Assembly (NCBI GenBank): GCA_900316265.1
Contig: ONCH01000006.1
Span: 44,342-108,341 of the forward strand
Direction: 5' to 3'
DNA: 64,000 bases
DNA from: an uncultured Prevotellaceae bacterium
GTDB taxonomy: Bacteria; Bacteroidota; Bacteroidia; Bacteroidales; Bacteroidaceae
Shown here one piece after another: positions 1 to 64,000 of this stretch. The position numbers and the translations under genes are program-made. Positions within the stretch are counted from its first letter, which is position 1. Each line of letters starts with the position of its first letter. The notes beneath the pieces were generated by a model that had not been told where the DNA came from, ran no database searches, and saw nothing but the letters and a program-made list of their open reading frames with translations.

Positions 1-695
1 GCATCTTTGATACTGTTCACCACTTCACTGGGGTTATCCAAACTGATAACAGTTCTCTCTGTTATAGTAGCATTGTTACCACCACCATAGGCATAGACAA
101 TGGAACCGCCATGAATATCAACGAAGGTCTTGCCAAGATCAGGGACTATGAGTGGGGTAGTACTAGTAGCTACCTCTATATTGTTCTCTTTGGCATAATA
201 GACAGTATTTAAGCCTTCGGTCCTTGAACCATATTCATACTCACCATCGCCTCCGCCAAACAACTGACCGATATAAATCTTCTGGGCATCGTCGGCCTCC
301 GTTCCATCTGTATTTGTTTTTGTAGAAATGAGCACTAAGGCATTCCAGGTCGTGTCCACTTTGTTGGTTGCAGCATGAGGTTTTATGATATCAGGCAATT
401 CTTCTGTCGACTTGCCAATGGTTCCTGCGATATCGTTGCCACCATAGAGACGGTTAATGACAATATAGTTAGAAGCATGGGCACCGTCAATATTCATGAA
501 GGCTCTGCCTTTGACATCAGCCATACGCGCACCACCAAAGACTCTATTGAGGTCGCCAGCATGCACAGTAACAGTGGTATTACCGCCAGTTTTCCCGGCA
601 TTACCACCACCATAGACGTTGCCGCCAATAGTAATCTGGGCCTGCATCAACGATGCAGACAAGCACAGCAGCAATATGGCGGTTAACTTCTTCAT
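1..695 (-). CDS. Large Gly-rich secreted surface protein, N-terminal part (runs off window)
   Basis: The frame opens at ATG 695 and stays open to the window edge, giving 231 residues of a larger protein. Residues 1-20 form a signal peptide ending in MQAQ. The mature part starts with GGNVYGGGN (about 24-32) and repeats short Tyr/Phe-Gly-Gly motifs (VFGGARM, RLYGGND, QLFGGGDG, YAYGGGN) spaced tens of residues apart, which suggests a beta-helix or beta-solenoid adhesin. Its ATG overlaps the TGA of the upstream fimbrillin gene by 4 nt (ATGA), so it is probably translationally coupled and part of the fimbrial operon. A role as tip or surface adhesin is inferred from position only. I do not recognise a named family. 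Confidence 0.75.
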   Translation of the reverse strand, partial: MKKLTAILLLCLSASLMQAQITIGGNVYGGGNAGKTGGNTTVTVHAGDLNRVFGGARMADVKGRAFMNIDGAHASNYIVINRLYGGNDIAGTIGKSTEELPDIIKPHAATNKVDTTWNALVLISTKTNTDGTEADDAQKIYIGQLFGGGDGEYEYGSRTEGLNTVYYAKENNIEVATSTTPLIVPDLGKTFVDIHGGSIVYAYGGGNNATITERTVISLDNPSEVVNSIKD

Positions 696-1732
696 TCTAT
701 CGTAAACAAGTTATCTAAGTCCTTATCCGACATGACATACAGATAGGTCGGATCTACTTTCATATTCAACTGTACCCGTTGTCCTCTGGAAGCCTCTAAG
801 TTCGGTATCTTATTGGTCGCCGTGCAGTTGGCACGTATCAGGTTGCCCTTGCTGTCGTACACGTCGTAGGTGCTAAACAGCGTCAGGTCGCTAGACAGGG
901 TTGGTACGAAACAAGCGCTGACAGCAATGGGCGTTGTACTACTAAGTGCTTGCCCTTCAGCATCGTTGAATATCTCTGCTGCACAGTTGTCGCCAGTCGT
1001 CAACGTGTAGGTAACACTGGTGATGGGACTTGTTCCCTCCGTATTATGTAACGTCACAGCAGCGTTAACACTGGCTTTATTGACGCTCAGCGTCATGGTC
1101 TTCAACTTGATTGTACGCAACTGGGCATACTCCTCACTTACTTTCAGACTAAACTTCACCGAAGCATAGAGGTGGTCCATCAGCAGGTACATATAGAAGT
1201 TATCATTAGCATTCTCCATACGCCAACCGAACTGGCCTTCCTTCAGACCTGTGTCCGTTTCCTTGACGCCCGTGATGATACAGATGTCGTCAGCAGTTAC
1301 AGGTTTGATGCCGTTGATGGTCAGGGTGGCACCGTCAGAGGTGACACTTGAAAGACTGCTAGACATGCCTGTTATTTTCGGCATGTAGCCATAGACAGTA
1401 TAAGTCTTGTTGGCATCCACATCGAAGTGAGCATACCATTTGGTGGCGTATCTGATATAGTTTTCTGTATAGGGTGCAGTAGTGGACTCCAGCATATAGA
1501 TGCCTATATCCGTCACCTTATCTGGCGTATAGGCTGTAAAGCCTGAGGGAGCACGACGGGGTGCTTCCTTCTCCGTAAAATAGGGAGCGTAAGTCATCAG
1601 CTGTATCTGCTTGCCTACGGGTTCTTCTCCCGTAGTAACCGTCTGTGCTCCGAACTCATCCGAGGAACAGGCGTTTAGCAGCATGGTCATCGCCATGAGC
1701 AATATGCAGATAACTTCCTTCTTCACTCTCAT
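692..1732 (-). CDS. Fimbrillin-like (Mfa/FimA superfamily) lipoprotein, distal gene of fimbrial operon
   Basis: 346 aa. A type II signal peptide ends in LLNAC with the lipid-modified Cys at 22. A short acidic and basic pro-region including PRRAPSGF follows, then a domain with the alternating hydrophobic strands of Bacteroidales fimbrillins. In that superfamily, lipoprotein precursors are exported, trimmed after an Arg near the N terminus and polymerised by strand exchange. The gene begins 6 nt after the preceding fimbrillin gene and overlaps the next one by 4 nt. Accessory (Mfa3/Mfa4-like) or tip subunit is the best guess. Family level is likely; the exact role is uncertain. Confidence 0.7.
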   Translation of the reverse strand: MRVKKEVICILLMAMTMLLNACSSDEFGAQTVTTGEEPVGKQIQLMTYAPYFTEKEAPRRAPSGFTAYTPDKVTDIGIYMLESTTAPYTENYIRYATKWYAHFDVDANKTYTVYGYMPKITGMSSSLSSVTSDGATLTINGIKPVTADDICIITGVKETDTGLKEGQFGWRMENANDNFYMYLLMDHLYASVKFSLKVSEEYAQLRTIKLKTMTLSVNKASVNAAVTLHNTEGTSPITSVTYTLTTGDNCAAEIFNDAEGQALSSTTPIAVSACFVPTLSSDLTLFSTYDVYDSKGNLIRANCTATNKIPNLEASRGQRVQLNMKVDPTYLYVMSDKDLDNLFTIE

Positions 1733-1738
1733 TTCTTA

Positions 1739-2881
1739 CTACCAATTATAAACATTATGACTAATTTCTTTGGTGGACCAATCTTTGACATAGACGGTTT
1801 GTACCTGCAACTTGCCGCTGCCGGCATAGTAGGCATAGACTATCCAGGTGTGGTTGCGCAGAAAATCGCCAGCCTGCTGCATGGCGAAGTCAACAGTTTG
1901 TTCAGATCCACCATTTATGGTGTATGTGATAGTGCCTGCCAATTGTTTGTCGCTCTCACGCAGGTAGATAGGACCATTTACAGTTAGGTTAGCTCCATTA
2001 ATCAGGTTCTCGTATTCCTGGGCATCCTGATTGAAGTAAATATAGTCCGTAGGGTTTGCCGTCTCAGCGATGTCGTCGATATCTGTCAACAGCAACTCTC
2101 CAGCATTCGCATTGTAGGTCATGGACTGAGGTGTAGTGAATAGGTATTCCTCATCGGGAATCATACCTGCATTCATCGTGATGCTGGTGATGCTCACCTT
2201 AGGCTGGCCCGTGGTTTTGGCAAAGACAAAGCGCAGTTTCGACACAGCACGAGTCAATGGGACGGTAGATACCGCATTCAGGTCTCCCACACGCAGGGCA
2301 GGGGCATCACCCACCACAGGCTGCGTGGTCAGTTTGCCTGCCATAGGCAGTCCGTCCGTAGGAACCTCTGTAGTCAGAGGGGACAGTCCGAACTTGCTCT
2401 TTACAATTTTAGCTTCTGTCATCAGCTCGTCACGTTCAGTATCCTTATCCGTCTCTACGCCGCAGTTAGCATTCGTCACATTAGCCATCACATAAACATC
2501 TACATCGGGCTTATTTTTAGCAAAGTCATCGCTGACAGGCAACTGATAGGTAGCCCCCTCGCCCATGTTCAGTGTTGTCACATCCTCCGTATCCAGATAG
2601 CCTACGAGCGCCTTGTTCTCCGACTCATAAACCCATATCTGCAAGCTATGAATCGTGGACTCGTCACCAACGGTCTCTACGTTGCCCGTCTCAGCACGTC
2701 GTAGTGGCGCGTGACGGTTGGGGACTGCCGGCCGTTCAGGAGAATAGACATATATCGTCAGCGTAGGCTGCTTCGCTACGCCATCCCCTCCATCCTCACT
2801 GGATGAACAGGCTGTGAGCAGCACCATCAAGAGGCTGCCCAGAAACCATTGGAGGGTATGTATATGTCTGTCTTTGAACAT
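1739..2881 (-). CDS. Fimbrillin-like lipoprotein (FimA/Mfa accessory subunit type)
   Basis: 380 aa with a lipobox LLTAC (Cys25). After a linker rich in Pro and Arg (NRHAPLRRAE) comes a strand motif typical of fimbrillins: STIHSLQIWVYESENK, then VDVYVMANVTN and PLTRAVSKLRFVFAK. Members of this family are built from two transthyretin-like beta domains and assemble in the outer membrane through donor-strand exchange after proteolysis at an N-terminal Arg. The gene lies 10 nt downstream of the frameshifted Mfa1-like gene in one transcription unit. It is probably an accessory or tip fimbrillin rather than the main stalk. Confidence 0.75.
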   Translation of the reverse strand: MFKDRHIHTLQWFLGSLLMVLLTACSSSEDGGDGVAKQPTLTIYVYSPERPAVPNRHAPLRRAETGNVETVGDESTIHSLQIWVYESENKALVGYLDTEDVTTLNMGEGATYQLPVSDDFAKNKPDVDVYVMANVTNANCGVETDKDTERDELMTEAKIVKSKFGLSPLTTEVPTDGLPMAGKLTTQPVVGDAPALRVGDLNAVSTVPLTRAVSKLRFVFAKTTGQPKVSITSITMNAGMIPDEEYLFTTPQSMTYNANAGELLLTDIDDIAETANPTDYIYFNQDAQEYENLINGANLTVNGPIYLRESDKQLAGTITYTINGGSEQTVDFAMQQAGDFLRNHTWIVYAYYAGSGKLQVQTVYVKDWSTKEISHNVYNW

Positions 2882-2891
2882 GTTGCTCGTT

Positions 2892-4551
2892 TTACAATTC
2901 TACATTAGTGGTCGTTGACTGAATCCATTTGGTCACCACCTGTACGCCTACTTCCAAGCGGGGTGCCAGCAGGTCGGGCATGCAGGTGTAGGCATTGGCC
3001 AGCGATGACACAACCATCGACATCGTAGTGGTGTAGTCTTGTGTAAAGACCCTGTTAGCGTATGCTCCTGTGCCTTTTCCTGCAGGGTCTATCATACCGA
3101 TGAGGTAGAACCTCGTACCCGGATAGACGATACCGTCCTTGCCGGTAAACGGATAGGCCGTATCGTTTTGGAACTCCAGTAGAATGGGCACCTTCTCGTT
3201 GTCGTAAGACTGCAGCACCAGCGTGTTGATGGATTTTCCAGCTGTCTCCGTGGTGATGTTTGTCTCATATATAAAGCGTCCGTCGACATCTGTCTGCTCA
3301 CCCTGTGGCTTCATGTTATAACCCACAGTATGCTGTCCGCCAATAATGACACCCGTCAGGGGCAGTGTTGACATGCTGGCATTTGTCACGGCGTTGTTCT
3401 TTGCATCCTTGATATTTGCGATCATACCTGTCAGCGTCAGTCGCAGGTTAGCGACACCGAACTGCAAGGGGTTGACCACGGCGACTATTGACCGTCTGCG
3501 AATTGTTATAATGCTCATCCAAGAAGTTGCTCCATGCCGTACTTGTTGAAGCGTTCTGGTAGATGCTTTTAGGCACTTCTGTCATAGAGGTACGGATAGG
3601 GCTGTCGGTAAAGAACACCAACGCGGCCGGATAGGTATAGCGGGTGATGCCGTTGATATTGTCAAAGGCTGTCCTGTTGGTGCGTACGGAGAATTCTTCT
3701 TTACCTTTTTCCTCATTCTTCGACCAGCGGATGGCGGCTGCTCCGTCGGGCAGACCGATAGAGCGTGGATAGGTGTTGCTGGCAATGCTGGTGTTATTGT
3801 CGATATTTGCCTTGATAGCCATGCTGACCGCATCGCTTCTGCTTTCCAGCTGTGCTCTCAGGGCTGCCACGAATGCCTTGATGTGTGCTGCGGAACCACT
3901 CATCAGTCCGCCACCTTCGGCGGTGACATGGATGAAATCCGTATAGTAGCTCTTCAGCGTGACATCCTCTGTGGTGCTCCACCCTGTGCTGTTGGCAATG
4001 CTGGTCATATAGTCTGCCAATGCCTGAGCATCGGTATGTACCTCTGTCGTATGACGGATGGATGACAGGCTGAAGCGTATGTCCTCCAGTTTTGTGCGGA
4101 CGGTAGGCAGTGCACTGAGCACACCGTTCACCGTCTGGTCTGCTGATGGTGAAGGTTTCGATTTGCCATAGACCAGCATGCGGTCGGTACCTGGCATCAG
4201 GAAGCAGTGGTCTACGTAATAGTTGTTATGTCCTTCCACGCGACTGCTCTCCTCTGTTGTCCTGACCATATCGAGGTAGGGATGGTCGGTAGGCGCAACA
4301 GCTGCTCCATCGGTATGGAAGGGAATAGCCACCAAATCTTCCATTCCCTGGAATGTGGCTGCTCTGCGTAAGGCGCTGACTGACTGTTTATTAGACTGCG
4401 AGGTCTTACTACCAACACTCACTAACAGGTCAACCTGTTGGGCTGCCTGCTGGCTGTTGGCATCATCAGCTATATCATCAGCAGAAGAGCATGATACTAT
4501 CATCATGCCCACCAACAGACTATATAGGATGTACTTCATGTCAGTCATCAC
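2892..4551 (-). pseudogene. Second Mfa1-like fimbrial subunit gene, interrupted by one frameshift
   Basis: Two overlapping reading frames together give one protein homologous to the intact Mfa1-like subunit at 5633-7888. The first part (4551 or, better, ATG 4539, to 3448) carries the lipoprotein signal ending VSC and the N-terminal domain. The second part (open from about 3518 to 2892) carries the C-terminal domain, with RFYLIGMIDP and RVFTQDYTTTMSMVVSSLANAYTCMPDLLAPRLEVGVQVVT residues matching the paralogue's FYLIGELDP and VFIQDHVTKANFKIGVNALKNAYLTVPDL region. Homology passes from one frame to the other near 3478-3486 (coding-strand AGTCGCCGTGG), consistent with one missing base. No slippery heptamer is visible, so either the gene is broken or the assembly has an error. 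Neighbouring genes are intact. Confidence 0.75.
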
Positions 4552-4568
4552 GCGCGCGCATAAAAAAT

Positions 4569-5621
4569 TTATAAGGACGGATTATACTCTCCACCGTCTT
4601 CCCAGTCCAGCGTAACGCTGACTCCAACGGTGCTGTCATAAGGTCTCACGGCACCATCGTCGTCGAGCTCGCCTTTGATGATGCGCAAGTCGCCTGCCTT
4701 CAGGGGTTCGTCAACGCTCAGGACGGTCTCTGTCACCTTGCCGTCAGCCATGGTCACATACACCTTAAACTGCCAGAGGGCAGCGCTCTCTCCCGCTCGT
4801 CGCCTCGCTGCTGCAGGGGCAGCATCCCGCGAGGGGAAGTTGACAGAGCAGAAACACAGCAGGTCGTTGCCTGTTGCCACCTTCTCCGTCTCAATGAGGA
4901 TGGGGCTCTCTGTAAAGGTATAGACGCTGTCGCTGACGAGGAAGGTGTTGGCAAAACCTGTGGCATACACCTTCATGTCAGTAAAGCTATGTCCTTTAGG
5001 GTCGAGCACCAGTGTGGTGGCACTGTTGGCCATATACAGATGCACGTTGAACGTCTGGTCTACATTCTCCAGCACCTCCATGGGTTGGCGTGCAGTGAAG
5101 ACGCCTGTGGTATGCGAGGGCAGGATGCCGGCGGAATATTCGTCAGATGCTGTTGGAGCGGTCTGTCTTAACACGGAGGTGTGACTATACTCATCGCCTG
5201 CCAGTTCCACCACGTCGTTCTCTAAGAGGTTGGCTACCGCCAGGTGCAGATACTGTCGCATGGGCAGTGTCAGGGTGTAGCTCTTCTGGTTGGCGTTCAT
5301 GATGGGTGTGTCGTGTTTCAGACGTTCCCGTTCACTGTCCGTATCGTAGAAGGAGAGGTCTACATCATGGGCAAAGTCGGTGAAGATATTCTTCAGATGG
5401 GTTTCCAATGCGCCTGCCACGCTGAGCTCGGTAATGGTAGTCAGCTGGGTCTTCAGCTCGGTGGTCATATTGGTCACCAACTTGAGCTGATAGTCCGTCT
5501 TGAACTGCTTTCCCTCTTCCTCACAGTTTGACAGGTCGTCATCAATGGTGGAGCATCCTGCCATCAGCCAGCAGGCTGACAGCAGGAGTCCCATCATGAA
5601 AGTATTTCTTCTTTGCCTCAC
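4569..5621 (-). CDS. FimB/Mfa2-family fimbrial anchor lipoprotein
   Basis: 350 aa. A lipoprotein signal (LMAGC, Cys23) is followed by STIDDDLSNCEEE, the acidic, Cys-containing N terminus usual in FimB/Mfa2 proteins, and by LSFYDTDSERERLKHD and LTLPMRQYLHLAVANL. Family members cap the fimbrial base, limit length and anchor the fibre in the outer membrane. Placement directly after the Mfa1-like stalk gene (11 nt gap) is the standard mfa1-mfa2 order. An alternating Ala/Arg stretch (RDAAPAAARRRAGE, about residues 275-288) looks like a local insertion. Confidence 0.8.
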   Translation of the reverse strand: MRQRRNTFMMGLLLSACWLMAGCSTIDDDLSNCEEEGKQFKTDYQLKLVTNMTTELKTQLTTITELSVAGALETHLKNIFTDFAHDVDLSFYDTDSERERLKHDTPIMNANQKSYTLTLPMRQYLHLAVANLLENDVVELAGDEYSHTSVLRQTAPTASDEYSAGILPSHTTGVFTARQPMEVLENVDQTFNVHLYMANSATTLVLDPKGHSFTDMKVYATGFANTFLVSDSVYTFTESPILIETEKVATGNDLLCFCSVNFPSRDAAPAAARRRAGESAALWQFKVYVTMADGKVTETVLSVDEPLKAGDLRIIKGELDDDGAVRPYDSTVGVSVTLDWEDGGEYNPSL

Positions 5622-5632
5622 AAGCTTAATAT

Positions 5633-7888
5633 TTATTCACCACCAATAATTACATTGAAATCCAAACCTGTTTCCCACGTCACGTCAACAGACAGTCCTA
5701 ATGTGACTGAACTGCTGCGCAAGTCGGGCACTGTCAGATAGGCATTCTTCAGCGCATTCACACCAATCTTGAAGTTAGCCTTTGTCACGTGGTCCTGAAT
5801 AAACACACGGGGAACAGTCTTAGTGGCATCTCCATAAGCAGTTGCATCATAAGGTGGCAATGCATGATAGGTGGGCAGTACTGGTCCCGTCTTTGTAGAA
5901 GGGTCAAGCTCACCAATCAGGTAGAAGTTGCTGCCATTGGTAATCAGGTTGTCCTTGCCAAAGAAGTCTCTACCGGTATTGTTCTGAAGTTCCAGCGCCA
6001 CATAAACCTTGGACTGCTTGTTTGTTGCGTCAGTAGAACGCATATCCTGATAATTGTCAAACATCAAGGTGTAGTTAGACTGTGATGTAGTCGATGTAGA
6101 AGCAGGTATGACTCCCCCATTGGTAATCTGATTGTCATAGATATAGCCCTTTCTGTAATTTGCATCACCTGTTGTGATAGGCAGGAAATTCCAACCAACC
6201 TTCGGCCACTGATCACCAATGATGATAGACACCAGCTTAAAGGAATTGTCATAGATATAGATTTCTTTATCTTCTTCTGTGGTAACACCATAATCTCTTT
6301 GCTGAATAGCTTTATTATTATCCTTTAATGTCAGGGTGTTGTAACCAACAGTAGTTTCGAGCAGTGCAGTACCGTAGTTGATGTCATTCTTCATGGCCAC
6401 GCTACGAGTAGTAGACTGTACATGGCCCAACGCCCAATCAGAAGACCAACTTCCCTCGGTATTCCAAGAAGTTACATTTTCGGGATATTGAGCTACAACA
6501 TGCTCAGCATCAGATACACGAATCGGACTGTTACCGAAATAGCAGAGCTCGGCAGGATAGTAATAGTCGTCAACAGTGAAGGTCGTACCACCCACAGCGC
6601 TGGTGTTGTAGTTCTCTACATAATAGAATGTTTTCTTTGTATCATCAAACTTGATATGCGTAGCACCTTGGGGCAATGCAAACTGACTTGGGAATTGTGC
6701 GAAATCATCACTGGTATAGGCTGTAATGTGTGAAAATGTTGCGCCGTCAGGTTTTGCACCTGCAGTAGTCGTTGGCCAGTAAGCATCTGTTGCAAGTTCA
6801 CTAATAAGATCACTTGCTGCCTTAATAGCGACACCATCAACGGCTCCACCATTAACAGGAACGGTAGCAGTGAAATACTTACGCAATTCCAGGTCTATCA
6901 GGTGTGCCATATACTTGGCCAATGCCTCTTCCTTGTTGGTAGGTGTAGCGCAACGAACAGAATTGACGATAGTCCAAAGGTCTTTCGTTGTGCGCAATAA
7001 AGCAACACCAGAAGCATTACGCAACTCAGCATCCTGAATGGAGGTCATCTCCTTATAAACCTTAAACAGCTTGATTTCCAAAGGACGAGCGGCAGTTGGA
7101 GTGGTATTAGCAGGACTCAATGGGTTGCCATCTGCGTCCACGGTATTATAAGCACTCCAAAGCATACTTGGCATATAATCAGCTTCGAGAGCAAATCCGT
7201 ATGCTGGGATACCTGTATCTGGAACATCGTCAGCAGCAACAGCAGCGGTTCCACGGTTAGTGTTGATGATACATGACAACACTGCAGCCAGTAACTTTTG
7301 CACTGCCTGGAACTTTCCCTTATCAGTAGCTGTCAAACGCCTACCCAACTGGAAGTAGGTAGTAGACAAATCATTGGTAACATTGTAATTATCCAGATAG
7401 CCAAATTTGCTTTTGTAATCCACAACGGTATTGTCGTTAATGGCCTTACCATAGAACAACATAGTATTGGTGTTCAAAGGCAGGGACATCTCCAATACAC
7501 GGCGTGAATGATCACTATCAAGTGATTTAGCAGCTATTACGCGCGACATGTCAAAGGATTTGTCCGCTGTAGCTGTTGTAGCAAGATATTGATTGTCATT
7601 TGTCTGATTAAAACACATGATAAAGCAATTTTCAATGCCACGGAAATCGTTGGCAGCTAAATCGGTTGATGCCTGGGTAGCAGCTCCAGACATACGCGTT
7701 GTTGACGAACTGCCATTCGACACGTTGAACACAAATTGAGTTGTTACTTCTCCCTTTGCTCCAACATCGCCTGGCGTCTTGGACTCTTCCGCTACCGTAT
7801 CGTCGGTGGACGAACAGGCAGTGAAGCCTAATGTACCTACCAGTGCTATCGCACTAAGAAAGGCAAAATTGAAATACTTTTTCATCAT
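5633..7888 (-). CDS. Mfa1-family major fimbrial (stalk) subunit
   Basis: 751 aa lipoprotein precursor: signal peptide with GFTAC (Cys25), a Thr/Ser-rich pro-segment, then SSTTRMSGAA, whose Arg resembles the protease-processing site of Mfa1/FimA precursors. The C-terminal domain ends in VFIQDHVTKANFKIGVNALK, then NAYLTVPDL, then SVTLGLSVDVTWETGLDF, typical of Mfa1-type subunits, whose C-terminal strands take part in donor-strand polymerisation. It is preceded by the OmpA-like barrel gene (11 nt) and followed by the anchor gene (11 nt). As the intact, longest fimbrillin in the operon it is the likely structural stalk. Confidence 0.8.
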   Translation of the reverse strand: MMKKYFNFAFLSAIALVGTLGFTACSSTDDTVAEESKTPGDVGAKGEVTTQFVFNVSNGSSSTTRMSGAATQASTDLAANDFRGIENCFIMCFNQTNDNQYLATTATADKSFDMSRVIAAKSLDSDHSRRVLEMSLPLNTNTMLFYGKAINDNTVVDYKSKFGYLDNYNVTNDLSTTYFQLGRRLTATDKGKFQAVQKLLAAVLSCIINTNRGTAAVAADDVPDTGIPAYGFALEADYMPSMLWSAYNTVDADGNPLSPANTTPTAARPLEIKLFKVYKEMTSIQDAELRNASGVALLRTTKDLWTIVNSVRCATPTNKEEALAKYMAHLIDLELRKYFTATVPVNGGAVDGVAIKAASDLISELATDAYWPTTTAGAKPDGATFSHITAYTSDDFAQFPSQFALPQGATHIKFDDTKKTFYYVENYNTSAVGGTTFTVDDYYYPAELCYFGNSPIRVSDAEHVVAQYPENVTSWNTEGSWSSDWALGHVQSTTRSVAMKNDINYGTALLETTVGYNTLTLKDNNKAIQQRDYGVTTEEDKEIYIYDNSFKLVSIIIGDQWPKVGWNFLPITTGDANYRKGYIYDNQITNGGVIPASTSTTSQSNYTLMFDNYQDMRSTDATNKQSKVYVALELQNNTGRDFFGKDNLITNGSNFYLIGELDPSTKTGPVLPTYHALPPYDATAYGDATKTVPRVFIQDHVTKANFKIGVNALKNAYLTVPDLRSSSVTLGLSVDVTWETGLDFNVIIGGE

Positions 7889-7899
7889 AGCTCTATGAA

Positions 7900-9477
7900 T
7901 TAATTAATACTGTTATTTTCACGTTGTTTCGTACGTTTCTCTAATTGTCGCAGATTCTCCTGGGCATCGGCATTGCCTTGGGCAGCGGCACGACGGAAGC
8001 AGTTGAGGGCCTCGTCCTGCTGTCCACAGAGCCAGTAGGCCAGACCCAGCGCATTCTGGGCACGCTCGTCGTGGCGTACCGTCAGCAACAGGCGCAGGGC
8101 CTCGTGATGGCAGTCGCTGCAGTCGGTGGTGAGCAGCTCGCTGGCCTCATTGATGGTGGCAGCAGCGGTATCGGGCACGTAGTCGTAGTAGATGCGGATG
8201 TAGCCTGAATTACGCTGGTTGCTGAGGATGTTTTCCTTGATGAACTTCCACGTGCGTCCTCTGTTCAAGCGCTTCAACAAGCGTTCACGCACATTCAGAT
8301 CGTTCTCTTGGTCAATGATATCCATTGCCTGCTGCAGCTCTGCGGCCTGTGGCGACTGACTGGCCACCATCTCTTCCAGTTGGTCGCGGAACTCCGCCCA
8401 TGCCTCGCCACCGCCAACGGTCTTGAACAGCGAGTCGGGAATCTGCAGCTGTTGCTGGATATAGTGCTGCAGAGCGAGAGCACGATTGGTTGCCAACTTT
8501 TCATTGCCAGCAATGGGACCCTCGATAGAGGCCAGACCAATAATTTGGAGAATCTTCACGCTGCTGGCGGTATCGGCCATAATCTGACGGGTAATATCAA
8601 TGATGCGGTCAAGCACCTCACGGTTGTCGCGGAAGTCAGTATGTAACTCCGACTTTGCCAAGGGGAAGCGGACAAAGAGGGCAGCCTTGTCACGGCGCAG
8701 AATGCGGGTGCGGTCGTAGGGCTTATACAGCGAGATATGTGCCAATACGGGATTGTCTTTCTGCAGCTGTCCAGCACGGCCAGTGAAGTCGGGTACAGGT
8801 CGTAATACTGGATGGAAAGGCTCTTCGGGTGGTGGCGGAAGGATAATGGGCTCCTCCACTACAGGCACTGGCTTAGGACGTCCCGGAATGTTGTACACAA
8901 TGTTAAGTGCTGCCTGTGGCACGGCAAACACCTTCTTTTCCGTGCTAAGTTTCCTGCCACAATGCTCACATTCATATCGTCCATATTTCGTATAGCCCAC
9001 AGCAGCACCAATCACTGCCTCTATATTCCAATAGCGACCCAGATTCCAGGAGTAGCCATAGAAAGCACCAACGGCGCCCAGATCTCCCTGGCGTCGCACA
9101 TTCTTGTCATCGCGGAAGAAAGGTGAGGGCACGTTGGACATATTGAAGTGGGCGTAAATCAGGTTGCCACCCACAAAGTGTCCGGTGTTGACGCCATCAA
9201 ACCAGTAGCGCACGTCGGGCGACAACAGCAAGTGACGCCACTTGGTATTGGTGTCGTCATCCGTAGGCCAGGGACGGTAGCCTGCCGTCAGACCCATTGA
9301 CCAGTGGTCAGCAAGTCTGAACCCAAGGCGCAGATTGGGGGTCAGCGTAGCATCATAAAGCAAGTTGTTTCCTATCGTCATGTGAAAGGGCTGTTGAGAT
9401 TTTGCTACTACAACATGGCACACTAACAGTAGGATGATTGATGCTATTTTTATAATATGTACAACACTTTTATACAT
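7900..9477 (-). CDS. DUF3575/OmpA-like outer-membrane protein heading the fimbrial operon
   Basis: 525 aa. Signal peptide to about residue 27, then a DUF3575-type beta-barrel (MTIGNNLLYDATLTPNLRLGFRL to AALNIVYNIPG, about 33-205) with a CEHC pair in one loop. A proline-rich linker (PVVEEPIILPPPPEEP) follows, then an OmpA-like region (about 265-440) and a Sel1/TPR-like C-terminal helix pair (AYWLCGQQDEALNCFRRAAAQGNADAQ). Proteins of this build recur at the head of Bacteroidales fimbrial loci and are thought to tie the fimbrial base to the envelope and peptidoglycan; that role is inferred here. It is the first gene of the minus-strand operon, with a -7 element at 9521-9528. Confidence 0.75.
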   Translation of the reverse strand: MYKSVVHIIKIASIILLLVCHVVVAKSQQPFHMTIGNNLLYDATLTPNLRLGFRLADHWSMGLTAGYRPWPTDDDTNTKWRHLLLSPDVRYWFDGVNTGHFVGGNLIYAHFNMSNVPSPFFRDDKNVRRQGDLGAVGAFYGYSWNLGRYWNIEAVIGAAVGYTKYGRYECEHCGRKLSTEKKVFAVPQAALNIVYNIPGRPKPVPVVEEPIILPPPPEEPFHPVLRPVPDFTGRAGQLQKDNPVLAHISLYKPYDRTRILRRDKAALFVRFPLAKSELHTDFRDNREVLDRIIDITRQIMADTASSVKILQIIGLASIEGPIAGNEKLATNRALALQHYIQQQLQIPDSLFKTVGGGEAWAEFRDQLEEMVASQSPQAAELQQAMDIIDQENDLNVRERLLKRLNRGRTWKFIKENILSNQRNSGYIRIYYDYVPDTAAATINEASELLTTDCSDCHHEALRLLLTVRHDERAQNALGLAYWLCGQQDEALNCFRRAAAQGNADAQENLRQLEKRTKQRENNSIN

Positions 9478-9784
9478 GCAGCGTTTCTGATTGACAGTTA
9501 ATTAATTACTACAATAAGTGCAAAGATATTAAAAAAATGAGATACATTGTTCTCAAATTAACGACAAACGAATGTTATTTAACACATATTTACACCCCCC
9601 CTATAAATGTTAACGTGAATTAACAATATATATAATAAGGTGTAGACCATTTCGGAGAAAGTAGGCTGCACCTCGGATTGTAACGCCACATTCATATCTT
9701 TAGGTGTGAGAAATGATAACAAAACAGTGCTATTGTTTTGTATTGTGCTCGCTTATTCGTACCTTTGCAGCAAAATAAAGAACG
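9478..9784. promoter_or_regulatory. Divergent control region of fimbrial operon and tcdA
   Basis: This 307-bp gap has no gene. On the minus strand a -7 element TATCTTTG (9528-9521) precedes the fimbrial operon with a leader of about 40 nt; no TTTG lies at the usual spacing, so an activator or alternative sigma factor may be needed. On the plus strand TTTG (9737-9740), 19 bp, TACCTTTG (9760-9767) is a textbook promoter for tcdA. Between them are a run of seven C (9595-9601) and a small inverted repeat GTTAA/TTAAC (about 9609-9624). The segment 9640-9720 is unexplained. Confidence 0.6.
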
Positions 9785-10507
9785 ATGGGAATGGAAGAGG
9801 CAATATTCCGGAGGAGTGAGTTGCTATTAGGCAACGAGGCGATGGAGCGTATCGCGCAGAAACGGGTCATCGTATTTGGCGTGGGCGGCGTAGGCTCGTG
9901 GTGCGCTGAGAGCCTGGTGCGCAGTGGCATCCGGCAGTTGACAATAGTTGACTTCGACAGCGTGGATGTCACGAACGTCAATCGCCAACTGATGGCCACG
10001 ACGAAGACGGTGGGGCAGGTGAAGGTGGAGGCACTGAAGGAGCGTCTGCTGACCATCAATCCTTCAGCAGAGATCACGGCCTTGCAGAAGACTTTCACGG
10101 AGGAGACGGCTGGAGAGTTCCATTTGGAGGACTACGACTACATCATTGATGCCATCGATTCGCTGAAAGACAAGGCGGCACTGATTCTGTTGGCCACATC
10201 CCTCCCCTCAGCAGGGGAAGACAGAAGCGCCCCCAAGTTCTATTCATCAATGGGTGCTGCCCTGAAGCTGGACCCTACACGCATCCAGATTACGGAGTTC
10301 TGGAAAGTGAAGGGCGACCCCTTGGCACGTGCCCTTCGTAACAGGTTCAAGAAAGAGAAGCTGTTTCCCAAGCGCAAGTTCCAATGCGTCTATAGCGACG
10401 AACTGGTACAAGCAAAAGACGAGGGAAAAGGTTCCCTCGTCCATATCACTGCCATCTTTGGTTTCATGCTGGCAGGATTAGTCATTCAAGACGTCACAAA
10501 GCTATAG
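9785..10507 (+). CDS. tcdA: tRNA threonylcarbamoyladenosine dehydratase TcdA
   Basis: 240 aa E1/ThiF-like enzyme. It uses ATP to adenylate the t6A37 carboxylate in tRNA and cyclise it to ct6A, a cytosolic tRNA modification. Visible are the nucleotide-binding loop GVGGVGSW (32-39), the VDFDSVDVTNVNRQ segment that positions adenylate, and SSMGAALKLDPTRIQ. Compared with family members it carries an extra stretch SLPSAGEDRSAP (about 140-151) before the conserved YSSMGA strand, encoded by a small palindromic insert. The start could be Met1 or Met3. It runs tail to tail with murF with 1 nt between the stops. Confidence 0.9.
   Translation: MGMEEAIFRRSELLLGNEAMERIAQKRVIVFGVGGVGSWCAESLVRSGIRQLTIVDFDSVDVTNVNRQLMATTKTVGQVKVEALKERLLTINPSAEITALQKTFTEETAGEFHLEDYDYIIDAIDSLKDKAALILLATSLPSAGEDRSAPKFYSSMGAALKLDPTRIQITEFWKVKGDPLARALRNRFKKEKLFPKRKFQCVYSDELVQAKDEGKGSLVHITAIFGFMLAGLVIQDVTKL
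10201..10237. repeat. Palindromic insert within tcdA
   Basis: The segment contains TCCCCT, CAGC loop, AGGGGA, a perfect 6-bp hairpin, and encodes extra residues that the TcdA family does not need (SLPSAGEDRSAP). It keeps the reading frame, as do protein-coding palindromic elements in some other bacteria. Mobility is inferred only from the insert's position and symmetry. Confidence 0.4.
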
Positions 10508-10508
10508 G

Positions 10509-11897
10509 TTATAACAGGGCGGGGAGCTCGTAAAGGTGGGTGCTGTTTGAACCCTTGATGAGGATATAGCGGCCCTGTGGCAACTCTTGTGCGATGGCAG
10601 ATTTCACCTCTTCGACATTCGCAAAGGTGCGGAAGGGCGATTGACCATTGACCATTGACCATTGACCATTGACCGCTTTCTGGAACTCTGCACCGACGAG
10701 CCATACCTCATCGAAACCTGCCTGCTGCAGCTGGGCAACGACCTTCTGATGCTCCTCTTGCGAGACGTCGCCAAGCTCGCCCATCATACCCAGAATAGCC
10801 ATCTTGGGCGACACCTCCATGAGTTGGAAATTGTCGATAGCCGCCTTCATCGAGGTGGGGTTGGCATTATAGGCATCGACAATGAGGTGGTTCTTCTCCG
10901 TCTCCGTCAGCTGTGAGCGATTGTTGGTGGGCACGTAGTTGGCGAGTGCATGATTAATCTGCTCGAAGGGGATGTTGTTAACATAGCCGACAGTGATGGC
11001 AGCCAGCATGTTGTCGAGGTTATAGGCACCAATAAGGTGGGTCTGTACCTCCATCCACTCGCTGGTGTAGCCCGCATCGTGGTCTTGCTCGCGCCAGCGG
11101 AACTTCAGGAACGGTGCACACGAGACGACCTCGCCACGAATCAGGATGTCCTCGTTGTCACTCTGGCCGTAGTAGTAGATGTCGGGCTGGTGATCATTGA
11201 CCATTGAACATTGACCATTAATCATCTGCATCAAGTATTCATTGTCGCGATTGACGAAGATGGGACAGTCGTGAGCGATGAGGAAGTCATAGAGTTCACC
11301 CTTGGTCTTGCAGACACCCTCGAAGGAGCCGAAACCCTGCAGGTGGGCACGTCCCACGTTGGTGATGAGTCCGCAGGTGGGTTCGGCCGTTTCTACCAGT
11401 GTCTTGATGTCGCCAGGATGCGAGGCACCCATCTCTACAACAGCTATCTCTGTCTGGTCGTCCAGTCGGAAGAGCGTCTTGGGCACACCCACGTCGTTGT
11501 TGAAGTTACCCTCCGTTGCCATCACGCTATAGCACTCTGCCAAGACGGCACGAACCAGTTCCTTCGTGGTAGTCTTGCCATTAGTGCCCGTGATGCCCAC
11601 CATCGGCATCTCAAACTGGCGACGATGCTCACGCGCCAGGTCCTTGAAGGTCTGGAGGCAGTCGCTAACCTTTATGAGGTGAGAGGTGAGAGGTGAGGGC
11701 TGAGCGGACAGTTCCTCTATCTCTTCATCGACGATGGCGTAGGCACAGCCTTTCTCCAGTGCCTGGAGAGCGAACTTGTTGCCATTGAACGACTCACCCT
11801 TCAAGGCGAGGAAGATGCTACCCTCAGGACAGTTACGCGAGTCTGTCGTGATACACGGATGCTGCTGATACAGCTTATAGAGCTCTTTGATATCCAT
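10509..11897 (-). CDS. murF: UDP-N-acetylmuramoyl-tripeptide--D-alanyl-D-alanine ligase MurF
   Basis: 462 aa Mur ligase that adds D-Ala-D-Ala to the UDP-MurNAc-tripeptide in the cytoplasm, the last soluble step of peptidoglycan precursor synthesis. The substrate domain has TTDSRNCPEGSIFLALKG; the ATP site GTNGKTT is at 104-110; EMGASHPGDI and AYNANPTSMKAA are further family motifs; the C-terminal domain ends KGSNSTHLYELPALL. Three low-complexity stretches (about residues 65-74, 224-235 and 408-420) are encoded by 7-bp tandem repeats and have no counterpart in typical MurF. A -7 element TATCTTTG (11936-11929) lies 32 bp upstream. Confidence 0.93.
   Translation of the reverse strand: MDIKELYKLYQQHPCITTDSRNCPEGSIFLALKGESFNGNKFALQALEKGCAYAIVDEEIEELSAQPSPLTSHLIKVSDCLQTFKDLAREHRRQFEMPMVGITGTNGKTTTKELVRAVLAECYSVMATEGNFNNDVGVPKTLFRLDDQTEIAVVEMGASHPGDIKTLVETAEPTCGLITNVGRAHLQGFGSFEGVCKTKGELYDFLIAHDCPIFVNRDNEYLMQMINGQCSMVNDHQPDIYYYGQSDNEDILIRGEVVSCAPFLKFRWREQDHDAGYTSEWMEVQTHLIGAYNLDNMLAAITVGYVNNIPFEQINHALANYVPTNNRSQLTETEKNHLIVDAYNANPTSMKAAIDNFQLMEVSPKMAILGMMGELGDVSQEEHQKVVAQLQQAGFDEVWLVGAEFQKAVNGQWSMVNGQSPFRTFANVEEVKSAIAQELPQGRYILIKGSNSTHLYELPALL
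10640..10674 (-). repeat. Tandem 7-bp repeat (5 x ATTGACC) inside murF
   Basis: Five perfect copies on the plus strand. On the murF coding strand the unit reads GGTCAAT, whose three frames all give the same cyclic heptapeptide G-Q-W-S-M-V-N and never a stop. The opposite strand contains TGA in every frame. Confidence 0.9.
11194..11227 (-). repeat. Degenerate 7-bp repeat (ATTGACC family) inside murF
   Basis: Four to five diverged copies of the same unit as the tract at 10640, encoding MINGQCSMVNDHQ in MurF. The divergence suggests an older tract than the perfect one 500 bp away. Confidence 0.7.
11676..11703 (-). repeat. Tandem 7-bp repeat (GAGGTGA) inside murF
   Basis: Three perfect and one diverged unit. 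The coding strand reads CTCACCT units, translated as SPLTSHL. Same family as the tracts in folP (15431, 15854) and the OM-protein gene at 60.7 kb. Confidence 0.85.
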
Positions 11898-11928
11898 TCC
11901 CTTAATGATTATTTGTTCTTATGGGGCG

Positions 11929-11936
11929 CAAAGATA
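11929..11936 (-). promoter_or_regulatory. murF promoter -7 element
   Basis: TATCTTTG on the minus strand in the 81-bp gap between the secreted-protein gene and murF, so murF probably has its own start even though it follows the sigma-factor operon. Confidence 0.6.
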
Positions 11937-11978
11937 CTATTTTCTTCTGAAACTACCAAATGTTTTTGGAAGTTAACC

Positions 11979-13712
11979 TTAGTCGCCCACCCTTTCTACG
12001 ATGAAGTCGCAGGCTGAGAACCAGTTGCTGGGCTTGCCGTATTGCTGGACGATGTCGCTATCGAGGGTAACACCATAGGTGAGTTTGCCGTTGGTGTTGT
12101 TATGGGGCACGGTGATGTCGTCGAGGTAGATGCGGTTCCAACCGTATCCCACTCCACCATGTGCTGTGGCCTTATTGACATCGAGAGCCAGGACACCCTC
12201 GTTGGAGTTGGCACCCTTCGAGAAGCGGTTGAGGGCTGAGAACCACACATTACCACCAGTATTGCCATCTGCAGGAATCTCCTTCTGAATGGTTTTGCCA
12301 CCCACCTGTGCAAAAACCACGATGCCTGAGTGACCGCTGTTGGTTTGCTTGGCACGCACCACAGCCGACACACGATAGCGACCTGGGCGCAGGTTTTCAA
12401 GTGTGCTCTCGATACGGATGCCGTCGCTGTAGTTCTCGCTCCGCACATGGAGATAACCCGTTTGCTGGTCAGCGGTATAATGTTCGCCACGACCAGTGAA
12501 CATATCCTCGCCGTTGTATGCCACGGGCTGGTGGGTAAGCTTCCAGTGGTTGCGGTTCAGGTAGTCCTGATCGTTGTCGGTCAGGCTGTCAATCTCAACC
12601 GTCTTGTTACGCAGCACTTCTATTGTGCGCTGAGCATCCTGAACTTGCATCTTCAGGTCATCGGGCATGTATTTGGCAATGTCGTTGGACATATTCATCA
12701 GCTCTTCAGCCTGACGATGGGAGAGCATGTAGGGGTAGCTGCCTATCTCTTTGTTGAGCGTGTAGCAGATGGCTTTCTGCTCGGTAGCCGTGGCAGTGCC
12801 GCCAATACTCGTCATGAGCCAGAACTTAGCCTTCAGGGCCTCATAGCTGGTCTTGAGGTTGAGCGTCTTGGGTGAGTCGCAGAGCTTCTGTGCCATCGTG
12901 ATGAAATTATACTGGTAGAGCTCGGCCAGCGTATCAGTGTTGAGGGCCTTGGCACGTTCGGGTTCTTTTTTACGTATTTCAAACAGCCGGTTCTGCGCCA
13001 CGCTGAGCGCCGTATTCGTGCGGTCGAGGTATTCGTCGGGATCGTAGGACTTCACCTGCGGAGCCTTCAGCTTCGGACAGTGGAACTCATACATGATGCC
13101 TCTGGTCATATAGTATTTGTGCTTATTATCGAGGGCATCGTCCTCCTCATAGCTTGCCCATGAGAGCAGATAGGTGGAACGGAAACCGTCGTCATCCTTG
13201 AAACCAATGATGCGAACGTTCAAGGTTGGATGAAGTTCGAGTGGGAAGGTCTCGCCACTCTCGCCGTAGGCGATGCTGACGCCTGGGAAGACGGCCTGCT
13301 CATCGCCCGCCACATAGCTATAATAGCTGGAGGCGTAGGGCGCCTGCTTGTCGTAGGTGTCGAGAATCTGGCGCAAGGGCAGATTGGGGTCGTCGGGCAC
13401 GTTGTGGAACTCAAAGCTCCAGCCGTCGAGGTAGTTGGGGCCAATGTCTGCCCTGTTCTTCCCAAGTTGCACCACGTGAATCTTGTTCTTGGGCACCAGA
13501 CCACCGCCATCGAGGGCCGTGTAGATGATGCTGAGACTATCCTTACTGCCAGGTACCCACGTGGACGAGATATATTTGGGTTGCCTGCGGTCGAGTGTTT
13601 CTCTGAAGGCCGTATGCATGGCCTGTGCGTGCTTGTTCTCCTGAGCGTGGAGAGTGGTTATGCTGATGGGCATCAGCAGGAGTGCTATGGTAATAATCAG
13701 TTGTTTCATCAT
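11979..13712 (-). CDS. Secreted protein of unknown function, third gene of an ECF sigma operon
   Basis: 577 aa with a signal peptide to about HAQ (23). The middle part is rich in helices (LSVAQNRLFEIRKKEPERAK, LMNMSNDIAKYMPDDL). The C-terminal 200 residues (DMFTGRGEHYTADQQTGYLHVRSENYSDG through GRYRVSAVVRAKQTNSGHSG, then GWNRIYLDDITV) have the strand pattern of a jelly-roll, carbohydrate-binding-like fold. I do not recognise a named family and assign no activity. The gene lies 3 nt after the anti-sigma gene, so it is probably co-expressed with, and may be the output or sensor of, that regulatory pair. Confidence 0.7.
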   Translation of the reverse strand: MMKQLIITIALLLMPISITTLHAQENKHAQAMHTAFRETLDRRQPKYISSTWVPGSKDSLSIIYTALDGGGLVPKNKIHVVQLGKNRADIGPNYLDGWSFEFHNVPDDPNLPLRQILDTYDKQAPYASSYYSYVAGDEQAVFPGVSIAYGESGETFPLELHPTLNVRIIGFKDDDGFRSTYLLSWASYEEDDALDNKHKYYMTRGIMYEFHCPKLKAPQVKSYDPDEYLDRTNTALSVAQNRLFEIRKKEPERAKALNTDTLAELYQYNFITMAQKLCDSPKTLNLKTSYEALKAKFWLMTSIGGTATATEQKAICYTLNKEIGSYPYMLSHRQAEELMNMSNDIAKYMPDDLKMQVQDAQRTIEVLRNKTVEIDSLTDNDQDYLNRNHWKLTHQPVAYNGEDMFTGRGEHYTADQQTGYLHVRSENYSDGIRIESTLENLRPGRYRVSAVVRAKQTNSGHSGIVVFAQVGGKTIQKEIPADGNTGGNVWFSALNRFSKGANSNEGVLALDVNKATAHGGVGYGWNRIYLDDITVPHNNTNGKLTYGVTLDSDIVQQYGKPSNWFSACDFIVERVGD

Positions 13713-13715
13713 TTC

Positions 13716-14450
13716 TTAAAAGTTAATGTAATTAGCGGTACTATCGTTTTGTATCTTGTTCATCGCCTGTTCGGCTTGTTTGCCAACAATGCGATATACC
13801 ATCTGCTGTAGACGGGCATCAGCGGCGATGAGTCTTTCCACCTGTGCCGAACTGACACTATCGTCCAGTTTTTCCATTTCGGTCTCAAGGCGGGCAATGC
13901 AGTCGGCGAGGTTCTCAGCAGTTGGAGCGGAGACGGCTGTTGGGTTGTTGATCCGCTTGCCTGTCTGGGGCTTAGCGGGAATGGTCTGAGCCACAACGGC
14001 TTCCACCGTTTTCTCTGTAGGTGTGATGGTCTCGTGCTTAGGCTGGATGCTATCCTTGAGGACTTCGGTTTTCTCTGCCACCAGCGAAGGCTGTTCGGCA
14101 GTGCTTCTTCCAAGATGGAACACCAAGAGCAATACGATGCTTGCAGCGATGCCAACCATGAGCCACCTGAGGGCGACTATCTTGGGCTTCTCCCTGACAG
14201 TCTTGGGAAGCATCTGAATCTTCGCGCTGTCATCCTTGATGGGTTGTTCTGACGTTCCGCCTTCTATCTCAATGTCCACCTGTCCGTTGTCGAACAGCGT
14301 GAACATCTCCTTATATTCGGCCCACTCCTCGTCCACTTCATGGGTGCGGAAGTACTGTGCCAGCACTTCTTCCTCGGCAACGCTGGTTTCGCCAGCCATG
14401 AACCTGCTGAGCAATTGGGCTATCTCTTGTTTATCGTATTGTTGTTTCAT
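13716..14450 (-). CDS. Putative membrane anti-sigma factor
   Basis: 244 aa. A short cytosolic helical domain (MKQQYDKQEIAQLLSRFMAGETSVAEEEVLAQYF), one transmembrane helix (about 93-112, LRWLMVGIAASIVLLLVF) and a periplasmic tail with Pro/Thr-rich and helical parts. This layout matches anti-sigma factors that hold an ECF sigma factor at the inner membrane. It lacks the HxxxCxxC zinc motif of ZAS domains. It overlaps the sigma gene by 4 nt, the usual arrangement. Confidence 0.7.
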   Translation of the reverse strand: MKQQYDKQEIAQLLSRFMAGETSVAEEEVLAQYFRTHEVDEEWAEYKEMFTLFDNGQVDIEIEGGTSEQPIKDDSAKIQMLPKTVREKPKIVALRWLMVGIAASIVLLLVFHLGRSTAEQPSLVAEKTEVLKDSIQPKHETITPTEKTVEAVVAQTIPAKPQTGKRINNPTAVSAPTAENLADCIARLETEMEKLDDSVSSAQVERLIAADARLQQMVYRIVGKQAEQAMNKIQNDSTANYINF

Positions 14451-14944
14451 TGTTGGTTCCTCCTTTTTAGTTTGTTGAGTAATTCGTTGCGGGCTCGTGA
14501 GAGTAGTGTGGAAACTGACGTTTGTCGTATGCCTAAGATGTCGGCAATCTCGCTTAATTCGCGGTGTTCCAACTGGCGCATCCTCAGCACCATTCCTGCC
14601 GTGGAAGGCAGACTGTCTATCTGTTCGCCTATCCAGTGCTCCAGTTCCGTATATTCCAGACGGTCGTGCAGCGAGTCTTCATCTATCAATGGCATCGTGA
14701 TAGCAATATCGGCATGCTGATGCGTCGTGCGCCACCTGTCGATACACACCCGTTTGGTGGTAATCACAGCCGAAGCCTTCAGGTGAGCCACATCGTTGAG
14801 TTGCTCATGCAGGCTCCACAGCTTCAGCATCACGTCTTGCGCAATGTCCTCCGCATCGTCCTGGGCATAGCCGAACTGTCCAGCTATCGACACAGCTTTT
14901 GCACGCGTCTCACCTGCCACATATGTAAACTCTTTTTGTGTCAT
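14447..14944 (-). CDS. ECF-type RNA polymerase sigma factor
   Basis: 165 aa from ATG 14944 (MTQKEF). An upstream ATG at 14983 is in frame but falls in the probable promoter. Region 2 is YAQDDAEDIAQDVMLKLWS, region 4 is RELSEIADILGIRQTSVSTLLSRARNELLNKL with the recognition helix. It directs RNA polymerase to a small regulon. A sequence just upstream, ATTTGTTCG followed by TATATATG, resembles autoregulated ECF promoters of this phylum rather than the housekeeping TAnnTTTG type. Co-transcribed with its putative anti-sigma factor and a secreted protein. Confidence 0.85.
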   Translation of the reverse strand: MTQKEFTYVAGETRAKAVSIAGQFGYAQDDAEDIAQDVMLKLWSLHEQLNDVAHLKASAVITTKRVCIDRWRTTHQHADIAITMPLIDEDSLHDRLEYTELEHWIGEQIDSLPSTAGMVLRMRQLEHRELSEIADILGIRQTSVSTLLSRARNELLNKLKRRNQQ

Positions 14945-15018
14945 TACACATATATAACGAACAAATCCTGAAAAATTAAACAAGAAATCATATTTTTTTT
15001 ATAAAAAGATAAAAATCT

Positions 15019-15049
15019 TTTGTTCTGCGCTCAACTTTTCGTAACTTTG
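15019..15049 (+). promoter_or_regulatory. folP-cdaA promoter
   Basis: TTTG (15019-15022), 19-bp spacer, TAACTTTG (15042-15049): a full match to the Bacteroidota housekeeping promoter. The ATG of folP is only 8 bp beyond, so the leader is a few nucleotides at most. Confidence 0.8.
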
Positions 15050-15057
15050 CGGCTAAT

Positions 15058-15885
15058 ATGGAATATACACTGAATTGCAACGGCAAGCTGTTAGCGTTGA
15101 GCACGCCACAGGTGATGGGCATACTGAATGCCACGCCCGACTCGTTTTATGCGGGGAGCAGGTCGCAGACGGAACAGGAGATTGCCGAGCGTACGCACCA
15201 GATACTGGACGAGGGTGCCACCATCATTGATGTGGGCGCCTGCTCTACACGTCCTGACAGCGAACCCGCTACGGAAGAAGAAGAGATGGCGCGTTTGCGA
15301 ATGGCACTCGCCATCGTGCGTCGTGAGGCCCCCGATGCAATTATCAGCGTGGACACCTACCGCCCTGATATCGCCCGCATGGTGGTGGAAGAGTTTGGTG
15401 CAGACATCATCAACGACGTGGGTGGGCCTGTCACCTCTCACCTCTCACCTCTCACCTCTGGCATGTTTCGCATGGTCAGCCGTCTGGGTGTACCATATAT
15501 CTATATGTCACGGAAGGCAACGATGAAAGATATCTTGCTGGACTGTGCAGAGGTGGTGGACACCTTGCGCTCGATGGGACAGAAGGATATTGTGGTGGAC
15601 CCTGGCTTCGGCTTTGGCAAGACGGTGGACGACAATTACCAGGTGATGAACGAGCTGGAGCGTATGCAGATGCTGCACCTGCCCATACTGGTGGGCATCT
15701 CCAGAAAATCAATGATATACAAATTCTTAGGATCATCTCCTGAGGAGTCTCTGAACGGAACGACGGCACTCAACACCATCTCCCTGATGAAAGGTGCTGA
15801 TATTCTGCGTGTTCACGACGTGAAGGAAGCCGTAGAATGCATGAGGCTATTCTCTCACCTCTCACCTCTCACCCCTAACCCCTAA
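15058..15885 (+). CDS. folP: Dihydropteroate synthase
   Basis: 275 aa TIM-barrel enzyme joining p-aminobenzoate to dihydropterin pyrophosphate in folate synthesis. Motifs: GILNATPDSF (21-30), IIDVGACSTRPDS, ISVDTYRPD, INDVGGP, VVDPGFGFGKTVDDN and LVGISRKSMIY. After INDVGG, where related enzymes have a short loop, the sequence reads PVTSHLSPLTSGMF, encoded by a 7-bp repeat. The last ten codons (FSHLSPLTPNP) come from a second tract of the same repeat that also supplies the stop codon. cdaA follows after 4 nt, so the two form an operon. Confidence 0.93.
   Translation: MEYTLNCNGKLLALSTPQVMGILNATPDSFYAGSRSQTEQEIAERTHQILDEGATIIDVGACSTRPDSEPATEEEEMARLRMALAIVRREAPDAIISVDTYRPDIARMVVEEFGADIINDVGGPVTSHLSPLTSGMFRMVSRLGVPYIYMSRKATMKDILLDCAEVVDTLRSMGQKDIVVDPGFGFGKTVDDNYQVMNELERMQMLHLPILVGISRKSMIYKFLGSSPEESLNGTTALNTISLMKGADILRVHDVKEAVECMRLFSHLSPLTPNP
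15431..15458 (+). repeat. Tandem 7-bp repeat (4 x TCACCTC) inside folP
   Basis: Four perfect units encoding TSHLSPLTS in a surface loop of dihydropteroate synthase. The sense strand is stop-free in all frames, while the antisense strand carries TGA. Confidence 0.9.
15854..15881 (+). repeat. 7-bp repeat forming the 3' end of folP
   Basis: Units CTCACCT, CTCACCT, CTCACCC, CTAACCC. Degeneration of the final unit provides the TAA stop at 15883-15885, so the repeat has replaced or extended the native C terminus. Confidence 0.8.
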
Positions 15886-15889
15886 TATT

Positions 15890-16663
15890 ATGTTTTTTGA
15901 ATTTGGAATAAAGGATATTATCGACATCGTGCTCGTCGCTCTGACGCTGTTCTATGTCTATCGCCTAATGAAGGAGTCGCGTTCGCTGAACGTCTTCATG
16001 GGTATCCTGATGTTTGTCGTTTTCTGGCTTATCGTCTCACAGGTGCTGGAGATGAAACTGCTTGGCAGCATCCTCGACAAGCTAGTGTCAGTGGGTGTCA
16101 TCGGACTCATCGTCCTGTTCCAAGAAGACATCCGCAAGTTCCTCTATAATATAGGCGGTCACCAACGCATGCGAGCCTTGCGCCGCCTGTTCTCAAGTAG
16201 CGACAAGCAGAGCTCAGAACAGCTGAAACAAATCATCATGCCCATCGTGATGGCGTGTATGTCGATGAGTAAAAAGAAGGTGGGAGCACTCATCGTTATC
16301 CAGCGCGCTACCCCACTCGACGATATTGTGGCCACTGGTGAACTCATCGACGCCAGAATCAGTCAGCAGTTGATAGAGAACATCTTCTTCAAGAACTCGC
16401 CACTCCATGATGGAGCCGTAATAGTAACCCATCAGCGTATCCGTGCGGCTGGTTGTATTCTGCCTGTCAGTCACAGTCTCGATATTCCCAAGGAGTTAGG
16501 ACTGCGTCATCGTGCAGCTCTGGGCATTACCCACGAAAGCGACTGCATAGCCATCGTGGTGAGCGAGGAAACGGGAGGCATCAGCGTGGCTATCCGTAGT
16601 GATTTCCAGTTGCGCCTCTCGGCAGAGAAGCTGGAGAGTATCCTGACACAAGAGTTGGCGTAA
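15890..16663 (+). CDS. cdaA: Diadenylate cyclase CdaA
   Basis: 257 aa membrane enzyme making c-di-AMP from two ATP. Three N-terminal membrane helices (about 10-75, including VFMGILMFVVFWLIVSQVL) precede the DisA_N/DAC domain with the catalytic DGA in SPLHDGAVIV and RHRAALGITHESDCIAIVVSEETG. Length and layout match CdaA proteins. In many Bacteroidota cdaA directly follows folP, as here. c-di-AMP governs turgor, cell wall and potassium homeostasis in other bacteria; no regulator or phosphodiesterase is visible nearby. Confidence 0.92.
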   Translation: MFFEFGIKDIIDIVLVALTLFYVYRLMKESRSLNVFMGILMFVVFWLIVSQVLEMKLLGSILDKLVSVGVIGLIVLFQEDIRKFLYNIGGHQRMRALRRLFSSSDKQSSEQLKQIIMPIVMACMSMSKKKVGALIVIQRATPLDDIVATGELIDARISQQLIENIFFKNSPLHDGAVIVTHQRIRAAGCILPVSHSLDIPKELGLRHRAALGITHESDCIAIVVSEETGGISVAIRSDFQLRLSAEKLESILTQELA

Positions 16664-16682
16664 ACGTAAACGCAAAATAATT

Positions 16683-16710
16683 CATCATGCATAATGCATA
16701 ATTCATAATT
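16683..16710. repeat. 7-bp repeat (CATAATT family) in pta promoter region
   Basis: Four units: CATCATG, CATAATG, CATAATT, CATAATT. They end 6 bp before the -7 element TACCTTTG and occupy the place where the -33 TTTG would be. Confidence 0.8.
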
Positions 16711-16716
16711 ATTTTG

Positions 16717-16724
16717 TACCTTTG
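16717..16724 (+). promoter_or_regulatory. pta-ackA promoter -7 element
   Basis: TACCTTTG, 40 bp before the pta start. No TTTG lies 19-21 bp upstream; repeat DNA sits there instead. Confidence 0.65.
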
Positions 16725-16764
16725 CAGACAAGTAAAACATTTTTCAATAAAATACGAACAAACT

Positions 16765-17775
16765 ATGGATTTATTAAGTCAAATCGTAGCGCGTGCTAAG
16801 AGTAACAAGCAGCGCATCGTGCTCCCTGAAGCAGAAGAAGAACGTACCCTATGTGCAGCCGACAAGGCTCTGGCTGATGAACTTGCAGACATCATCCTGA
16901 TTGGTAATCCTGCCAAAGTGGAGGCTCTGGCAAAGGAGAAGGGACTGACCAACATTGGCAAGGCCACCCTCATTGACCCAGAGAACTATGACAAGAGCGA
17001 GGAACTGGCTGAGAAGCTGGCTGAGATTCGCAAGTCGAAGGGTATGACCATTGAGGAGGCTCGCAAGCTGATTAAGAACCCGCTGTACCTGGGTTGTATG
17101 ATTATCAAGACCGAGGGTGCTGATGGTCAGATTAGTGGTGCACTGTCAACTACTGGCGACACGCTGCGTCCCGCTCTGCAGATTATCAAGTGCCAGCCTG
17201 GCATCACCTGCGTCAGTGGTGGTCTGCTGCTCATCTCTAAGCAGAAGCAGTATGGTGAGGATGGTGTGCTCGTCATTGCCGACGTTGCTGTTACCCCCAT
17301 GCCCGATGCTAACCAGCTGGCTCAGATTGCTGTCTGCACCGCTCAGATGGCTAAGGCTGTGGCTGGTTTCGAGGATCCTCGCGTGGCTATGCTGAGCTTC
17401 TCTACGAAGGGTTCTGCTAAGCACGAGGTTTGCGACAAGGTGATTGAGGCTACCAAGCTGGCTAAGGAGATGGCTCCTGAGCTGAAGATTGACGGTGAGT
17501 TGCAGGCTGATGCTGCTCTGGTTCCTTCAGTAGGTGCCAAGAAGGCTCCTGGCTCAGACATCGCAGGTAAGGCTAACGTGCTCGTATTCCCCAACCTCGA
17601 GGTAGGTAATATTGGCTATAAGATGGTTCAGCGCCTGGGTGATGCTATCGCTATCGGTCCGGTTCTGCAGGGTATCGCTCGTCCTGTCAACGACCTCTCT
17701 CGTGGTTGCTCTGTGGATGACATCTACTACATGATTGCCATCACTGCTTGTCAGGCTATGGACGCCAAAAAATAA
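16765..17775 (+). CDS. pta: Phosphate acetyltransferase
   Basis: 336 aa from ATG 16765 (MDLLSQIVARAKSNKQRIVLPE); the longer in-frame start would lie within the promoter. It converts acetyl-CoA and phosphate to acetyl phosphate and CoA. Conserved features: VLPEAEEERTL at the N terminus, SGALSTTGDTLRPALQII, and the C-terminal PGSDIAGKANVLVFPNLEVGNIGYKMVQRLG with GPVLQG. Short (about 330 aa) single-domain form without the DRTGG extension. ackA follows after 34 nt, giving the acetate and ATP-yielding branch of fermentation. Confidence 0.93.
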   Translation: MDLLSQIVARAKSNKQRIVLPEAEEERTLCAADKALADELADIILIGNPAKVEALAKEKGLTNIGKATLIDPENYDKSEELAEKLAEIRKSKGMTIEEARKLIKNPLYLGCMIIKTEGADGQISGALSTTGDTLRPALQIIKCQPGITCVSGGLLLISKQKQYGEDGVLVIADVAVTPMPDANQLAQIAVCTAQMAKAVAGFEDPRVAMLSFSTKGSAKHEVCDKVIEATKLAKEMAPELKIDGELQADAALVPSVGAKKAPGSDIAGKANVLVFPNLEVGNIGYKMVQRLGDAIAIGPVLQGIARPVNDLSRGCSVDDIYYMIAITACQAMDAKK

Positions 17776-17803
17776 AAGTAAAAAGGTAAAAAAGTAAAAA
17801 AGT
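17773..17803. repeat. 8-bp A-rich repeat between pta and ackA
   Basis: Units of the form AAAAAGTA (four imperfect copies) fill almost the whole 34-bp gap, ending just before the ackA ATG. Copy-number change would alter spacing ahead of ackA translation. Confidence 0.6.
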
Positions 17804-17809
17804 AAAACA

Positions 17810-19000
17810 ATGAAAATCCTTGTTTTAAACTGTGGCTCATCGTCTATTAAGTACGCTTTGTACAACATGGACGACAAGAGTGTGATGACCAGTGGTGGTG
17901 CTGAGCGTGTGGGCTTGGACGGTGCCTTTGTGAAGGTGAAGCTGGCCAATGGCGAGAAGAAGCAGATTATGCACGACATCCCTGAGCATACTGAGGGTGT
18001 GAAGTTCATTTTCTCATTGCTGACAGACCCAGAGATTGGCGTCATCAAGAGTCTCGATGAGATTGATGCTGTGGGCCATCGTATGGTGCATGGTGGCGAG
18101 AAGTTCAATAAGTCTGTAGTGCTGACTGACGAGGTGCTGAAGGCCTTTGAGGAGTGCTCTGACCTGGCTCCCCTGCACAACCCTGCTAACCTGAAGGGTG
18201 TGAATGCCGTGAAGGAACTGATGCCTGGCCTGCCTCAGGTGGGTGTCTTCGATACCGCCTTCCACCAGACAATGCCTGCTAAGGCTTATATGTATGCCAT
18301 CCCCTACGAGCTGTATGAGAAATATGGTGTACGCCGCTATGGTTTCCACGGAACCTCTCACCGCTATGTATCAGCCCGTGCATTGGAGTTTCTGGGCATG
18401 AAGGCCGAGGGTACCAAGATGATTACCTGTCACATCGGTAACGGTGGTTCTATTGCTGCTGTGAAGGATGGCAAGTGTATCGACACCTCTATGGGTCTCA
18501 CCCCACTGGAGGGTCTCGTGATGGGTACTCGTTCTGGCGATATCGACGGTGGTGCTGTCACGTTCCTGGAGAAGAAGCTGGGACTGGATGCAGATGGTAT
18601 GAGCAACCTGCTCAACAAGAAGAGCGGTGTGGCTGGTATCACTGGTGGCTCCAGCGATATGCGCGACGTAGAGAATGCTGCTAAGGCTGGTGAGCCTCGT
18701 GCGGTACTGGCTCAGGACATGTATTTCTATCGCATCAAGAAGTATATTGGTGCCTATGCTGCTGCTATGGGTGGTGTTGACGTCATTGTCTTCACCGCTG
18801 GCGTTGGCGAGAACCAGATTGGCATGCGCTCAGAGGTCTGCAAGGGCCTGGAGTTCCTGGGTGTGAAGTTCGACGACCAGAAGAACAACGTGCGTGGCGA
18901 AGAGGTGGTCATCTCTGCCGACGATTCTAAGGTGAAGGTGGTTGTCATTCCTACTGATGAGGAGTTGATGATTGCTACCGATACGATGAACCTGCTGTAA
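17810..19000 (+). CDS. ackA: Acetate kinase
   Basis: 396 aa, the usual length. It transfers phosphate from acetyl phosphate to ADP, giving acetate and ATP. ASKHA-fold motifs: LNCGSSSIKYAL (5-16), GHRMVHGGEKF, FDTAFHQTMP, YGFHGTSHRYVS, HIGNGGSIAAVKDGK, DTSMGLTPLEGLVMGTRSGDID, and FTAGVGENQ. Downstream partner of pta in one operon, ended by a strong hairpin at 19028-19053. Confidence 0.95.
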   Translation: MKILVLNCGSSSIKYALYNMDDKSVMTSGGAERVGLDGAFVKVKLANGEKKQIMHDIPEHTEGVKFIFSLLTDPEIGVIKSLDEIDAVGHRMVHGGEKFNKSVVLTDEVLKAFEECSDLAPLHNPANLKGVNAVKELMPGLPQVGVFDTAFHQTMPAKAYMYAIPYELYEKYGVRRYGFHGTSHRYVSARALEFLGMKAEGTKMITCHIGNGGSIAAVKDGKCIDTSMGLTPLEGLVMGTRSGDIDGGAVTFLEKKLGLDADGMSNLLNKKSGVAGITGGSSDMRDVENAAKAGEPRAVLAQDMYFYRIKKYIGAYAAAMGGVDVIVFTAGVGENQIGMRSEVCKGLEFLGVKFDDQKNNVRGEEVVISADDSKVKVVVIPTDEELMIATDTMNLL

Positions 19001-19027
19001 ACAGCCAAACTGTTTACACACACTATA

Positions 19028-19053
19028 AAAGCGAGGCTTGACGGCCTCGCTTT
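19028..19053. terminator. Bidirectional Rho-independent terminator (ackA / kdgK)
   Basis: Stem AAAGCGAGGC (19028-19037) with GCCTCGCTTT (19044-19053), 10 bp, 6-nt loop, A-rich before and T-rich after. It sits between convergent ackA and kdgK and can serve both. Confidence 0.85.
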
Positions 19054-19072
19054 ATTGTTTATTGCATTTACG

Positions 19073-20128
19073 CTATTCGAAAGTCTTGTAGAGTGTCGAA
19101 ACGGTATGGCGCCCTTCCATCACATCCAGAATCTCTTCCTCTGTAGAGAGGTTGAAGTCGCCAGGAATAGTGTTTTTCAGGGCTGCTGCAGCTAATGAAT
19201 AATTCAGCTGCTTCTGTTTGTCATCAGGGAAGAGACTGATGGCGTGCAACCAACCGCCCATGAAAGCATCGCCCACACCCACAGGGTCAACGACATCAGG
19301 AATATCCATAATAGGTGCTTGTAGCAAACGACCGTCAGTCCAAAGCAGAGCTGTCAGCGTATGATGATTAGAGCTGACAATGTTGCGCATACCCATCATC
19401 CAATGTTTCAAGCGTGGATATTGTGCATGCAGCTCATCGAACCACTCGCCATATTCCTTCATCTGCATATCGAAGTTTGAATCGGTAGCGGTAAAGGGTG
19501 GCTGAGGATGTTGTGAGAGCCAGTCGAACTCAATAGCGTCACCAAACATCATATCACAGCGTGACAGCATCTTACTCAGCGTCTTGCGTGGTTCAGCACC
19601 CTCATACTTCCACAGATTCTTGCGGTAGTTGATGTCAAAACAAATGATAACACCCAGCTCATCAGCAATATCGAGTGCCTCGAAGGTAGCCTCAGCAGCT
19701 TGTGGCGAGATGGCGGCAGTAATGCCTGATACGTGAAAATAGTCACAGTCTTTCAGGATTTCTCGCCAGGGAATCATGCCAGGCTTCAAGTCGTAATAGG
19801 CAGAGCCGGAACGGTCGTAGATGACCTTTGCCGCACGCATGCCTGCAGCAGGTTCAAAATAGTAAGTGCCGATGCGCTGTCCGCCATAAAGCACCTGACT
19901 GGTATCTACACCAAGCTGGGCCAGACACATTGCTCCCGCATGACCCACTGGGGTATCAGGCAGACGAGTGATATACGTCACATCCTCACCCTGTGTGGCC
20001 AATGACACAGCGACATTCGCCTCACTACCACCATACTTACTGGTAAACAGGTCGCCCTGTGTCAGTCGTAACTGCCCAGGTTTTGAAAACCTCAGCAACA
20101 ATTCTCCAAAAGTGACTATCTTTTTCAT
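19073..20128 (-). CDS. kdgK: PfkB-family sugar kinase, probable 2-keto-3-deoxygluconate kinase
   Basis: 351 aa ribokinase-fold enzyme. N-terminal VTFGELLLRFSKPGQLRL, the glycine-rich YGGSEANVAVSLATQG and the C-terminal PfkB signature VVDPVGVGDAFMGGWLH with the catalytic Asp (GVGDAF) are seen. The overall sequence (EPAAGMRAAKVIYDR, FDINYRKNLW) fits KDG kinases, which make 2-keto-3-deoxy-6-phosphogluconate in hexuronate breakdown. A mannitol-dehydrogenase-family protein at 33109 could supply an upstream step. Fructokinase is a less likely alternative. It follows lpxH by 29 bp. Confidence 0.75.
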   Translation of the reverse strand: MKKIVTFGELLLRFSKPGQLRLTQGDLFTSKYGGSEANVAVSLATQGEDVTYITRLPDTPVGHAGAMCLAQLGVDTSQVLYGGQRIGTYYFEPAAGMRAAKVIYDRSGSAYYDLKPGMIPWREILKDCDYFHVSGITAAISPQAAEATFEALDIADELGVIICFDINYRKNLWKYEGAEPRKTLSKMLSRCDMMFGDAIEFDWLSQHPQPPFTATDSNFDMQMKEYGEWFDELHAQYPRLKHWMMGMRNIVSSNHHTLTALLWTDGRLLQAPIMDIPDVVDPVGVGDAFMGGWLHAISLFPDDKQKQLNYSLAAAALKNTIPGDFNLSTEEEILDVMEGRHTVSTLYKTFE

Positions 20129-20157
20129 AACATCTTACTTCTTAGATCAGACATCTT

Positions 20158-20922
20158 CTACGGTTGGCTCTCACCTTCCACATATTCCTCCAGGAACATG
20201 TGTTCGCCATCATACACAGCATAAGTAAACTGGCTAATCCAGTCACCAAGAATCATCAGTCGGGTGTTGCGCGCTAACTTGATATCCAGTTCAATGTGGC
20301 GATGGCCGAAGATGAAGTAGTCGATATTGGGGTGGTCCTCAATATATTTCCTGGCATAGAGCACCAAGTGTTCCTTATCCTCACCCAGATACACCACATC
20401 GTTTTTCTCCTTATGCTTGATATAGCTATGCTTGGCCCATGTCAGTCCGAAGCTGACACCCCAACGGGGATGCAAACCAGAGAAGAGCCATTGACAGACC
20501 TTGTTGTGGAAGATGGCACGAATCACCTTAAATGATTTGTTGGGATCACCCATTCCATCACCATGAGCCAAAAAGAACTCATGACCATAGATTTCTGTGG
20601 TTTCTGGTTTCTTGTGCAATATGACGCCACACTCCTTCTCCAGATATTCATACGCCCAGATGTCGTGATTACCCGTAAAATAGTGAACCTCAACACCCAT
20701 ATCTGTCAGTTCAGAGAGCTTGCCCAAAAAACGAGTGAAACCCTTGGGTACCACGTACTTGTATTCGTACCAAAAGTCGAACATATCACCTAATAGATAG
20801 ATAGCGGCGGCTTTCTCCTTGATAGAGTCAAGGAAACGCACCAATCTACGCTCCTGCGTACGCTGGTGGGGTACTGCCAGCGACCCAAGGTGGGCATCGG
20901 AAAGGAAATAGACGTTTTTCAT
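20158..20922 (-). CDS. lpxH: UDP-2,3-diacylglucosamine diphosphatase LpxH
   Basis: 254 aa from ATG 20922 (MKNVYFLSDAHLG); an in-frame ATG at 20940 lies within a repeat spacer. Calcineurin-type metallophosphoesterase with SDAHLG, LLGDMFDFWYEY, FTGNHDIW, FLAHGDGMGDPNKSFK and FIFGHRHIEL, the metal ligands of LpxH, which makes lipid X from UDP-2,3-diacylglucosamine at the inner membrane during lipid A synthesis. Probably co-transcribed with the SufT-like gene 25 bp upstream. Confidence 0.88.
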   Translation of the reverse strand: MKNVYFLSDAHLGSLAVPHQRTQERRLVRFLDSIKEKAAAIYLLGDMFDFWYEYKYVVPKGFTRFLGKLSELTDMGVEVHYFTGNHDIWAYEYLEKECGVILHKKPETTEIYGHEFFLAHGDGMGDPNKSFKVIRAIFHNKVCQWLFSGLHPRWGVSFGLTWAKHSYIKHKEKNDVVYLGEDKEHLVLYARKYIEDHPNIDYFIFGHRHIELDIKLARNTRLMILGDWISQFTYAVYDGEHMFLEEYVEGESQP

Positions 20923-20947
20923 ACAATAACCGTTAACCAATAACCAT
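20923..20947 (-). repeat. 7-bp repeat (TTGGTTA) forming the sufT-like/lpxH spacer
   Basis: The whole 25-bp intergenic spacer consists of units ATGGTTA, TTGGTTA, ACGGTTA and a partial TTGT, read on the minus strand up to the lpxH ATG. Confidence 0.6.
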
Positions 20948-21268
20948 TTAGTCGAAGCCTAGTTCGACACGTGCTTCTTCGCTCATCATGCTCTGGTCCC
21001 AAGCGGGTTCAAAGACGAGGTTGACATTAGCTGTCATGATGCCCTCAACGCTTTCTACTTTCGTGCGCACATCCTCAAGGATGAAGTCAGCCGCAGGACA
21101 GTTGGGGGCAGTAAATGTCATATCCATATCCACTGAACCGTCCTCTTGTACGTCAATCTTGTAGATCATTCCCAAGTCATAGATATTGACAGGTATCTCT
21201 GGGTCATAGACGGTCTTCAGGACGTCAACGATACGCTCTTCAAGCTTTGTTTTTTCTTCTTGTGTCAT
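20948..21268 (-). CDS. MIP18/DUF59 family Fe-S assembly factor (SufT/PaaD-like)
   Basis: 106 aa from ATG 21268 (MTQEEKTKLEERIVDVLKTV); longer versions would pass through the promoter. Signature motifs DPEIPVNIYDLGMIYKI and TFTAPNCPAADFILEDV, with the conserved Cys, and NLVFEPAWDQSMMSEEARVELGF. DUF59 proteins help mature Fe-S proteins in the cytosol. A -7 element TACCTTTG (21297-21290) lies upstream, facing the promoter of the Fur-family gene. Confidence 0.88.
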   Translation of the reverse strand: MTQEEKTKLEERIVDVLKTVYDPEIPVNIYDLGMIYKIDVQEDGSVDMDMTFTAPNCPAADFILEDVRTKVESVEGIMTANVNLVFEPAWDQSMMSEEARVELGFD

Positions 21269-21286
21269 AATATTATCAGTCTTATG

Positions 21287-21319
21287 TTGCAAAGGTACGA
21301 ATTTTTTTCGTATCTTTGC
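21287..21319. promoter_or_regulatory. Face-to-face divergent promoters in an inverted repeat
   Basis: Arms 21289-21301 and 21307-21319 are inverted repeats (12 of 13 bp), each containing a -7 element: TACCTTTG on the minus strand (SufT-like gene) and TATCTTTG on the plus strand (Fur-family gene). TTG at 21287-21289, 21 bp before the plus -7, serves as its -33. The two promoters overlap, so occupancy of one should block the other. Confidence 0.75.
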
Positions 21320-21350
21320 ACCCATAATAAGAAAAAAGTTACATATTACA

Positions 21351-21788
21351 ATGCATCTCGACATCTCTGACGAACAGGTTCTCGACAATGCAGGTATACG
21401 TGTTACAGCCGTACGACTGCTTATCTGGCGCAAGGTGCGTCATGGTTTCAGCGATGCTTTCAGTCTGGCAGACCTGGAAGCCGCCCTGCCTACCGTAGAC
21501 CGCTCTACCCTATTCCGCACGCTGACACTGCTCTCCGAGGCGCATTTGTTGCATGATATCGATGATGGTTCTGGCTCGCAGAAATATTGTGTCTGTCATC
21601 TGGACGATACCCGACAGTGCTATGGGCATGTGCATCTTACCTGTCGCTATTGCCATCGCACGTTCTGTCTGAAAGACGTTCACATCCCTGCAGTACCACT
21701 GCCCGCAGGCTTTTTGATGGAAGAGGCAGAGTATGTCGTGAAGGGTGTTTGTCCGCATTGTAATAATAAGGTACGCGCGCAAAATTAG
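21351..21788 (+). CDS. Fur-family transcriptional regulator
   Basis: 145 aa. A winged helix (DNAGIRVTAVRLLIWRKV, FSLADLEAALPTVDRSTLFRTLTLLSEAHLLHDI) is followed by a dimerisation and metal domain with two Cys pairs, CRYCHRTFC and CPHCNNK, and an HVHLTC segment, as in Fur/Zur/PerR proteins. Metal specificity cannot be read from sequence; the structural Cys4 zinc site is intact. It is divergent from the Fe-S assembly gene with overlapping promoters, which may imply metal-responsive control of both. A Na+ symporter gene follows after 10 bp. Confidence 0.88.
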   Translation: MHLDISDEQVLDNAGIRVTAVRLLIWRKVRHGFSDAFSLADLEAALPTVDRSTLFRTLTLLSEAHLLHDIDDGSGSQKYCVCHLDDTRQCYGHVHLTCRYCHRTFCLKDVHIPAVPLPAGFLMEEAEYVVKGVCPHCNNKVRAQN

Positions 21789-21798
21789 ACAAAGGTTT

Positions 21799-23232
21799 AT
21801 GGATTTGAATGAACTGATAACTCTCGTAAACGATGCCATATGGGGCTACGTGCTCATCTTTGTATTAGTGGCGTGTGGTGTGTGGTTTACTTTTAAGACA
21901 CGCTTTGTACAATTCCGGATGGTGGGTGAGATGTTTCGCCTGCTGACAGATTCGGCTGTCAATACGGTAGAAGAACAAGTGAAAGAACAGAAGAAAGGTG
22001 AGACCAGTAAGCATATCTCGTCATTCCAAGCCTTTGCCGTCAGTGTAGCCACCCGTGTGGGAACAGGCAACCTGGCGGGTGTGGCATCAGCCATTGCCAT
22101 TGGCGGTCCTGGTTCCGTCTTCTGGATGTGGCTCATCGCTCTCATCGGCTCAGCAACGGCCTTTGTGGAGTCGACGCTGGCACAGCTATACAAGCAGAAA
22201 CACAAGGACTCGTTTATTGGTGGTCCCGCCTACTATATCCAGAAAGGTCTGAAGCAGCGCTGGATGGCCATCACCTTTGCCATACTTATCACCTGTCAGT
22301 TTGGTCTCTCCAACAACTCCATACAAGCCAATACCATCTGTGGAGCCATGCAGGAAGCCTTTGGCTGGTCACCGCTATGGGTAGGCCTCTTTTTAGCAAT
22401 ACTCGCTCTGTTCATTGTCTTCGGTGGCATTCAGCGCATTGCCCAAGTCAGTGCCGTATTGGTTCCCGTAATGGCTGTCGGCTATCTGCTACTGGCTATC
22501 GTCATCATCATCATGAACATTGGCTTAATACCAGATGTGTTTAAGATCATTGTAGAAGATGCCTTTGGCATCCAGCAGATTGCAGGTGGCGGTATTGGTG
22601 CAACCATCATAAATGGCGTCAAACGTGGACTATTCTCTAACGAAGCTGGCGAGGGTAGCGCGCCAAACGTAGCAGCGACAGCTAGTGTATCACATCCTGT
22701 CAAACAGGGCCTCATCCAGGCGCTGGGTGTTTTTACTGACACATTGCTCGTATGTTCGTGTACATCCTTCATCATCTTGATTAGCGGACTCTACAAGGTG
22801 CCTGAGCTGAACGGCATCGCTCTCACACAGACTGCTTTGCAGTCAGAGGTGGGTGCCATGGGCCCAATCTTTATTGCCGTGGCCATTCTTCTCTTTGCCT
22901 TCTCCAGCATCATCGGTAACTACTATTATGGTGAGGCCAACATCCGCTTCATCACGCCCAACAACACGGTAATGACCATCTACCGTATCTGTTCAGCAGG
23001 TGTGATGGTGATGTTCGGTGCTTTGGCCAGTTTCGAACTCGTATGGAATATCGTCGACTTTTTCATGGCATTCCTCACAGCTTGCAACCTTATTGCTATT
23101 GTGATTCTTGGCCGTTATGCTTTCCGACTGCTTGACGACTATCGCCAACAGAAACGTAAGGGCATAAAAGAACCCGTCTTCCATCGCAGACAGTTGCCTG
23201 AGATAGAAGACGAGATAGAATGTTGGGAATAA
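21799..23232 (+). CDS. Alanine/glycine:cation symporter (AGCS family)
   Basis: 477 aa from ATG 21799 (MDLNELITLVNDAIWGY). Inner-membrane Na+-coupled transporter with about 11 helices. Family motifs: ATRVGTGNLAGVASAIAIGGPGSVFWMW, GGPAYYIQKG, NGVKRGLFSNEAGEGSAPN and FSSIIGNYYYGEANIRF. It probably imports Ala or Gly. Placed directly after the Fur-family gene, perhaps in one transcript. Confidence 0.9.
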   Translation: MDLNELITLVNDAIWGYVLIFVLVACGVWFTFKTRFVQFRMVGEMFRLLTDSAVNTVEEQVKEQKKGETSKHISSFQAFAVSVATRVGTGNLAGVASAIAIGGPGSVFWMWLIALIGSATAFVESTLAQLYKQKHKDSFIGGPAYYIQKGLKQRWMAITFAILITCQFGLSNNSIQANTICGAMQEAFGWSPLWVGLFLAILALFIVFGGIQRIAQVSAVLVPVMAVGYLLLAIVIIIMNIGLIPDVFKIIVEDAFGIQQIAGGGIGATIINGVKRGLFSNEAGEGSAPNVAATASVSHPVKQGLIQALGVFTDTLLVCSCTSFIILISGLYKVPELNGIALTQTALQSEVGAMGPIFIAVAILLFAFSSIIGNYYYGEANIRFITPNNTVMTIYRICSAGVMVMFGALASFELVWNIVDFFMAFLTACNLIAIVILGRYAFRLLDDYRQQKRKGIKEPVFHRRQLPEIEDEIECWE

Positions 23233-23239
23233 TTTTCCC

Positions 23240-23791
23240 TTAGTTCATTGCAAAGAAAGTGCCATTAGCGGCCATGCGAGCCTCATAAACACCAGCCTCG
23301 TTGAGGGTGAAGTTCTTGGTTTCACCATTGACGTTAGCCTGGATAGTACCATCAGCATTGAAACGGAAGATTTCCTTCTTTACACCGTTCTGCTCAACAG
23401 ACCAAGAGTCGGTAGCGTCGTCGTGGATGAAATAGGTAATCTCACCAGTAGGAGCCTTTACCTCGTAGCCGTTCTTCAGCGTGGTAACTGCATAGTAACG
23501 ACCATCTTTACCCATCACCTGCTGGGTCTTGCCAATATTAGAAGCCATGGGGTTGCTGCCAGACCAGAACTCGATGGTGTTGAGCACCAGGATGTCAACA
23601 AACTGGCAGATACCACCAACAATGGGAACCAGGAAGAAACCAACGATAGCATTGACGAACTTGCTGCTTGTCATGTGATTCTGCCAGTTGATGTACTTGT
23701 TCCAGAGGCCATACTGACCAACAAAACATGAACTGAACAGGAATGTTCCTGCGAGGAGGCATGCAGCCACTTTCAAACTAATTTTCTTCAT
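23240..23791 (-). CDS. DUF3332 family lipoprotein
   Basis: 183 aa. The signal sequence ends FLFSSC (Cys22), followed by FVGQYGLWNKYINWQNHMTSSKFVNAIVGFFLVPIVGGICQFVDILVLNTIEFWSGSNP with one or two hydrophobic segments, then a beta-rich domain with a membrane-lipid-like repeat pattern. Matches the DUF3332 family of Bacteroidota. Function unknown. It is the last gene of the dapB-lepB-wbqC run, with 31 bp between. Confidence 0.8.
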   Translation of the reverse strand: MKKISLKVAACLLAGTFLFSSCFVGQYGLWNKYINWQNHMTSSKFVNAIVGFFLVPIVGGICQFVDILVLNTIEFWSGSNPMASNIGKTQQVMGKDGRYYAVTTLKNGYEVKAPTGEITYFIHDDATDSWSVEQNGVKKEIFRFNADGTIQANVNGETKNFTLNEAGVYEARMAANGTFFAMN

Positions 23792-23822
23792 AATGTTTTG
23801 AATTTAAAAATTAATAATTGGG

Positions 23823-24431
23823 TTATAGATAAAAAATAGATTCTGGTCCTAAATTAAAGAGAAGGTCAAGTATCGAGAGATTGGCTTGAAAGCCATGTTT
23901 ACCCTCAAAGACCTGCCAGTAGCGGCGGGGATGAAAGTCTGAATCAACAAGTGGATGCTTGGCATTAATGACTGCCCTGTAATCATCCATATTATCTGTC
24001 TGCCTCTGGTAATCCGTTGTTCGCTCAATATTAGGCTGGATATCGATAAGCTCACACACTTTCTGGCAGATAGCTTCGTTGAAATCTATCAAAAACTCAT
24101 ATTTCTTCTCAAAGAATGGACGGATATCATCGGCATAGTAGTCGAAGAAAGGACTCTCGTTATAGGCAGATATCAAGGCATTCCAATGTACACGCCACCA
24201 TTGATTATGATCGCTAATACGAAGATCCCTAACTACACATTTTTCGCCTGTTCCCTCTACGGGAACAGTCAGTGCCTGCAAACCGTTAGCAGTTGCTATA
24301 ACGCATCGGTTGCGATAGGTCTGTTTCTGGTAAGAGTCGTACTGCTCAATCAGACATCGGTCGTATCGGTATAGTTTCTGATACCACTGGATGGGACCGA
24401 AATAAGTGGTTTGAAGCAGTGCTGTACTCAT
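23823..24431 (-). CDS. WbqC-like family protein
   Basis: 202 aa. Starts LLQTTYFGPIQWYQKLYRYD and contains QKQTYRNRCVIATANGLQALTVPVEG and SPFFDYYADDIRPFF, the hallmarks of the WbqC-like family, whose members occur in O-antigen and polysaccharide clusters and may act in aminosugar modification. The biochemical role is not settled. Its ATG overlaps the stop of the pseudo-signal-peptidase gene by 4 nt. Confidence 0.85.
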   Translation of the reverse strand: MSTALLQTTYFGPIQWYQKLYRYDRCLIEQYDSYQKQTYRNRCVIATANGLQALTVPVEGTGEKCVVRDLRISDHNQWWRVHWNALISAYNESPFFDYYADDIRPFFEKKYEFLIDFNEAICQKVCELIDIQPNIERTTDYQRQTDNMDDYRAVINAKHPLVDSDFHPRRYWQVFEGKHGFQANLSILDLLFNLGPESIFYL

Positions 24432-24928
24432 TGTAGTCTGATATTATGACGATTATACAATACTGTCATTACCTCTCCAATAATGTCACTCTCAGGTATA
24501 AACCCTAAATGGCGCGAGTCAGCAGGATTCTCCTTATTGAGAGCCTCCAGCCAATAGTAATCAGTTTTAGCGCATGTCTTTAATCCTGGCACAATCGTCA
24601 TTCCTTTGTGTGTATTAATGGTATCGCCAGGTACTGCTTTACAACGGGCAATATAGATTCCTGCAACAGAATCATTGGGCACTGTAAAGGCTACGACATC
24701 ACCGCGTTTGACAGGACAGCGCAACAAACGACTATATGGCAGTAGGCCATTGCCTTCGATGCGAAGTCCATAGCTACAGCGATTCACCAACAGACAGTCA
24801 CCATTACGGTAAAGAGGAGTCAAGCCATTACCACTGACACTGTGAATAGAAAAGGCCAGCGTACGGAAGGCTAGCATCAGTGCAAAAGCTGATGCCAGTA
24901 CCATCACGTTCTTCAGCCATTTTCTCAT
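24428..24928 (-). CDS. Degenerate signal peptidase I paralogue (S26-like, catalytic residues lost)
   Basis: 166 aa with one N-terminal membrane helix (about 8-27). It aligns with the neighbouring LepB: SGNGLTPLYRNGDCLLVNRC beside SSSLEKSLLTGDYLFVSKV, and YIARCKAVPGDTI beside YVKRCVGLPGQTL. The nucleophile Ser position is Gly35 and the general-base Lys position is Ala94. The PGD and DSRHLGFIPESDIIG (box E) parts remain, so the fold is probably kept without peptidase chemistry, at least by the usual mechanism. It lies between lepB and wbqC, 23 bp after lepB. Confidence 0.8.
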   Translation of the reverse strand: MRKWLKNVMVLASAFALMLAFRTLAFSIHSVSGNGLTPLYRNGDCLLVNRCSYGLRIEGNGLLPYSRLLRCPVKRGDVVAFTVPNDSVAGIYIARCKAVPGDTINTHKGMTIVPGLKTCAKTDYYWLEALNKENPADSRHLGFIPESDIIGEVMTVLYNRHNIRLQ

Positions 24929-24951
24929 CTCTTATCTCTTACATCATACCT

Positions 24952-26388
24952 CTACTTGATATTATCAACAAAGCGGAATAGACGATTCCAACGAATGCCC
25001 GAGAAACCACCTCGGTCGGGATCAGAGCTCCACCAGATGAAAATGGGCTTACCCACGATATGGTCTTCGGGAACAAAACCCCAGTAGCGGGAGTCGAGCG
25101 AGTTGTGACGATTGTCGCCCTGCATCCAGTAGTAGTCCATCTTGAAGGTGTACTTAGTTGTCTCCTTGTCGTTGATATATATCTTGCCGTCCTTCACCTC
25201 CAGCTTGTTACCCTCATAAGTACGGATAGGACGCTCGTAGATGGGAAGGTTCTTCAATGTCAGGTCAATGCTCTCTCCTTTAGCAGGTATCCAGATAGGA
25301 CCGTAGTTGTCGCGTGTCCAGTGCATATTACCATTCAACGGATAGATGTCTAAGTCGCTGGCGTCTTTGTTCAGCGTAATACTCTCCACAATATCTGAAC
25401 GTTGCTTCAGAGCAGCAGCAGTGCTGTTGGTCATAGGCATATATCCGTAGTTATTCAAGTCGCGCAACTCCTCCATAGTAATACCCCACTCCTGCATCTC
25501 CTCGTCCGTGAAATGACGCTTTAGCTTAACGTGGTACGTATATTGTACATTGTCGGGCTCTTTATTAGCCTTGCCATTAATATAAATAACACGGTCTTTA
25601 ATCTGCAAGGTCTGACCTGGAAGACCCACACAGCGTTTCACATAGTTCTCACGTCGGTCTGTAGGACGGGTATCTATGAGTCCATACTCCTGTGGATTGG
25701 CCTCAATGGTTTGTTTACCTGCCTGATAAATGGTGTTGAAATAGAGAGGCAACTGTTCCTGCGTCAGTGAATCAGGATTAGGACGTTGTGGATAAGCCTG
25801 ATAGCCAATCTGATAGCACAACTGATAATAGTCGTAAGCCTGATACTGTGGTGCGGAGCATATCGTATCACCTGCAGGGAAGTTAAATACCACAATGTCG
25901 TTCAACTGTACCTTGCCCAAGCCTTTCACACGACGATAGTCCCAATGAGGCCACTCAATATAAGACTTGCACTCGAAGATGGGCATCGTGTGCTGGGTCA
26001 GTGGCATCGTCAACGGTGTTTCAGGAATACGAGGACCATAGCTTACCTTGCTGACAAAGAGGTAGTCACCTGTCAACAGACTCTTCTCCAAAGAACTCGA
26101 TGGAATGACGTAATTCTGGAAGAAGAACAGGTTGATGAAGTAGACTGCAACAAGGGCAAAGACAAGGGCATCAACCCACGACATGACCCAACGAACTGGG
26201 CCTTCTGCGTCTTTCCACCACTGCCAGTTAATCTTCTTGGTAATATAGACATCATAGATGAAAGGAATAACGAGCAGACCCCACCATGAACCTACCCAGT
26301 AGAGGAACAGTAAGTAAAGCACCAGTACGCAAATGAACTTTGCCCACTGCACCTTCATATTCAGCTTTTTCTTTTCTCTTTTCTCCAT
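24952..26388 (-). CDS. lepB: Signal peptidase I
   Basis: 478 aa inner-membrane serine protease that removes signal peptides. Two or three N-terminal hydrophobic segments (about 17-48 and 69-90) come first. The catalytic Ser is Ser99 in IPSSSLEKSLLTGD, the Lys is Lys251 in YVKRCVGLPG, and DNRHNSLDSRYWGFVPEDHIVG is box E. A long insertion of about 150 residues between boxes B and D is common in this phylum. Sits between dapB (4 nt) and the degenerate paralogue. Confidence 0.92.
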   Translation of the reverse strand: MEKREKKKLNMKVQWAKFICVLVLYLLFLYWVGSWWGLLVIPFIYDVYITKKINWQWWKDAEGPVRWVMSWVDALVFALVAVYFINLFFFQNYVIPSSSLEKSLLTGDYLFVSKVSYGPRIPETPLTMPLTQHTMPIFECKSYIEWPHWDYRRVKGLGKVQLNDIVVFNFPAGDTICSAPQYQAYDYYQLCYQIGYQAYPQRPNPDSLTQEQLPLYFNTIYQAGKQTIEANPQEYGLIDTRPTDRRENYVKRCVGLPGQTLQIKDRVIYINGKANKEPDNVQYTYHVKLKRHFTDEEMQEWGITMEELRDLNNYGYMPMTNSTAAALKQRSDIVESITLNKDASDLDIYPLNGNMHWTRDNYGPIWIPAKGESIDLTLKNLPIYERPIRTYEGNKLEVKDGKIYINDKETTKYTFKMDYYWMQGDNRHNSLDSRYWGFVPEDHIVGKPIFIWWSSDPDRGGFSGIRWNRLFRFVDNIK

Positions 26389-26392
26389 TATC

Positions 26393-27109
26393 TTAGAACT
26401 TAAACATATCGCTAATAGTTAGCAATCCCTGATGTTCCTTGGTGTACTCTGCGGCCAGCACAGCACCCAAAGCAAAGCCCTGACGCGAGTGTGCATCATG
26501 GGTAATGGTAATGATGTCGGCCTCTGAGTCATAGCGGACAGTATGGATACCAGGCACCTCACCACGACGAATATGGTCTACACGCAGATATTTCTTATCG
26601 GTGGTATCTTCTTTCCAGGCCTCCTTGCGGTCAATGTTCTCCACAATCTGTTCTGCCAGTGTGATAGCAGTACCACTGGGGTGGTCGAGTTTATGCACAT
26701 GATGCGTCTCCTCCATCTCTACGTCATACTGGGGGAACTGGTTCATAATCTTTGCCAGATACTTGTTGACTGCTGAGAAGATAGCCACACCAATGGAGAA
26801 GTTCGAAGCCCAGAAGAGTGTCTTGCCTTCTTCTGAACACATACGGCGCACCTCGTCACCATGCTCCTTCATCCATCCCGTAGAGCCAGATACAATCTTC
26901 ACTCCTGCAGCCCATGCTTTCAGATAATTGCCATAGGCGGCCTGTGGTGCAGTAAACTCTATCGCAACATCCGCACTCTTGAAGGCCTCACTCTCGAAGT
27001 CTTGCTGGTTGTCGATGTCGATAATACTCACAATTTCATGACCACGACTAAGGGCTATCTGTTCTATCATCTTACCCATCTTGCCGTAGCCGATTAATGC
27101 TATTTTCAT
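26393..27109 (-). CDS. dapB: 4-hydroxy-tetrahydrodipicolinate reductase
   Basis: 238 aa. NAD(P)-binding GYGKMGKM (7-14), VSGSTGWMKE, ASNFSIGVAIF and the catalytic EETHHVHKLDHPSGTA identify DapB, which makes tetrahydrodipicolinate for lysine and meso-DAP. First gene of the dapB-lepB-lepB'-wbqC operon, with a -7 element TATCTTTG (27141-27134) on the minus strand. Confidence 0.93.
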   Translation of the reverse strand: MKIALIGYGKMGKMIEQIALSRGHEIVSIIDIDNQQDFESEAFKSADVAIEFTAPQAAYGNYLKAWAAGVKIVSGSTGWMKEHGDEVRRMCSEEGKTLFWASNFSIGVAIFSAVNKYLAKIMNQFPQYDVEMEETHHVHKLDHPSGTAITLAEQIVENIDRKEAWKEDTTDKKYLRVDHIRRGEVPGIHTVRYDSEADIITITHDAHSRQGFALGAVLAAEYTKEHQGLLTISDMFKF

Positions 27110-27153
27110 ACTCTATCACGTATTAATACCGTGCAAAGATACGATAAATAATT

Positions 27154-27180
27154 CATAATTCACCAACATCATTCATAATT
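27154..27180. repeat. Two CATAATT units in divergent promoter region
   Basis: CATAATT at 27154-27160 and 27174-27180, the same unit as the tract upstream of pta. They lie in the dapB/methyltransferase divergent region, where the -33 element of the plus-strand promoter would be. Confidence 0.5.
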
Positions 27181-27194
27181 TAAAATATTTTTTG

Positions 27195-27202
27195 TACTTT
27201 TG
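27195..27202 (+). promoter_or_regulatory. -7 element directly before methyltransferase ATG
   Basis: TACTTTTG, then TAGC, then ATG at 27207. With the usual Bacteroidota start-site spacing, transcription begins at or next to the ATG, so the mRNA would be leaderless. Confidence 0.65.
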
Positions 27203-27206
27203 TAGC

Positions 27207-28367
27207 ATGTTTATTAATGAGGACACATGGCAGTATATTCGTCAGCATGCTGACGAGGACGTTAGAAAACTGGCACTACAAGGTGTTGGCAATCCTTCTG
27301 TCGACCTGCCAACGGCTCTTCATCAGATAGCTGGTCGTCAGACTGCACAACATAAATTGCCTTCATGGGCTGCTAATAACAGCATCATCTATCCACCCCA
27401 CCTGAATATGGAGCAATGTTCGTCAGAACAAACAGCACGCTATAAAGCACCATTAGCTGGCAAGGGGAATGTATATGTTGACTTAACTGGTGGATTTGGT
27501 GTTGATTTCTATTGGATGTCGCAGGGTTTTAAAGAGCGCACCTATGTGGAGCGTGATGAACAATTATGCGCCATTTCAACGGAAAACTTCCACACACTCG
27601 ACCATGATTGTTCTGTGGTTAACGGATCTGCTGTTGACTATCTCGCCACCATCCCTCATGCGGATGTTATCTATCTTGACCCTGCACGTCGTAATGAACA
27701 CGGAGGACGTACCTATTCCATTGAGGATTGTACACCCAATGTCCTGGAACTGCTACCTGTGTTGATGCAGAAAGCAGACCGCATCATTCTAAAACTATCA
27801 CCTATGCTCGACTGGCGTAAGGCTGTCAACGACCTTAAACATGTTGCTGAAGTACACATTGTCAGTGTCAATAATGAGTGTAAAGAACTGGTGTTGGTAC
27901 TTAAAGAGAATGCCGACGCTCTTCGGGTGGTCTGTGTCAATGATGACAGCATTTTCGAAGTGCCACCAATCCTCAACCATCAATCCCCAACCATCAGCCA
28001 GCATCCATCATACCTTTACGAGCCTAATGCCAGCATCATGAAGGCAGGATGCTTTGGTGCCGTTGCGAATAAGTATGGTCTTCAGCAGATTGCCGATAAT
28101 TCGCATCTATTCCTTTCTTCCGATGAAATCGAGGATTTCCCTGGGCGTCGTTTTCAAATAACGGCCATTTCATCGATGAATAAGCATGAATTAAAGGATG
28201 CACTAAAAGGGTTGGACAGGGCAAATATTGCCGTTCGCAATTTTCCACTATCTGTTGACCAACTACGTAAGAAACTCAAATTAAAAGATGGCGGTGAGGT
28301 CTATCTCTTTGCCACAACAATGGCTGACGGACAGCATCGCTTGTTTATTTGCCGTAAAATAGGTTAA
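27207..28367 (+). CDS. Class I SAM methyltransferase with THUMP-like C-terminal domain
   Basis: 386 aa from ATG 27207. The SAM-binding motif is VYVDLTGGFGVDFYWM, followed by YVERDEQLCAISTENF and YLDPARRNEHGGRTYSIEDCTPN. The C-terminal part (PGRRFQITAISSMNKHELKDALKGLDRANIAVRNFPLSVDQLRKKLKLKDGG) matches the THUMP-like domain of predicted RNA methyltransferases in Bacteroidota. The substrate is unknown, but an RNA base is likely. Residues about 256-267 (NHQSPTISQHP) derive from a 7-bp repeat. Confidence 0.82.
   Translation: MFINEDTWQYIRQHADEDVRKLALQGVGNPSVDLPTALHQIAGRQTAQHKLPSWAANNSIIYPPHLNMEQCSSEQTARYKAPLAGKGNVYVDLTGGFGVDFYWMSQGFKERTYVERDEQLCAISTENFHTLDHDCSVVNGSAVDYLATIPHADVIYLDPARRNEHGGRTYSIEDCTPNVLELLPVLMQKADRIILKLSPMLDWRKAVNDLKHVAEVHIVSVNNECKELVLVLKENADALRVVCVNDDSIFEVPPILNHQSPTISQHPSYLYEPNASIMKAGCFGAVANKYGLQQIADNSHLFLSSDEIEDFPGRRFQITAISSMNKHELKDALKGLDRANIAVRNFPLSVDQLRKKLKLKDGGEVYLFATTMADGQHRLFICRKIG
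27974..28008 (+). repeat. 7-bp repeat (CAACCAT) inside methyltransferase gene
   Basis: Five units: CAACCAT, CAATCCC, CAACCAT, CAGCCAG, CATCCAT. The sense strand is stop-free; the antisense unit ATGGTTG gives TGA. It lies in the linker between the SAM and THUMP-like domains. Confidence 0.7.
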
Positions 28368-28371
28368 ATAT

Positions 28372-28403
28372 TTTGGTTTTCTCGCGTTTTTTCGTTACCT
28401 TTG
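28372..28403 (+). promoter_or_regulatory. Promoter of GNAT-parE-ctpA operon
   Basis: TTTG (28372-28375), 20-bp spacer, TACCTTTG (28396-28403), 28 bp before the first ATG. Confidence 0.8.
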
Positions 28404-28431
28404 CAAGATAGTTATTATAGATATATCGCAA

Positions 28432-29586
28432 ATGTCACCAGTAGAGATTAGAAAAGTCACCAACAGGAAAGAGCTTGATGCTTTCATCCAACTCCACTAC
28501 GACTTGTATCGGGGCAACCAGTATGATGCCCCTAATCTGTATGCCGATGAAGTTCATACGTTGAGTAAGGACCGTAATGCTGCCTTTGAGTTCTGTGAGG
28601 CCGAATACTTCTTGGCTTATCGTGAGGGCAAGGTTGTAGGGCGCATTGCAGCTATCATAAACCATCGAGCCAACGAGAGTTGGAAACGCAAGAGCGTACG
28701 CTTCGGATGGGTCGATTTCATCGATGATTTGGAAGTTTCAAAGGCACTTTTCGACGCTGTCGAGCAGTGGGGTCACGAGAAAGGAATGACAGAAATCATC
28801 GGACCATTAGGATTCACGGATATGGACCCAGAGGGTATGCTCATCGAAGGTTTCGACCAATTAGGTACGATGGCTACCATCTACAATTACCCCTACTACC
28901 CTCAGCATATCGAGAAGTTGGGCGGCTTTGTCAAGGACAACGACTATGTAGAGTATAAGCTCATCGTTCCCAAAGAAGGTATGCCAGAGAAATTCCGTAA
29001 GGTGGCAGAACTGGTTATGAAACGCTACAACCTACACCCCATGCACCCCAAGCGTAGCCAGGTGTTTGGCAAGGAACAGTATGGTCGTAAGGTGCTCGAT
29101 GTCATCAATAAGTCGTTTGGTCATCTCTATGGCTATTCGCAAATGACTGAGCGCCAGATTGATGAGTATCTGAAGATGTATTTCCCCATGCTCGACATGG
29201 ATATGCTTTGTCTGATAGAAGACTGGAACACCCCTAACCATGAGGTGATAGGTGTGGGCATTTCGATAACTAATATGACACGTGCCTTGCAGAAGTGTAA
29301 GAACGGACGCCTCTGGCCTTTTGGCTGGTGGCATTGTATGCAAGCCCTGAAATTCCACAAAGCAGAGTGCCTCGACCTCATGCTCATTGGCATCTTGCCA
29401 GAATATCAGCAGAAAGGTGCTAACGCATTGCTGTTCTACGACCTCATACCTATCTATCAGAAGTATGGTTTCAAGTGGGGCGAGACGAACGTTGAAATGG
29501 AAACCAACGAGAAGGTGCAGTCGCAGTGGCAGTATCTGGAGCATATACAGCATAAACGTAGAAGATGTTATAAGAAAACGATATGA
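28432..29586 (+). CDS. GNAT-fold acetyltransferase-like protein
   Basis: 384 aa. The N-terminal part ([40 protein letters not shown]) and the C-terminal part ([40 protein letters not shown]) fit a GNAT-like fold with the acetyl-CoA loop motif QQKGANA. Proteins of this length recur in Bacteroidota without a known substrate. The stop overlaps the parE start by 4 nt, so it is translationally coupled to topoisomerase IV. Confidence 0.7.
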
Positions 29587-31511
29587 ACGAAGAGAACAAC
29601 ATCATCGAAGAGCAAGTACAGTATAATGATGATAACATCCGACATTTGTCGGATATGGAGCATGTTCGTACACGTCCAGGTATGTATATCGGACGTCTGG
29701 GCGATGGCTCTTTGCCAGAAGACGGTATCTACGTGTTGCTGAAGGAAGTCATCGACAACTCTATCGACGAGTTCAAGATGAAGGCGGGCGATCGACTGGA
29801 GATCACCATCGACGATAACTTGCGCGTATCTGTTCGAGACTATGGTCGTGGCATCCCGCAGGGTAAGCTGATTGAGGCTGTCAGCGTGCTGAATACCGGT
29901 GGTAAATACGACTCGAAGGCTTTCAAGAAGTCGGTAGGTTTGAACGGTGTTGGTGTGAAGGCTGTTAATGCGCTGAGCACCCATTTTGAGGTGGCCAGCT
30001 ATCGCGATGGCAAGGTACGTCGTGCTACTTTTGAGCGCGGTATTCTACAGACAGACAACACAGAGGATAGTCAGGACGAGAACGGTACCTATATCTTTTT
30101 TGAGCCAGACAATACGCTGTTCAAGGAGTATTCTTTCCACGACGACATCGTGGAGAACATGCTGCGTAACTATACCTACCTGAATACAGGATTGGCCATT
30201 ATGTATAATGGGCGACGCATTCTCAGTCGTCACGGCTTGGAAGACCTGTTGAAGGACCGCATGACCAACGACCCACTCTATCCGATTATCCATCTGAAAG
30301 GTGAGGATATCGAAGTGGCCTTTACACACTCCAATCAGTATGGTGAGGAATACTACTCGTTTGTCAATGGTCAGCATACCACACAGGGCGGTACCCATCA
30401 GAGTGCTTTCAAAGAACATATCGCCAAGACTATTAAAGAGTTCTTTGGCAAATATGAATATGGTGACATCCGTACAGGTATCGTAGCGGCTATTGCAATC
30501 AATGTGGAAGAACCTGTCTTTGAGAGTCAAACGAAGATTAAGCTGGGTTCTACGCAGATGGCTCCCGATGGCGATACTATTAATAAATATGTAGGAGACT
30601 TCATCAAACAGCAGGTGGACAATTATCTGCACATTCATCAGGATGTGGCAGAAGTCATCGAGGGTAAAATCAAGGAGACAGAACGTGAGCGTAAGGCGAT
30701 GGCCGGTGTTACTAAACTGGCCCGTGAGCGTGCCAAGAAGGCAAACTTGCACAATCGTAAGTTGCGCGACTGTCGCATCCACTTCTCCGATGTCAAGAAC
30801 GACCGAAAGGAAGAATCGTGTATCTTCATCACAGAGGGTGACTCGGCCAGTGGCTCTATCACCAAGAGCCGTGATGTGAATACGCAGGCTGTATTCTCGT
30901 TACGAGGCAAGCCACTCAACTGCTTCGGACTGACTAAAAAGGTGGTATACGAAAATGAGGAGTTCAATCTGCTGCAGGCTGCTCTCGACATCGAGGAAGG
31001 TCTTGATACGCTACGATATAATAAGGTAATTGTCGCCACCGATGCTGATGTTGATGGCATGCATATCCGTTTGCTTATTATTACTTTCTTCTTGCAGTTC
31101 TTCCCTGAACTCATCAAGAAAGGACATGTCTATGTGTTGCAGACTCCTTTGTTCCGTGTTCGTAACAAGCGCACGAAGATTAAGAACAAGAAGATGCTGG
31201 ATGACACCAAGAAGGGCGACTTCATCACTCGCTACTGCTACAGTGAAGAAGAACGCCAGAAAGCTATTCAGGAACTTGCCCCAGATCCAGAGATAACACG
31301 CTTCAAAGGTCTTGGCGAAATCAGCCCTGAGGAATTTGCCAGTTTCATCGGACCCGATATGCGTTTAGAGCAGGTGACGCTCCACAAGAACGATCAGGTG
31401 CAGAAACTCTTAGAGTATTATATGGGCAAGAACACCATGGAACGTCAGAATTTCATCATCGACAACCTCGTCATCGAGGAAGACAAACCCGAAGACTACG
31501 ACTATGAGTAA
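29583..31511 (+). CDS. parE: DNA topoisomerase IV subunit B
   Basis: 642 aa type IIA topoisomerase ATPase subunit. GHKL ATPase motifs are [19 protein letters not shown] and [19 protein letters not shown]; the TOPRIM domain has [10 protein letters not shown] and [14 protein letters not shown]. The N-terminal sequence ([23 protein letters not shown]) fits ParE rather than GyrB. It works with ParA/ParC-type subunit A, not seen in the window, to decatenate chromosomes. The next gene starts 8 nt before its stop. Confidence 0.9.
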
Positions 31512-33093
31512 GCGTGTTTTCTATGCAGCCATTCTATGGTTGCTTACCATAACTACCGTCCAAGCCCAAATAAAAATCAAGACTGGCAGTGATTCTCCAT
31601 TGCGCAAACTACAGATTGCAGAGATGGCCATCAATGGACTGTATGTTGATTCTGTCAACGAACAGAAACTGGTAGAGGATGGAATCCGAGGCATGTTGGA
31701 AAAGCTGGACCCCCACTCTACCTATTCGACTCCCAAGGAAGTCAAGGAGATGAACGAACCCTTACAAGGCAATTTTGAAGGTATCGGTGTACAGTTTAAC
31801 ATGGTGGAGGATACGCTGTTAGTTATCCAGACCATCAATGGTGGACCCTCGGAGAAGATGGGTGTTCTGGCTGGTGACCGCATTGTCACGGTGAACGATA
31901 CGGCTATTGCTGGTGTCAAGATGTCGCGCGAAGAGATTATGAAGCGTCTGCGTGGTCCAAAAGGTACGAAAGTACTTCTGGGTATTGTGCGCCCAGGTAT
32001 TGCTGACCGACTTTCCTTTACCATTACGCGTGATAAGATTCCCGTCCATTCCATCGATGCTACCTATATGATACGTCCTACTGTAGGATATATCCGTATT
32101 GGCAACTTTGGAGCGACTACGCCTGACGAGTTCCGCGAGAGTCTGAAGAAACTACTTTCACAAGGTATGCAGACACTGGTACTCGACTTACAGGAGAATG
32201 GTGGTGGCTATCTGCATGCTGCTGTGGAGGTTGCCAACGAACTGTTACAGCGCGGTAGCCTCATCGTCTATACCGATGGACAGCGTGTTGAGCGTAACGA
32301 ATACAAAGCACATGGTGGTGGACTGTTTACAGAGGGCAAAGTCGTTGTGTTAGTTGACAGTTATACAGCCTCAGCGGCAGAAATTGTCTCTGGTGCCATT
32401 CAAGACTATGATCGCGGCATTATCGTAGGTCGCCGCACCTTTGGCAAGGGCTTGGTACAGCGCCCTATAGACCTTCCAGACGGTTCCATGATTCGTCTCA
32501 CCATTGCCCACTACTACACACCTTCAGGTCGTTGCATCCAGAAACCTTATGAAAAAGGTAAGAAGAAAGACTACGCGATGGACGTTAGCAATCGTCTGAA
32601 AAGTGGCGAGTTGATGAGTGCCGATAGTGTTCATTTCAGCGACTCACTTAAATACTACACACTCCGTGAACACCGAGTGGTTTATGGTGGTGGAGGTATC
32701 ATGCCCGATGAGTTTGTACCCCTTGATACTACCAAATATACACGATTCCATCGGGAACTGGCAGCAAAATCTATACTCATCACCCAGAACTTGCGCTATG
32801 TCGATAATCATCGCAAACAACTGAAACAGCAGTATCCTGACTTTGCCGACTTCCGTGAGCGTTATGTGATTCCTCAAAAGCTCATAGACAACATCCTCGC
32901 TGAAGGCAAGAAACAGAAGATTGAGCCCAAGGACAATGATGAATTGCAGCGCACCCTGCCAATACTCAGTCAACAGTTGAAAGCGCTGATAGCTCGTGAC
33001 CTTTGGACTGCAGATGAGTACTACGCCATCATGAACGAGCAGAGCGACGTCGTGCAGCATGCCATAAAACTCATTGAGAAAGATAATCGTTAA
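31504..33093 (+). CDS. S41-family carboxy-terminal processing protease
   Basis: 529 aa periplasmic serine protease. Signal peptide to about VQAQ (22); PDZ domain (about 95-170: [33 protein letters not shown]); S41 core with [17 protein letters not shown] holding the nucleophilic Ser and [10 protein letters not shown] holding the Lys of the Ser-Lys dyad. Related CtpA/Prc proteases trim or degrade envelope proteins from the C terminus. Overlaps parE by 8 nt. Confidence 0.88.
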
Positions 33094-33108
33094 CTTAAAC
33101 AGATACAA

Positions 33109-34698
33109 ATGATGAAACTAAAGGACATCTTGAATGGTCAGCTAAATGCTGCTGAATGGGAAGCCAAGGGTTACCAGCTTCCTAAGTATGATATCAAGGC
33201 TGTACGCGAGAAGACTGCCAAAGAACCTACATGGGTACACTTCGGTGGTGGCAATATCTTCCGTGCATTCCCTGCAGCTATCCTCAACGATGCGCTGAAC
33301 ACGGGTAAGTACGACCGTGGCGTGATTGTTGCTGAGACCTTTGATTTTGAGGTCATCGACAAGGCTTACGCTCCTTACGACAACCTATCACTCTGCGTCA
33401 ACCTCTGCTCTGACGGTTCTATTGAAAAGAAGGTCATTGCTTCCGTAACAGAGGCTTTGAAGGCAGACCCACAGTTCCCCGACTGGAACCGCCTGGTGGA
33501 GATTTTCAAGAATCCATCACTACAGATGATTTCATTCACCATCACCGAGAAGGGTTATACCTTCAACGAGGCAGATTTAGCTCGTGGTATGAAACCGCTC
33601 TTCGCTATGGGTAAGGTTTGTGCACTCTTGCTGGAGCGCTACAAGGCAGGCAAACTGCCGCTCACCGTACAGTCTATGGACAACTGCTCGCACAATGGTG
33701 ACAAGGTGAAAGCCGGTGTTTTCGCCTATGCTGAGCGTTGGCTGCAGGACGGTCTGGTGGAGCAGGGCTTCATTGACTACCTGAAGGATGAGACAAAGAT
33801 TACCTTCCCCTGGTCAATGATTGACAAGATTACTCCACGTCCTCATGAGAAGGTAAAAGAACTCCTTGCTGCCGATGGATTCGAGGATAATGACTATATC
33901 GAGACAGAGAAACACACCTTCACAGCCCCGTTTGTAAACGCTGAAGAGGTACAGTATCTAGTTATTGAGGATAACTACACCAACGGTCGTCCGCCATTGG
34001 ATTTGGGTGGTGCGCTCTATACTACTCGTGAGACCGTCGATAAGGTGGAGACCATGAAGGTGACCACCTGTCTGAACCCGCTGCATACCGCCATGTCTAT
34101 CTATGGCTGCATGCTCGACTACACGCTTATCTCTGCCGAGATGAAGGATGACGACCTGCGTGCCTTTATCCAGAAGATTGGCTATATGGAGGCCATGCCT
34201 GTCGTCGTTGACCCAGGTGTGCTGAACCCCTACGAGTTCATTGGTGCCGTACTCAACAAGCGTCTGCCCAACCCCTTCATGCCCGACGCTCCACAGCGCA
34301 TCGCCATGGATACTTCTCAGAAGCTGCCCATCCGCTTTGGTGAAACGCTGAAGAAGTATATTGCTCGTGGTCTTGACAAGTCGAACCTCGTACTCATCCC
34401 TCTCACGTTGGCTGGCTATGCTCGCTACCTGAAAGGCCTCAAGGACGACCTGACTGCTTTCGAGCCCTCTCCAGACCCTATGCTCGCAGAACTACAGGCT
34501 ATCGTCGCTCCCTTGGAGATTGGCAAGGCCGACCAAGACTGGAGTCCGCTGAAGCAGCTCTACAGCCGCAAGGACGTCTTCGGTCTTGACCTCTACGAGG
34601 CTGGTCTTGGCGAACAGATTGAAGGAATGGTCAAGGAACTCTACGCAGGCAAGGGTGCCGTACGAGCTACGCTACACAAGTACGTTGCCGCAAGATAA
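33109..34698 (+). CDS. Mannitol dehydrogenase-family oxidoreductase (possible fructuronate reductase)
   Basis: 529 aa. N-terminal Rossmann motif WVHFGGGNIFRAF, middle TITEKGYTF, SMDNCSHNGDKVKAGVFAY, FPWSMIDKITPRP and KMTTCLNPLHTAM-like segment, all typical of the long-chain mannitol dehydrogenase/UxuB family. Fructuronate or tagaturonate reduction is plausible given a KDG kinase at 19.1 kb, but mannitol oxidation is not excluded. Last gene of the operon (15 bp after the protease). Confidence 0.8.
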   Translation: MMKLKDILNGQLNAAEWEAKGYQLPKYDIKAVREKTAKEPTWVHFGGGNIFRAFPAAILNDALNTGKYDRGVIVAETFDFEVIDKAYAPYDNLSLCVNLCSDGSIEKKVIASVTEALKADPQFPDWNRLVEIFKNPSLQMISFTITEKGYTFNEADLARGMKPLFAMGKVCALLLERYKAGKLPLTVQSMDNCSHNGDKVKAGVFAYAERWLQDGLVEQGFIDYLKDETKITFPWSMIDKITPRPHEKVKELLAADGFEDNDYIETEKHTFTAPFVNAEEVQYLVIEDNYTNGRPPLDLGGALYTTRETVDKVETMKVTTCLNPLHTAMSIYGCMLDYTLISAEMKDDDLRAFIQKIGYMEAMPVVVDPGVLNPYEFIGAVLNKRLPNPFMPDAPQRIAMDTSQKLPIRFGETLKKYIARGLDKSNLVLIPLTLAGYARYLKGLKDDLTAFEPSPDPMLAELQAIVAPLEIGKADQDWSPLKQLYSRKDVFGLDLYEAGLGEQIEGMVKELYAGKGAVRATLHKYVAAR

Positions 34699-34723
34699 TC
34701 TCGACATTAGAAGTTCTTGCAAG

Positions 34724-34788
34724 AAAACAGGGTTCACATTCACACGTAATCTATTGATATATTGTGTAATAAGTGTGAACCCTGTTTT
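34724..34788. repeat. Hairpin element A (GGGTTCACA family), probable terminator
   Basis: Perfect 15-bp stem: AAAACAGGGTTCACA (34724-34738) with TGTGAACCCTGTTTT (34774-34788). The 35-nt interior folds further: CAC (34743-34745) and AAT (34748-34750) pair with ATT (34761-34763) and GTG (34764-34766). Its minus-strand interior is nearly identical to element D at 46.2 kb. It lies between convergent genes and probably ends transcription from both sides. Confidence 0.85.
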
Positions 34789-34906
34789 TGTATAGTTGGC
34801 ATCAAAGAGAAATCAAAGAAGTCAGGTACCAGTCCTTTGGCATCGTTTTAATCTTTTCATCAAAATTATACTCGAAAGGAAATAAAACTGCCCCTTCTCT
34901 GACAAA

Positions 34907-36127
34907 TTAGAAGATAAACGCTGCATGCAGGGTGAAAGCCTTCGTCTTCGACTCACACAGGGTGACTTTAGCGGCCTCATAGTTTGCTGCGAGTCTAAGG
35001 GTATGATTTCCCAACTGCCAGTCAAAACCAGCGCCAACGTAATAACCGAAGCTGCCGCCGTTCTCGTCCATGTTGCCATATTGGAAAGCACTCATGTTCT
35101 CTGAACTGACATCAAAGAGGTATGCCGCCATACCGCCAGCACGCAGGAATGGCTTGAAGTTGTTACCCCCCAGGAAATGCCACGACAGACCAGCGTCCAT
35201 CTGGGCACTATAGTACTTCAAACTACACTCATGCTGTAGTGCGGTATATTCTTTGCTCATATCCCATTTACTAAATAGTAGACACGACTGTATGGACAGA
35301 TTTTTTACCAGACGGGGAATACCGACATCCAGACCAACACCAATGCGAGGCACAGTCATCTGGTAGCTAAGCGTCTCATACATATCTGAGAAAGGATGTG
35401 GTGCCAATTCTCCCATGAACAGTTCGGCAACAAAAAAGAATCTGGTAGGCAAGTAGTTGGCCACCTTAGCACTGTATTCAAACTGCGTACATTCGCCCAG
35501 CTCCGTACAGTATTCCTCATTATACTCCTTGACAATACTGCTCAGATTCTGCGACGTGGTGCGCTCAGCCCAGAGACGAGACTTCGCCTTCTCGCTCTTC
35601 TTAAGCATCTCAGCGGCATCGTGCAGTATTTTACGTCTGTTCTGCCTATTCTCACTGGCCCAATAGGAAGTGACAAACTCTTCGTTCTTCAGCACTGCCA
35701 ATTTACCGTCTGAGTCTTCAAAGAAGAAATAATCCAAGCCCTCTGTTTTATAATGGTAAAGACTGAGTCCACCCTTTATCAGGAACTCAGCAAAGACCAA
35801 CTGTTCCACACTATCAATGGGCAATGTACGCGTCACATAGTAGATGCCATTCTCCTTCAGACGATATCCCTTCAGTTGTTGTGGATGGTAAGTCTTATAC
35901 TCCTGCTCACCATCCTTGCGAAACAGACACTTCTGTCCGTTCTGCGTGTCAGACCTATAGTCGATGGTTCCCTGAATGGTATCTCCATCGTTAGTAATGA
36001 TATATCCTTTATGAGGGTTCGTCTGTGCCTGACCAGTAATTGTCATAAAGACGAGTATCAGCGTTGCCCAAAAGTATTTGCTATTCTTCAATACCAATAA
36101 AAAACGTGGTTTCTTTATTTGTTCCAT
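34907..36127 (-). CDS. Outer-membrane beta-barrel protein of unknown function
   Basis: 406 aa from ATG 36127 (MEQIKKPRF); the longer in-frame start would include the promoter. A signal peptide ends GQAQ (about 35). A domain with KGYIITNDGDTIQGTIDYR (a motif seen in many Bacteroidota envelope proteins) follows, then a helical middle, then a C-terminal barrel of amphipathic strands ending in ALTLHAAFIF-like Phe. No named family recognised beyond a porin-like barrel. It is monocistronic and bracketed by hairpin elements A and B. Confidence 0.7.
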   Translation of the reverse strand: MEQIKKPRFLLVLKNSKYFWATLILVFMTITGQAQTNPHKGYIITNDGDTIQGTIDYRSDTQNGQKCLFRKDGEQEYKTYHPQQLKGYRLKENGIYYVTRTLPIDSVEQLVFAEFLIKGGLSLYHYKTEGLDYFFFEDSDGKLAVLKNEEFVTSYWASENRQNRRKILHDAAEMLKKSEKAKSRLWAERTTSQNLSSIVKEYNEEYCTELGECTQFEYSAKVANYLPTRFFFVAELFMGELAPHPFSDMYETLSYQMTVPRIGVGLDVGIPRLVKNLSIQSCLLFSKWDMSKEYTALQHECSLKYYSAQMDAGLSWHFLGGNNFKPFLRAGGMAAYLFDVSSENMSAFQYGNMDENGGSFGYYVGAGFDWQLGNHTLRLAANYEAAKVTLCESKTKAFTLHAAFIF

Positions 36128-36171
36128 TCTATTGTGTGTTCTTATTTGTATCGCTTTGTTGAAAAACACTG

Positions 36172-36203
36172 CAAAGGTAGACATTTCTTACGACATATAC
36201 AAA
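36172..36203 (-). promoter_or_regulatory. Promoter of the barrel-protein gene
   Basis: On the minus strand TTTG (36203-36200), 20 bp, TACCTTTG (36179-36172), 45 bp before ATG 36127. It excludes the longer in-frame start at 36184. Confidence 0.75.
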
Positions 36204-36250
36204 TAATTTGAGCACACTATGTACGCCTTACAGAAGATAGTGCAAGAAAA

Positions 36251-36307
36251 CAAGTGTCACTGTCACGTCTAACGTGTTGTATCTGTGTGTATTAGGTGTG
36301 ACACTTG
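36251..36307. repeat. Hairpin element B (GTGTCAC family)
   Basis: Stem CAAGTGTCAC (36251-36260) with GTGACACTTG (36298-36307). Inner pairing: CAC (36264-36266) with GTG (36287-36289). Same family as element C at 36742. Confidence 0.75.
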
Positions 36308-36741
36308 CTCTGGGTGAAAAATAATTATTCAAAAAAGATAATCGTTTTTGGATAATTGTGTATCGCCTAAAGAATCAAAAATCAGGATTCCTTAGATTTC
36401 AACTAGATCATCCTGTTTCCGTACTAGCCTATCCCATCGCGGTATTAGCTGTACTTTCTTTATGCGACGGATGTCGCAGATATTTGCGACGGCTTTCGAA
36501 TATATGTTCGACGGCCGTCGAACGAAAGAAGAAAATCTGGATGGGGAAGTAGAGACGGTTGGGTTGGGAGAACAATGCGAATGTTGTGTAATGTGCAGAA
36601 TGTGAGACGGTTGTACGAACGGAGTGTACGAAGAAAAGCCAGTTTGGGGAGCGTTTTAGAAGGCTGAAAAGGACGAAAAGCAAGCTGAAATTAACATTAA
36701 TTTTGATTTCGTGTAAAGAAATCGGAACCGGCTGGGGATAT
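36308..36741. other. 434-bp gene-free region between hairpins B and C
   Basis: I find no convincing gene. The one open frame of 64 codons lacks the local codon pattern and a promoter. The region holds the three 22-bp dyad repeats at 36463-36528. A G-rich, T-poor stretch (about 36536-36690) follows, whose composition differs from the flanking genes. Confidence 0.6.
36463..36528. repeat. Three tandem 22-bp dyad repeats
   Basis: Units at 36463-36484, 36485-36506 and 36507-36528 share T(G/T)CGACGG, then TCG, then A/T-rich ends. Each centres on a CGAC-GTCG type dyad: TGCGAC GGAT GTCGCA in unit 1, and the perfect 16-bp palindrome TTCGACGGCCGTCGAA in unit 3. A 22-bp period is about two helical turns, as expected for operators on one face of DNA. 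Confidence 0.75.
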
Positions 36742-36810
36742 AAAAAACAAGTGTCACACTAAACGCACTATGAAACAGGGAGTTACGCGTGACAGTGACA
36801 CTTGTTTTTT
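36742..36810. repeat. Hairpin element C (GTGTCAC family), probable terminator
   Basis: Perfect 16-bp stem: AAAAAACAAGTGTCAC (36742-36757) with GTGACACTTGTTTTTT (36795-36810). Inner pairing CGC-ACT (36764-36769) with AGT (36781-36783) and GCG (36787-36789). It lies 22 bp past the stop of the arabinofuranosidase gene and has U-tracts in both directions. Confidence 0.85.
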
Positions 36811-36832
36811 AGCAAATATGCTTTTAATATGA

Positions 36833-39142
36833 TTACTTGCAGAGACGGATCTCGTGGATGCGAGGTGTCTGCTTACCAGGCTCGGCAGAGAGGGTTAGCA
36901 TGATGGTTTCCTTCTGCAAGGTGGCAGGCAGGTTCAGAACAGCCAGACCCTGACCATCCAGACGGACGGTGTCGAGCTGCTGGCCATCGATGCTAACGAT
37001 GACACGCTCGTAGGCGGCAAAGCCCTGCAGACGCAGCGTCTTGGCATCCTGAGCCTTCATCTGGTAAGAGAAGGAGCCACGAGCGGTACGCCAGTGCATG
37101 CCTTCGTCATAGCCGTTCCAAGCGTTGTCGGCCTTGAAGAAGTGGTCGCTCTCCGACTGCTGCTCACCACAGAACACCTTATCAACGGTGTTGGCTTCCA
37201 TCTCCATCTTGGCTTTCTCAGCAGCTGCCATTTCCTGTTGCTTGACAGCCCATTCCGACTGTGAATAGAGTGGGAAGTAAATCTGATAGCGGCACTCATA
37301 GAGCTGATAGAACGGCACGAGACGCAGACCCTCGTAGGCTGGTGTCGTCAGTCCTGTGAGGGTGAAGGTGAGGGGCTGGCCCTCTACGGCTTTCAGGTGT
37401 GACAGGACGTCGTTGGGCGTGCCGATAATTGCTGGCATCTGAGCCTGAGGCACCTTCGGACCATTGGCGATATGTCCACCACGACTGTCGTCAGCAAAGA
37501 GGCCATCCTGTCGGTCGGTACCCGTCTTAGCTGCCAGCACGATAGGACCATAGAGGAACGAATACTGTGGCTTGCCGTCAGGTGTCGTCATCGCTGTCAG
37601 GTGCATGGGCATATCCATGTGAATCTGGTCGCCATCCTTCCATGAACGCTCAATGACGAGATAGCCGTTGGCAGCTATTCGGTAATCAGCGGGTGAGCCG
37701 TTGACGGCCAGCTGCACGGCGTCGCACCACGCTGGCTTACGAATCTTCACCGCAAACTTACGAGCTTTCTTCAGCTGCAGGGTGATATTGGTGGCGGGCT
37801 CCTGTGGGAAGCGGTTCTCCTGCTTGACGGTCATGCCGTCCCACGTGAGCGTTGAGGGGATGAAGAGGTTGACGATGAGGTCGTTGCCCTCGTGGGCATA
37901 AATCATCTCACCATAGCGGGCAGGATTCTCCAGACCTGTACCCACACAACACCACATCGAGGTCTGCGGTTGTGAATAGACGCGATAGTGACCACTACGC
38001 ATGGGGGTGAAATAGACGAAACCACCCTGCACGGGGTTCAGTATCGAGAGGATATGGTTGTAGAGCGCACGCTCATAATAGTCCATATAGTTTTTGTCTG
38101 CTGATGTCTGATAGAGCATCTTCGTCAGGCGTAACATATTATAGGTGTTACAGCTCTCTGGTCCTTGTTCTGAAGCCAGCAAACCACTGAAGTCGTTGGT
38201 GGGGTTGAAGTGCTCGCGCATGGAGTTACCGCCAATGCTGACACTACGCTGTCCGATGACCACATCCCAGAAGAAAGCAGAGGCAGCATCCCAGTCGTCC
38301 AGTCCTTCCAGGTCAGCAATACGCTTGTAGCCGATGACCTTGGGAATCTGGGTGTTAGCGTGCTTACCCGTCAGGTTGTCTTCCTTCTTCAATAGTGGCT
38401 GGAGCATCTGCTGGTCGCTGAACTGATGGGCCAGGCGCAGGTATTTCTTGTCACCCGTAATGCCATAGACATCTGCAAAGGTCTCGTTCAGTCCACCCTG
38501 TTCGCTGATGAGCATCTTCTGAATCTGCTCATCGCTCAACTTGCTCACCTCCTGAATCATCCAGTCAGTCAGCTTGATAAGCATCGCCTTAGCCTGCTGG
38601 CGACCAGCAATCAGGTAAGCATCGCGCAGACCCGCATAAATCTTATGGATATTGTATAGCGGTACCCAGCGGTTGTTCAGTCCAAAGGAGTTTGCACGGA
38701 TGTCGCCCTTGGCTATCTGTCCCCAGATTTCGTTAGGGTTGGGTACACCTCCCAGATAACCGTCCTGACGGGCGTCCTGACAACGTTTCAACTCGCTGAG
38801 CACATAGTCCAGACGGGCATTGATCTCTTGGTTGCCAGTAGCTGCTGCCATGTAGCTCAGTGCCGACACATAGTGTCCACCGATGTGGCCATCCAGACCG
38901 GTGTTCTCCCAGTTGGTATAGTTCTCAGCCTTGGGCGTCAGTCCTGCACCTTTCAGATAAGGTGCCATGAGTCGGTCGGCATCCAGTCCAAGGAGGTAAT
39001 AGATGTCTGCCTGCTGGTTTTTCAGGAACTGGCTGTCGCCCAGTCTGACACTACTGATGGGGAAAGTCTCGATACGTGGTGTGGGCGCTGCACTAGTTGT
39101 CAGCGTGATAGCCGTGAGGCTGATGATGAATAGTCGTTTCAT
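36833..39142 (-). CDS. GH127/GH146-type beta-L-arabinofuranosidase
   Basis: 769 aa from ATG 39142 (MKRLFIISLTAITLTTSAAP); signal peptide to about residue 19, so periplasmic or surface exposed. DUF1680/GH127-like (alpha/alpha)6 domain: TGLDGHIGGHYVSALSYMAAATGN, LNNRWVPLYNIHKIYAGLRDAY, GGLNETFADVYGITGD, and CCVGTGLENPARYGEMIYA with the paired Cys that bind the catalytic zinc in this clan. The CCVGTG form suggests GH146. A C-terminal beta-sandwich follows. It releases L-arabinose from pectic or glycoprotein arabinans. No SusCD pair is adjacent. Confidence 0.85.
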   Translation of the reverse strand: MKRLFIISLTAITLTTSAAPTPRIETFPISSVRLGDSQFLKNQQADIYYLLGLDADRLMAPYLKGAGLTPKAENYTNWENTGLDGHIGGHYVSALSYMAAATGNQEINARLDYVLSELKRCQDARQDGYLGGVPNPNEIWGQIAKGDIRANSFGLNNRWVPLYNIHKIYAGLRDAYLIAGRQQAKAMLIKLTDWMIQEVSKLSDEQIQKMLISEQGGLNETFADVYGITGDKKYLRLAHQFSDQQMLQPLLKKEDNLTGKHANTQIPKVIGYKRIADLEGLDDWDAASAFFWDVVIGQRSVSIGGNSMREHFNPTNDFSGLLASEQGPESCNTYNMLRLTKMLYQTSADKNYMDYYERALYNHILSILNPVQGGFVYFTPMRSGHYRVYSQPQTSMWCCVGTGLENPARYGEMIYAHEGNDLIVNLFIPSTLTWDGMTVKQENRFPQEPATNITLQLKKARKFAVKIRKPAWCDAVQLAVNGSPADYRIAANGYLVIERSWKDGDQIHMDMPMHLTAMTTPDGKPQYSFLYGPIVLAAKTGTDRQDGLFADDSRGGHIANGPKVPQAQMPAIIGTPNDVLSHLKAVEGQPLTFTLTGLTTPAYEGLRLVPFYQLYECRYQIYFPLYSQSEWAVKQQEMAAAEKAKMEMEANTVDKVFCGEQQSESDHFFKADNAWNGYDEGMHWRTARGSFSYQMKAQDAKTLRLQGFAAYERVIVSIDGQQLDTVRLDGQGLAVLNLPATLQKETIMLTLSAEPGKQTPRIHEIRLCK

Positions 39143-39164
39143 AGATGTTTCTGTTAGTTTGGTG

Positions 39165-39224
39165 CAAAAGTACAAAAAAATTAAGAATTAAGAATTAAGA
39201 ATTAAGAATTATTTACTACCTTTG
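39165..39224. promoter_or_regulatory. Divergent promoters separated by a 7-bp repeat
   Basis: Minus-strand TACTTTTG (39172-39165) serves the arabinofuranosidase gene and plus-strand TACCTTTG (39217-39224) the transporter. Both -33 zones fall inside the 4 x TTAAGAA tract, and neither has a TTTG. Repeat number therefore sets the spacing and phasing of both promoters. Confidence 0.7.
39181..39208. repeat. Tandem 7-bp repeat (4 x TTAAGAA)
   Basis: Four perfect units between two divergent promoters. Both strands of this unit contain TAA in frame, so it could not persist within a gene. Confidence 0.9.
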
Positions 39225-39242
39225 CAAAACATTTTCGCAACA

Positions 39243-40100
39243 ATGAACACGATTTTTATAGTTTTACCGATACTTGTCCTGCTGATGTTCGACTTAGGAC
39301 TGACGCTTCGCCCTGCCGATTTCCGTCTGTTGGTAGAGCGTCCTAAGGCAGTATTGGTGGGGTTGGCAGGTCAGATTATCCTGCTACCACTGATCGGTTT
39401 GGCCATTGGCTATGGGTTTCAATTGGAAGCTATATTCTTCCTGGGTGTTATGCTGATTGCATGCAGTCCTGGCGGCAGTTCCAGCAACGTCTTCTCCATG
39501 CTGGCGGGTGGCGACGTAGCACTTTCTGTGTCGCTAACCATGTTAAGCAGTATTATCACGCTGTTTACGGGTCCGCTGGTGATGAGCTATGCCACCAGTC
39601 TGGTAGGCGAGAGTCAGTCGATAACCCTTCCCGTAGGCAACCTGCTGATACAGAACATCGTACTCATGCTGGTACCTATCCTTATTGGCTTGGCATTGGC
39701 GATGTGGCGCGAACAGCTGGCTCACAAGATGCATGGCGTGTTGAAGAAACTCGCCTTCCCAGCGCTGATACTACTAGCCTCGGTCTTCTTCATACAGAAC
39801 CGAGAGACCATCGTCCGCGAGTTTCCACAGTTGGGACTGGCAATGACCGTGCTCATCCTGCTGGCGATGGGTGGTGGTGTCTTGTTATCATGGATGATGA
39901 GACTCTCTGGTCGTGAACAACGCACCATCATCATTGAAATAGGCATGCAGAACGCTGCCCAGGCCATCTCTATTGCCAGCAGTCCGTTTGTCTTTGCCAA
40001 CGATGTGATGGCGATACCTGCTATCGTCTATGCGCTGATGATGAACGTCATCCTGCTGTCGTATGTGGGCATTCTCAAGACGGTCAAGGACCGTTCTTGA
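39243..40100 (+). CDS. Bile acid:sodium symporter (BASS) family transporter
   Basis: 285 aa from ATG 39243 (MNTIFIVLPILVLLMFDLG). Nine or ten membrane helices with family motifs GVMLIACSPGGSSSNVFSMLAGGDVALSVSLT and IEIGMQNAAQAISIA at the crossed-helix sodium sites. The substrate in Bacteroidota is often not a bile acid; pantoate or other organic anions are possible. It is divergent from the arabinofuranosidase gene. Confidence 0.85.
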   Translation: MNTIFIVLPILVLLMFDLGLTLRPADFRLLVERPKAVLVGLAGQIILLPLIGLAIGYGFQLEAIFFLGVMLIACSPGGSSSNVFSMLAGGDVALSVSLTMLSSIITLFTGPLVMSYATSLVGESQSITLPVGNLLIQNIVLMLVPILIGLALAMWREQLAHKMHGVLKKLAFPALILLASVFFIQNRETIVREFPQLGLAMTVLILLAMGGGVLLSWMMRLSGREQRTIIIEIGMQNAAQAISIASSPFVFANDVMAIPAIVYALMMNVILLSYVGILKTVKDRS

Positions 40101-40204
40101 TGCCTTTTCTTCTATGAAATCGAAAAAAATAGCGATTTTTCTTTGAGCTTTCATTAAATTTCTTTATTTCTGCCGACTATTATGCAACATAGTAGTATAC
40201 TATA

Positions 40205-40399
40205 GTGGCTTTGCGCCGATATAAGGAACGCTATGTGGACCCTGAAAAGCATCATCTCATTGAGCAGATGGAGAAGATGCGTGAGGTAAACAACCGTCTG
40301 ACAAAGCGCAATCAGGATCTAGCCAAAAAAGTCGCAGAAATGCAGTCACGCCTTAACTCCCAAGTGAATCAAGCCACCGACCAGCACTGGTTCGGGTAA
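40205..40399 (+). CDS. Small basic coiled-coil protein (possible)
   Basis: 64 aa from GTG 40205 (TTG 40211 is an alternative). Nearly all helix and heptad-like: EKHHLIEQMEKMREVNNRLTKRNQDLAKKVAEMQSRLN, then a short tail ending HWFG. Codon use is like the neighbouring genes, and a stem of AAGGA with TCCTT (about 40398-40439) follows. No clear promoter is seen, and I recognise no family. It could be a short regulatory or scaffold protein, or a relic. Confidence 0.45.
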   Translation: MALRRYKERYVDPEKHHLIEQMEKMREVNNRLTKRNQDLAKKVAEMQSRLNSQVNQATDQHWFG

Positions 40400-40518
40400 G
40401 GAGTGTCCGCACACAGTTGACTGCGCAGGGGTTCCTTTTGTTAATTTTCTATAAATAGAAGGGGCCGCTAACGTTACAAATATAGATTTTTGCTATATTT
40501 GCAGAGATAATATACCAT

Positions 40519-42036
40519 ATGCTAAAGCTGACAAAGAAAATCTCTGAAACTCTGTCGCTTAGACTCAGCCTAATAGTGGCCTGCGTGGTAGCGGTGTTAC
40601 TCTTGGTGTCTCTGGCAGTCATGTTCCAATTCTCACGCCAGACATTAAGAGAAAGAGCCATGCATAATGCCGAGGAGACGTTGGATGCAACGGTGCAGGA
40701 CATCGATAACATCCTGCTGAGCGTGGAACAGTCGGCAGGCAACATCTATTGGGAGGTGATGGCACATCTTGACGAACCTGACCGCATGCTGAATTTCAGT
40801 CGCCGACTGGTGGAGTGCAATCCCTATGTTGTGGGCTGTGCTATCGTCTTCAAACCGAACTATTATCCTGGTCATGAGCTTTTCATGGCCTATGTTCACC
40901 GCAAGGGTCATAGTGTGACAACCAATGTGGCATCGGAACTGGTTGTTCAGGAGACGTTTACCAACCGCCCCTATACTGAACAGGTGTGGTACACCGAGCC
41001 GATGACCGTGGGACACGCCTGTTGGACAGACCCGCTGAAGAACGATGATACCGAGAACGAAGCATTAATTACCTTCTGTCTGCCCATCGTAGACCGCAGT
41101 GGGCACGCCGTAGGTGTCGTAGCTACCGACGTTGCCGTCGAATTGATTTCGCAGATTGTCCTAAGTGCCAAGCCGTCACCTAACAGCTATAGTACCCTGC
41201 TGTCACGCAATGGTTCATATATTGTCCACCCCGACAAGGAGAAGCTGACCAAGCAGAATGTCTCCTCTCAGTTTATCAATAAGAACACTCACCCCTCTGT
41301 CGTCAAAGCCGCCAAGGCAATGATGAGTGGCGAGAGTGGTATGCTGCCCCTCATCATGAACGACCGCGAGTGGTATGTAGTCTATAAACCCTTCGTACGT
41401 GACGAGGTGGTGGGTAGAAGCATGGAAAGCCTCAGTTGGAGCGTGGGTGTAGTATATCCTAAGGACGACATCTTCGGCGACTATAATCGTTTGCTCTACC
41501 TCGTGTTGGTGATTGCATTCTTCGGATTGATTCTGGTGGTCGTACTCAGCAGTATGTTTACACACCGCCAACTGTTGCCGCTGAACATGCTGACGGAAAC
41601 AGCCCAGCAGATTAGTCAGGGCCACTACGATGTGCCTATCCCTGACACGGTGCGCACCGACGAGATTGGCCAGTTGCAGGACGACTTCCGCCAGATGCAA
41701 CAGTCATTGGCTGCCCAACTGACGGAGTTGCAGCGACTCAACAGTCAGCTCAAGGAACGTAGTGTGGAACTGCAGCGCGCCAACCGCAAAGCTCAGGAGG
41801 CCGACCGCATGAAGACTAACTTCCTGCATCTGGTGACCAACAAACTGATGGACCCTGCCGAGGCGCTTACCACCCATGTTGCCACACTGTGCGACAACTA
41901 TCATACTATCAGTCCTGAGGATGCCGCCCAAGAGATAACAAATATACGCCAACAGGGTAATACCATTGTCGACCTGCTGGACGACATGATACACTCTGCC
42001 GATAATGAAACAGGAAAGGAGGATGCCCATGAATAG
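40519..42036 (+). CDS. dCache-HAMP membrane sensor with degenerate, ATPase-less kinase stub
   Basis: 505 aa. TM1 (about 16-36), a periplasmic Cache-type sensor (about 40-310: FKPNYYPGHELFMAY, VWYTEPMTVGHACWTDPL, LPIVDRSGHAVGVVATDVAVELI), TM2 (about 322-345), HAMP (about 347-400), a coiled coil and a DHp-like segment DRMKTNFLHLVTNKLMDPAEAL. In that segment the usual SHELRTP is TNKLMDP, so the phospho-acceptor His is Asn. It ends there without an ATPase domain. It overlaps the following histidine kinase gene by 8 nt, so the two may work as a hetero-complex. Confidence 0.75.
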   Translation: MLKLTKKISETLSLRLSLIVACVVAVLLLVSLAVMFQFSRQTLRERAMHNAEETLDATVQDIDNILLSVEQSAGNIYWEVMAHLDEPDRMLNFSRRLVECNPYVVGCAIVFKPNYYPGHELFMAYVHRKGHSVTTNVASELVVQETFTNRPYTEQVWYTEPMTVGHACWTDPLKNDDTENEALITFCLPIVDRSGHAVGVVATDVAVELISQIVLSAKPSPNSYSTLLSRNGSYIVHPDKEKLTKQNVSSQFINKNTHPSVVKAAKAMMSGESGMLPLIMNDREWYVVYKPFVRDEVVGRSMESLSWSVGVVYPKDDIFGDYNRLLYLVLVIAFFGLILVVVLSSMFTHRQLLPLNMLTETAQQISQGHYDVPIPDTVRTDEIGQLQDDFRQMQQSLAAQLTELQRLNSQLKERSVELQRANRKAQEADRMKTNFLHLVTNKLMDPAEALTTHVATLCDNYHTISPEDAAQEITNIRQQGNTIVDLLDDMIHSADNETGKEDAHE

Positions 42037-43684
42037 CCTACGCCGACAACTCGCCGCCAAGCTTAGCATCGGCATTACGTTGCTGACTACCCCCATCTTC
42101 GTAGTGGCTTTGGGAATACTGTTCTTGTATTCTCACCACCTCCTGTATCAGGACACCGCGACACATGCCAACAACATTCTCCAGACAACATCGCAGCACC
42201 TCAGAAGTGAACTGGGACTGGTGGAGAATGCCGTCAACTCCAATGCATGGCTGATGGAGGAGAATTTCCGTCCCGACTCGCTGCAGTCCATCTGTCACCG
42301 CTTGCTCAGGCTGAATCGTACACCTGTCACCTGTCAGGTTGTCACCGATTCTGTTGAAATGAGCAATATCAAACTGGGGTTCTCTGTTGATACTACCGCT
42401 AACGGCGACACCCTTTTCTACTATTCCAGAGCTTTGCGTCCAGATGGCGATGCTGTCAAGGGCATTGTGACAGCAGGCCTTCCCATCAAGCGCTTGAAGA
42501 CCATCATCAAACAGGCAGAGCAGCCGTTCCCTGTCTGCGAATTCCTACTCCTTGAGAACGACCAGACATTCGACACCGAGGATGCACACGTCTTCTACGA
42601 TGAGTTGCCTGACACTGACTGGACATTGGCTCTTATATGTCCTGACAGCGAATTCGAGAAGAGCTATCGCCAGTTGGCCCACATTGCTTACTTCCTGTTT
42701 ATCGGCGGTCTGCTGCTCATTCTCATTATCTGTTATCTGCTGACGCGACATACCATCAAGCCCCTCCACAAGTTACTGGCCCATACTAAAAATATTGTCT
42801 CTGGCAAATATGCAGAGGTCATTCCCCGTTCCAACCACAAGGATGCCATCGGACGCCTGCAGAACAGCGTTGTTGTCATGCAGCAGTCCCTTTTGGAACA
42901 TGTGGACAGCATCCGCAAGACTGGCGAAGAGACCAAGAAGCATAACGAGGAGTTGGCTCGTGCCCAGATGCTGGCTGAGGAAGGCGTGCAAAAGAAAGCC
43001 ATCTTCATCCAGAACGTTTCGCATCAGATGCGTACGCCCCTGAACATTGTCATGGGCTTTGCCGATGTACTTGGTGAAAGTCTTGCTGCTCAGCAGGACG
43101 GCGCCTCGCAAAGCCTACTGCAGGATGCAGAATTGGCCGACATCACCGAGACAATGACCTATAATGCCATCCACCTGAGACGTATGGTGCAGATGCTCTA
43201 CGACAGTTCTGAGTATGGCACCTCGCAAGAACTCTTTTCTGGGAAGAGCGAGTATGTAACCATCAACAATATCGCCCAAGAGTGTATTGAATATACCCGT
43301 GAGCGCTTCCCAAAAACCACTATCAATTTCGAATCTAATATACCCCCTCGTGCTGTCGTCAAGACCAACCACCTTTACTTGATGCGTACCCTTCGTGAGC
43401 TTCTTTTCAATGCCGCCAAATACTCCGACGGCCAGCATATCATGTTGCGCATCTCAGAGACCATCTCCACTATTCGCTTCACAGTGGAGGATGTCGGCCC
43501 CGGCATTCCGTCTGATACACTGGGGATGATCTTCAAGCCATTTGGCAAAGTCGATGACCTATCTGAGGGTCTCGGTCTTGGTCTTCCATTAGCCAAACGC
43601 CACGCTCTCAGTTTAGGTGGCGATCTGACCTATGATGTCGATTACCACGACGGTTGCCGCTTCATCTTAGAGGTTCCGAAATAG
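42029..43684 (+). CDS. HAMP-containing sensor histidine kinase
   Basis: 551 aa from ATG 42029, chosen because AAAGGAGG (42015-42022) lies 6 nt before it; ATG 42005 and 42023 are in frame. TM1 and TM2 (about 12-34 and 225-247) enclose a periplasmic domain. HAMP and coiled coil follow, then HisKA (IQNVSHQMRTPLNIVMGF with the phosphorylated His) and HATPase (LRELLFNAAKYSDGQ, VEDVGPGIPSDT, LSEGLGLGLPLAKRHA). No response regulator is adjacent. It is probably an orphan kinase served by the neighbouring Cache sensor. Confidence 0.88.
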   Translation: MNSLRRQLAAKLSIGITLLTTPIFVVALGILFLYSHHLLYQDTATHANNILQTTSQHLRSELGLVENAVNSNAWLMEENFRPDSLQSICHRLLRLNRTPVTCQVVTDSVEMSNIKLGFSVDTTANGDTLFYYSRALRPDGDAVKGIVTAGLPIKRLKTIIKQAEQPFPVCEFLLLENDQTFDTEDAHVFYDELPDTDWTLALICPDSEFEKSYRQLAHIAYFLFIGGLLLILIICYLLTRHTIKPLHKLLAHTKNIVSGKYAEVIPRSNHKDAIGRLQNSVVVMQQSLLEHVDSIRKTGEETKKHNEELARAQMLAEEGVQKKAIFIQNVSHQMRTPLNIVMGFADVLGESLAAQQDGASQSLLQDAELADITETMTYNAIHLRRMVQMLYDSSEYGTSQELFSGKSEYVTINNIAQECIEYTRERFPKTTINFESNIPPRAVVKTNHLYLMRTLRELLFNAAKYSDGQHIMLRISETISTIRFTVEDVGPGIPSDTLGMIFKPFGKVDDLSEGLGLGLPLAKRHALSLGGDLTYDVDYHDGCRFILEVPK

Positions 43685-43704
43685 TAATATTTTCTTGTTA
43701 CTTT

Positions 43705-43735
43705 TTTGTGGTTTGGTAGAAAATGTCTACCTTTG
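43705..43735 (+). promoter_or_regulatory. Promoter of BspA-like gene
   Basis: TTTG (43705-43708), 19 bp, TACCTTTG (43728-43735), 57 bp before the ATG at 43793. Confidence 0.8.
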
Positions 43736-43792
43736 CAACGTTTTTCAACAAAGGATAGACAAATTATAACACACAACAATAAAAGGAAACAA

Positions 43793-46108
43793 ATGAAAAA
43801 GCAACTATTATTATTGGCATTTATGTTCCTGTCATTAGCTGTAAATGCACAAGATGCAGTAGAAATCGACGGGATATACTACAGATTAGACATCAATACC
43901 AAGACAGCAGAAGTGACAAGGCAGCTCTATCACACCTATAGCGGAGATGTCGTGATTCCATCAACGGTAACTAAAGATGAGGTAGATTATAGTGTGACAA
44001 GTATCGGAAAAGAGGCATTCTCCTTATCTACTGAACTTGTTTCCGTCACTATTCCTGATCATGTAACAAACATTGCTGATCATGCATTTGATGCATGTTG
44101 GAGTCTTGCTTCTGTCAATATACCTAATAGTGTAACCCATATTGGCGAGTATGCTTTCGCTCAATGTACAAGTCTTCGCTCCATCACCATTCCTAACAGC
44201 GTGACAAGTATAGACAATGCAGTTTTTACTCAGTGTACAGCACTTGAATCCATCATTGTTGATGCAGATAATATGGATTATGATTCACGAGACAACTGTA
44301 ATGCCATCATTAGGAAATCGGATAACACGCTTATTTGTGGCTGTAAAAAAACTATCATTCCTAACAGCGTAACGAGTATAGGTGAGCGTGCCTTCGAAGG
44401 TTGTAAGACTTTGTATTCTATCAGAATTCCAGGCAATGTGAAGACTATTGGTGAATGTGCTTTTTGGTTGTGTAATAGTCTTATGACTGTCACCATCTCC
44501 GAGGGTGTAACAAGCATCAACGAGTATGCTTTTAACTGGTGTGAAAATCTTTCTAATGTCAATCTTCCCAGTAGCATAACGTTCATTGGTAAATCTGCAT
44601 TCGGTGGGTGTAACAAAATAGGCTCTATTACCATTTCTAATAATGTTACAACGATTGAAGAAAACGCATTTGACGGTTGTAACGGTTTATACAAAGTTGA
44701 ACTAAACAACAATGCAATAGTATCAAAAGATTATTCTCAGTCCTCCTCTATTAAAAAATTCTTTGGTGAGCAAGTTCATGAATATATTTTGGGAGAAGAT
44801 GTGACAAGCATCGGAGAAAATGCATTCGCTGGTTGTTTTCTTAATTCCATTATTATACCTAAAAATGTGACGAACATTAAAGGTAACCCATTCATTAATT
44901 GTGACCCTCTGACCATTCAAGTTGAAAGCGATAACCCGGTCTATGACTCTCGTAATAATTGTAATGCAATTATTAGAACAGCAGACAATGCATTGATAAC
45001 AGGATGTTATAAAACCAGGATTCCAAGTGGTGTAAAAAGTATTGAAGATAATGCTTTCTATGGCTGCACTAACTTAACTTCAATCAGTATTCCTTTTAGC
45101 GTGAAAACAATAGGTCATTCTGCTTTTCGAGGCTGTAGTGATCTTACTTCTATTGGCATTTCTGATGATATAACGAGTATTGGAGATTATGCATTCGCCG
45201 GTTGTGGAGAATTGACTTCTTTCAAGGTTCCCAATAATGTGACGACAATAGGAGAATCTGTATTTGCAGACTGTAAATCTCTTACTTCTGTCACCATTCC
45301 AAATAGTGTGACAAGTATTGGTAATAAAGCGTTCTATAATTGTTATAGACTTGCCTCTGTCAATATTCCTAATAACGTAACAAGCATTGGTGAAGAAGCA
45401 TTCGCTTACTGCTATAATATACCTTCTATTACAATCCCAAGTTGTCTTACGGATATCAAAACTAAAGCATTCTATCAATGTTCTGGTTTACAAAGCATTC
45501 AAGTTGAAAGCGGAAACCCTGTATATGATTCTCGAAATAACTGTAACGCTATCATTGAAACTGAAAGTAATACGCTCTTGTTGGGTGCTTCTTTAAATAC
45601 GGTTATTCCAAATACTGTAACAAGTATAGGCAATTATGCATTCACAGGATATGATGAATTAACTTATATCAATATTCCTAATGGACTGAAAAGTATAGGT
45701 GAAGAAGCTTTTGCAGGTTGTTATAAACTGCCTTATATTGTTCTTCCTGAGAGTCTGGTAAGTATTGACGATTATGCATTCTCCAGCTGTAGCAACTTAG
45801 AAGTATATTGCTATGCAGAACAAGTGCCAGAAACAGGTATTTATGTTTTTGATTTCGCTTATACACTTCATGTTCCCGCTGCCTCTATCAATGCATATAG
45901 AAACGACGAAGAATGGAGTAAATTTTGGCATATCGTTGCATTGAAAGATGATGATCCCAAACCAACGGGAATCAAAAATATCAATCAAAATACTATTATA
46001 GGCCAACATTATTACTCTCTTGATGGAAAGCGCATCAATCAGCCTCAACGTGGTCTGAACATCATTAAGATGAATGATGGTACAACAAGAAAGGTAGTGG
46101 TGAAATAA
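43793..46108 (+). CDS. BspA-like leucine-rich repeat surface protein
   Basis: 771 aa from ATG 43793 (MKKQLLLLAFMFLSLAVNAQ signal peptide). About 22 LRR_5 repeats of roughly 23 residues with the pattern SVTIPNSVTSIGEYAFAGCTSL. Three larger modules with V(Y/D)YDSRDNCNAIIRKSDNTL interrupt the repeats. BspA-type LRR proteins bind host matrix or other bacteria. The C terminus (YYSLDGKRINQPQRGLNII and TRKVVVK) resembles a short type IX secretion-type sorting tail. Codon use is more A/T-rich than neighbouring genes, which could reflect repeat expansion or transfer. Confidence 0.88.
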   Translation: MKKQLLLLAFMFLSLAVNAQDAVEIDGIYYRLDINTKTAEVTRQLYHTYSGDVVIPSTVTKDEVDYSVTSIGKEAFSLSTELVSVTIPDHVTNIADHAFDACWSLASVNIPNSVTHIGEYAFAQCTSLRSITIPNSVTSIDNAVFTQCTALESIIVDADNMDYDSRDNCNAIIRKSDNTLICGCKKTIIPNSVTSIGERAFEGCKTLYSIRIPGNVKTIGECAFWLCNSLMTVTISEGVTSINEYAFNWCENLSNVNLPSSITFIGKSAFGGCNKIGSITISNNVTTIEENAFDGCNGLYKVELNNNAIVSKDYSQSSSIKKFFGEQVHEYILGEDVTSIGENAFAGCFLNSIIIPKNVTNIKGNPFINCDPLTIQVESDNPVYDSRNNCNAIIRTADNALITGCYKTRIPSGVKSIEDNAFYGCTNLTSISIPFSVKTIGHSAFRGCSDLTSIGISDDITSIGDYAFAGCGELTSFKVPNNVTTIGESVFADCKSLTSVTIPNSVTSIGNKAFYNCYRLASVNIPNNVTSIGEEAFAYCYNIPSITIPSCLTDIKTKAFYQCSGLQSIQVESGNPVYDSRNNCNAIIETESNTLLLGASLNTVIPNTVTSIGNYAFTGYDELTYINIPNGLKSIGEEAFAGCYKLPYIVLPESLVSIDDYAFSSCSNLEVYCYAEQVPETGIYVFDFAYTLHVPAASINAYRNDEEWSKFWHIVALKDDDPKPTGIKNINQNTIIGQHYYSLDGKRINQPQRGLNIIKMNDGTTRKVVVK

Positions 46109-46149
46109 AAAAACAAGACAGTTTAAATTCTGTTTGACACAAACCATTT

Positions 46150-46217
46150 AAAAATAGGGTTCACACTTACTGCGCAATATATCAATAGATTACGCGTGAA
46201 TGTGAACCCTTATTTTT
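46150..46217. repeat. Hairpin element D (GGGTTCACA family), probable terminator
   Basis: Stem AAAAATAGGGTTCACA (46150-46165) with TGTGAACCCT, one extra T, and ATTTTT (46201-46217). Inner pairing CGC-AAT (46173-46178) with ATT (46189-46191) and GCG (46194-46196). It lies 42 bp after the LRR gene. Confidence 0.85.
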
Positions 46218-46340
46218 GAAATATATTCAGAAATAATCAGAAATCGGGGATTCGAATCTGCGAGATAGAAAAAACTATTAACTATTGTCATTAAACTTTG
46301 GGGGAAGATTTACGTCATAAAAATGTAGACATAAAACCAA

Positions 46341-49300
46341 ATGAAGACTATTCGTATCTCTTTTTTACTGATTATTTGCCTCTTTACAACGCTCCAACTA
46401 TCAGCCCAGACAGCATCGCTGTCAGGGCGAGTAACTGATGCAGACACTAATGAGGCGTTGGCAAGAGCTACAGTTCAGCTCTACCGCATAGGCAAGGACA
46501 CAACATTTGTCGGAGGTTCCTACTCCAATGCACAAGGTCAGTTCACGCTCAATGGCGCAGCAGGGTCGTATATGCTACGTATCTCATTTCTTGGCTACAA
46601 GCCTGTCGAGCAACACATCAGACTGACAGCCGGACAGACAAAGGTGCTTGGCAGAATATCACTGAAGCCAGATGCCATGCAATTGAAAGAGACGGTAGTA
46701 ACGGCCAACGTACCGAAGATGGTTGTCAGGGACGATACCGTAGAATACAATGCCGATGCCTTCCGAGTTCCTGAGGGTTCAGTCATCGAGGCGCTTGTCG
46801 AGGTATTGCCAGGCGCAAAGATTGACGACGAGGGTAAGGTAAGTATCAATGGCAAGAATGTGAAGAGGTTTAAGATGGATGGTCGCGACTTCATGACGGG
46901 CAATAATGATGCGGTGATGAAGAACCTACCATCATACGTCATAGACAAGGTGAAGGCCTACGATGAGAAGAGCGACCTGTCGAAGTTGACAGGTATTGAC
47001 GACGGTAACGACGACTTCGTGCTGGAGTTTGTCACCAAGCGTAGCGCACGTCGCGGTTTGCAAGCAAATCCTGACATTGGCTATGGTACAGAAGGGCGAT
47101 ACGGCATCCGACTGACGGCCATGAAACCTTTTGGCAATATACGCTACACATTCATGGGTAATGCCAACAACGTGAACGACCGTAACTTCTCTGGACGTGG
47201 CGGTCGTGGACGCGGCAACAACAACGGACAACGCGAGACAAAGACTGCAGCGTTGGACATCAGCTACGAGAAACAGAATAAGCTGCAGCTGAGCGGTCGC
47301 GTGACATGGAACCACGGCGATAATGACAACTGGAACCGGACGGGTAGCGAGAGCTTTGTCATCACACGTGGCGGTGCCTTCTCGAACAGCGTCAGCCAGA
47401 ACTACTCGCGCAACAACAACTGGACGGGCAACATGAACCTGCAATGGAAGATAGACTCCGTGACAACCCTTTCCTTCCGTCCAGACGTGAGCTTCTCCAC
47501 AAACGACAACCGCGGCTACTCGCGATCGGCCTCGTTCAACGCCAACCCTTACGATTACGTCATCGACCCGTTGAGCGAAGGGGGACTGGCCGAGATGAAC
47601 CGGCGCGGTTTGGCAGTTAACAGTCGTCCTAACAAATCACTTGGCTACAGTGATAGCAAGAACATCAACACTCAGGTGCAGCTGCACCGCAGGTTGGGCA
47701 GAAACGGTCGTAACATAGCTCTGAGCGGTGACTTCCGCTATAACGATGGCAACAACCAGAATACCAACCTCTCAATGGTGCACCTCTATCAGGAGAAAGA
47801 CCGCTACGGCAACGACTCCACCTATCAGACCAACCGCTATACTGTGTCGGCTAGCAATGGACTGAACTACTCGCTGGGTATCACCTATACTGAACCCCTC
47901 CTCACCTTCAAGACTCAACAGGAAAACGACACGGAGCGCGCTATGGGTCGCCAACAGAGAAACAGAGGTCCCTTCGGTGGTGGCAACCAGCGTCGCCCAT
48001 TTGGTCAACAGGGCCTTTTCCTGCAACTGAGCTATCGCTACAACTACAGTCACCAGAAGAGCGATCCCGCTACTTATGATTTCCCTTCTTTCAGTGATGA
48101 GGCCTTCAATGACGTCCTGGAGGAGTATCGCGACTGGACCAGACTCTTCGGCTATCTCGACAACCCCTACGAGAGCTACCTAAGTACTGAGTTGAGCCGC
48201 TACTCCGAACGTACCGAATACAACCATCAAGCTGACGTCCAGTTGCGCTATGTTCGCAACAAGATGAACATGAACATCGGTTTTACTGTACAGCCCCAGA
48301 GGTCACACTTCATACAGAACTACCTAGGAAGACAGATTGACACCGTGCGTAATGTCACCAATATCTCGCCGACGCTGAACATGCGCTATCGCTTCAATCA
48401 GCAGACTAACTTGCAGGTGCAGTTCCGTGGACAAAGCCAACAGCCCAACATCACACAACTGCTTGACATATACGACGATACCAATCCATTAAATATTACT
48501 ATGGGTAACCCGGGATTAAAACCGTCGTTCACCACCAATCTCACCACTAACTTCCAGATGATGCGTCGCACAACGTTCGTCACCGATAGTCTGGGTATGC
48601 AAATTCCCAAGGCACAGCGCCACTGGAGTTTCAATGTCAACGCCGGCTGGCGAACCACCTATAATTCCATTGGTAACATCGTAACTTACAATGAGAGAAC
48701 TGGTGCCCGCACCACACGACCTGAGAACATCAACGGCAACTGGAGTGCCAACATGGGCATGAGTTTCAACGTCGCCCTCGACACGCTGAACAGCTGGGAC
48801 ATCAGCGGTGGTCTTAATGGCAGCTACAGCCATCAGGTGGGCTATGTCAACCTGAACCGTACGGCCATTGCTGAACGAAACGTCACACACACCTATAATC
48901 TGTCACCTGACGTGTCGCTCAGCTTCCGCAACTCATGGCTCTACGTGTCGCTGAACTGCCGCGCTACCTATGCCCATACAGAGAATCGTCTGCAAGCATC
49001 GAACAACCTTACCACGTGGAATTACAACTACGGTGGCAACACGCGCATCACCTTTCCGTGGGGTTCCAGCCTCTCTACCGATTTCCACTGTTTTAGCAGA
49101 CGCGGCTACGACGACGAGACGCTGAATACCAACGAACTGCTGTGGAATGCTCAGCTGTCGCACAGCTTCCTCAAGGGCAAGGTGCTTACTGTGATGCTGC
49201 AATGGTATGACATCCTGCGCGAACAGACCAACTTTACACGTACCGTCAACGCCAACGGTTGGCGAGACCAGGAAGTCAACGCCATTACCAGCTATGCCAT

Positions 49301-49499
49301 GCTGCACGTCAGTTACCGTCTGAACCTCTTCGGCCGAGGCAATAACGGACGCGGTCGAGGACGCTGGGGTGAAGGCCCTGGTGGTCCCGATGGTCCTGGC
49401 AGACCAGGCGGCTGGGGAGGCGGTCCAGGCGGTGGAGCCTCCGGAGGCTTCGGAGGAGGCTTTGGTGGTGGTTTCGGTGGTGGCGGCAGACCATTCTAA
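46341..49499 (+). CDS. Large outer-membrane beta-barrel protein with regulatory-like N domain and Gly-rich tail
   Basis: 1052 aa. Signal peptide to LSAQ (22), a carboxypeptidase-regulatory-like domain (SLSGRVTDADTNEALARATVQL, about 25-110), a plug-like segment (KETVVTANVPKMVVRDDTVEYNADAF through GRDFMTGNNDAVMKNLPSYVIDKVK) and a long barrel (about 230-1000), as in TonB-dependent-receptor relatives (OMP_b-brl_3 type). The last 55 residues are an Arg/Gly then Gly/Phe-rich tail (RGNNGRGRGRWG, GGFGGGFGGGF) ending RPF. Similar short GRGGRGRGNNNG and GPFGGGNQRRPFG stretches occur in loops. Substrate unknown. Confidence 0.82.
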   Translation: MKTIRISFLLIICLFTTLQLSAQTASLSGRVTDADTNEALARATVQLYRIGKDTTFVGGSYSNAQGQFTLNGAAGSYMLRISFLGYKPVEQHIRLTAGQTKVLGRISLKPDAMQLKETVVTANVPKMVVRDDTVEYNADAFRVPEGSVIEALVEVLPGAKIDDEGKVSINGKNVKRFKMDGRDFMTGNNDAVMKNLPSYVIDKVKAYDEKSDLSKLTGIDDGNDDFVLEFVTKRSARRGLQANPDIGYGTEGRYGIRLTAMKPFGNIRYTFMGNANNVNDRNFSGRGGRGRGNNNGQRETKTAALDISYEKQNKLQLSGRVTWNHGDNDNWNRTGSESFVITRGGAFSNSVSQNYSRNNNWTGNMNLQWKIDSVTTLSFRPDVSFSTNDNRGYSRSASFNANPYDYVIDPLSEGGLAEMNRRGLAVNSRPNKSLGYSDSKNINTQVQLHRRLGRNGRNIALSGDFRYNDGNNQNTNLSMVHLYQEKDRYGNDSTYQTNRYTVSASNGLNYSLGITYTEPLLTFKTQQENDTERAMGRQQRNRGPFGGGNQRRPFGQQGLFLQLSYRYNYSHQKSDPATYDFPSFSDEAFNDVLEEYRDWTRLFGYLDNPYESYLSTELSRYSERTEYNHQADVQLRYVRNKMNMNIGFTVQPQRSHFIQNYLGRQIDTVRNVTNISPTLNMRYRFNQQTNLQVQFRGQSQQPNITQLLDIYDDTNPLNITMGNPGLKPSFTTNLTTNFQMMRRTTFVTDSLGMQIPKAQRHWSFNVNAGWRTTYNSIGNIVTYNERTGARTTRPENINGNWSANMGMSFNVALDTLNSWDISGGLNGSYSHQVGYVNLNRTAIAERNVTHTYNLSPDVSLSFRNSWLYVSLNCRATYAHTENRLQASNNLTTWNYNYGGNTRITFPWGSSLSTDFHCFSRRGYDDETLNTNELLWNAQLSHSFLKGKVLTVMLQWYDILREQTNFTRTVNANGWRDQEVNAITSYAMLHVSYRLNLFGRGNNGRGRGRWGEGPGGPDGPGRPGGWGGGPGGGASGGFGGGFGGGFGGGGRPF

Positions 49500-49529
49500 A
49501 TAAAACAATTAGTACACCTTGAAAAAGAA

Positions 49530-49564
49530 AAAGACGCTGCAAATATTTAATTTGCAACGTCTTT
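49530..49564. terminator. Bidirectional terminator between barrel gene and tRNA-Leu
   Basis: Stem AAAGACGCTGCAAAT (49530-49544) with ATTTGCAACGTCTTT (49550-49564), one mismatch, 5-nt loop, A and T tracts outside. Serves the plus-strand barrel gene and the minus-strand tRNA. Confidence 0.8.
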
Positions 49565-49578
49565 GCTTTCAAGCCTTG

Positions 49579-49660
49579 TACCCAGACCCGGGCTCGAACC
49601 GGGATGGGTTGCCCCACTGGTGTTTGAGACCAGCGCGTCTACCGATTCCGCCATCTGGGC
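49579..49660 (-). tRNA. tRNA-Leu (CAA)
   Basis: 82-nt class II tRNA on the minus strand. Acceptor GCCCAGA pairs with TCTGGGT; the anticodon stem CTGGT/ACCAG encloses loop CTCAAAC with anticodon CAA; a long variable arm and the T loop GGTTCGAGCC follow. The CCA end is not encoded. Confidence 0.95.
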
Positions 49661-49742
49661 TCGAAAAGCGGGTGCAAAGTTACGAAAAATATTTGAAATA
49701 CAAAATAAAAGAGTAAAAAAAGAAAAAAAATATTGCTTTTTC

Positions 49743-49773
49743 TTGTTTAGTAAGTAAAAAAAGCGTACCTTAG
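49743..49773 (+). promoter_or_regulatory. Probable manC promoter
   Basis: TTG (49743-49745), 20 bp, TACCTTAG (49766-49773): one mismatch to the -7 consensus, 27 bp before the manC ATG. Confidence 0.5.
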
Positions 49774-49800
49774 TAGTCGAATTTTAAATCTACATACCAA

Positions 49801-50892
49801 ATGGAAAAATCAAAACAGAACTACTGTGTGATATTAGCTGGAGGAAAAGGTCGACGGTTGTGGCCGAGTAGCCGTGAAGAGCGCCCCAAGCAATTCATCG
49901 ATTTCTTTGGTGTGGGCCGTACGCAACTGCAGGCAACCTTCGACCGTTTCTCTAAAGTTATACCTCACGAGAATATATTTATATGTACGTGCAAGGAGTA
50001 TCTGTCACTGGTTAAAGAGCAGGTGCCGGAGATTGACGAGCGCAACATCCTGGTGGAACCTGTCAATCGCAATACCGCTCCCAGCGTGGCATGGGCAAAC
50101 ATGCGTATCAAGCGCACTAACCCTGATGCAAATATCATCATTACACCGTCCGACCAGCTAGTCGTTGACGAGGCGTCGTATATGCGCAGTCTGGAGACAG
50201 GCATCAGCTATGTCTCTGAAAACGACGTGCTGTTGGTCATGGGCGTGAAGCCTACCCGTCCAGAACCTGGCTACGGCTATATCCAGATGGGCGACCTGAG
50301 TTGCAAGCCTGACGTCTTCAAGGTGAAGTCGTTCACAGAGAAACCTGAGCGCGAGTTTGCCACGATGTTTATGGAGAGTGGTGAGTTCTACTGGAACACT
50401 GGTGTATTCATCACCAACAGCCGTAAGCTGACACAGAGCTTCGAGAGTATTTTCCCCAGTGTGTTGCGTAACCTGAAGTTTGAGAAGCCGAAATACGGTT
50501 ATGACGAGGAGTTGGAGTATGTGGCACAGAACTATCCGCGCTATCCCAACCTGTCGATAGACTATGCCATCCTGGAACACAGCGATGACGTATATGTCAT
50601 GAAGTGTGACTTCGGATGGGCCGACCTGGGGACGTGGCATGCCGTCTATGAGTTTATGAGCAAGGGCGAGGGTGACAATGTCGTGGTGGACTCGGAGGTG
50701 ATGATGGAAGACTCGCACAACAATGTCATCAAGTTGCCCAAGGGCCGTGTGGCTGTCATCAACGGGCTGGACGGCTATATCGTTGCCGAGGAGGGCAATG
50801 TGTTGCTCATCTGCAAGAAGGGCGACTCGTCGGCACTGGTGCGTAAGTACGTCAATGAGGTACATATTAAATATGGTGATGACTTCGTATGA
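49801..50892 (+). CDS. manC: Mannose-1-phosphate guanylyltransferase
   Basis: 363 aa cytosolic nucleotidyltransferase making GDP-mannose for surface glycans. Motifs: ILAGGKGRRLWPSSREERPKQF, NRNTAPSVAWANM, ITPSDQLV, KPTRPEPGYGYIQMG, FTEKPE, WNTGVFI and FGWADLGTWHAVYEF. It is the single-domain form without a C-terminal phosphomannose isomerase domain. The glycosyltransferase gene overlaps its stop by 4 nt. Confidence 0.92.
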   Translation: MEKSKQNYCVILAGGKGRRLWPSSREERPKQFIDFFGVGRTQLQATFDRFSKVIPHENIFICTCKEYLSLVKEQVPEIDERNILVEPVNRNTAPSVAWANMRIKRTNPDANIIITPSDQLVVDEASYMRSLETGISYVSENDVLLVMGVKPTRPEPGYGYIQMGDLSCKPDVFKVKSFTEKPEREFATMFMESGEFYWNTGVFITNSRKLTQSFESIFPSVLRNLKFEKPKYGYDEELEYVAQNYPRYPNLSIDYAILEHSDDVYVMKCDFGWADLGTWHAVYEFMSKGEGDNVVVDSEVMMEDSHNNVIKLPKGRVAVINGLDGYIVAEEGNVLLICKKGDSSALVRKYVNEVHIKYGDDFV

Positions 50893-51992
50893 TAGTTGGA
50901 ATAGACGCTAAGCGCATTGTGCGCAACGGGACAGGACTGGGCAGCTATGGGCGCACACTGGTGAACGACCTGATACGTCTGGGCGACAGCGATATGCAGC
51001 TGCGGCTGTATGCTCCTGACGAAGGGCGTGACGACCTGCGCGGACAGATTATCGAGGGTGCCGAGTTCTGTTATCCGAAGGGTCACCCTGCAGCGCTGCG
51101 CAAGGCGTGGTGGCGCTCGCGCAGCATTGTCGGTGACCTGGTGCGCGATGGTGTCACCGTCTATCACGGTCTGTCGGGCGAGTTGCCGATGGGTCTGCGC
51201 AAGGCAGGCATTCGTGGCATTGTCACCATCCACGACCTGATTTTTATGCGCCATCCGGAGTACTACCACTGGCTGGACGCGAAGATATACGAATGGAAGT
51301 TCCGCCAGGCGCTGCGCGAGGCCGACCACGTCATTGCCATCAGTGAGCGCACGCGGCAGGACATTCTGGAGCTGGGCGGAGAGGAGTATGCCGACCGCAT
51401 CAGCGTCATCTATCAGAGTTTTGCGCCACACTATTCAGGCGCTGTCAAGGAAGAGCGCAAGGCGGCTGTCCGTGAGCGTTACAAGTTGCCCCAGCGCTAT
51501 GTGCTGAACGTAGGAACCGTAGAGCGCCGCAAGAACCTGGCGCTGGCTGTCGAGGCTGTCGACCTCTTGCCGCAGGATGTGCATCTGGTAGCTGTAGGGC
51601 GCCAGACCGACTATGTGCGTGAGTTGCCGCATAGTGAGCGCCTGCACTTGCTGAGTGGCGTGCCCGATGAAGACCTCTCTGCCATCTATGCACAGGCAGA
51701 AGCCTTTGTCTATCCGTCGCGCTATGAGGGTTTCGGCATTCCTATCATCGAGGCCATTGCTGCCGGTCTGCCCGTGGTGGCGTGTACGGGTTCGTGCCTG
51801 GAAGAGGCTGGCGGCCCCTACAACCGCTATGTAGGACCTGACGATGTCATTGGTATGGCAGAGGCATTGAAGATGTCGTTGCGTGGTGCCCGTGGTCGTC
51901 TGGAGCGCATCCAGAAGAGTCGTGAATACATCCGTCGCTTTGAGGGCAATGACGTAGCCCGTCAGGTGGCAGAGCTGTACCGTCATTCGTAA
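50889..51992 (+). CDS. GT4-family glycosyltransferase
   Basis: 367 aa GT-B enzyme. The N-terminal GIDAKRIVRNGTGLGSYGRTLVNDL is followed by VYHGLSGELPMGLRKAGIRGIVTIHDLIF, and the C-terminal nucleotide-sugar site VYPSRYEGFGIPIIEAIAAGLPVVAC has the E-x7-E motif. Coupled to manC, so GDP-mannose is a likely donor for lipopolysaccharide or capsule mannosylation; the acceptor is unknown. It ends 1 nt before the convergent HhH-barrel gene. Confidence 0.85.
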   Translation: MIVGIDAKRIVRNGTGLGSYGRTLVNDLIRLGDSDMQLRLYAPDEGRDDLRGQIIEGAEFCYPKGHPAALRKAWWRSRSIVGDLVRDGVTVYHGLSGELPMGLRKAGIRGIVTIHDLIFMRHPEYYHWLDAKIYEWKFRQALREADHVIAISERTRQDILELGGEEYADRISVIYQSFAPHYSGAVKEERKAAVRERYKLPQRYVLNVGTVERRKNLALAVEAVDLLPQDVHLVAVGRQTDYVRELPHSERLHLLSGVPDEDLSAIYAQAEAFVYPSRYEGFGIPIIEAIAAGLPVVACTGSCLEEAGGPYNRYVGPDDVIGMAEALKMSLRGARGRLERIQKSREYIRRFEGNDVARQVAELYRHS

Positions 51993-53981
51993 TTACAACT
52001 TTACATTTAATTGTATGAGCAGGTCGGCCATCGAGGATTGGTCTATCTGTTGCAGACCTGTACCAATCACACTGCGGTCGAAATAGTTAGTTACACCCAG
52101 TTTTGTTGCCAGCGCTAAATGTTTACCGATATCTGCCTGCATCATGAGGCTATAGCGGATGCCATGACCATAGTAAGCTGGGAAAGAGAAGTCATATTGC
52201 GTAGATGGTTCATACTGGTAGAGGCGGCTGTCGTAGTCGTCGCTATGAAACCACGCCACAGTACCTGCCACCTTTAGCCATCGCTGTTGCCAGCGTGCCT
52301 GCTGGCTGACCATGATGCCACGACTGTTGGTTCCCTGTTCACTCACCACCACGCCATCACCCTGGGTACGTAGCGTCAACGTTGATGTCGCTGTCCAGTC
52401 TACAGCTATACGCAAGCGGTTACTCGTCTGGTTGACTATCAACTTCTTCGTGTCGTTATCATGCTGACGGATATGCATGCGGTAGCGCATGTTCCACTTC
52501 CACCGTTTCCTGCTATAACGAGCTGAGAACAAAGCGTCGAAGGCATCGCTGCTTGCCGACACTTGATAGCGAGGCCACGAAAAGTGAGCATAGTCCACAT
52601 ATCCCTGCACGAACCACGATCGCAAGGGTTGCCAAGTTGCTCCCAGATAGATGCCATGCTCATTCTGTATGCTACTCCCCTCCCTGAAACTGTTAGCATG
52701 CTGCGCGGTATAACGCTTGTCGTAGTAGCGATGTAATAGCATCAGTGATAGCTGGTCAGTAACTCTGCAGTTGACCGTGTGAATCAGTGCTACAGCCCCC
52801 TTCTTGTTCAGCGCCGTCTCACCACTGAACGCCCAGCGGTGGTTGTTCCATCCGTAGTCCAGACTCATGTTCAAGAAGCTGTTGCCCTGTGCAGAATAGG
52901 TATGGTAGAGTGCATTTTGCATGGGTTGCAACGAACGGTCGTAACGAGTATAGACGGCATTGGCATTGATGTGGAGTGTACCTTGGTGCCACCCGATGCT
53001 TGCCCCTAGGTCCGTCTCGTAGGTATTGTGCTTCTTCTCGATTTCCGTAGGTGTACAATGGTAACCACTATATAATAAGGTACGCGCTGTACCATCATCA
53101 TTTAGTGTGGCATCAATAGCCTGATAGGAAGCAAAGGCCATCACCCTCCATTGCTTGGCGAGGCGCACCGTTGCAGCAATGCCCTGCAGATGATTGCTGG
53201 CCGAACGCGAGCTATGTGCCGATAGCGTATGCAACCCGCGTCCCATGGTCTGTAGCGTAGTTAGTTTACCTAAGTGGAAACTGGTGTTCATTACCAGCCC
53301 CATGCCCATCTGCACACGGTAGTGCCCAAGGTTCAGTTCCTCCAAACGACCAAAGTCGCGCAGTTGCACATAGTAGTTATACTGGTCGTAACCCATACTG
53401 TTCTTGTTTGTAAAAAACGGCTCGCCAGCATCCTGAGCAGCAGTGATACCAGCCTTTATACGATTGCCAAAGGTATATTGATAACGGAGGTCGTGGCGAT
53501 ACTTATAACCCAGATAGCCGTTTCTATCGCCCTGACGCTCATAGAATGGAATCTTACCTGTCGCTGTCATGCGGTGTTGCCCATATTTCAGCAGGTCAGC
53601 AGCTTTGGGCCATACTGACGACTTCCGTTCCTCGCCAGCCACCACAAAACACTGCAACAGTCGACGAGTGTGGTAGTCCAAACCCTTCACCATCTGCAAC
53701 TCGCTGAGCGAACGCATCGGTTTATAGTGATCCAGATATTCTGTCAGTTCCTCCACCTGCTGAGCTGTCAGGAAGGGCAGTTCCTCTAGTTCCTCGCGAC
53801 AGGTCTGATTCAGGTTGATGGGTGTCTGCGCCCGTTCTTCCAGCTGTTCCAAGAGTTCCTCGCCATAGCTCTCCTCCACATCTTCTGCCGTTAGCCATTC
53901 GCGCAATGCCTCATGCCAGTCACTTTGTGCAGCAACTGGCACCGTCAGCAACAATAGCAAAAAGAGCATCATTTCTTTCAT
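51993..53981 (-). CDS. Outer-membrane barrel protein with N-terminal helix-hairpin-helix domain
   Basis: 662 aa. Signal peptide to PVAAQ (19). A ComEA-like HhH region follows (about 52-112: TPINLNQTCREELEELPFLTAQQVEELTEYLDHYKPMRSLSELQMVKGLDYHTRRLL). The rest is a large beta-barrel (GYLGYKYRHDLRYQYTF through LLIQLNVKL). This HhH-plus-barrel build is common in Bacteroidota with no known role; links to DNA uptake are speculative. The -7 element TACCTTTG (53993-53986) is only 4 nt before the ATG, so the mRNA is probably leaderless. Confidence 0.8.
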   Translation of the reverse strand: MKEMMLFLLLLLTVPVAAQSDWHEALREWLTAEDVEESYGEELLEQLEERAQTPINLNQTCREELEELPFLTAQQVEELTEYLDHYKPMRSLSELQMVKGLDYHTRRLLQCFVVAGEERKSSVWPKAADLLKYGQHRMTATGKIPFYERQGDRNGYLGYKYRHDLRYQYTFGNRIKAGITAAQDAGEPFFTNKNSMGYDQYNYYVQLRDFGRLEELNLGHYRVQMGMGLVMNTSFHLGKLTTLQTMGRGLHTLSAHSSRSASNHLQGIAATVRLAKQWRVMAFASYQAIDATLNDDGTARTLLYSGYHCTPTEIEKKHNTYETDLGASIGWHQGTLHINANAVYTRYDRSLQPMQNALYHTYSAQGNSFLNMSLDYGWNNHRWAFSGETALNKKGAVALIHTVNCRVTDQLSLMLLHRYYDKRYTAQHANSFREGSSIQNEHGIYLGATWQPLRSWFVQGYVDYAHFSWPRYQVSASSDAFDALFSARYSRKRWKWNMRYRMHIRQHDNDTKKLIVNQTSNRLRIAVDWTATSTLTLRTQGDGVVVSEQGTNSRGIMVSQQARWQQRWLKVAGTVAWFHSDDYDSRLYQYEPSTQYDFSFPAYYGHGIRYSLMMQADIGKHLALATKLGVTNYFDRSVIGTGLQQIDQSSMADLLIQLNVKL

Positions 53982-53985
53982 GCTA

Positions 53986-54045
53986 CAAAGGTACGAAATT
54001 TTATCCTTTATTAGTTTGCTAATTCACTGTTTTTTCATAATTTTG
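53986..54045. promoter_or_regulatory. Divergent promoters of HhH-barrel and thioesterase genes
   Basis: Minus: TACCTTTG (53993-53986) then TAGC then ATG. Plus: TTTG (54015-54018), 19 bp, TAATTTTG (54038-54045), 25 bp before ATG 54071. Confidence 0.75.
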
Positions 54046-54070
54046 CAGCAGAAATGACATCATATAAACA

Positions 54071-54475
54071 ATGAATATTAAAGAATTACTGAATGAAACC
54101 GATCATTTTGCAGCCCGTGCAGGTTGCAAGATTATCGAAGTCGACGGACATCACGCCATAGCAGAAATGACCGTCACCTCCGACCATCTCAATGGCGGTC
54201 ATGTATGTCAGGGCGGCGCTCTTTTTACCTTAGCCGATCTCGCCATCGCCGCATTAATGAATCAACATGGAGAGCTCACTTTCGGTATTTCCAACAATAT
54301 TATGTTTGTGGCCAGTGCCAAAGAGGGCGACCTTCTTCGTGCTGAAGCCATCTTCGTAGCCGATCACCGCAAGATTCCTGCTGTTGAAGTTCGCGTAACA
54401 AACCAGGATAACACCCTGATTTGTCACGTCACGGGTATGGGCTATCGTAAATCTATTCCGCTTCCCAAGGAATGA
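54071..54475 (+). CDS. PaaI-family hotdog thioesterase
   Basis: 134 aa. Single hotdog domain with SDHLNGGHVCQGGALFTLADLAIAALMN and the GISNNIMFVASAKEGD strand. Family members hydrolyse acyl-CoA or aryl-CoA thioesters in the cytosol; the Asn-Gly-Gly and Asp of the active site are present. It is tail to tail with the VanZ gene (2 bp between). Confidence 0.87.
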   Translation: MNIKELLNETDHFAARAGCKIIEVDGHHAIAEMTVTSDHLNGGHVCQGGALFTLADLAIAALMNQHGELTFGISNNIMFVASAKEGDLLRAEAIFVADHRKIPAVEVRVTNQDNTLICHVTGMGYRKSIPLPKE

Positions 54476-54477
54476 AG

Positions 54478-54858
54478 CTAAATAGATCGAAGAAGGAGGC
54501 CGAGGACGTTGCCCAGCAAGACACCAAGAGTGTCTGCCCAGAAATCAAGCCACTCGCCAGAGCGTGTAGTGGTGCAGTAGGCTTGGAGCAGTTCCATAAG
54601 ACCACCCAGAAGTACCATACCCACAACAGCCAGCAAGAGGATTTTGCGCCAAGCGATACTACTGTGACTGCGCAGGTATTCAAACCAGATAACGCTACAC
54701 GTGCCACCATACATAGCAAGGTGTGTCCACTTGTCGATGAACTGTACATCGTCAAGCGGTGTTTCAGGGAAGAAAGGGGTCAGCGAAAGCACCCAGATAA
54801 GCAGGATGCAGAACACTGACAAGGGGTATTTCCTTACAAATCGGATGAAAAAGTGCAT
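54478..54858 (-). CDS. VanZ-like membrane protein
   Basis: 126 aa with about four membrane helices. Matches the VanZ-like family through DKWTHLAMYGGTCSVIWFEYL and LMELLQAYCTTTRSGEWLDFWADTLGVLLGN. VanZ proteins affect sensitivity to glycopeptides in some bacteria; the role in Bacteroidota is unknown. A minus-strand -7 element TACTTTTG (54885-54878) lies 20 bp upstream. Confidence 0.85.
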   Translation of the reverse strand: MHFFIRFVRKYPLSVFCILLIWVLSLTPFFPETPLDDVQFIDKWTHLAMYGGTCSVIWFEYLRSHSSIAWRKILLLAVVGMVLLGGLMELLQAYCTTTRSGEWLDFWADTLGVLLGNVLGLLLRSI

Positions 54859-54897
54859 CTTTTCTTCTTTTTTGCTGCAAAAGTAAGAAATATTTTA

Positions 54898-54905
54898 TAC
54901 TTTTG
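54898..54905 (+). promoter_or_regulatory. -7 element of transporter operon
   Basis: TACTTTTG, 8 bp before ATG 54914, so the leader would be very short. Confidence 0.65.
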
Positions 54906-54913
54906 CAAACGCT

Positions 54914-56287
54914 ATGACGAATAATGTGAACGAAAGAGATAATTTCGGCAGTAAGTTGGGTGTGATACTGGCTACGGCAGGCTCAGCAGTAGGACTGGGC
55001 AACGTGTGGCGTTTCCCCTATATGGCTGGCGAGAACGGTGGTGCTGTGTTCATCATCATCTACGTCGTGTGTGTGCTGATGTTGGGCATTCCCTGCATGA
55101 TTAGTGAGTTCATCGTGGGGCGTAACGGTCACGCCAATACAGCACGTGCTTTCAGGCAGCTGGCAGGAGGTACGCCGTGGGCCGCGATAGGCTATATGGG
55201 TGTGCTGACGGGATTCCTTATTACGGGCTACTATGCGGTGGTATCTGGTTGGTGTCTGCAGTATGTATGGGCCTCACTGATAGGCCATCTACAGGGCGAC
55301 CCAGCATATTTCCGCACCTACTTTGCCGAACTCAGCAGTGACCCTGTGAAACCTGTACTGTGGACGGTCATCATCTTAGGTATGACCTACCTGATTATCG
55401 AACACGGCGTGAGAGCGGGTATTGAGCGTGCGTCGAAACTACTGATGCCCACCTTATTTATCCTGCTGCTCATTATCGTGGTAGCAGCATGCCTGTTGCC
55501 TGGAGCAGGAAAGGGTATCGAATTTCTTTTCCATCCCGACTTCTCGAAGATTACAGGTGATGTTTTCTTAGGCGCCCTGGGACAGTCGTTCTACTCGCTG
55601 AGCATTGCGATGGGCTGTCTATGTACCTACGCCAGCTACTTCTCGAAATACACCAATCTGACGAAGTCGGCCACACAGATAGCCGTCATCGACTGTATGG
55701 TGGCTATCCTGGCAGGACTCATGATATTCCCTGCGGCCTTCTCCGTAGGTGTGAACCCAGACAGCGGACCTTCACTCATCTTCATTACCCTGCCCAACGT
55801 GTTCCAGCAGGCCTTTGCCGCCTTCCCATTGATTGGCTATATCATTTCTCTGCTGTTCTTCATCCTGTTGTCGCTGGCAGCTCTGACATCGCTCATGTCG
55901 CTACACGAGGTGTCAACGGCTTTCTTCCAGGAGGAATTGCATACCACCCGCAAGCGTGCAGCCTTGTGGGTAACCATCCTGACAGCCATCATCGGTGCGT
56001 TCTGTTCACTATCGTTAGGAGCCGTCGATGGACTGGTCATCTTCGGACAGTCGTTGTTTGACTGGTTCGACTTCATCACTGGTCAGATATTCCTGCCGGT
56101 AGTGGGTTTCCTGACCTGTATCTTCATTGGCTGGGTAGTACCTCACAAGGTAGTTCACGACGAATTCACCAACTGGGGCGAACTGCGCGGACGTTTCTTC
56201 CACTTCTACATCTTCCTGGTGAAGTACATCTGTCCGCTGGCCATACTCATCATTTTCTTACATCAATTAGGACTACTGAATGACTGA
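54914..56287 (+). CDS. Sodium-dependent SLC6/NSS-family transporter (1)
   Basis: 457 aa, about 11-12 membrane helices, LeuT fold. The N-terminal RDNFGSKLGVILATAGSAVGLGNVWRFPYMAGENGG is the sodium and substrate-site signature. Likely imports an amino acid or related amine with Na+. The next gene, a paralogue, overlaps by 8 nt. Confidence 0.9.
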   Translation: MTNNVNERDNFGSKLGVILATAGSAVGLGNVWRFPYMAGENGGAVFIIIYVVCVLMLGIPCMISEFIVGRNGHANTARAFRQLAGGTPWAAIGYMGVLTGFLITGYYAVVSGWCLQYVWASLIGHLQGDPAYFRTYFAELSSDPVKPVLWTVIILGMTYLIIEHGVRAGIERASKLLMPTLFILLLIIVVAACLLPGAGKGIEFLFHPDFSKITGDVFLGALGQSFYSLSIAMGCLCTYASYFSKYTNLTKSATQIAVIDCMVAILAGLMIFPAAFSVGVNPDSGPSLIFITLPNVFQQAFAAFPLIGYIISLLFFILLSLAALTSLMSLHEVSTAFFQEELHTTRKRAALWVTILTAIIGAFCSLSLGAVDGLVIFGQSLFDWFDFITGQIFLPVVGFLTCIFIGWVVPHKVVHDEFTNWGELRGRFFHFYIFLVKYICPLAILIIFLHQLGLLND

Positions 56288-57632
56288 ACGCGGTAATTTT
56301 GGCAGTAAACTGGGCATCGTGCTGGCAACGGCAGGTTCGGCAGTCGGGTTGGGCAATATCTGGCGCTTCCCCTATATGACGGGACAGAATGGTGGTGCAG
56401 CCTTCCTGTTAATGTATGTGGCTTGCATCCTGTTGTTGGGCGTACCTGGAATGATTAGTGAATTCATTGTGGGTCGCAACGCACAGACCAATGCCGCCAG
56501 AGCTTACGACAAACTGTCGAAAGGACACCCTTGGAAGCTGGTAGGTCATCTGGGCATCCTGACCTCGACGATTATCCTTGGCTTCTATGCCGTTGTCGCT
56601 GGCTGGTGCCTGCAATACCTGTTTGCCTCAATTAGCGGACAGCTACAGGGCGATGCGCAATATGTGCAACAATACTTCGTCGACTTCTCCAGCAGTGCAT
56701 GGAAACCCGTCGTCTGTGGCTTGCTCTTCATACTGATAACCCACCTTATCGTCGTTCGTGGTGTGCAGCACGGCATTGAGAAAGCATCCAAATTGCTGAT
56801 GCCCATCCTGCTCATCCTGCTCATCGTGCTGGTGGTGGCCTCCTGCATGTTACCAGGTGCTGTGGAAGGCATCAAGTTCCTGTTGAAGCCTGACTTCTCA
56901 AAACTGAGTAGCGACGTGATGCTGGAAGCCCTTGGTCAAGCCTTCTTCTCGCTGTCTCTTGGAACAGCGTGCCTGTGTACCTATGCCAGCTATTTCTCCA
57001 GAGACACCAACCTGCTGAACTCCGCAGGACAGATAGCCTTGCTCGACTCACTGATAGCACTCCTCGCTGGTCTGCTCATCTTCCCAGCAGCTGCAGCAGT
57101 AGGCATCAGCGCCGACTCAGGACCCTCGCTCATTTTCATCACCCTGCCTAACGTCTTCCAGCAGGCCTTTGGAAGCCTTCCCGTGGTGGGCTATGTCGTC
57201 AGTATCATGTTCTATGCCCTGCTGGTCTTCGCCGCCCTCACATCGACTATCTCCATGCACGAGATAGGTACTGCCTTCTTTACGGAAGAGTTCCACATGC
57301 CACGCAAATACGCCGCTTGGGTGCTTACCATCGTTGCCAGCGTTCTCTGTCTGCTGTGCTCGTGGTCAGTAGGTGCTTTTGATATTAAAGTATTAGGACT
57401 GTCGCTCATGGACTTCTGCGACCAACTGACAGCCAACTTCATGCTGCCCTTGGGTGGTATGTTGGCCTGCCTGTATGTGGGCTGGTATATTCCCCGTCAG
57501 GTGGTGCACGATGAGTTCACCAATTACGGTCAGCTCAACCAAAACTTCTATCGCATATACCTCTTTGCCGTACGCTATGTCTGTCCCGTCTGCATCATGC
57601 TGGTATTCCTCCATCAACTGGGAATTCTATGA
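56280..57632 (+). CDS. Sodium-dependent SLC6/NSS-family transporter (2)
   Basis: 450 aa paralogue of the preceding gene with the same RGNFGSKLGIVLATAGSAVGLGNIWRFPYM signature and similar C terminus (WYIPRQVVHDEFTNYGQLNQ beside GWVVPHKVVHDEFTNWGELR). The tandem pair points to gene duplication followed by substrate divergence or assembly as a pair. The following HhH gene overlaps by 4 nt. Confidence 0.9.
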   Translation: MTERGNFGSKLGIVLATAGSAVGLGNIWRFPYMTGQNGGAAFLLMYVACILLLGVPGMISEFIVGRNAQTNAARAYDKLSKGHPWKLVGHLGILTSTIILGFYAVVAGWCLQYLFASISGQLQGDAQYVQQYFVDFSSSAWKPVVCGLLFILITHLIVVRGVQHGIEKASKLLMPILLILLIVLVVASCMLPGAVEGIKFLLKPDFSKLSSDVMLEALGQAFFSLSLGTACLCTYASYFSRDTNLLNSAGQIALLDSLIALLAGLLIFPAAAAVGISADSGPSLIFITLPNVFQQAFGSLPVVGYVVSIMFYALLVFAALTSTISMHEIGTAFFTEEFHMPRKYAAWVLTIVASVLCLLCSWSVGAFDIKVLGLSLMDFCDQLTANFMLPLGGMLACLYVGWYIPRQVVHDEFTNYGQLNQNFYRIYLFAVRYVCPVCIMLVFLHQLGIL

Positions 57633-58510
57633 ACCGTAACGACCGTCGTATCGCACAGACAGCGCTTGTTGTCGCTGTACTCGCCCTCATAGGCCTGTGG
57701 CTGACAGACGGTGACCAACAGACGCCCGTCGTCCAACAGAGCAAGGACAGCACCCAGCAACAAGGGAAAGGCAATTACTACGGCAAAGGAAGATACAGGC
57801 AACACACATCAGCACCAATGGCTGTTGGCGACTTGCCCGCGCGTCACGTTGAGGAATTCTATTTCGACCCCAACTCTGCCGACAGCACACAGCTTTTGCG
57901 TTTAGGTCTGCCCGCCTGGATGGTGCGCAATATTTATCGCTATAGGGCACGTGGTGGTGTCTATCGCACTAAGCGCGACTTTGCACGAACCTATGGCCTC
58001 ACTAAGAAGGACTATCAGCGCCTGGAGCCTTATATCCGTATTTCTGACGATTACCAGTCAGCAGCAACCCTCTTTCCCAAGGAAGCGCGCGACACGATGC
58101 ATTATCCCGTCAAGCTGAAAGAAGGCGAACGCATCGTGCTGAATACCGCCGACACCACCCAACTGATGAAGGTGCCTGGCATAGGCAGTTACTATGCCAA
58201 GGAGATTGTTCGTCACGGCAAGTGGATTGGTGGCTACGTCAATGTGGACCAATTGGACGAAATAGAAGGTTTCCCACAGTCGGCCAAACAGTATTTCGTC
58301 ATCAATAGTCCAACCCCACAGCGTTTGAAAATCAACAAGTTATCGCTTCAGCAGTTGCGTCGCCACCCTTACATCAATTATTATCAGGCCAAGACGATTG
58401 TTGACTATCGCCGCCTGCATGGCGACATCAAAAGCCTGCAAGACTTGCGCTTCTCAAAGGACTTCACAGAGGACGCAATCCGACGCTTAGAACCCTACGT
58501 TGAGTACTAA
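57629..58510 (+). CDS. Membrane-anchored helix-hairpin-helix (ComEA-like) protein
   Basis: 293 aa. N-terminal membrane helix (about 11-27), a Gln/Gly-rich linker, then three HhH-type units: DPNSADSTQLLRLGLPAWMVRNIYRYRARGGVYRTKRDF; LNTADTTQLMKVPGIGSYYAKEIVRHGKWIGGYVNVDQL; and INKLSLQQLRRHPYINYYQAKTIVDYRRLHGDIKSL. It may bind DNA outside the inner membrane, as ComEA does in uptake, but this is unproven. Coupled to two transporter genes. Confidence 0.82.
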   Translation: MNRNDRRIAQTALVVAVLALIGLWLTDGDQQTPVVQQSKDSTQQQGKGNYYGKGRYRQHTSAPMAVGDLPARHVEEFYFDPNSADSTQLLRLGLPAWMVRNIYRYRARGGVYRTKRDFARTYGLTKKDYQRLEPYIRISDDYQSAATLFPKEARDTMHYPVKLKEGERIVLNTADTTQLMKVPGIGSYYAKEIVRHGKWIGGYVNVDQLDEIEGFPQSAKQYFVINSPTPQRLKINKLSLQQLRRHPYINYYQAKTIVDYRRLHGDIKSLQDLRFSKDFTEDAIRRLEPYVEY

Positions 58511-58612
58511 GCCAAAAGACACGTATTTCGGTCAAAATCAGCCTTTTTCGTCCCATTCCACTTGACCTATATCAAGAAGATGCACTTTTTAGTGTAAAAT
58601 TTACAAGAAAAC
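58511..58612. other. Gene-free stretch upstream of ncRNA promoter
   Basis: Contains small inverted repeats: CTTGA/TCAAG (about 58561-58576) and ACAAG/CTTGT just before the -33 site (about 58602-58615). No ORF. It may hold regulatory sites for the ncRNA candidate. Confidence 0.4.
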
Positions 58613-58643
58613 TTGTCTGTGTGCGCACACATTTGTACCTTTG
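58613..58643 (+). promoter_or_regulatory. ncRNA promoter with 14-bp palindrome in spacer
   Basis: TTG (58613-58615), 20 bp, TACCTTTG (58636-58643). The spacer holds the perfect palindrome TGTGTGCGCACACA (58618-58631), a good position for a repressor site. Confidence 0.75.
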
Positions 58644-58649
58644 CATCGT

Positions 58650-58825
58650 CTTCAGAGGAAGTCTTAAAGGTAAAATAAAGATTGTTTCAAGGATTATTGG
58701 TAAAGATCATTCATATTTTGTTTTAGGTTAGTAGTTTTGGTTATGTAGTAAATTATGTTTCGAGGAAAATGATGAAACATACAGGAAGAGGGACATCCGT
58801 GAGGGTGTTCCTCTTTCATTTGTTA
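58650..58825 (+). ncRNA. Candidate small structured RNA (about 175 nt; possible 6S/Bacteroidales-1 type)
   Basis: A full promoter and a strong terminator bound this segment, there is no ORF, and the downstream gene (murQ) is convergent, so this is a free-standing transcript. Internal structure: hairpin TATGTTTC/GAAACATA (58754-58761 with 58774-58781), and AGAGGAA near the 5' end (about 58655) complementary to TTCCTCT of the terminator stem. Bacteroidales-1 RNA is described as a promoter-to-terminator RNA of this order and thought to be 6S-like; whether this is the same family cannot be decided without a covariance-model search. Confidence 0.65.
58784..58817 (+). terminator. Terminator of the ncRNA candidate
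   Basis: Arms 58784-58798 and 58803-58817 pair over 15 positions (some G-T) around a GTGA tetraloop, followed by a short T-rich stretch. Confidence 0.75.
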
Positions 58826-58843
58826 GTGGTGAGAAAGGAGATA

Positions 58844-59692
58844 TTAACAATCGGAATCCATGGGGTCTAAGACGTGCTCTTCACGAAGCACCTTATCTAC
58901 GCTACCCGCATCGAGCAGGCGGTGTTGGGCTTCTTCGTAGTCCAGTCCCAAAAACTCCTGAAGCATACGCGTACCACGATCTACGAGTTTGGCATTCTTC
59001 AGTTGCATCTTCACCATGCGATTGCCGCGCACTCGTCCCATGCGAATCATCAGTGCCGTAGAAATCATGTTGAGCACCATCTTCTGTGCCGTACCGCTCT
59101 TCATTCGACTGGACCCCGTCACAAACTCTGGGCCGACAATCGTCTCGATGGGGTAGTCAACTGCAGCGGCCAGCGGTGTATTGGGGTTACTGGTGATGCA
59201 GCCCGTCAGCAGTCCCTGTTGCTTGGCTTGCTCAACGGCTCCAATCACATAAGGCGTGGTTCCTGATGCCGCAATGCCGATAACGGCGTCGTCAGCTTTA
59301 GGATGAAAGGTCTGCAAGTCGCGCCAACCATGCTCAGCTACGTCCTCAGCACGCTCTACAGCATGGCGTAAAGCCTCATCGCCACCAGCAATGATACCCA
59401 CCACCCACTCTTCAGAAACGCCAAAAGTGGGAGGCAGTTCGCTGGCATCGAGGACACCCAGACGACCACTGGTGCCTGCACCGATATAAAACAGTCGGCC
59501 ACCACGCTTCATTCTGGGTTCGATAGCCTCTACCAAAGCCTCTATCTGCGGAAGGGCTTGATTGACAGCCTCAGCCACCAGACGGTCTTCGTCGTTGATG
59601 TGCTGTAGCAGTTCGCCTACCGACATCCGTTCCAGATGGTTGTAGCGCGAGGGTTGTTCTGTGATTTTCCGTTGTAGTGCCTTGCTGACCAT
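58844..59692 (-). CDS. murQ: N-acetylmuramic acid 6-phosphate etherase
   Basis: 282 aa SIS-domain enzyme cleaving the lactyl ether of MurNAc-6-P to GlcNAc-6-P and lactate in cell-wall recycling. Motifs: FYIGAGTSGRLGVLDASELPPTFG, IAGGDEAL, IAASGTTPYVIGA and GSSRMKSGTAQKMVLN. The preceding 39-codon ORF ends 10 bp before its ATG, and both appear to share the promoter near 59850. Confidence 0.93.
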   Translation of the reverse strand: MVSKALQRKITEQPSRYNHLERMSVGELLQHINDEDRLVAEAVNQALPQIEALVEAIEPRMKRGGRLFYIGAGTSGRLGVLDASELPPTFGVSEEWVVGIIAGGDEALRHAVERAEDVAEHGWRDLQTFHPKADDAVIGIAASGTTPYVIGAVEQAKQQGLLTGCITSNPNTPLAAAVDYPIETIVGPEFVTGSSRMKSGTAQKMVLNMISTALMIRMGRVRGNRMVKMQLKNAKLVDRGTRMLQEFLGLDYEEAQHRLLDAGSVDKVLREEHVLDPMDSDC

Positions 59693-59702
59693 ATTCTGAA
59701 AA

Positions 59703-59822
59703 CTATCTTACCACCTCGGTAAATTCTGGCTTGGCATCAGCAGTCTTACCAACCGTGACATAGATGATAGACGTTGACTCCTCACCATTCATTGCTGCCA
59801 GTGATAATAATAGCTTTTTCAT
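59703..59822 (-). CDS. 39-aa ORF upstream of murQ (leader peptide or deletion remnant)
   Basis: Starts MKKLLLSLAAM, like a signal peptide, then runs into NGEESTSIIYVTVGKTADAKPEFTEVVR and a TAG stop, 10 bp before murQ. A -7 element TACCTTTG on the minus strand (about 59850) lies upstream, so it is transcribed first in the murQ operon. The abrupt join of a truncated signal peptide to a polar tail suggests an internal deletion of a secreted-protein gene, but a functional leader peptide is possible. Confidence 0.5.
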   Translation of the reverse strand: MKKLLLSLAAMNGEESTSIIYVTVGKTADAKPEFTEVVR

Positions 59823-59917
59823 GTTCTTATTACTTGTAAAAACGCCCCAAAGGTACATTATTTACCGCTATCCTGCAAGTTTTTTATCCTTTATTTACAA
59901 AAATCGCGATGATTGTA

Positions 59918-59947
59918 TTGTTGGTTGGAAGATTTTTCTTATTTTTG
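59918..59947 (+). promoter_or_regulatory. Promoter of plug/barrel protein gene
   Basis: TTG (59918-59920), 19 bp, TATTTTTG (59940-59947), giving a 5' leader of about 65 nt that contains the hairpin at 59963-59984. Confidence 0.6.
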
Positions 59948-59962
59948 CAACTGATAAAAGTT

Positions 59963-59984
59963 TACAAGGGTAATATCCCTTGTA
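59963..59984 (+). promoter_or_regulatory. Leader hairpin before the plug/barrel gene
   Basis: TACAAGGG (59963-59970) and CCCTTGTA (59977-59984) form a perfect 8-bp stem with a TAATAT loop in the 5' leader. No T tract follows. It could protect the mRNA or be a protein- or sRNA-binding site. Confidence 0.5.
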
Positions 59985-60017
59985 CGATAGAACCTGAAAA
60001 CCGACATCGCAACTATT

Positions 60018-61775
60018 ATGAGGATACAAAACCTAAGATATCTCCTGAAAAGTTGCATCCTGCTGTTGGCGCTGAGCATGAGTGGCGTGACAGCCCATGC
60101 AGCCAATGATGATGAAATTATTGAGTTGCAGGGCGACCGCTATGTCATACATGTCGATAGGATGCATCCTGACAGCGAGATGACCTTGCTGGACGTGCTG
60201 AACACCTGCCCGGAGTTTCTCTCCATCAACGGCAAAAAGATTGACCTCGATTACAAGTTACGTGTCGATAACATTGACCTCGTCTTTGATGCAGAGTCAT
60301 TCCTCGCCAACGTCAAAGCCTGCGAGATAGACCAAATCCAGATTTGCAGCAACACCTCGGTGGCAAAAGCTGTAAACGGCACGAAAGGTGTCATAGACAT
60401 CTATTATCGCAAAGACGTCAAGACCGACGGCAAGGTGGCACTCACTGGTAGCACCTACGGCAACGGCATGCTCTACGCCGACGTCACCAACAAGAGCGAC
60501 AAGCTCACCGTAAAGGGCTATGCTTTGGGGCGTTCCTCCTACGGCAAGGCCTATCCCACCAATGCCAGCAAGATGACTGACCGCGCGCTTATCGAGAACC
60601 TGCACCTCAACCTCGACTGGAAAATCACCAACAACGACAGACTCTTCATCAAAGCCTACCAAAAGTTCGAGAACACAAAGCAGAGAATCACTCACCTCTC
60701 ACCCCTCACCTCTCCCTTCTCTTACACCCGCTTCATCAGTCTCGTGCTCTCCTACTCCCACACCTTCAACAACGATGCCATACTCTTTGCCGAGATAGGT
60801 GCCGACCACACCCGAACCACCAGCAACGGCTCTCATGTCGGTGACACCTATCCTTACGGCTTCATTGAGTTCGACACGCCTCTCCTCACTCGTGACCTCT
60901 GGTTGATGCTTGGTGCAGAGGTGGACTACGAGAACTCCTGGAATATCGGGCAGAATCGCGGACAGCATACCGTCAGCGACTTCTACGTACAGCTCGACTA
61001 CACCCACGGCCCTTGGGTGCTCACCCTTGGCGACCGTTACCGCATGATGAACTACTGGTATCGCCAGTACGACTCCGAAGACCACAGCCTCTGGACACAT
61101 CAGCGCAATAACCATTGCTATCTGGCCAGCGTGGGCTACAAGACAGGGCACCACTTCCTGCAGGCACTCGTCGCCCGCCGATTCTTCTATCCTGAAATCA
61201 GCGATTTCCTCGTCGACGAAACAGCTACCACCACCGACCTCAAATACGATGCCGACAGCTATAGCACCAACCTCGCCCATCAAGGCGTCCTGCGCTATTC
61301 CTACCAGCAACAGAACCTCACCTATCACGCCAGCATTGAGGGCAATTGGTACACCCATCTCCCTGGCCCCAACAAAATGCAGGTCGCATGCAGGAACTCC
61401 GTCTATTGGAAGACGGGCCCTTGGCAACTCACCCTCGGCGCCAACTACTATTACCAGCACGTCAGTGCGGATGCCACCGCCCCCTCTGATAACGACAATT
61501 TCTACACCCTCAAGGTCGCGCCCGCCCTCAGTCTTCCCCACGATTTGCGCCTCTCCGCTACCCTTCTCTATAGCAGTCGGCGCACCCTCGAAGACCAGCA
61601 TCCGCACCTCTTCGCCACCGTCAAGGCTAATAAGCAGCTCGGCAAGAAATGCAACCTCTTTGCTGAGTTCCACGATATCGCCGGCTATGCAACGGGCAAT
61701 GTCTCACAACTCACTGGCCTCTACCAGAATCGTGCCCTCAGCATCGGTGCTACCATTTATCCGTTCCGAAAATAA
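60018..61775 (+). CDS. Plug-and-barrel outer-membrane protein (TonB-receptor-like, short)
   Basis: 585 aa. Signal peptide to TAHA (about 28). A plug-like domain (MTLLDVLNTCPEFLSINGKKIDLDYKLRVDNIDLVF to VNGTKGVIDIYYRKD, about 50-135) precedes a barrel of about 450 residues ending in SIGATIYPFRK. No TonB box or regulatory domain is obvious, and it is shorter than true receptors, so energised transport is uncertain. Residues 224-234 (THLSPLTSPFS) come from a 7-bp repeat in a loop. Confidence 0.72.
   Translation: MRIQNLRYLLKSCILLLALSMSGVTAHAANDDEIIELQGDRYVIHVDRMHPDSEMTLLDVLNTCPEFLSINGKKIDLDYKLRVDNIDLVFDAESFLANVKACEIDQIQICSNTSVAKAVNGTKGVIDIYYRKDVKTDGKVALTGSTYGNGMLYADVTNKSDKLTVKGYALGRSSYGKAYPTNASKMTDRALIENLHLNLDWKITNNDRLFIKAYQKFENTKQRITHLSPLTSPFSYTRFISLVLSYSHTFNNDAILFAEIGADHTRTTSNGSHVGDTYPYGFIEFDTPLLTRDLWLMLGAEVDYENSWNIGQNRGQHTVSDFYVQLDYTHGPWVLTLGDRYRMMNYWYRQYDSEDHSLWTHQRNNHCYLASVGYKTGHHFLQALVARRFFYPEISDFLVDETATTTDLKYDADSYSTNLAHQGVLRYSYQQQNLTYHASIEGNWYTHLPGPNKMQVACRNSVYWKTGPWQLTLGANYYYQHVSADATAPSDNDNFYTLKVAPALSLPHDLRLSATLLYSSRRTLEDQHPHLFATVKANKQLGKKCNLFAEFHDIAGYATGNVSQLTGLYQNRALSIGATIYPFRK
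60687..60714 (+). repeat. 7-bp repeat (CTCACCT family) inside plug/barrel gene
   Basis: Units CTCACCT (60691-60697), CTCACCC, CTCACCT plus flanking partial units, in frame and on the stop-free strand, encoding THLSPLTSP. Confidence 0.75.
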
Positions 61776-61782
61776 ATTGAAA

Positions 61783-61814
61783 GTTGAGAAGTTGAGAAGT
61801 TAAGAAGTTATGAA
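61783..61814 (+). repeat. 8-bp repeat (GTTGAGAA) including the start codon of the antiporter gene
   Basis: Units GTTGAGAA, GTTGAGAA, GTTAAGAA, GTTATGAA. The last variant supplies the ATG (61810-61812). Confidence 0.8.
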
Positions 61815-63444
61815 GAAAGAATCCCAGTTAGAAACCATTAGTCCTGGCAACCCCAGACGCGCCACATACCTGTCGCTGATAGCAGTCTTGCTGTTTATGG
61901 GATGTCTGAATTATGCCGTAAGCATCAATGGTATGCCCGTCAAAGACTCCTTCTGGGCGCTCACTCCTGCCCTCATGGCCATCACGCTGGCGCTCATTAC
62001 CAAGGAAGTCTATAGTTCCCTCTTCCTCGGAATACTCACGGGTGCCCTGCTCATTGCCGAGTTCCATCCAGTAGAAATCCTCGACCAGCTCTTTCCCAAA
62101 GGCGTCATGACCGTGCTCGCCGACAAGTGGAACGTTGGCATCCTCACCTTCCTCGTCATCCTTGGCACGATGGTGCAGCTCATGAACCGTGCCGGAGGCT
62201 CTGCGGCCTTTGGCGCATGGGCCTCGAAGCGCATCAAGAGCCGTGCAGGCGCCCAGCTGTCCACCATGCTGCTGGGCTGTGTCATCTTCATCGACGACTA
62301 CTTCAACTGTCTCACCGTAGGCTCCGTCATGCGACCCGTCACCGACAAGCACAAGATAAGCCGTGCCAAGCTCGCCTACCTCATCGACTCCACCGCAGCA
62401 CCCATCTGCATCATAGCGCCCATCTCCTCATGGGCTGCTGCCGTCGCAGGCTTCGTCAAAGGAGCAAATGGCATTAGCATCTTCATCCAGTCCATCCCCT
62501 TCAATTTCTATGCCCTGCTCACCATGTTGATGATGGTCATCATCATCCTTATGAAGCTCGACTATGGCCCCATGTTGCAGCACGAGAAGATGGCACAGGG
62601 CGGCGACCTCGACATCGCTGGTGAGAGCGGCCCATCCACTGCGGAGAGCCCGAAGGAAGAAAGAGTAGGCCGCGTGTCAGACCTCGTCATACCCGTCATC
62701 CTGCTCATTATCGCATGTGTCATCGGCATGATCTACACAGGCGGCTACTTCAGTGGCAAGTCCTTCGTCGAAGCCTTCGCCACCAGCGATGCTTCCGTAG
62801 GTCTCGTCATGGGCTCTTCCGTAGCGCTCATCATCACCATCGTCTACTACATGGTGCGCCAGTCGCTCACCTTCAGCGAATGCATGGATTGTCTGCCCGA
62901 AGGTTTCAAGCAGATGGTTCCCGCCATGCTCATCCTGACGTTTGCCTGGACGCTGAAGAGCATGACCGACAGCCTCGGCGCCGCCACCTATGTCGCTGGC
63001 TTGGTGGCACACTCAGCCAGCGGCCTCATGGGCTTCCTGCCTGCCATCATCTTCCTCGTTGCCGTTGGTCTCGCCTTTGCCTCTGGCACGTCGTGGGGCA
63101 CGTTCGGCATCCTCATCCCCATCGTCGTGTCCTGCTTCCAGGAGGTAGACCCACAACTCATGATTATCTCCATCTCCGCGTGCATGGCCGGTGCCGTCTG
63201 TGGCGACCACTGCTCGCCCATCTCCGATACCACCATCATGTCGTCGGCAGGTGCACAATGTGAACATCTGAACCACGTCACCACCCAGCTGCCCTATGCC
63301 CTGACAGCAGCCTCCGTGTCGTTCTTCACATTCCTCGTCGCAGGCTTCACAAAGAGTGCCCTGCTCTCCCTCCTCTTCGGCATCGCGGCCCTCTTCCTCC
63401 TCCTGCTATTCATCCGCCACAGACAACGCGCAGTACAGTCATAA
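61810..63444 (+). CDS. NhaC-type Na+/H+ antiporter family protein
   Basis: 544 aa with about 11-12 membrane helices. Family motifs: GCVIFIDDYFNCLTVGSVMRPVTD, STAAPICIIAPISSWAAAVAGF, FASGTSWGTFGILIPI and GAVCGDHCSPISDTTIMSSAGAQC. Members exchange Na+ for H+ or for malate/lactate at the inner membrane; which one cannot be told from sequence. The start codon lies within an 8-bp repeat. Confidence 0.85.
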   Translation: MKKESQLETISPGNPRRATYLSLIAVLLFMGCLNYAVSINGMPVKDSFWALTPALMAITLALITKEVYSSLFLGILTGALLIAEFHPVEILDQLFPKGVMTVLADKWNVGILTFLVILGTMVQLMNRAGGSAAFGAWASKRIKSRAGAQLSTMLLGCVIFIDDYFNCLTVGSVMRPVTDKHKISRAKLAYLIDSTAAPICIIAPISSWAAAVAGFVKGANGISIFIQSIPFNFYALLTMLMMVIIILMKLDYGPMLQHEKMAQGGDLDIAGESGPSTAESPKEERVGRVSDLVIPVILLIIACVIGMIYTGGYFSGKSFVEAFATSDASVGLVMGSSVALIITIVYYMVRQSLTFSECMDCLPEGFKQMVPAMLILTFAWTLKSMTDSLGAATYVAGLVAHSASGLMGFLPAIIFLVAVGLAFASGTSWGTFGILIPIVVSCFQEVDPQLMIISISACMAGAVCGDHCSPISDTTIMSSAGAQCEHLNHVTTQLPYALTAASVSFFTFLVAGFTKSALLSLLFGIAALFLLLLFIRHRQRAVQS

Positions 63445-63449
63445 AGAAA

Positions 63450-63495
63450 GAGAAGAATCGCCCAGAGGCCACTCCCCTGAGCGATTTCTCTTTTC
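63450..63495 (+). terminator. Terminator of antiporter gene
   Basis: AATCGC (63456-63461) and GCGATT (63481-63486) extended by purine/pyrimidine-rich flanks, then TCTCTTTT. Confidence 0.6.
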
Positions 63496-63538
63496 AGACA
63501 TCAGATATCAAACGGGCCGTGTCCCATACATGTTTAGA

Positions 63539-63555
63539 GTCCCTTAATAAGGGAC
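63539..63555 (-). terminator. Hairpin after smalltalk ORF
   Basis: GTCCCTT/AAGGGAC, perfect 7-bp stem with 3-nt loop, just past the stop of the small ORF. Probably a terminator or mRNA end; there is no long U tract. Confidence 0.45.
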
Positions 63556-63557
63556 GG

Positions 63558-63671
63558 CTATAATGCAGGGTTATAGCCCATACAAGACACTGTTCCCAAT
63601 GCCGTCAAGAATGCGGTGGCGGCTGCGACGATAACCTTCAACAGCACTTCCCAAAATCGTGAATTCTTCAT
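63558..63671 (-). CDS. Smalltalk-family micro-protein
   Basis: 37 aa: MKNSRFWEVLLKVIVAAATA then FLTALGTVSCMGYNPAL. One membrane-type helix and the ALGTVSCM ending match the Bacteroidales smalltalk proteins, tiny lipoprotein-like peptides usually found next to an HU-like gene and an N-acetylmuramoyl-L-alanine amidase gene. The HU-like gene is 75 bp upstream on the same strand; no amidase gene follows here. Function unknown. Confidence 0.75.
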   Translation of the reverse strand: MKNSRFWEVLLKVIVAAATAFLTALGTVSCMGYNPAL

Positions 63672-63674
63672 ACC

Positions 63675-63714
63675 CTCTTAACTTCTTAACTTCTCAACTT
63701 CTTAACTTCTTAAC
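63675..63714 (-). repeat. 8-bp repeat (TTCTTAAC; reverse strand GTTAAGAA)
   Basis: Five units, one variant, between the HU-like gene terminator and smalltalk. Same family as the tract at 61783 but in the opposite orientation. Confidence 0.85.
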
Positions 63715-63716
63715 TC

Positions 63717-63748
63717 AAAAAAGTGTCGCCCCGAAGGGCGCACTTTTT
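63717..63748 (-). terminator. Terminator of HU-like gene
   Basis: GTGTCGCCC and GGGCGCAC (one bulged T) around a CGAA loop, with long A/T flanks, immediately at the HU-like stop codon. Confidence 0.8.
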
Positions 63749-64000
63749 AAGGCTCTTCCTTCTCCACGGTGTTCAGAGGCAGCTCCTCAACACGAGCACC
63801 CTGCAAGAACTGCTTCGAGCGGTTGCCACCGGAGTCCGTGGTGCGCTCAGGCATGAAGACGACGTGCAGACCCTTGACGTGCTCGCTGACGGAGTACTTG
63901 CCGGCGGTCTGTGCACCCTTGCTTTCGATGCCGATCTTGAACGAACCGAAGCCGTCCAGCTTCACGCGCTTGGAGTCCTGCATCTGGTCCTTCATGACCT
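63747..64000 (-). CDS. HU-like DNA-binding protein (C-terminal part; start outside window)
   Basis: 84 codons visible. MKDQMQDSKRVKLDGFGSFKIGIESKGAQTAGKYSVSEHVKGLHVVFMPE corresponds to the C-terminal half of the Bacteroidales HU-like family (KLDGFGSF strand and IESKGAQT). The Met at 63995 is internal; the frame continues past 64000. It probably binds DNA and belongs to the HU-like/smalltalk locus. Confidence 0.8.
   Translation of the reverse strand, partial: VMKDQMQDSKRVKLDGFGSFKIGIESKGAQTAGKYSVSEHVKGLHVVFMPERTTDSGGNRSKQFLQGARVEELPLNTVEKEEP

Follow-up and report, generated by a model that had tools for sequence, protein, structure and literature searches.

Tandem heptamers and small dispersed palindromes have been described separately in several bacterial lineages. 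TAACTGA direct heptamers occur in Beggiatoaceae, Cyanobacteria and some Bacteroidetes (PMC4679880), and the GGGNATC heptamers of Xanthomonas and Nostoc are rich in G, form quadruplexes, are under-represented in coding DNA and showed no association there with mobile elements (PMC4692102). A survey of prokaryotic satellites traces some of the commonest families in bacteria back to heptamer and hexamer repeats; its main text contains no mention of Prevotella or Bacteroid- (PMC6749651), and among the literature matches listed none dealt with Prevotella heptamer arrays. Rickettsia palindromic elements are about 150 bp long and encode a conserved peptide (PMC10969869; compared here by description rather than by sequence).

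We analysed a window of 64,000 nucleotides from an uncultured Prevotellaceae bacterium (GCA_900316265.1, contig ONCH01000006.1, positions 44,342–108,341, forward strand), for which a sequence-only reading had listed at least 13 dispersed tracts with 7- or 8-bp units. Tandem Repeats Finder (TRF) and a perfect-run scan recovered 14 tracts matching that list, seven in open reading frames (ORFs) and seven between genes:

10509..11897, minus strand: MurF gene (Pfam Mur_ligase M, C and N domains), carrying three tracts
10640..10674, minus strand: ATTGACC, 5.0 perfect copies (gene-sense GGTCAAT, peptide GQWSMVN), close to the MurF C-terminus
11191..11219, minus strand: ATTGACC/ATTGAAC family, 4.1 imperfect copies in MurF (TRF)
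11676..11697, minus strand: gene-sense CTCACCT, 3.1 copies (PSPLTSHL), in a MurF loop that is variable in all relatives
15058..15885, plus strand: FolP (dihydropteroate synthase) gene (Pfam Pterin_bind; PDB relatives), carrying two tracts
15427..15459, plus strand: CTCACCT, 4.1–4.7 copies (VTSHLSPLTS), in a FolP loop, with its 3′ end in the common phase ...CACCTCT
15852..15873, plus strand: CTCACCT, 3.1 copies, at the FolP C-terminus; the left end reads CTATT followed by CTCTCACC, then ACCCCTAACCCCTAA
16677..16710, intergenic: ATAATTC/ATGCATA heptamers (TRF), adjoining TATTTTGTACCTTTGCA, which we take to be promoter-like from the Bacteroidetes motif
17774..17807, intergenic: octamers (GTAAAAAA) directly 5′ of the acetate kinase start (TRF and perfect-run scan)
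20924..20946, probably intergenic: weak TTGGTTA tract (TRF, 75% matches), overlapping a mechanical ORF start
27148..27180, divergent intergenic region: weak CATAATT tract (TRF, 70% matches)
27963..27996, plus strand: CAACCAT/CAATCCC, imperfect, with a 14-bp TRF period, in ORF 27192–28367
39179..39211, divergent intergenic region: AATTAAG, 4.7 perfect copies (TRF and perfect-run scan), flanked by two boxes that are presumably promoter-like, judged by the Bacteroidetes motif
60691..60714, plus strand: CTCACCT, imperfect, in ORF 60018–61775
61777..61815, intergenic: octamers AAGTTGAG/AAGTTAAG upstream of the antiporter gene (TRF and perfect-run scan)
63676..63715, intergenic: octamers TCTTAACT downstream of the antiporter gene (TRF and perfect-run scan), the inverse of tract 61777..61815

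An additional weak TCTTTTC tract (26370–26385), absent from the earlier list, is found where another gene begins. The names MurF and FolP, given by the sequence-only reading, agree with Pfam; the ORF that it calls 'methyltransferase' (27192–28367) matched nothing in Pfam beyond THUMP-like and PG_1098 ferredoxin-like domains, and the one that it calls 'OM protein' (60018–61775) had no Pfam match, so both labels are those of that reading.

The scans confirmed that the heptamer tracts of the window are real. Five period-7 runs with at least 10 matched bases were found, against 0.00 in 40 order-2 Markov shuffles, together with four period-8 runs (0.10 in the shuffles) and none of period 5 or 6; the imperfect tracts at 11191, 16677, 20924 and 27148 had TRF matches of 70–86%. 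Perfect period-7 runs also exceeded the shuffled level in 1.89 Mb of sequence from relatives, which supports the sequence-only reading, and were absent from the 100 kb of Escherichia coli scanned. All seven genic tracts do read the open strand, but this stop-free orientation is nearly tautological because the definition of an ORF demands an open strand, and the confinement of units with stops on both strands to intergenic DNA follows from the same definition and is equally uninformative. The stop-free-strand logic has, moreover, already been stated for TAACTGA heptamers (PMC4679880).

Comparison with orthologues (one genome per species) showed that the tract residues of MurF and FolP are missing from most relatives, as had been anticipated. 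Those of the MurF tract at 10640..10674 are absent from the orthologues, and at 11191..11219 the closest relatives L007 and L012 are shorter, while L009 is not. At the FolP C-terminus, SHLSPLT was common to 1 of 16 relatives (L016) and SQLSPLT was found in L019, so this site was either shared or hit again. The same MurF or FolP loop often holds a different repeat in relatives; the history is therefore not one clean insertion per site. Beyond these two genes, the array of a GH3 gene was absent in seven of eight relatives, and BoGH3B has a 10-residue gap exactly at its position; sites are rarely clean, the array having taken the place of some residues in threonine synthase, NuoN and GH3. Judged from the alignments, the MurF and FolP tracts are insertions in loops that tolerate extra residues. 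The enrichment and the insertion relative to orthologues support, in part, the active heptamer-making or heptamer-inserting process put forward earlier; the FolP C-terminal site and the loops with differing repeats speak against a simple version of it.

The repeat units are not arbitrary. They follow a loose motif, TCA[A/C]YTC, with a single-motif log-likelihood of 131.5 for 139 genome–unit pairs (versus 39.7–45.7) and of 50.1 for 78 distinct units (versus at most 37.5 for letter shuffles and at most 24.7 for random genomic heptamers); distinct units from ORFs gave the consensus ATTCTCA, which is less clearly identical to the overall motif. Identical units made up 30 of 820 pairs within five genomes and 40 of 2,901 pairs between them (0 of 1,000 permutations), and most units of a genome occur once in the sample. 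Eight of the 187 arrays had no neighbouring gene on their stretch and were left out of the 78-unit set and of the count of positions relative to ORFs. A phylum survey (TCAMYTC ×3, at most two mismatches) matched 55 of 148 genomes but is only suggestive, because the reversed control likewise gave matches in many genomes. TAACTGA was rejected as a member of the motif, since only about 75% of random heptamers score below it. Units with both strands free of stops were rarer (13.9%) than among letter-shuffled (24.6%) or reversed (23.5%) units; as only TCA/TGA is enriched (2.2-fold), with TAA not enriched (0.83) and CTA/TAG depleted (0.37), we dropped the idea that the units serve as stop signals.

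The CTCACCT arrays of a congener, G018, revealed fixed ends and length. There, 44 arrays from 35 loci started in phase 5 in 31 cases (chi-square p 5e-23) and ended in phase 1 in 32 (p 3e-24), whereas 400 simulated random-phase arrays gave flat phases. Twenty-one of the 44 share both ends and a length of 32 nt; they occupy 19 separate places, since a gene pair is present in duplicate and a single hairpin gives both arms, and a T stands on the left flank in 19 of the 21. The window genome, also with 44 arrays, showed a weaker end lock, 21 of them ending in phase 1 (p 7e-8), and a p of 0.02 for the start phase; CTAT or CTATT precedes 10 arrays, and only five have the 32-nt length. In G059, 17 arrays showed no phase lock. 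CTCACCT arrays lie inside ORFs in 38 of 44 and 40 of 44 cases in two genomes and in 3 of 17 in G059, where the other 14 are outside. The host ORFs in G018 have unrelated functions, and 33 of the 44 arrays there are sense in ORFs, with 13, 14 and 6 in frames 0, 1 and 2; LSPLTSH is read in all three frames, as expected from the earlier argument that one unit gives an identical cyclic heptapeptide in every frame. Antisense arrays were over-represented close to the 3′ ends of genes (37 versus 9), which we set aside as an effect of ORF definition, because TGA in the array ends the gene.

Arrays also occur as inverted pairs with a single polarity: neighbours of opposite orientation always had the form (GAGGTGA)n–core–(TCACCTC)n (13 of 13 in the (−,+) arrangement, none in (+,−), in three genomes). 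Terminal inverted repeats are present in paired forms and absent in single arms, which make up most arrays. Of 100 genomes in the genus, 10 contain a palindrome family, TTTGCTACCG-N8-38-CGGTAGCAAA, against none for the reversed control; in two genomes it was seen in a close form bearing heptamer arms. These traits (non-arbitrary units, fixed ends and length in G018, the biased end phase of the window genome and the polarity of inverted pairs) had been overlooked by the sequence-only reading. A parent transposase, if there is one, would be expected to have AGAGGTGAG ends.

Many CTCACCT-rich genomes were seen by eye to encode a RAYT-like Y1 transposase of roughly 265–310 amino acids. No CTCACCT array was seen within the flanks (at most 250 bp per side, some shortened by contig ends or N) of 21 such genes in 20 of 21 loci, and many flanks, again by eye, carry GGGGACAG-type sequences instead; RAYT as the mover of the arrays is therefore unsupported.

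We give about an even chance to an explanation in which each tract is an arm, in many cases a lone one, of a small dispersed palindromic element with inverted ends made of heptamer arrays, spread by copy-and-insert and then altered by slippage. The commonest element would be (GAGGTGA)n–short core–(TCACCTC)n, with other genomes favouring other units; copies would be set down at many loci by a putative copying process, and the elements would work like Rickettsia palindromic elements. Survivors in genes would be those presenting the stop-free (TCA) strand in loops that accept extra residues, and later replication slippage would shift copy number in steps of seven while units mutate or are replaced. 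The copies would originate from mobile-like families, single arms would derive from palindromes, and selection would probably act only as a filter. The fixed ends and length in G018, the single polarity of inverted pairs, the recurrence of units within genomes, the shared motif and the relatives that lack an array at the GH3 site speak for this explanation. Against it weigh the lack of target-site duplications, which a MITE would be expected to leave, the weak lock in the window genome and its absence in G059, the many units that occur once, the rarity of clean sites, the possible seed at MurF site 3, the RAYT flanks free of CTCACCT arrays and the less clear motif of units from ORFs.

Local replication slippage, in which heptamers would grow in place from chance seeds under a sequence preference of the machinery while selection purges sensitive places, is a possible but less than likely source. 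Seven-base loops may escape mismatch repair, a suggested reason for heptamer slippage. Slippage would account for a period-7 excess with many unique units and for orthologues whose corresponding loops hold different units; relative L010 carries GTCAAC at MurF site 3, which could be a seed for local growth, and array density is ~8.5 times higher outside ORFs (88 arrays in 193 kb) than inside (91 in 1,699 kb). Published bacterial heptamer excess (PMC4692102, PMC6749651) and the local origin concluded for tandem repeats of Borg elements (PMC9879509) point the same way. Slippage should give random phase and random length, with which the G059 arrays are compatible; the CTCACCT arrays of G018 do not follow this expectation, and identical ends and a 32-nt length at 19 places, the fixed polarity of inverted pairs and the clustering of identical units by genome are hard to square with it.

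Filler DNA, that is, repair of breaks or stalled forks by template switching into an existing array, which would paste a piece with or without an inverted copy and need no dedicated mobile element, seems improbable. It fits the loops that show replacement rather than clean insertion, a G059 palindrome with a 4-nt loop, and the 21 exact G018 copies, which have no target-site duplication (0 shared bases in 16, 1–2 in five); yet randomly pasted pieces should not share ends and length. Still less probable is a dedicated template-directed process (RNA-templated or polymerase-driven repeat synthesis with telomerase-like logic) that would write short DNA, phased in heptamers and fixed at its ends, into the chromosomes of Prevotella, with a template drifting between species, and so keep providing housekeeping proteins with new in-frame loops. 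We consider it very unlikely that the arrays are under selection as binding sites for a regulator that recognises DNA or RNA, an idea put forward for the TAACTGA repeats (PMC4679880): some intergenic tracts adjoin promoter-like boxes or starts and the units share a loose motif, but the CTCACCT arrays of two genomes lie mostly in ORFs, of unrelated functions in G018, and related species carry different units. An artefact of assembling metagenome bins, conceivable with 93 contigs in the window genome and about 340 in G018, can be practically dismissed, given that the pattern recurs in G010, an assembly of 3 contigs, and in isolate contigs assigned to Prevotella ruminicola KHT3 (L019) and to Prevotellaceae MN60 (L009), and that the arrays leave ORFs open in all three frames.

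If the arrays are indeed arms of dispersed palindromic elements, Prevotella would join Rickettsia as a clear example of housekeeping enzymes that carry small selfish or filler DNA in frame; its unit is open in each of the three frames and mostly genic in two genomes. Part of the variation in loop length among Prevotella orthologues could then be explained, and the origin of heptamer repeats, reported yet unexplained in other bacteria, would become testable by strain comparison.

Porphyromonas gingivalis belongs to the same order as Prevotella, Bacteroidales. Its BrickBuilt MITE likewise contains a tandem-repeat array, there inside the MITE, but has a 23-bp unit and is always intergenic (PMC4596501). 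The TAACTGA repeats resemble the Prevotella arrays in being 7-bp direct repeats with species-specific paths and in having stops in all frames of the forward strand and an open reverse strand (LSVISYQ) in ORFs, and differ in having one unit that is mostly intergenic, just 5′ of starts, in the type genome (PMC4679880). Compared with GGGNATC, the Prevotella arrays have one strand poor in G, and two genomes carry most of theirs inside ORFs. The satellite survey takes a different view, in which short repeats are local duplication errors and dispersed non-coding families of long repeats occur in only two species (PMC6749651). Rickettsia palindromic elements are palindromes in frame in genes for unrelated proteins, with several families per genome (PMC10969869); the Prevotella arrays share the in-frame insertion into protein genes, but they build their arms from heptamers, and a palindromic layout is seen in the inverted pairs while the majority of copies consist of one arm. 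Similar repeats are known elsewhere, and what looks like a new form here is the fixed-length, hairpin-related heptamer insertion inside genes.

The sequence-only reading had reported at least 13 scattered 7- and 8-bp tracts, and we recovered a matching set of fourteen in the window, several of them imperfect. As that reading had expected, the counts lay above shuffled sequence: 5 perfect period-7 runs (10 or more matched bases) against 0.00, and 4 perfect period-8 runs against 0.10 (40 shuffles). The window represents 64 kb of a 2.85-Mb genome (93 contigs, 87% complete), and a 336-kb sample of this genome, compared with one shuffle, contained 17 versus 0 arrays of period 7, 14 versus 1 of period 14 and 8 versus 0 of period 8; some multiples of 3 were likewise raised (period 21, 9 versus 1; period 24, 6 versus 0). 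Across 1.89 Mb of sampled congeners and MurF-bearing contigs, 187 period-7 arrays had a run of at least 9 (the eight fetched loci closest in MurF are 75–84% identical and labelled Bacteroidales, Prevotellaceae, Bacteroidaceae or Prevotella). Array density varied by genome, with none in several 20-kb samples, and no period-7 array of run at least 10 was found in 100 kb of E. coli K-12 or 21 kb of Sphingobacterium. Individual repeats in the window and its genome included the following.

Window 17774–17807: GTAAAAAA octamer array shortly upstream of a start codon (also at 11380–11398 of L041, another locus of this genome)
Window 36463–36522: 22-bp unit, 2.7 copies, between two ORFs
Window 61777–61815 and 63676–63715: inverted octamer tracts (AAGTTAAG and CTTAACTT types) flanking a whole antiporter gene, with the polarity of hairpin arms
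L041 16609–16635, L042 9229–9252 and L051 10820–10843: GGTTAAN / GGGTTAG heptamer-like arrays between convergent ORFs

The heptamer units are not arbitrary. Expectation–maximization (EM) alignment over rotation and strand yielded a motif of approximately T[C/T]A[A/C][C/T]T[C] for 139 genome–unit pairs (log-likelihood 131.5 versus 39.7–45.7 in 12 letter-shuffled sets). Because related genomes can have arrays in common, a second test counted each unit once (78 distinct units). It gave 50.1, with the consensus ATTCTCA, which is TCAATTC rotated; the highest values were 37.5 among 25 shuffles and 24.7 among 25 random sets of heptamers drawn from the genomes. The 46 units outside ORFs scored 35.6 versus 27.7 and 20.2 (motif TTAATTC). 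The 53 in-ORF units, whose motif is less similar, scored 42.0 versus 34.7 and 22.9. Identical units were commoner in pairs from one genome (30 of 820) than in pairs from different genomes (40 of 2,901), an excess matched in 0 of 1,000 permutations (87 arrays, five genomes). Three CTCACCT units in tandem (at most one mismatch) matched 41 times in the window's genome, where the reversed pattern had 0 matches, and occurred in 36 of 100 congeneric genomes, counting the window's own (maximum, 128 matches). The reversed control is itself a heptamer, with 32 and 25 matches in two congeners that lack the CTCACCT triplet (G034 and G047, respectively) and fewer in others. In another congener, G010, many, not all, AACTCTC array matches fall within approximately 83 kb of a 1.98-Mb contig (C3, 1.599–1.683 Mb; L062).

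Relative to mechanical ORFs, which cover 90% of the sample, 179 of the 187 arrays could be placed (91 inside and 88 outside). The TCA strand was sense in 64 in-ORF arrays and antisense in 27; this bias is expected from residence in an ORF, given that the opposite strand usually has TGA, and cannot be taken as evidence of a mechanism. CTCACCT arrays lay in ORFs of at least 100 aa in 38 of 44 cases in the window's genome (G000) and 40 of 44 in the congener G018, near the coding share of those loci (0.92–0.93), and in only 3 of 17 in the congener G059.

Array ends were fixed most clearly in G018. In the 35 fetched loci, which cover part of its 63 matches, 31 of 44 CTCACCT arrays start at phase 5 of the unit and 32 end at phase 1; simulated random-phase arrays gave a flat distribution. 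Nearly half (21 of 44) have both of these ends and a length of 32 nt, CTCTCACC(TCTCACC)3TCT with substitutions, and the others with both fixed ends measure 25 nt (one) or 53 nt (two), that is, steps of 7. Because of one duplicated gene pair and one hairpin that gives both arms, these 21 arrays occupy 19 separate places. They are preceded by T (19 of 21) and followed by A-rich sequence; the two sides share 0 bases in 16 arrays and 1–2 in 5, so that no target duplication was seen. In the window's genome, 21 of 44 arrays end at phase 1 (P = 7e-8), CTAT or CTATT precedes 10 of 44, and only 5 of 44 are 32 nt long. No phase lock was seen among the 17 arrays of G059.

Opposite-orientation CTCACCT neighbours at most 120 bp apart numbered 3 in G000, 5 in G018 and 5 in G059. 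All 13 have the form (GAGGTGA)n-core-(TCACCTC)n, and in one of them the left arm measures just 10 nt; G059 additionally contains one same-orientation pair. Both arms lie within one ORF in 4 of the 5 G018 pairs. Ten of 100 congeneric genomes carried a second palindrome, TTTGCTACCG-N8-38-CGGTAGCAAA, in as many as 12 exact copies; the reversed control gave 0. The loops of this palindrome appear by eye to be similar within some genomes. In a close form, heptamer arms are present at L013 and in G059; the G059 copy lies in frame within a 1161-aa beta-galactosidase. The palindrome, written TTTGCTRCCG...CGGTAGCAAA and with apparently genome-specific loops, was seen at L065 13560–14340, at L013 100–260 and at the loci of the genus survey. 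RAYTs are known to mobilize small palindromes; a RAYT as mover of the heptamer arrays was tested and was unsupported. Prevotella Y1 (RAYT-like) transposase genes are often flanked, by eye, by GGGGACAG...CTGTCCCC-type sequences (L270, L273, L278, L284, L285, L286, L287 and others), apparently the transposases' own REPs.

Orthologue comparison covered five MurF and FolP tracts out of the seven in ORFs. The proposal that tracts are insertions absent from orthologues held for most tract residues, which stood opposite gaps in alignments with 24 MurF and 16 FolP relatives. The FolP C-terminus does not fit so plain a scheme: SHLSPLTSHF (L016) and SQLSPLTSHL (L019) resemble the window's SHLSPLTPNP there, so that the site is either shared with these two relatives or was hit more than once. 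The DNA of relatives shows either no insert or other sequence in the same loop: at the window's CTCACCT place in FolP, L007 contains TCAACTN-like units and L012 TCAATGG/TCCATGG-like units, and MurF loops of L008, L009, L011 and L020 contain 9-bp CTAG repeats. This second, CTAG-containing family also occurs in some intergenic regions and other loci (L062 11540–11790; threonine synthase of L241).

Array hosts in G018 include threonine synthase (two arrays), a GH3 glucosidase, MutL, DnaG, RNase III, a NuoN-type subunit and a pseudouridine synthase. Among 29 fetched threonine synthase relatives, a CTCACCT array was present in 0 of 27 readable at site 1 and 0 of 19 at site 2; both loops are variable, and in L241 one of them contains CTAG repeats and the other TCAACTC heptamers. 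At the GH3 site, 7 of 8 relatives have LPLAKGKKILLTGPNA or a close variant and the eighth (L295) its own, different insert; G018 has ten residues more there, and BoGH3B, an enzyme of solved structure, has a gap of 10 residues exactly at the array position. NuoN length varies at the array site in 6 of 8 relatives, the readable ones.

Fixed ends in one genome, fixed polarity and genome-wise recurrence speak for copying of a discrete sequence; the steps of 7, many unique units, loop-by-loop turnover and G059 speak for an additional action of local slippage and mutation. Considering both sets of evidence, we therefore favour, with evenly balanced confidence, dispersed palindromic elements whose arms are built of heptamers, combined with slippage. 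A discrete heptamer-armed sequence would be copied to dispersed places, and local slippage and mutation would also remodel the arrays.

Among the literature matches listed, there was no report of fixed-length heptamer-armed pieces in Prevotella enzymes with genome-favoured units. PMC4679880 and PMC4692102 describe heptamer repeats of other bacterial lineages with a preference for four units and, as here, the stop-free strand in ORFs. PMC10969869 describes palindromic insertions in Rickettsia that are in frame, as are some of the heptamer-armed pieces in Prevotella.
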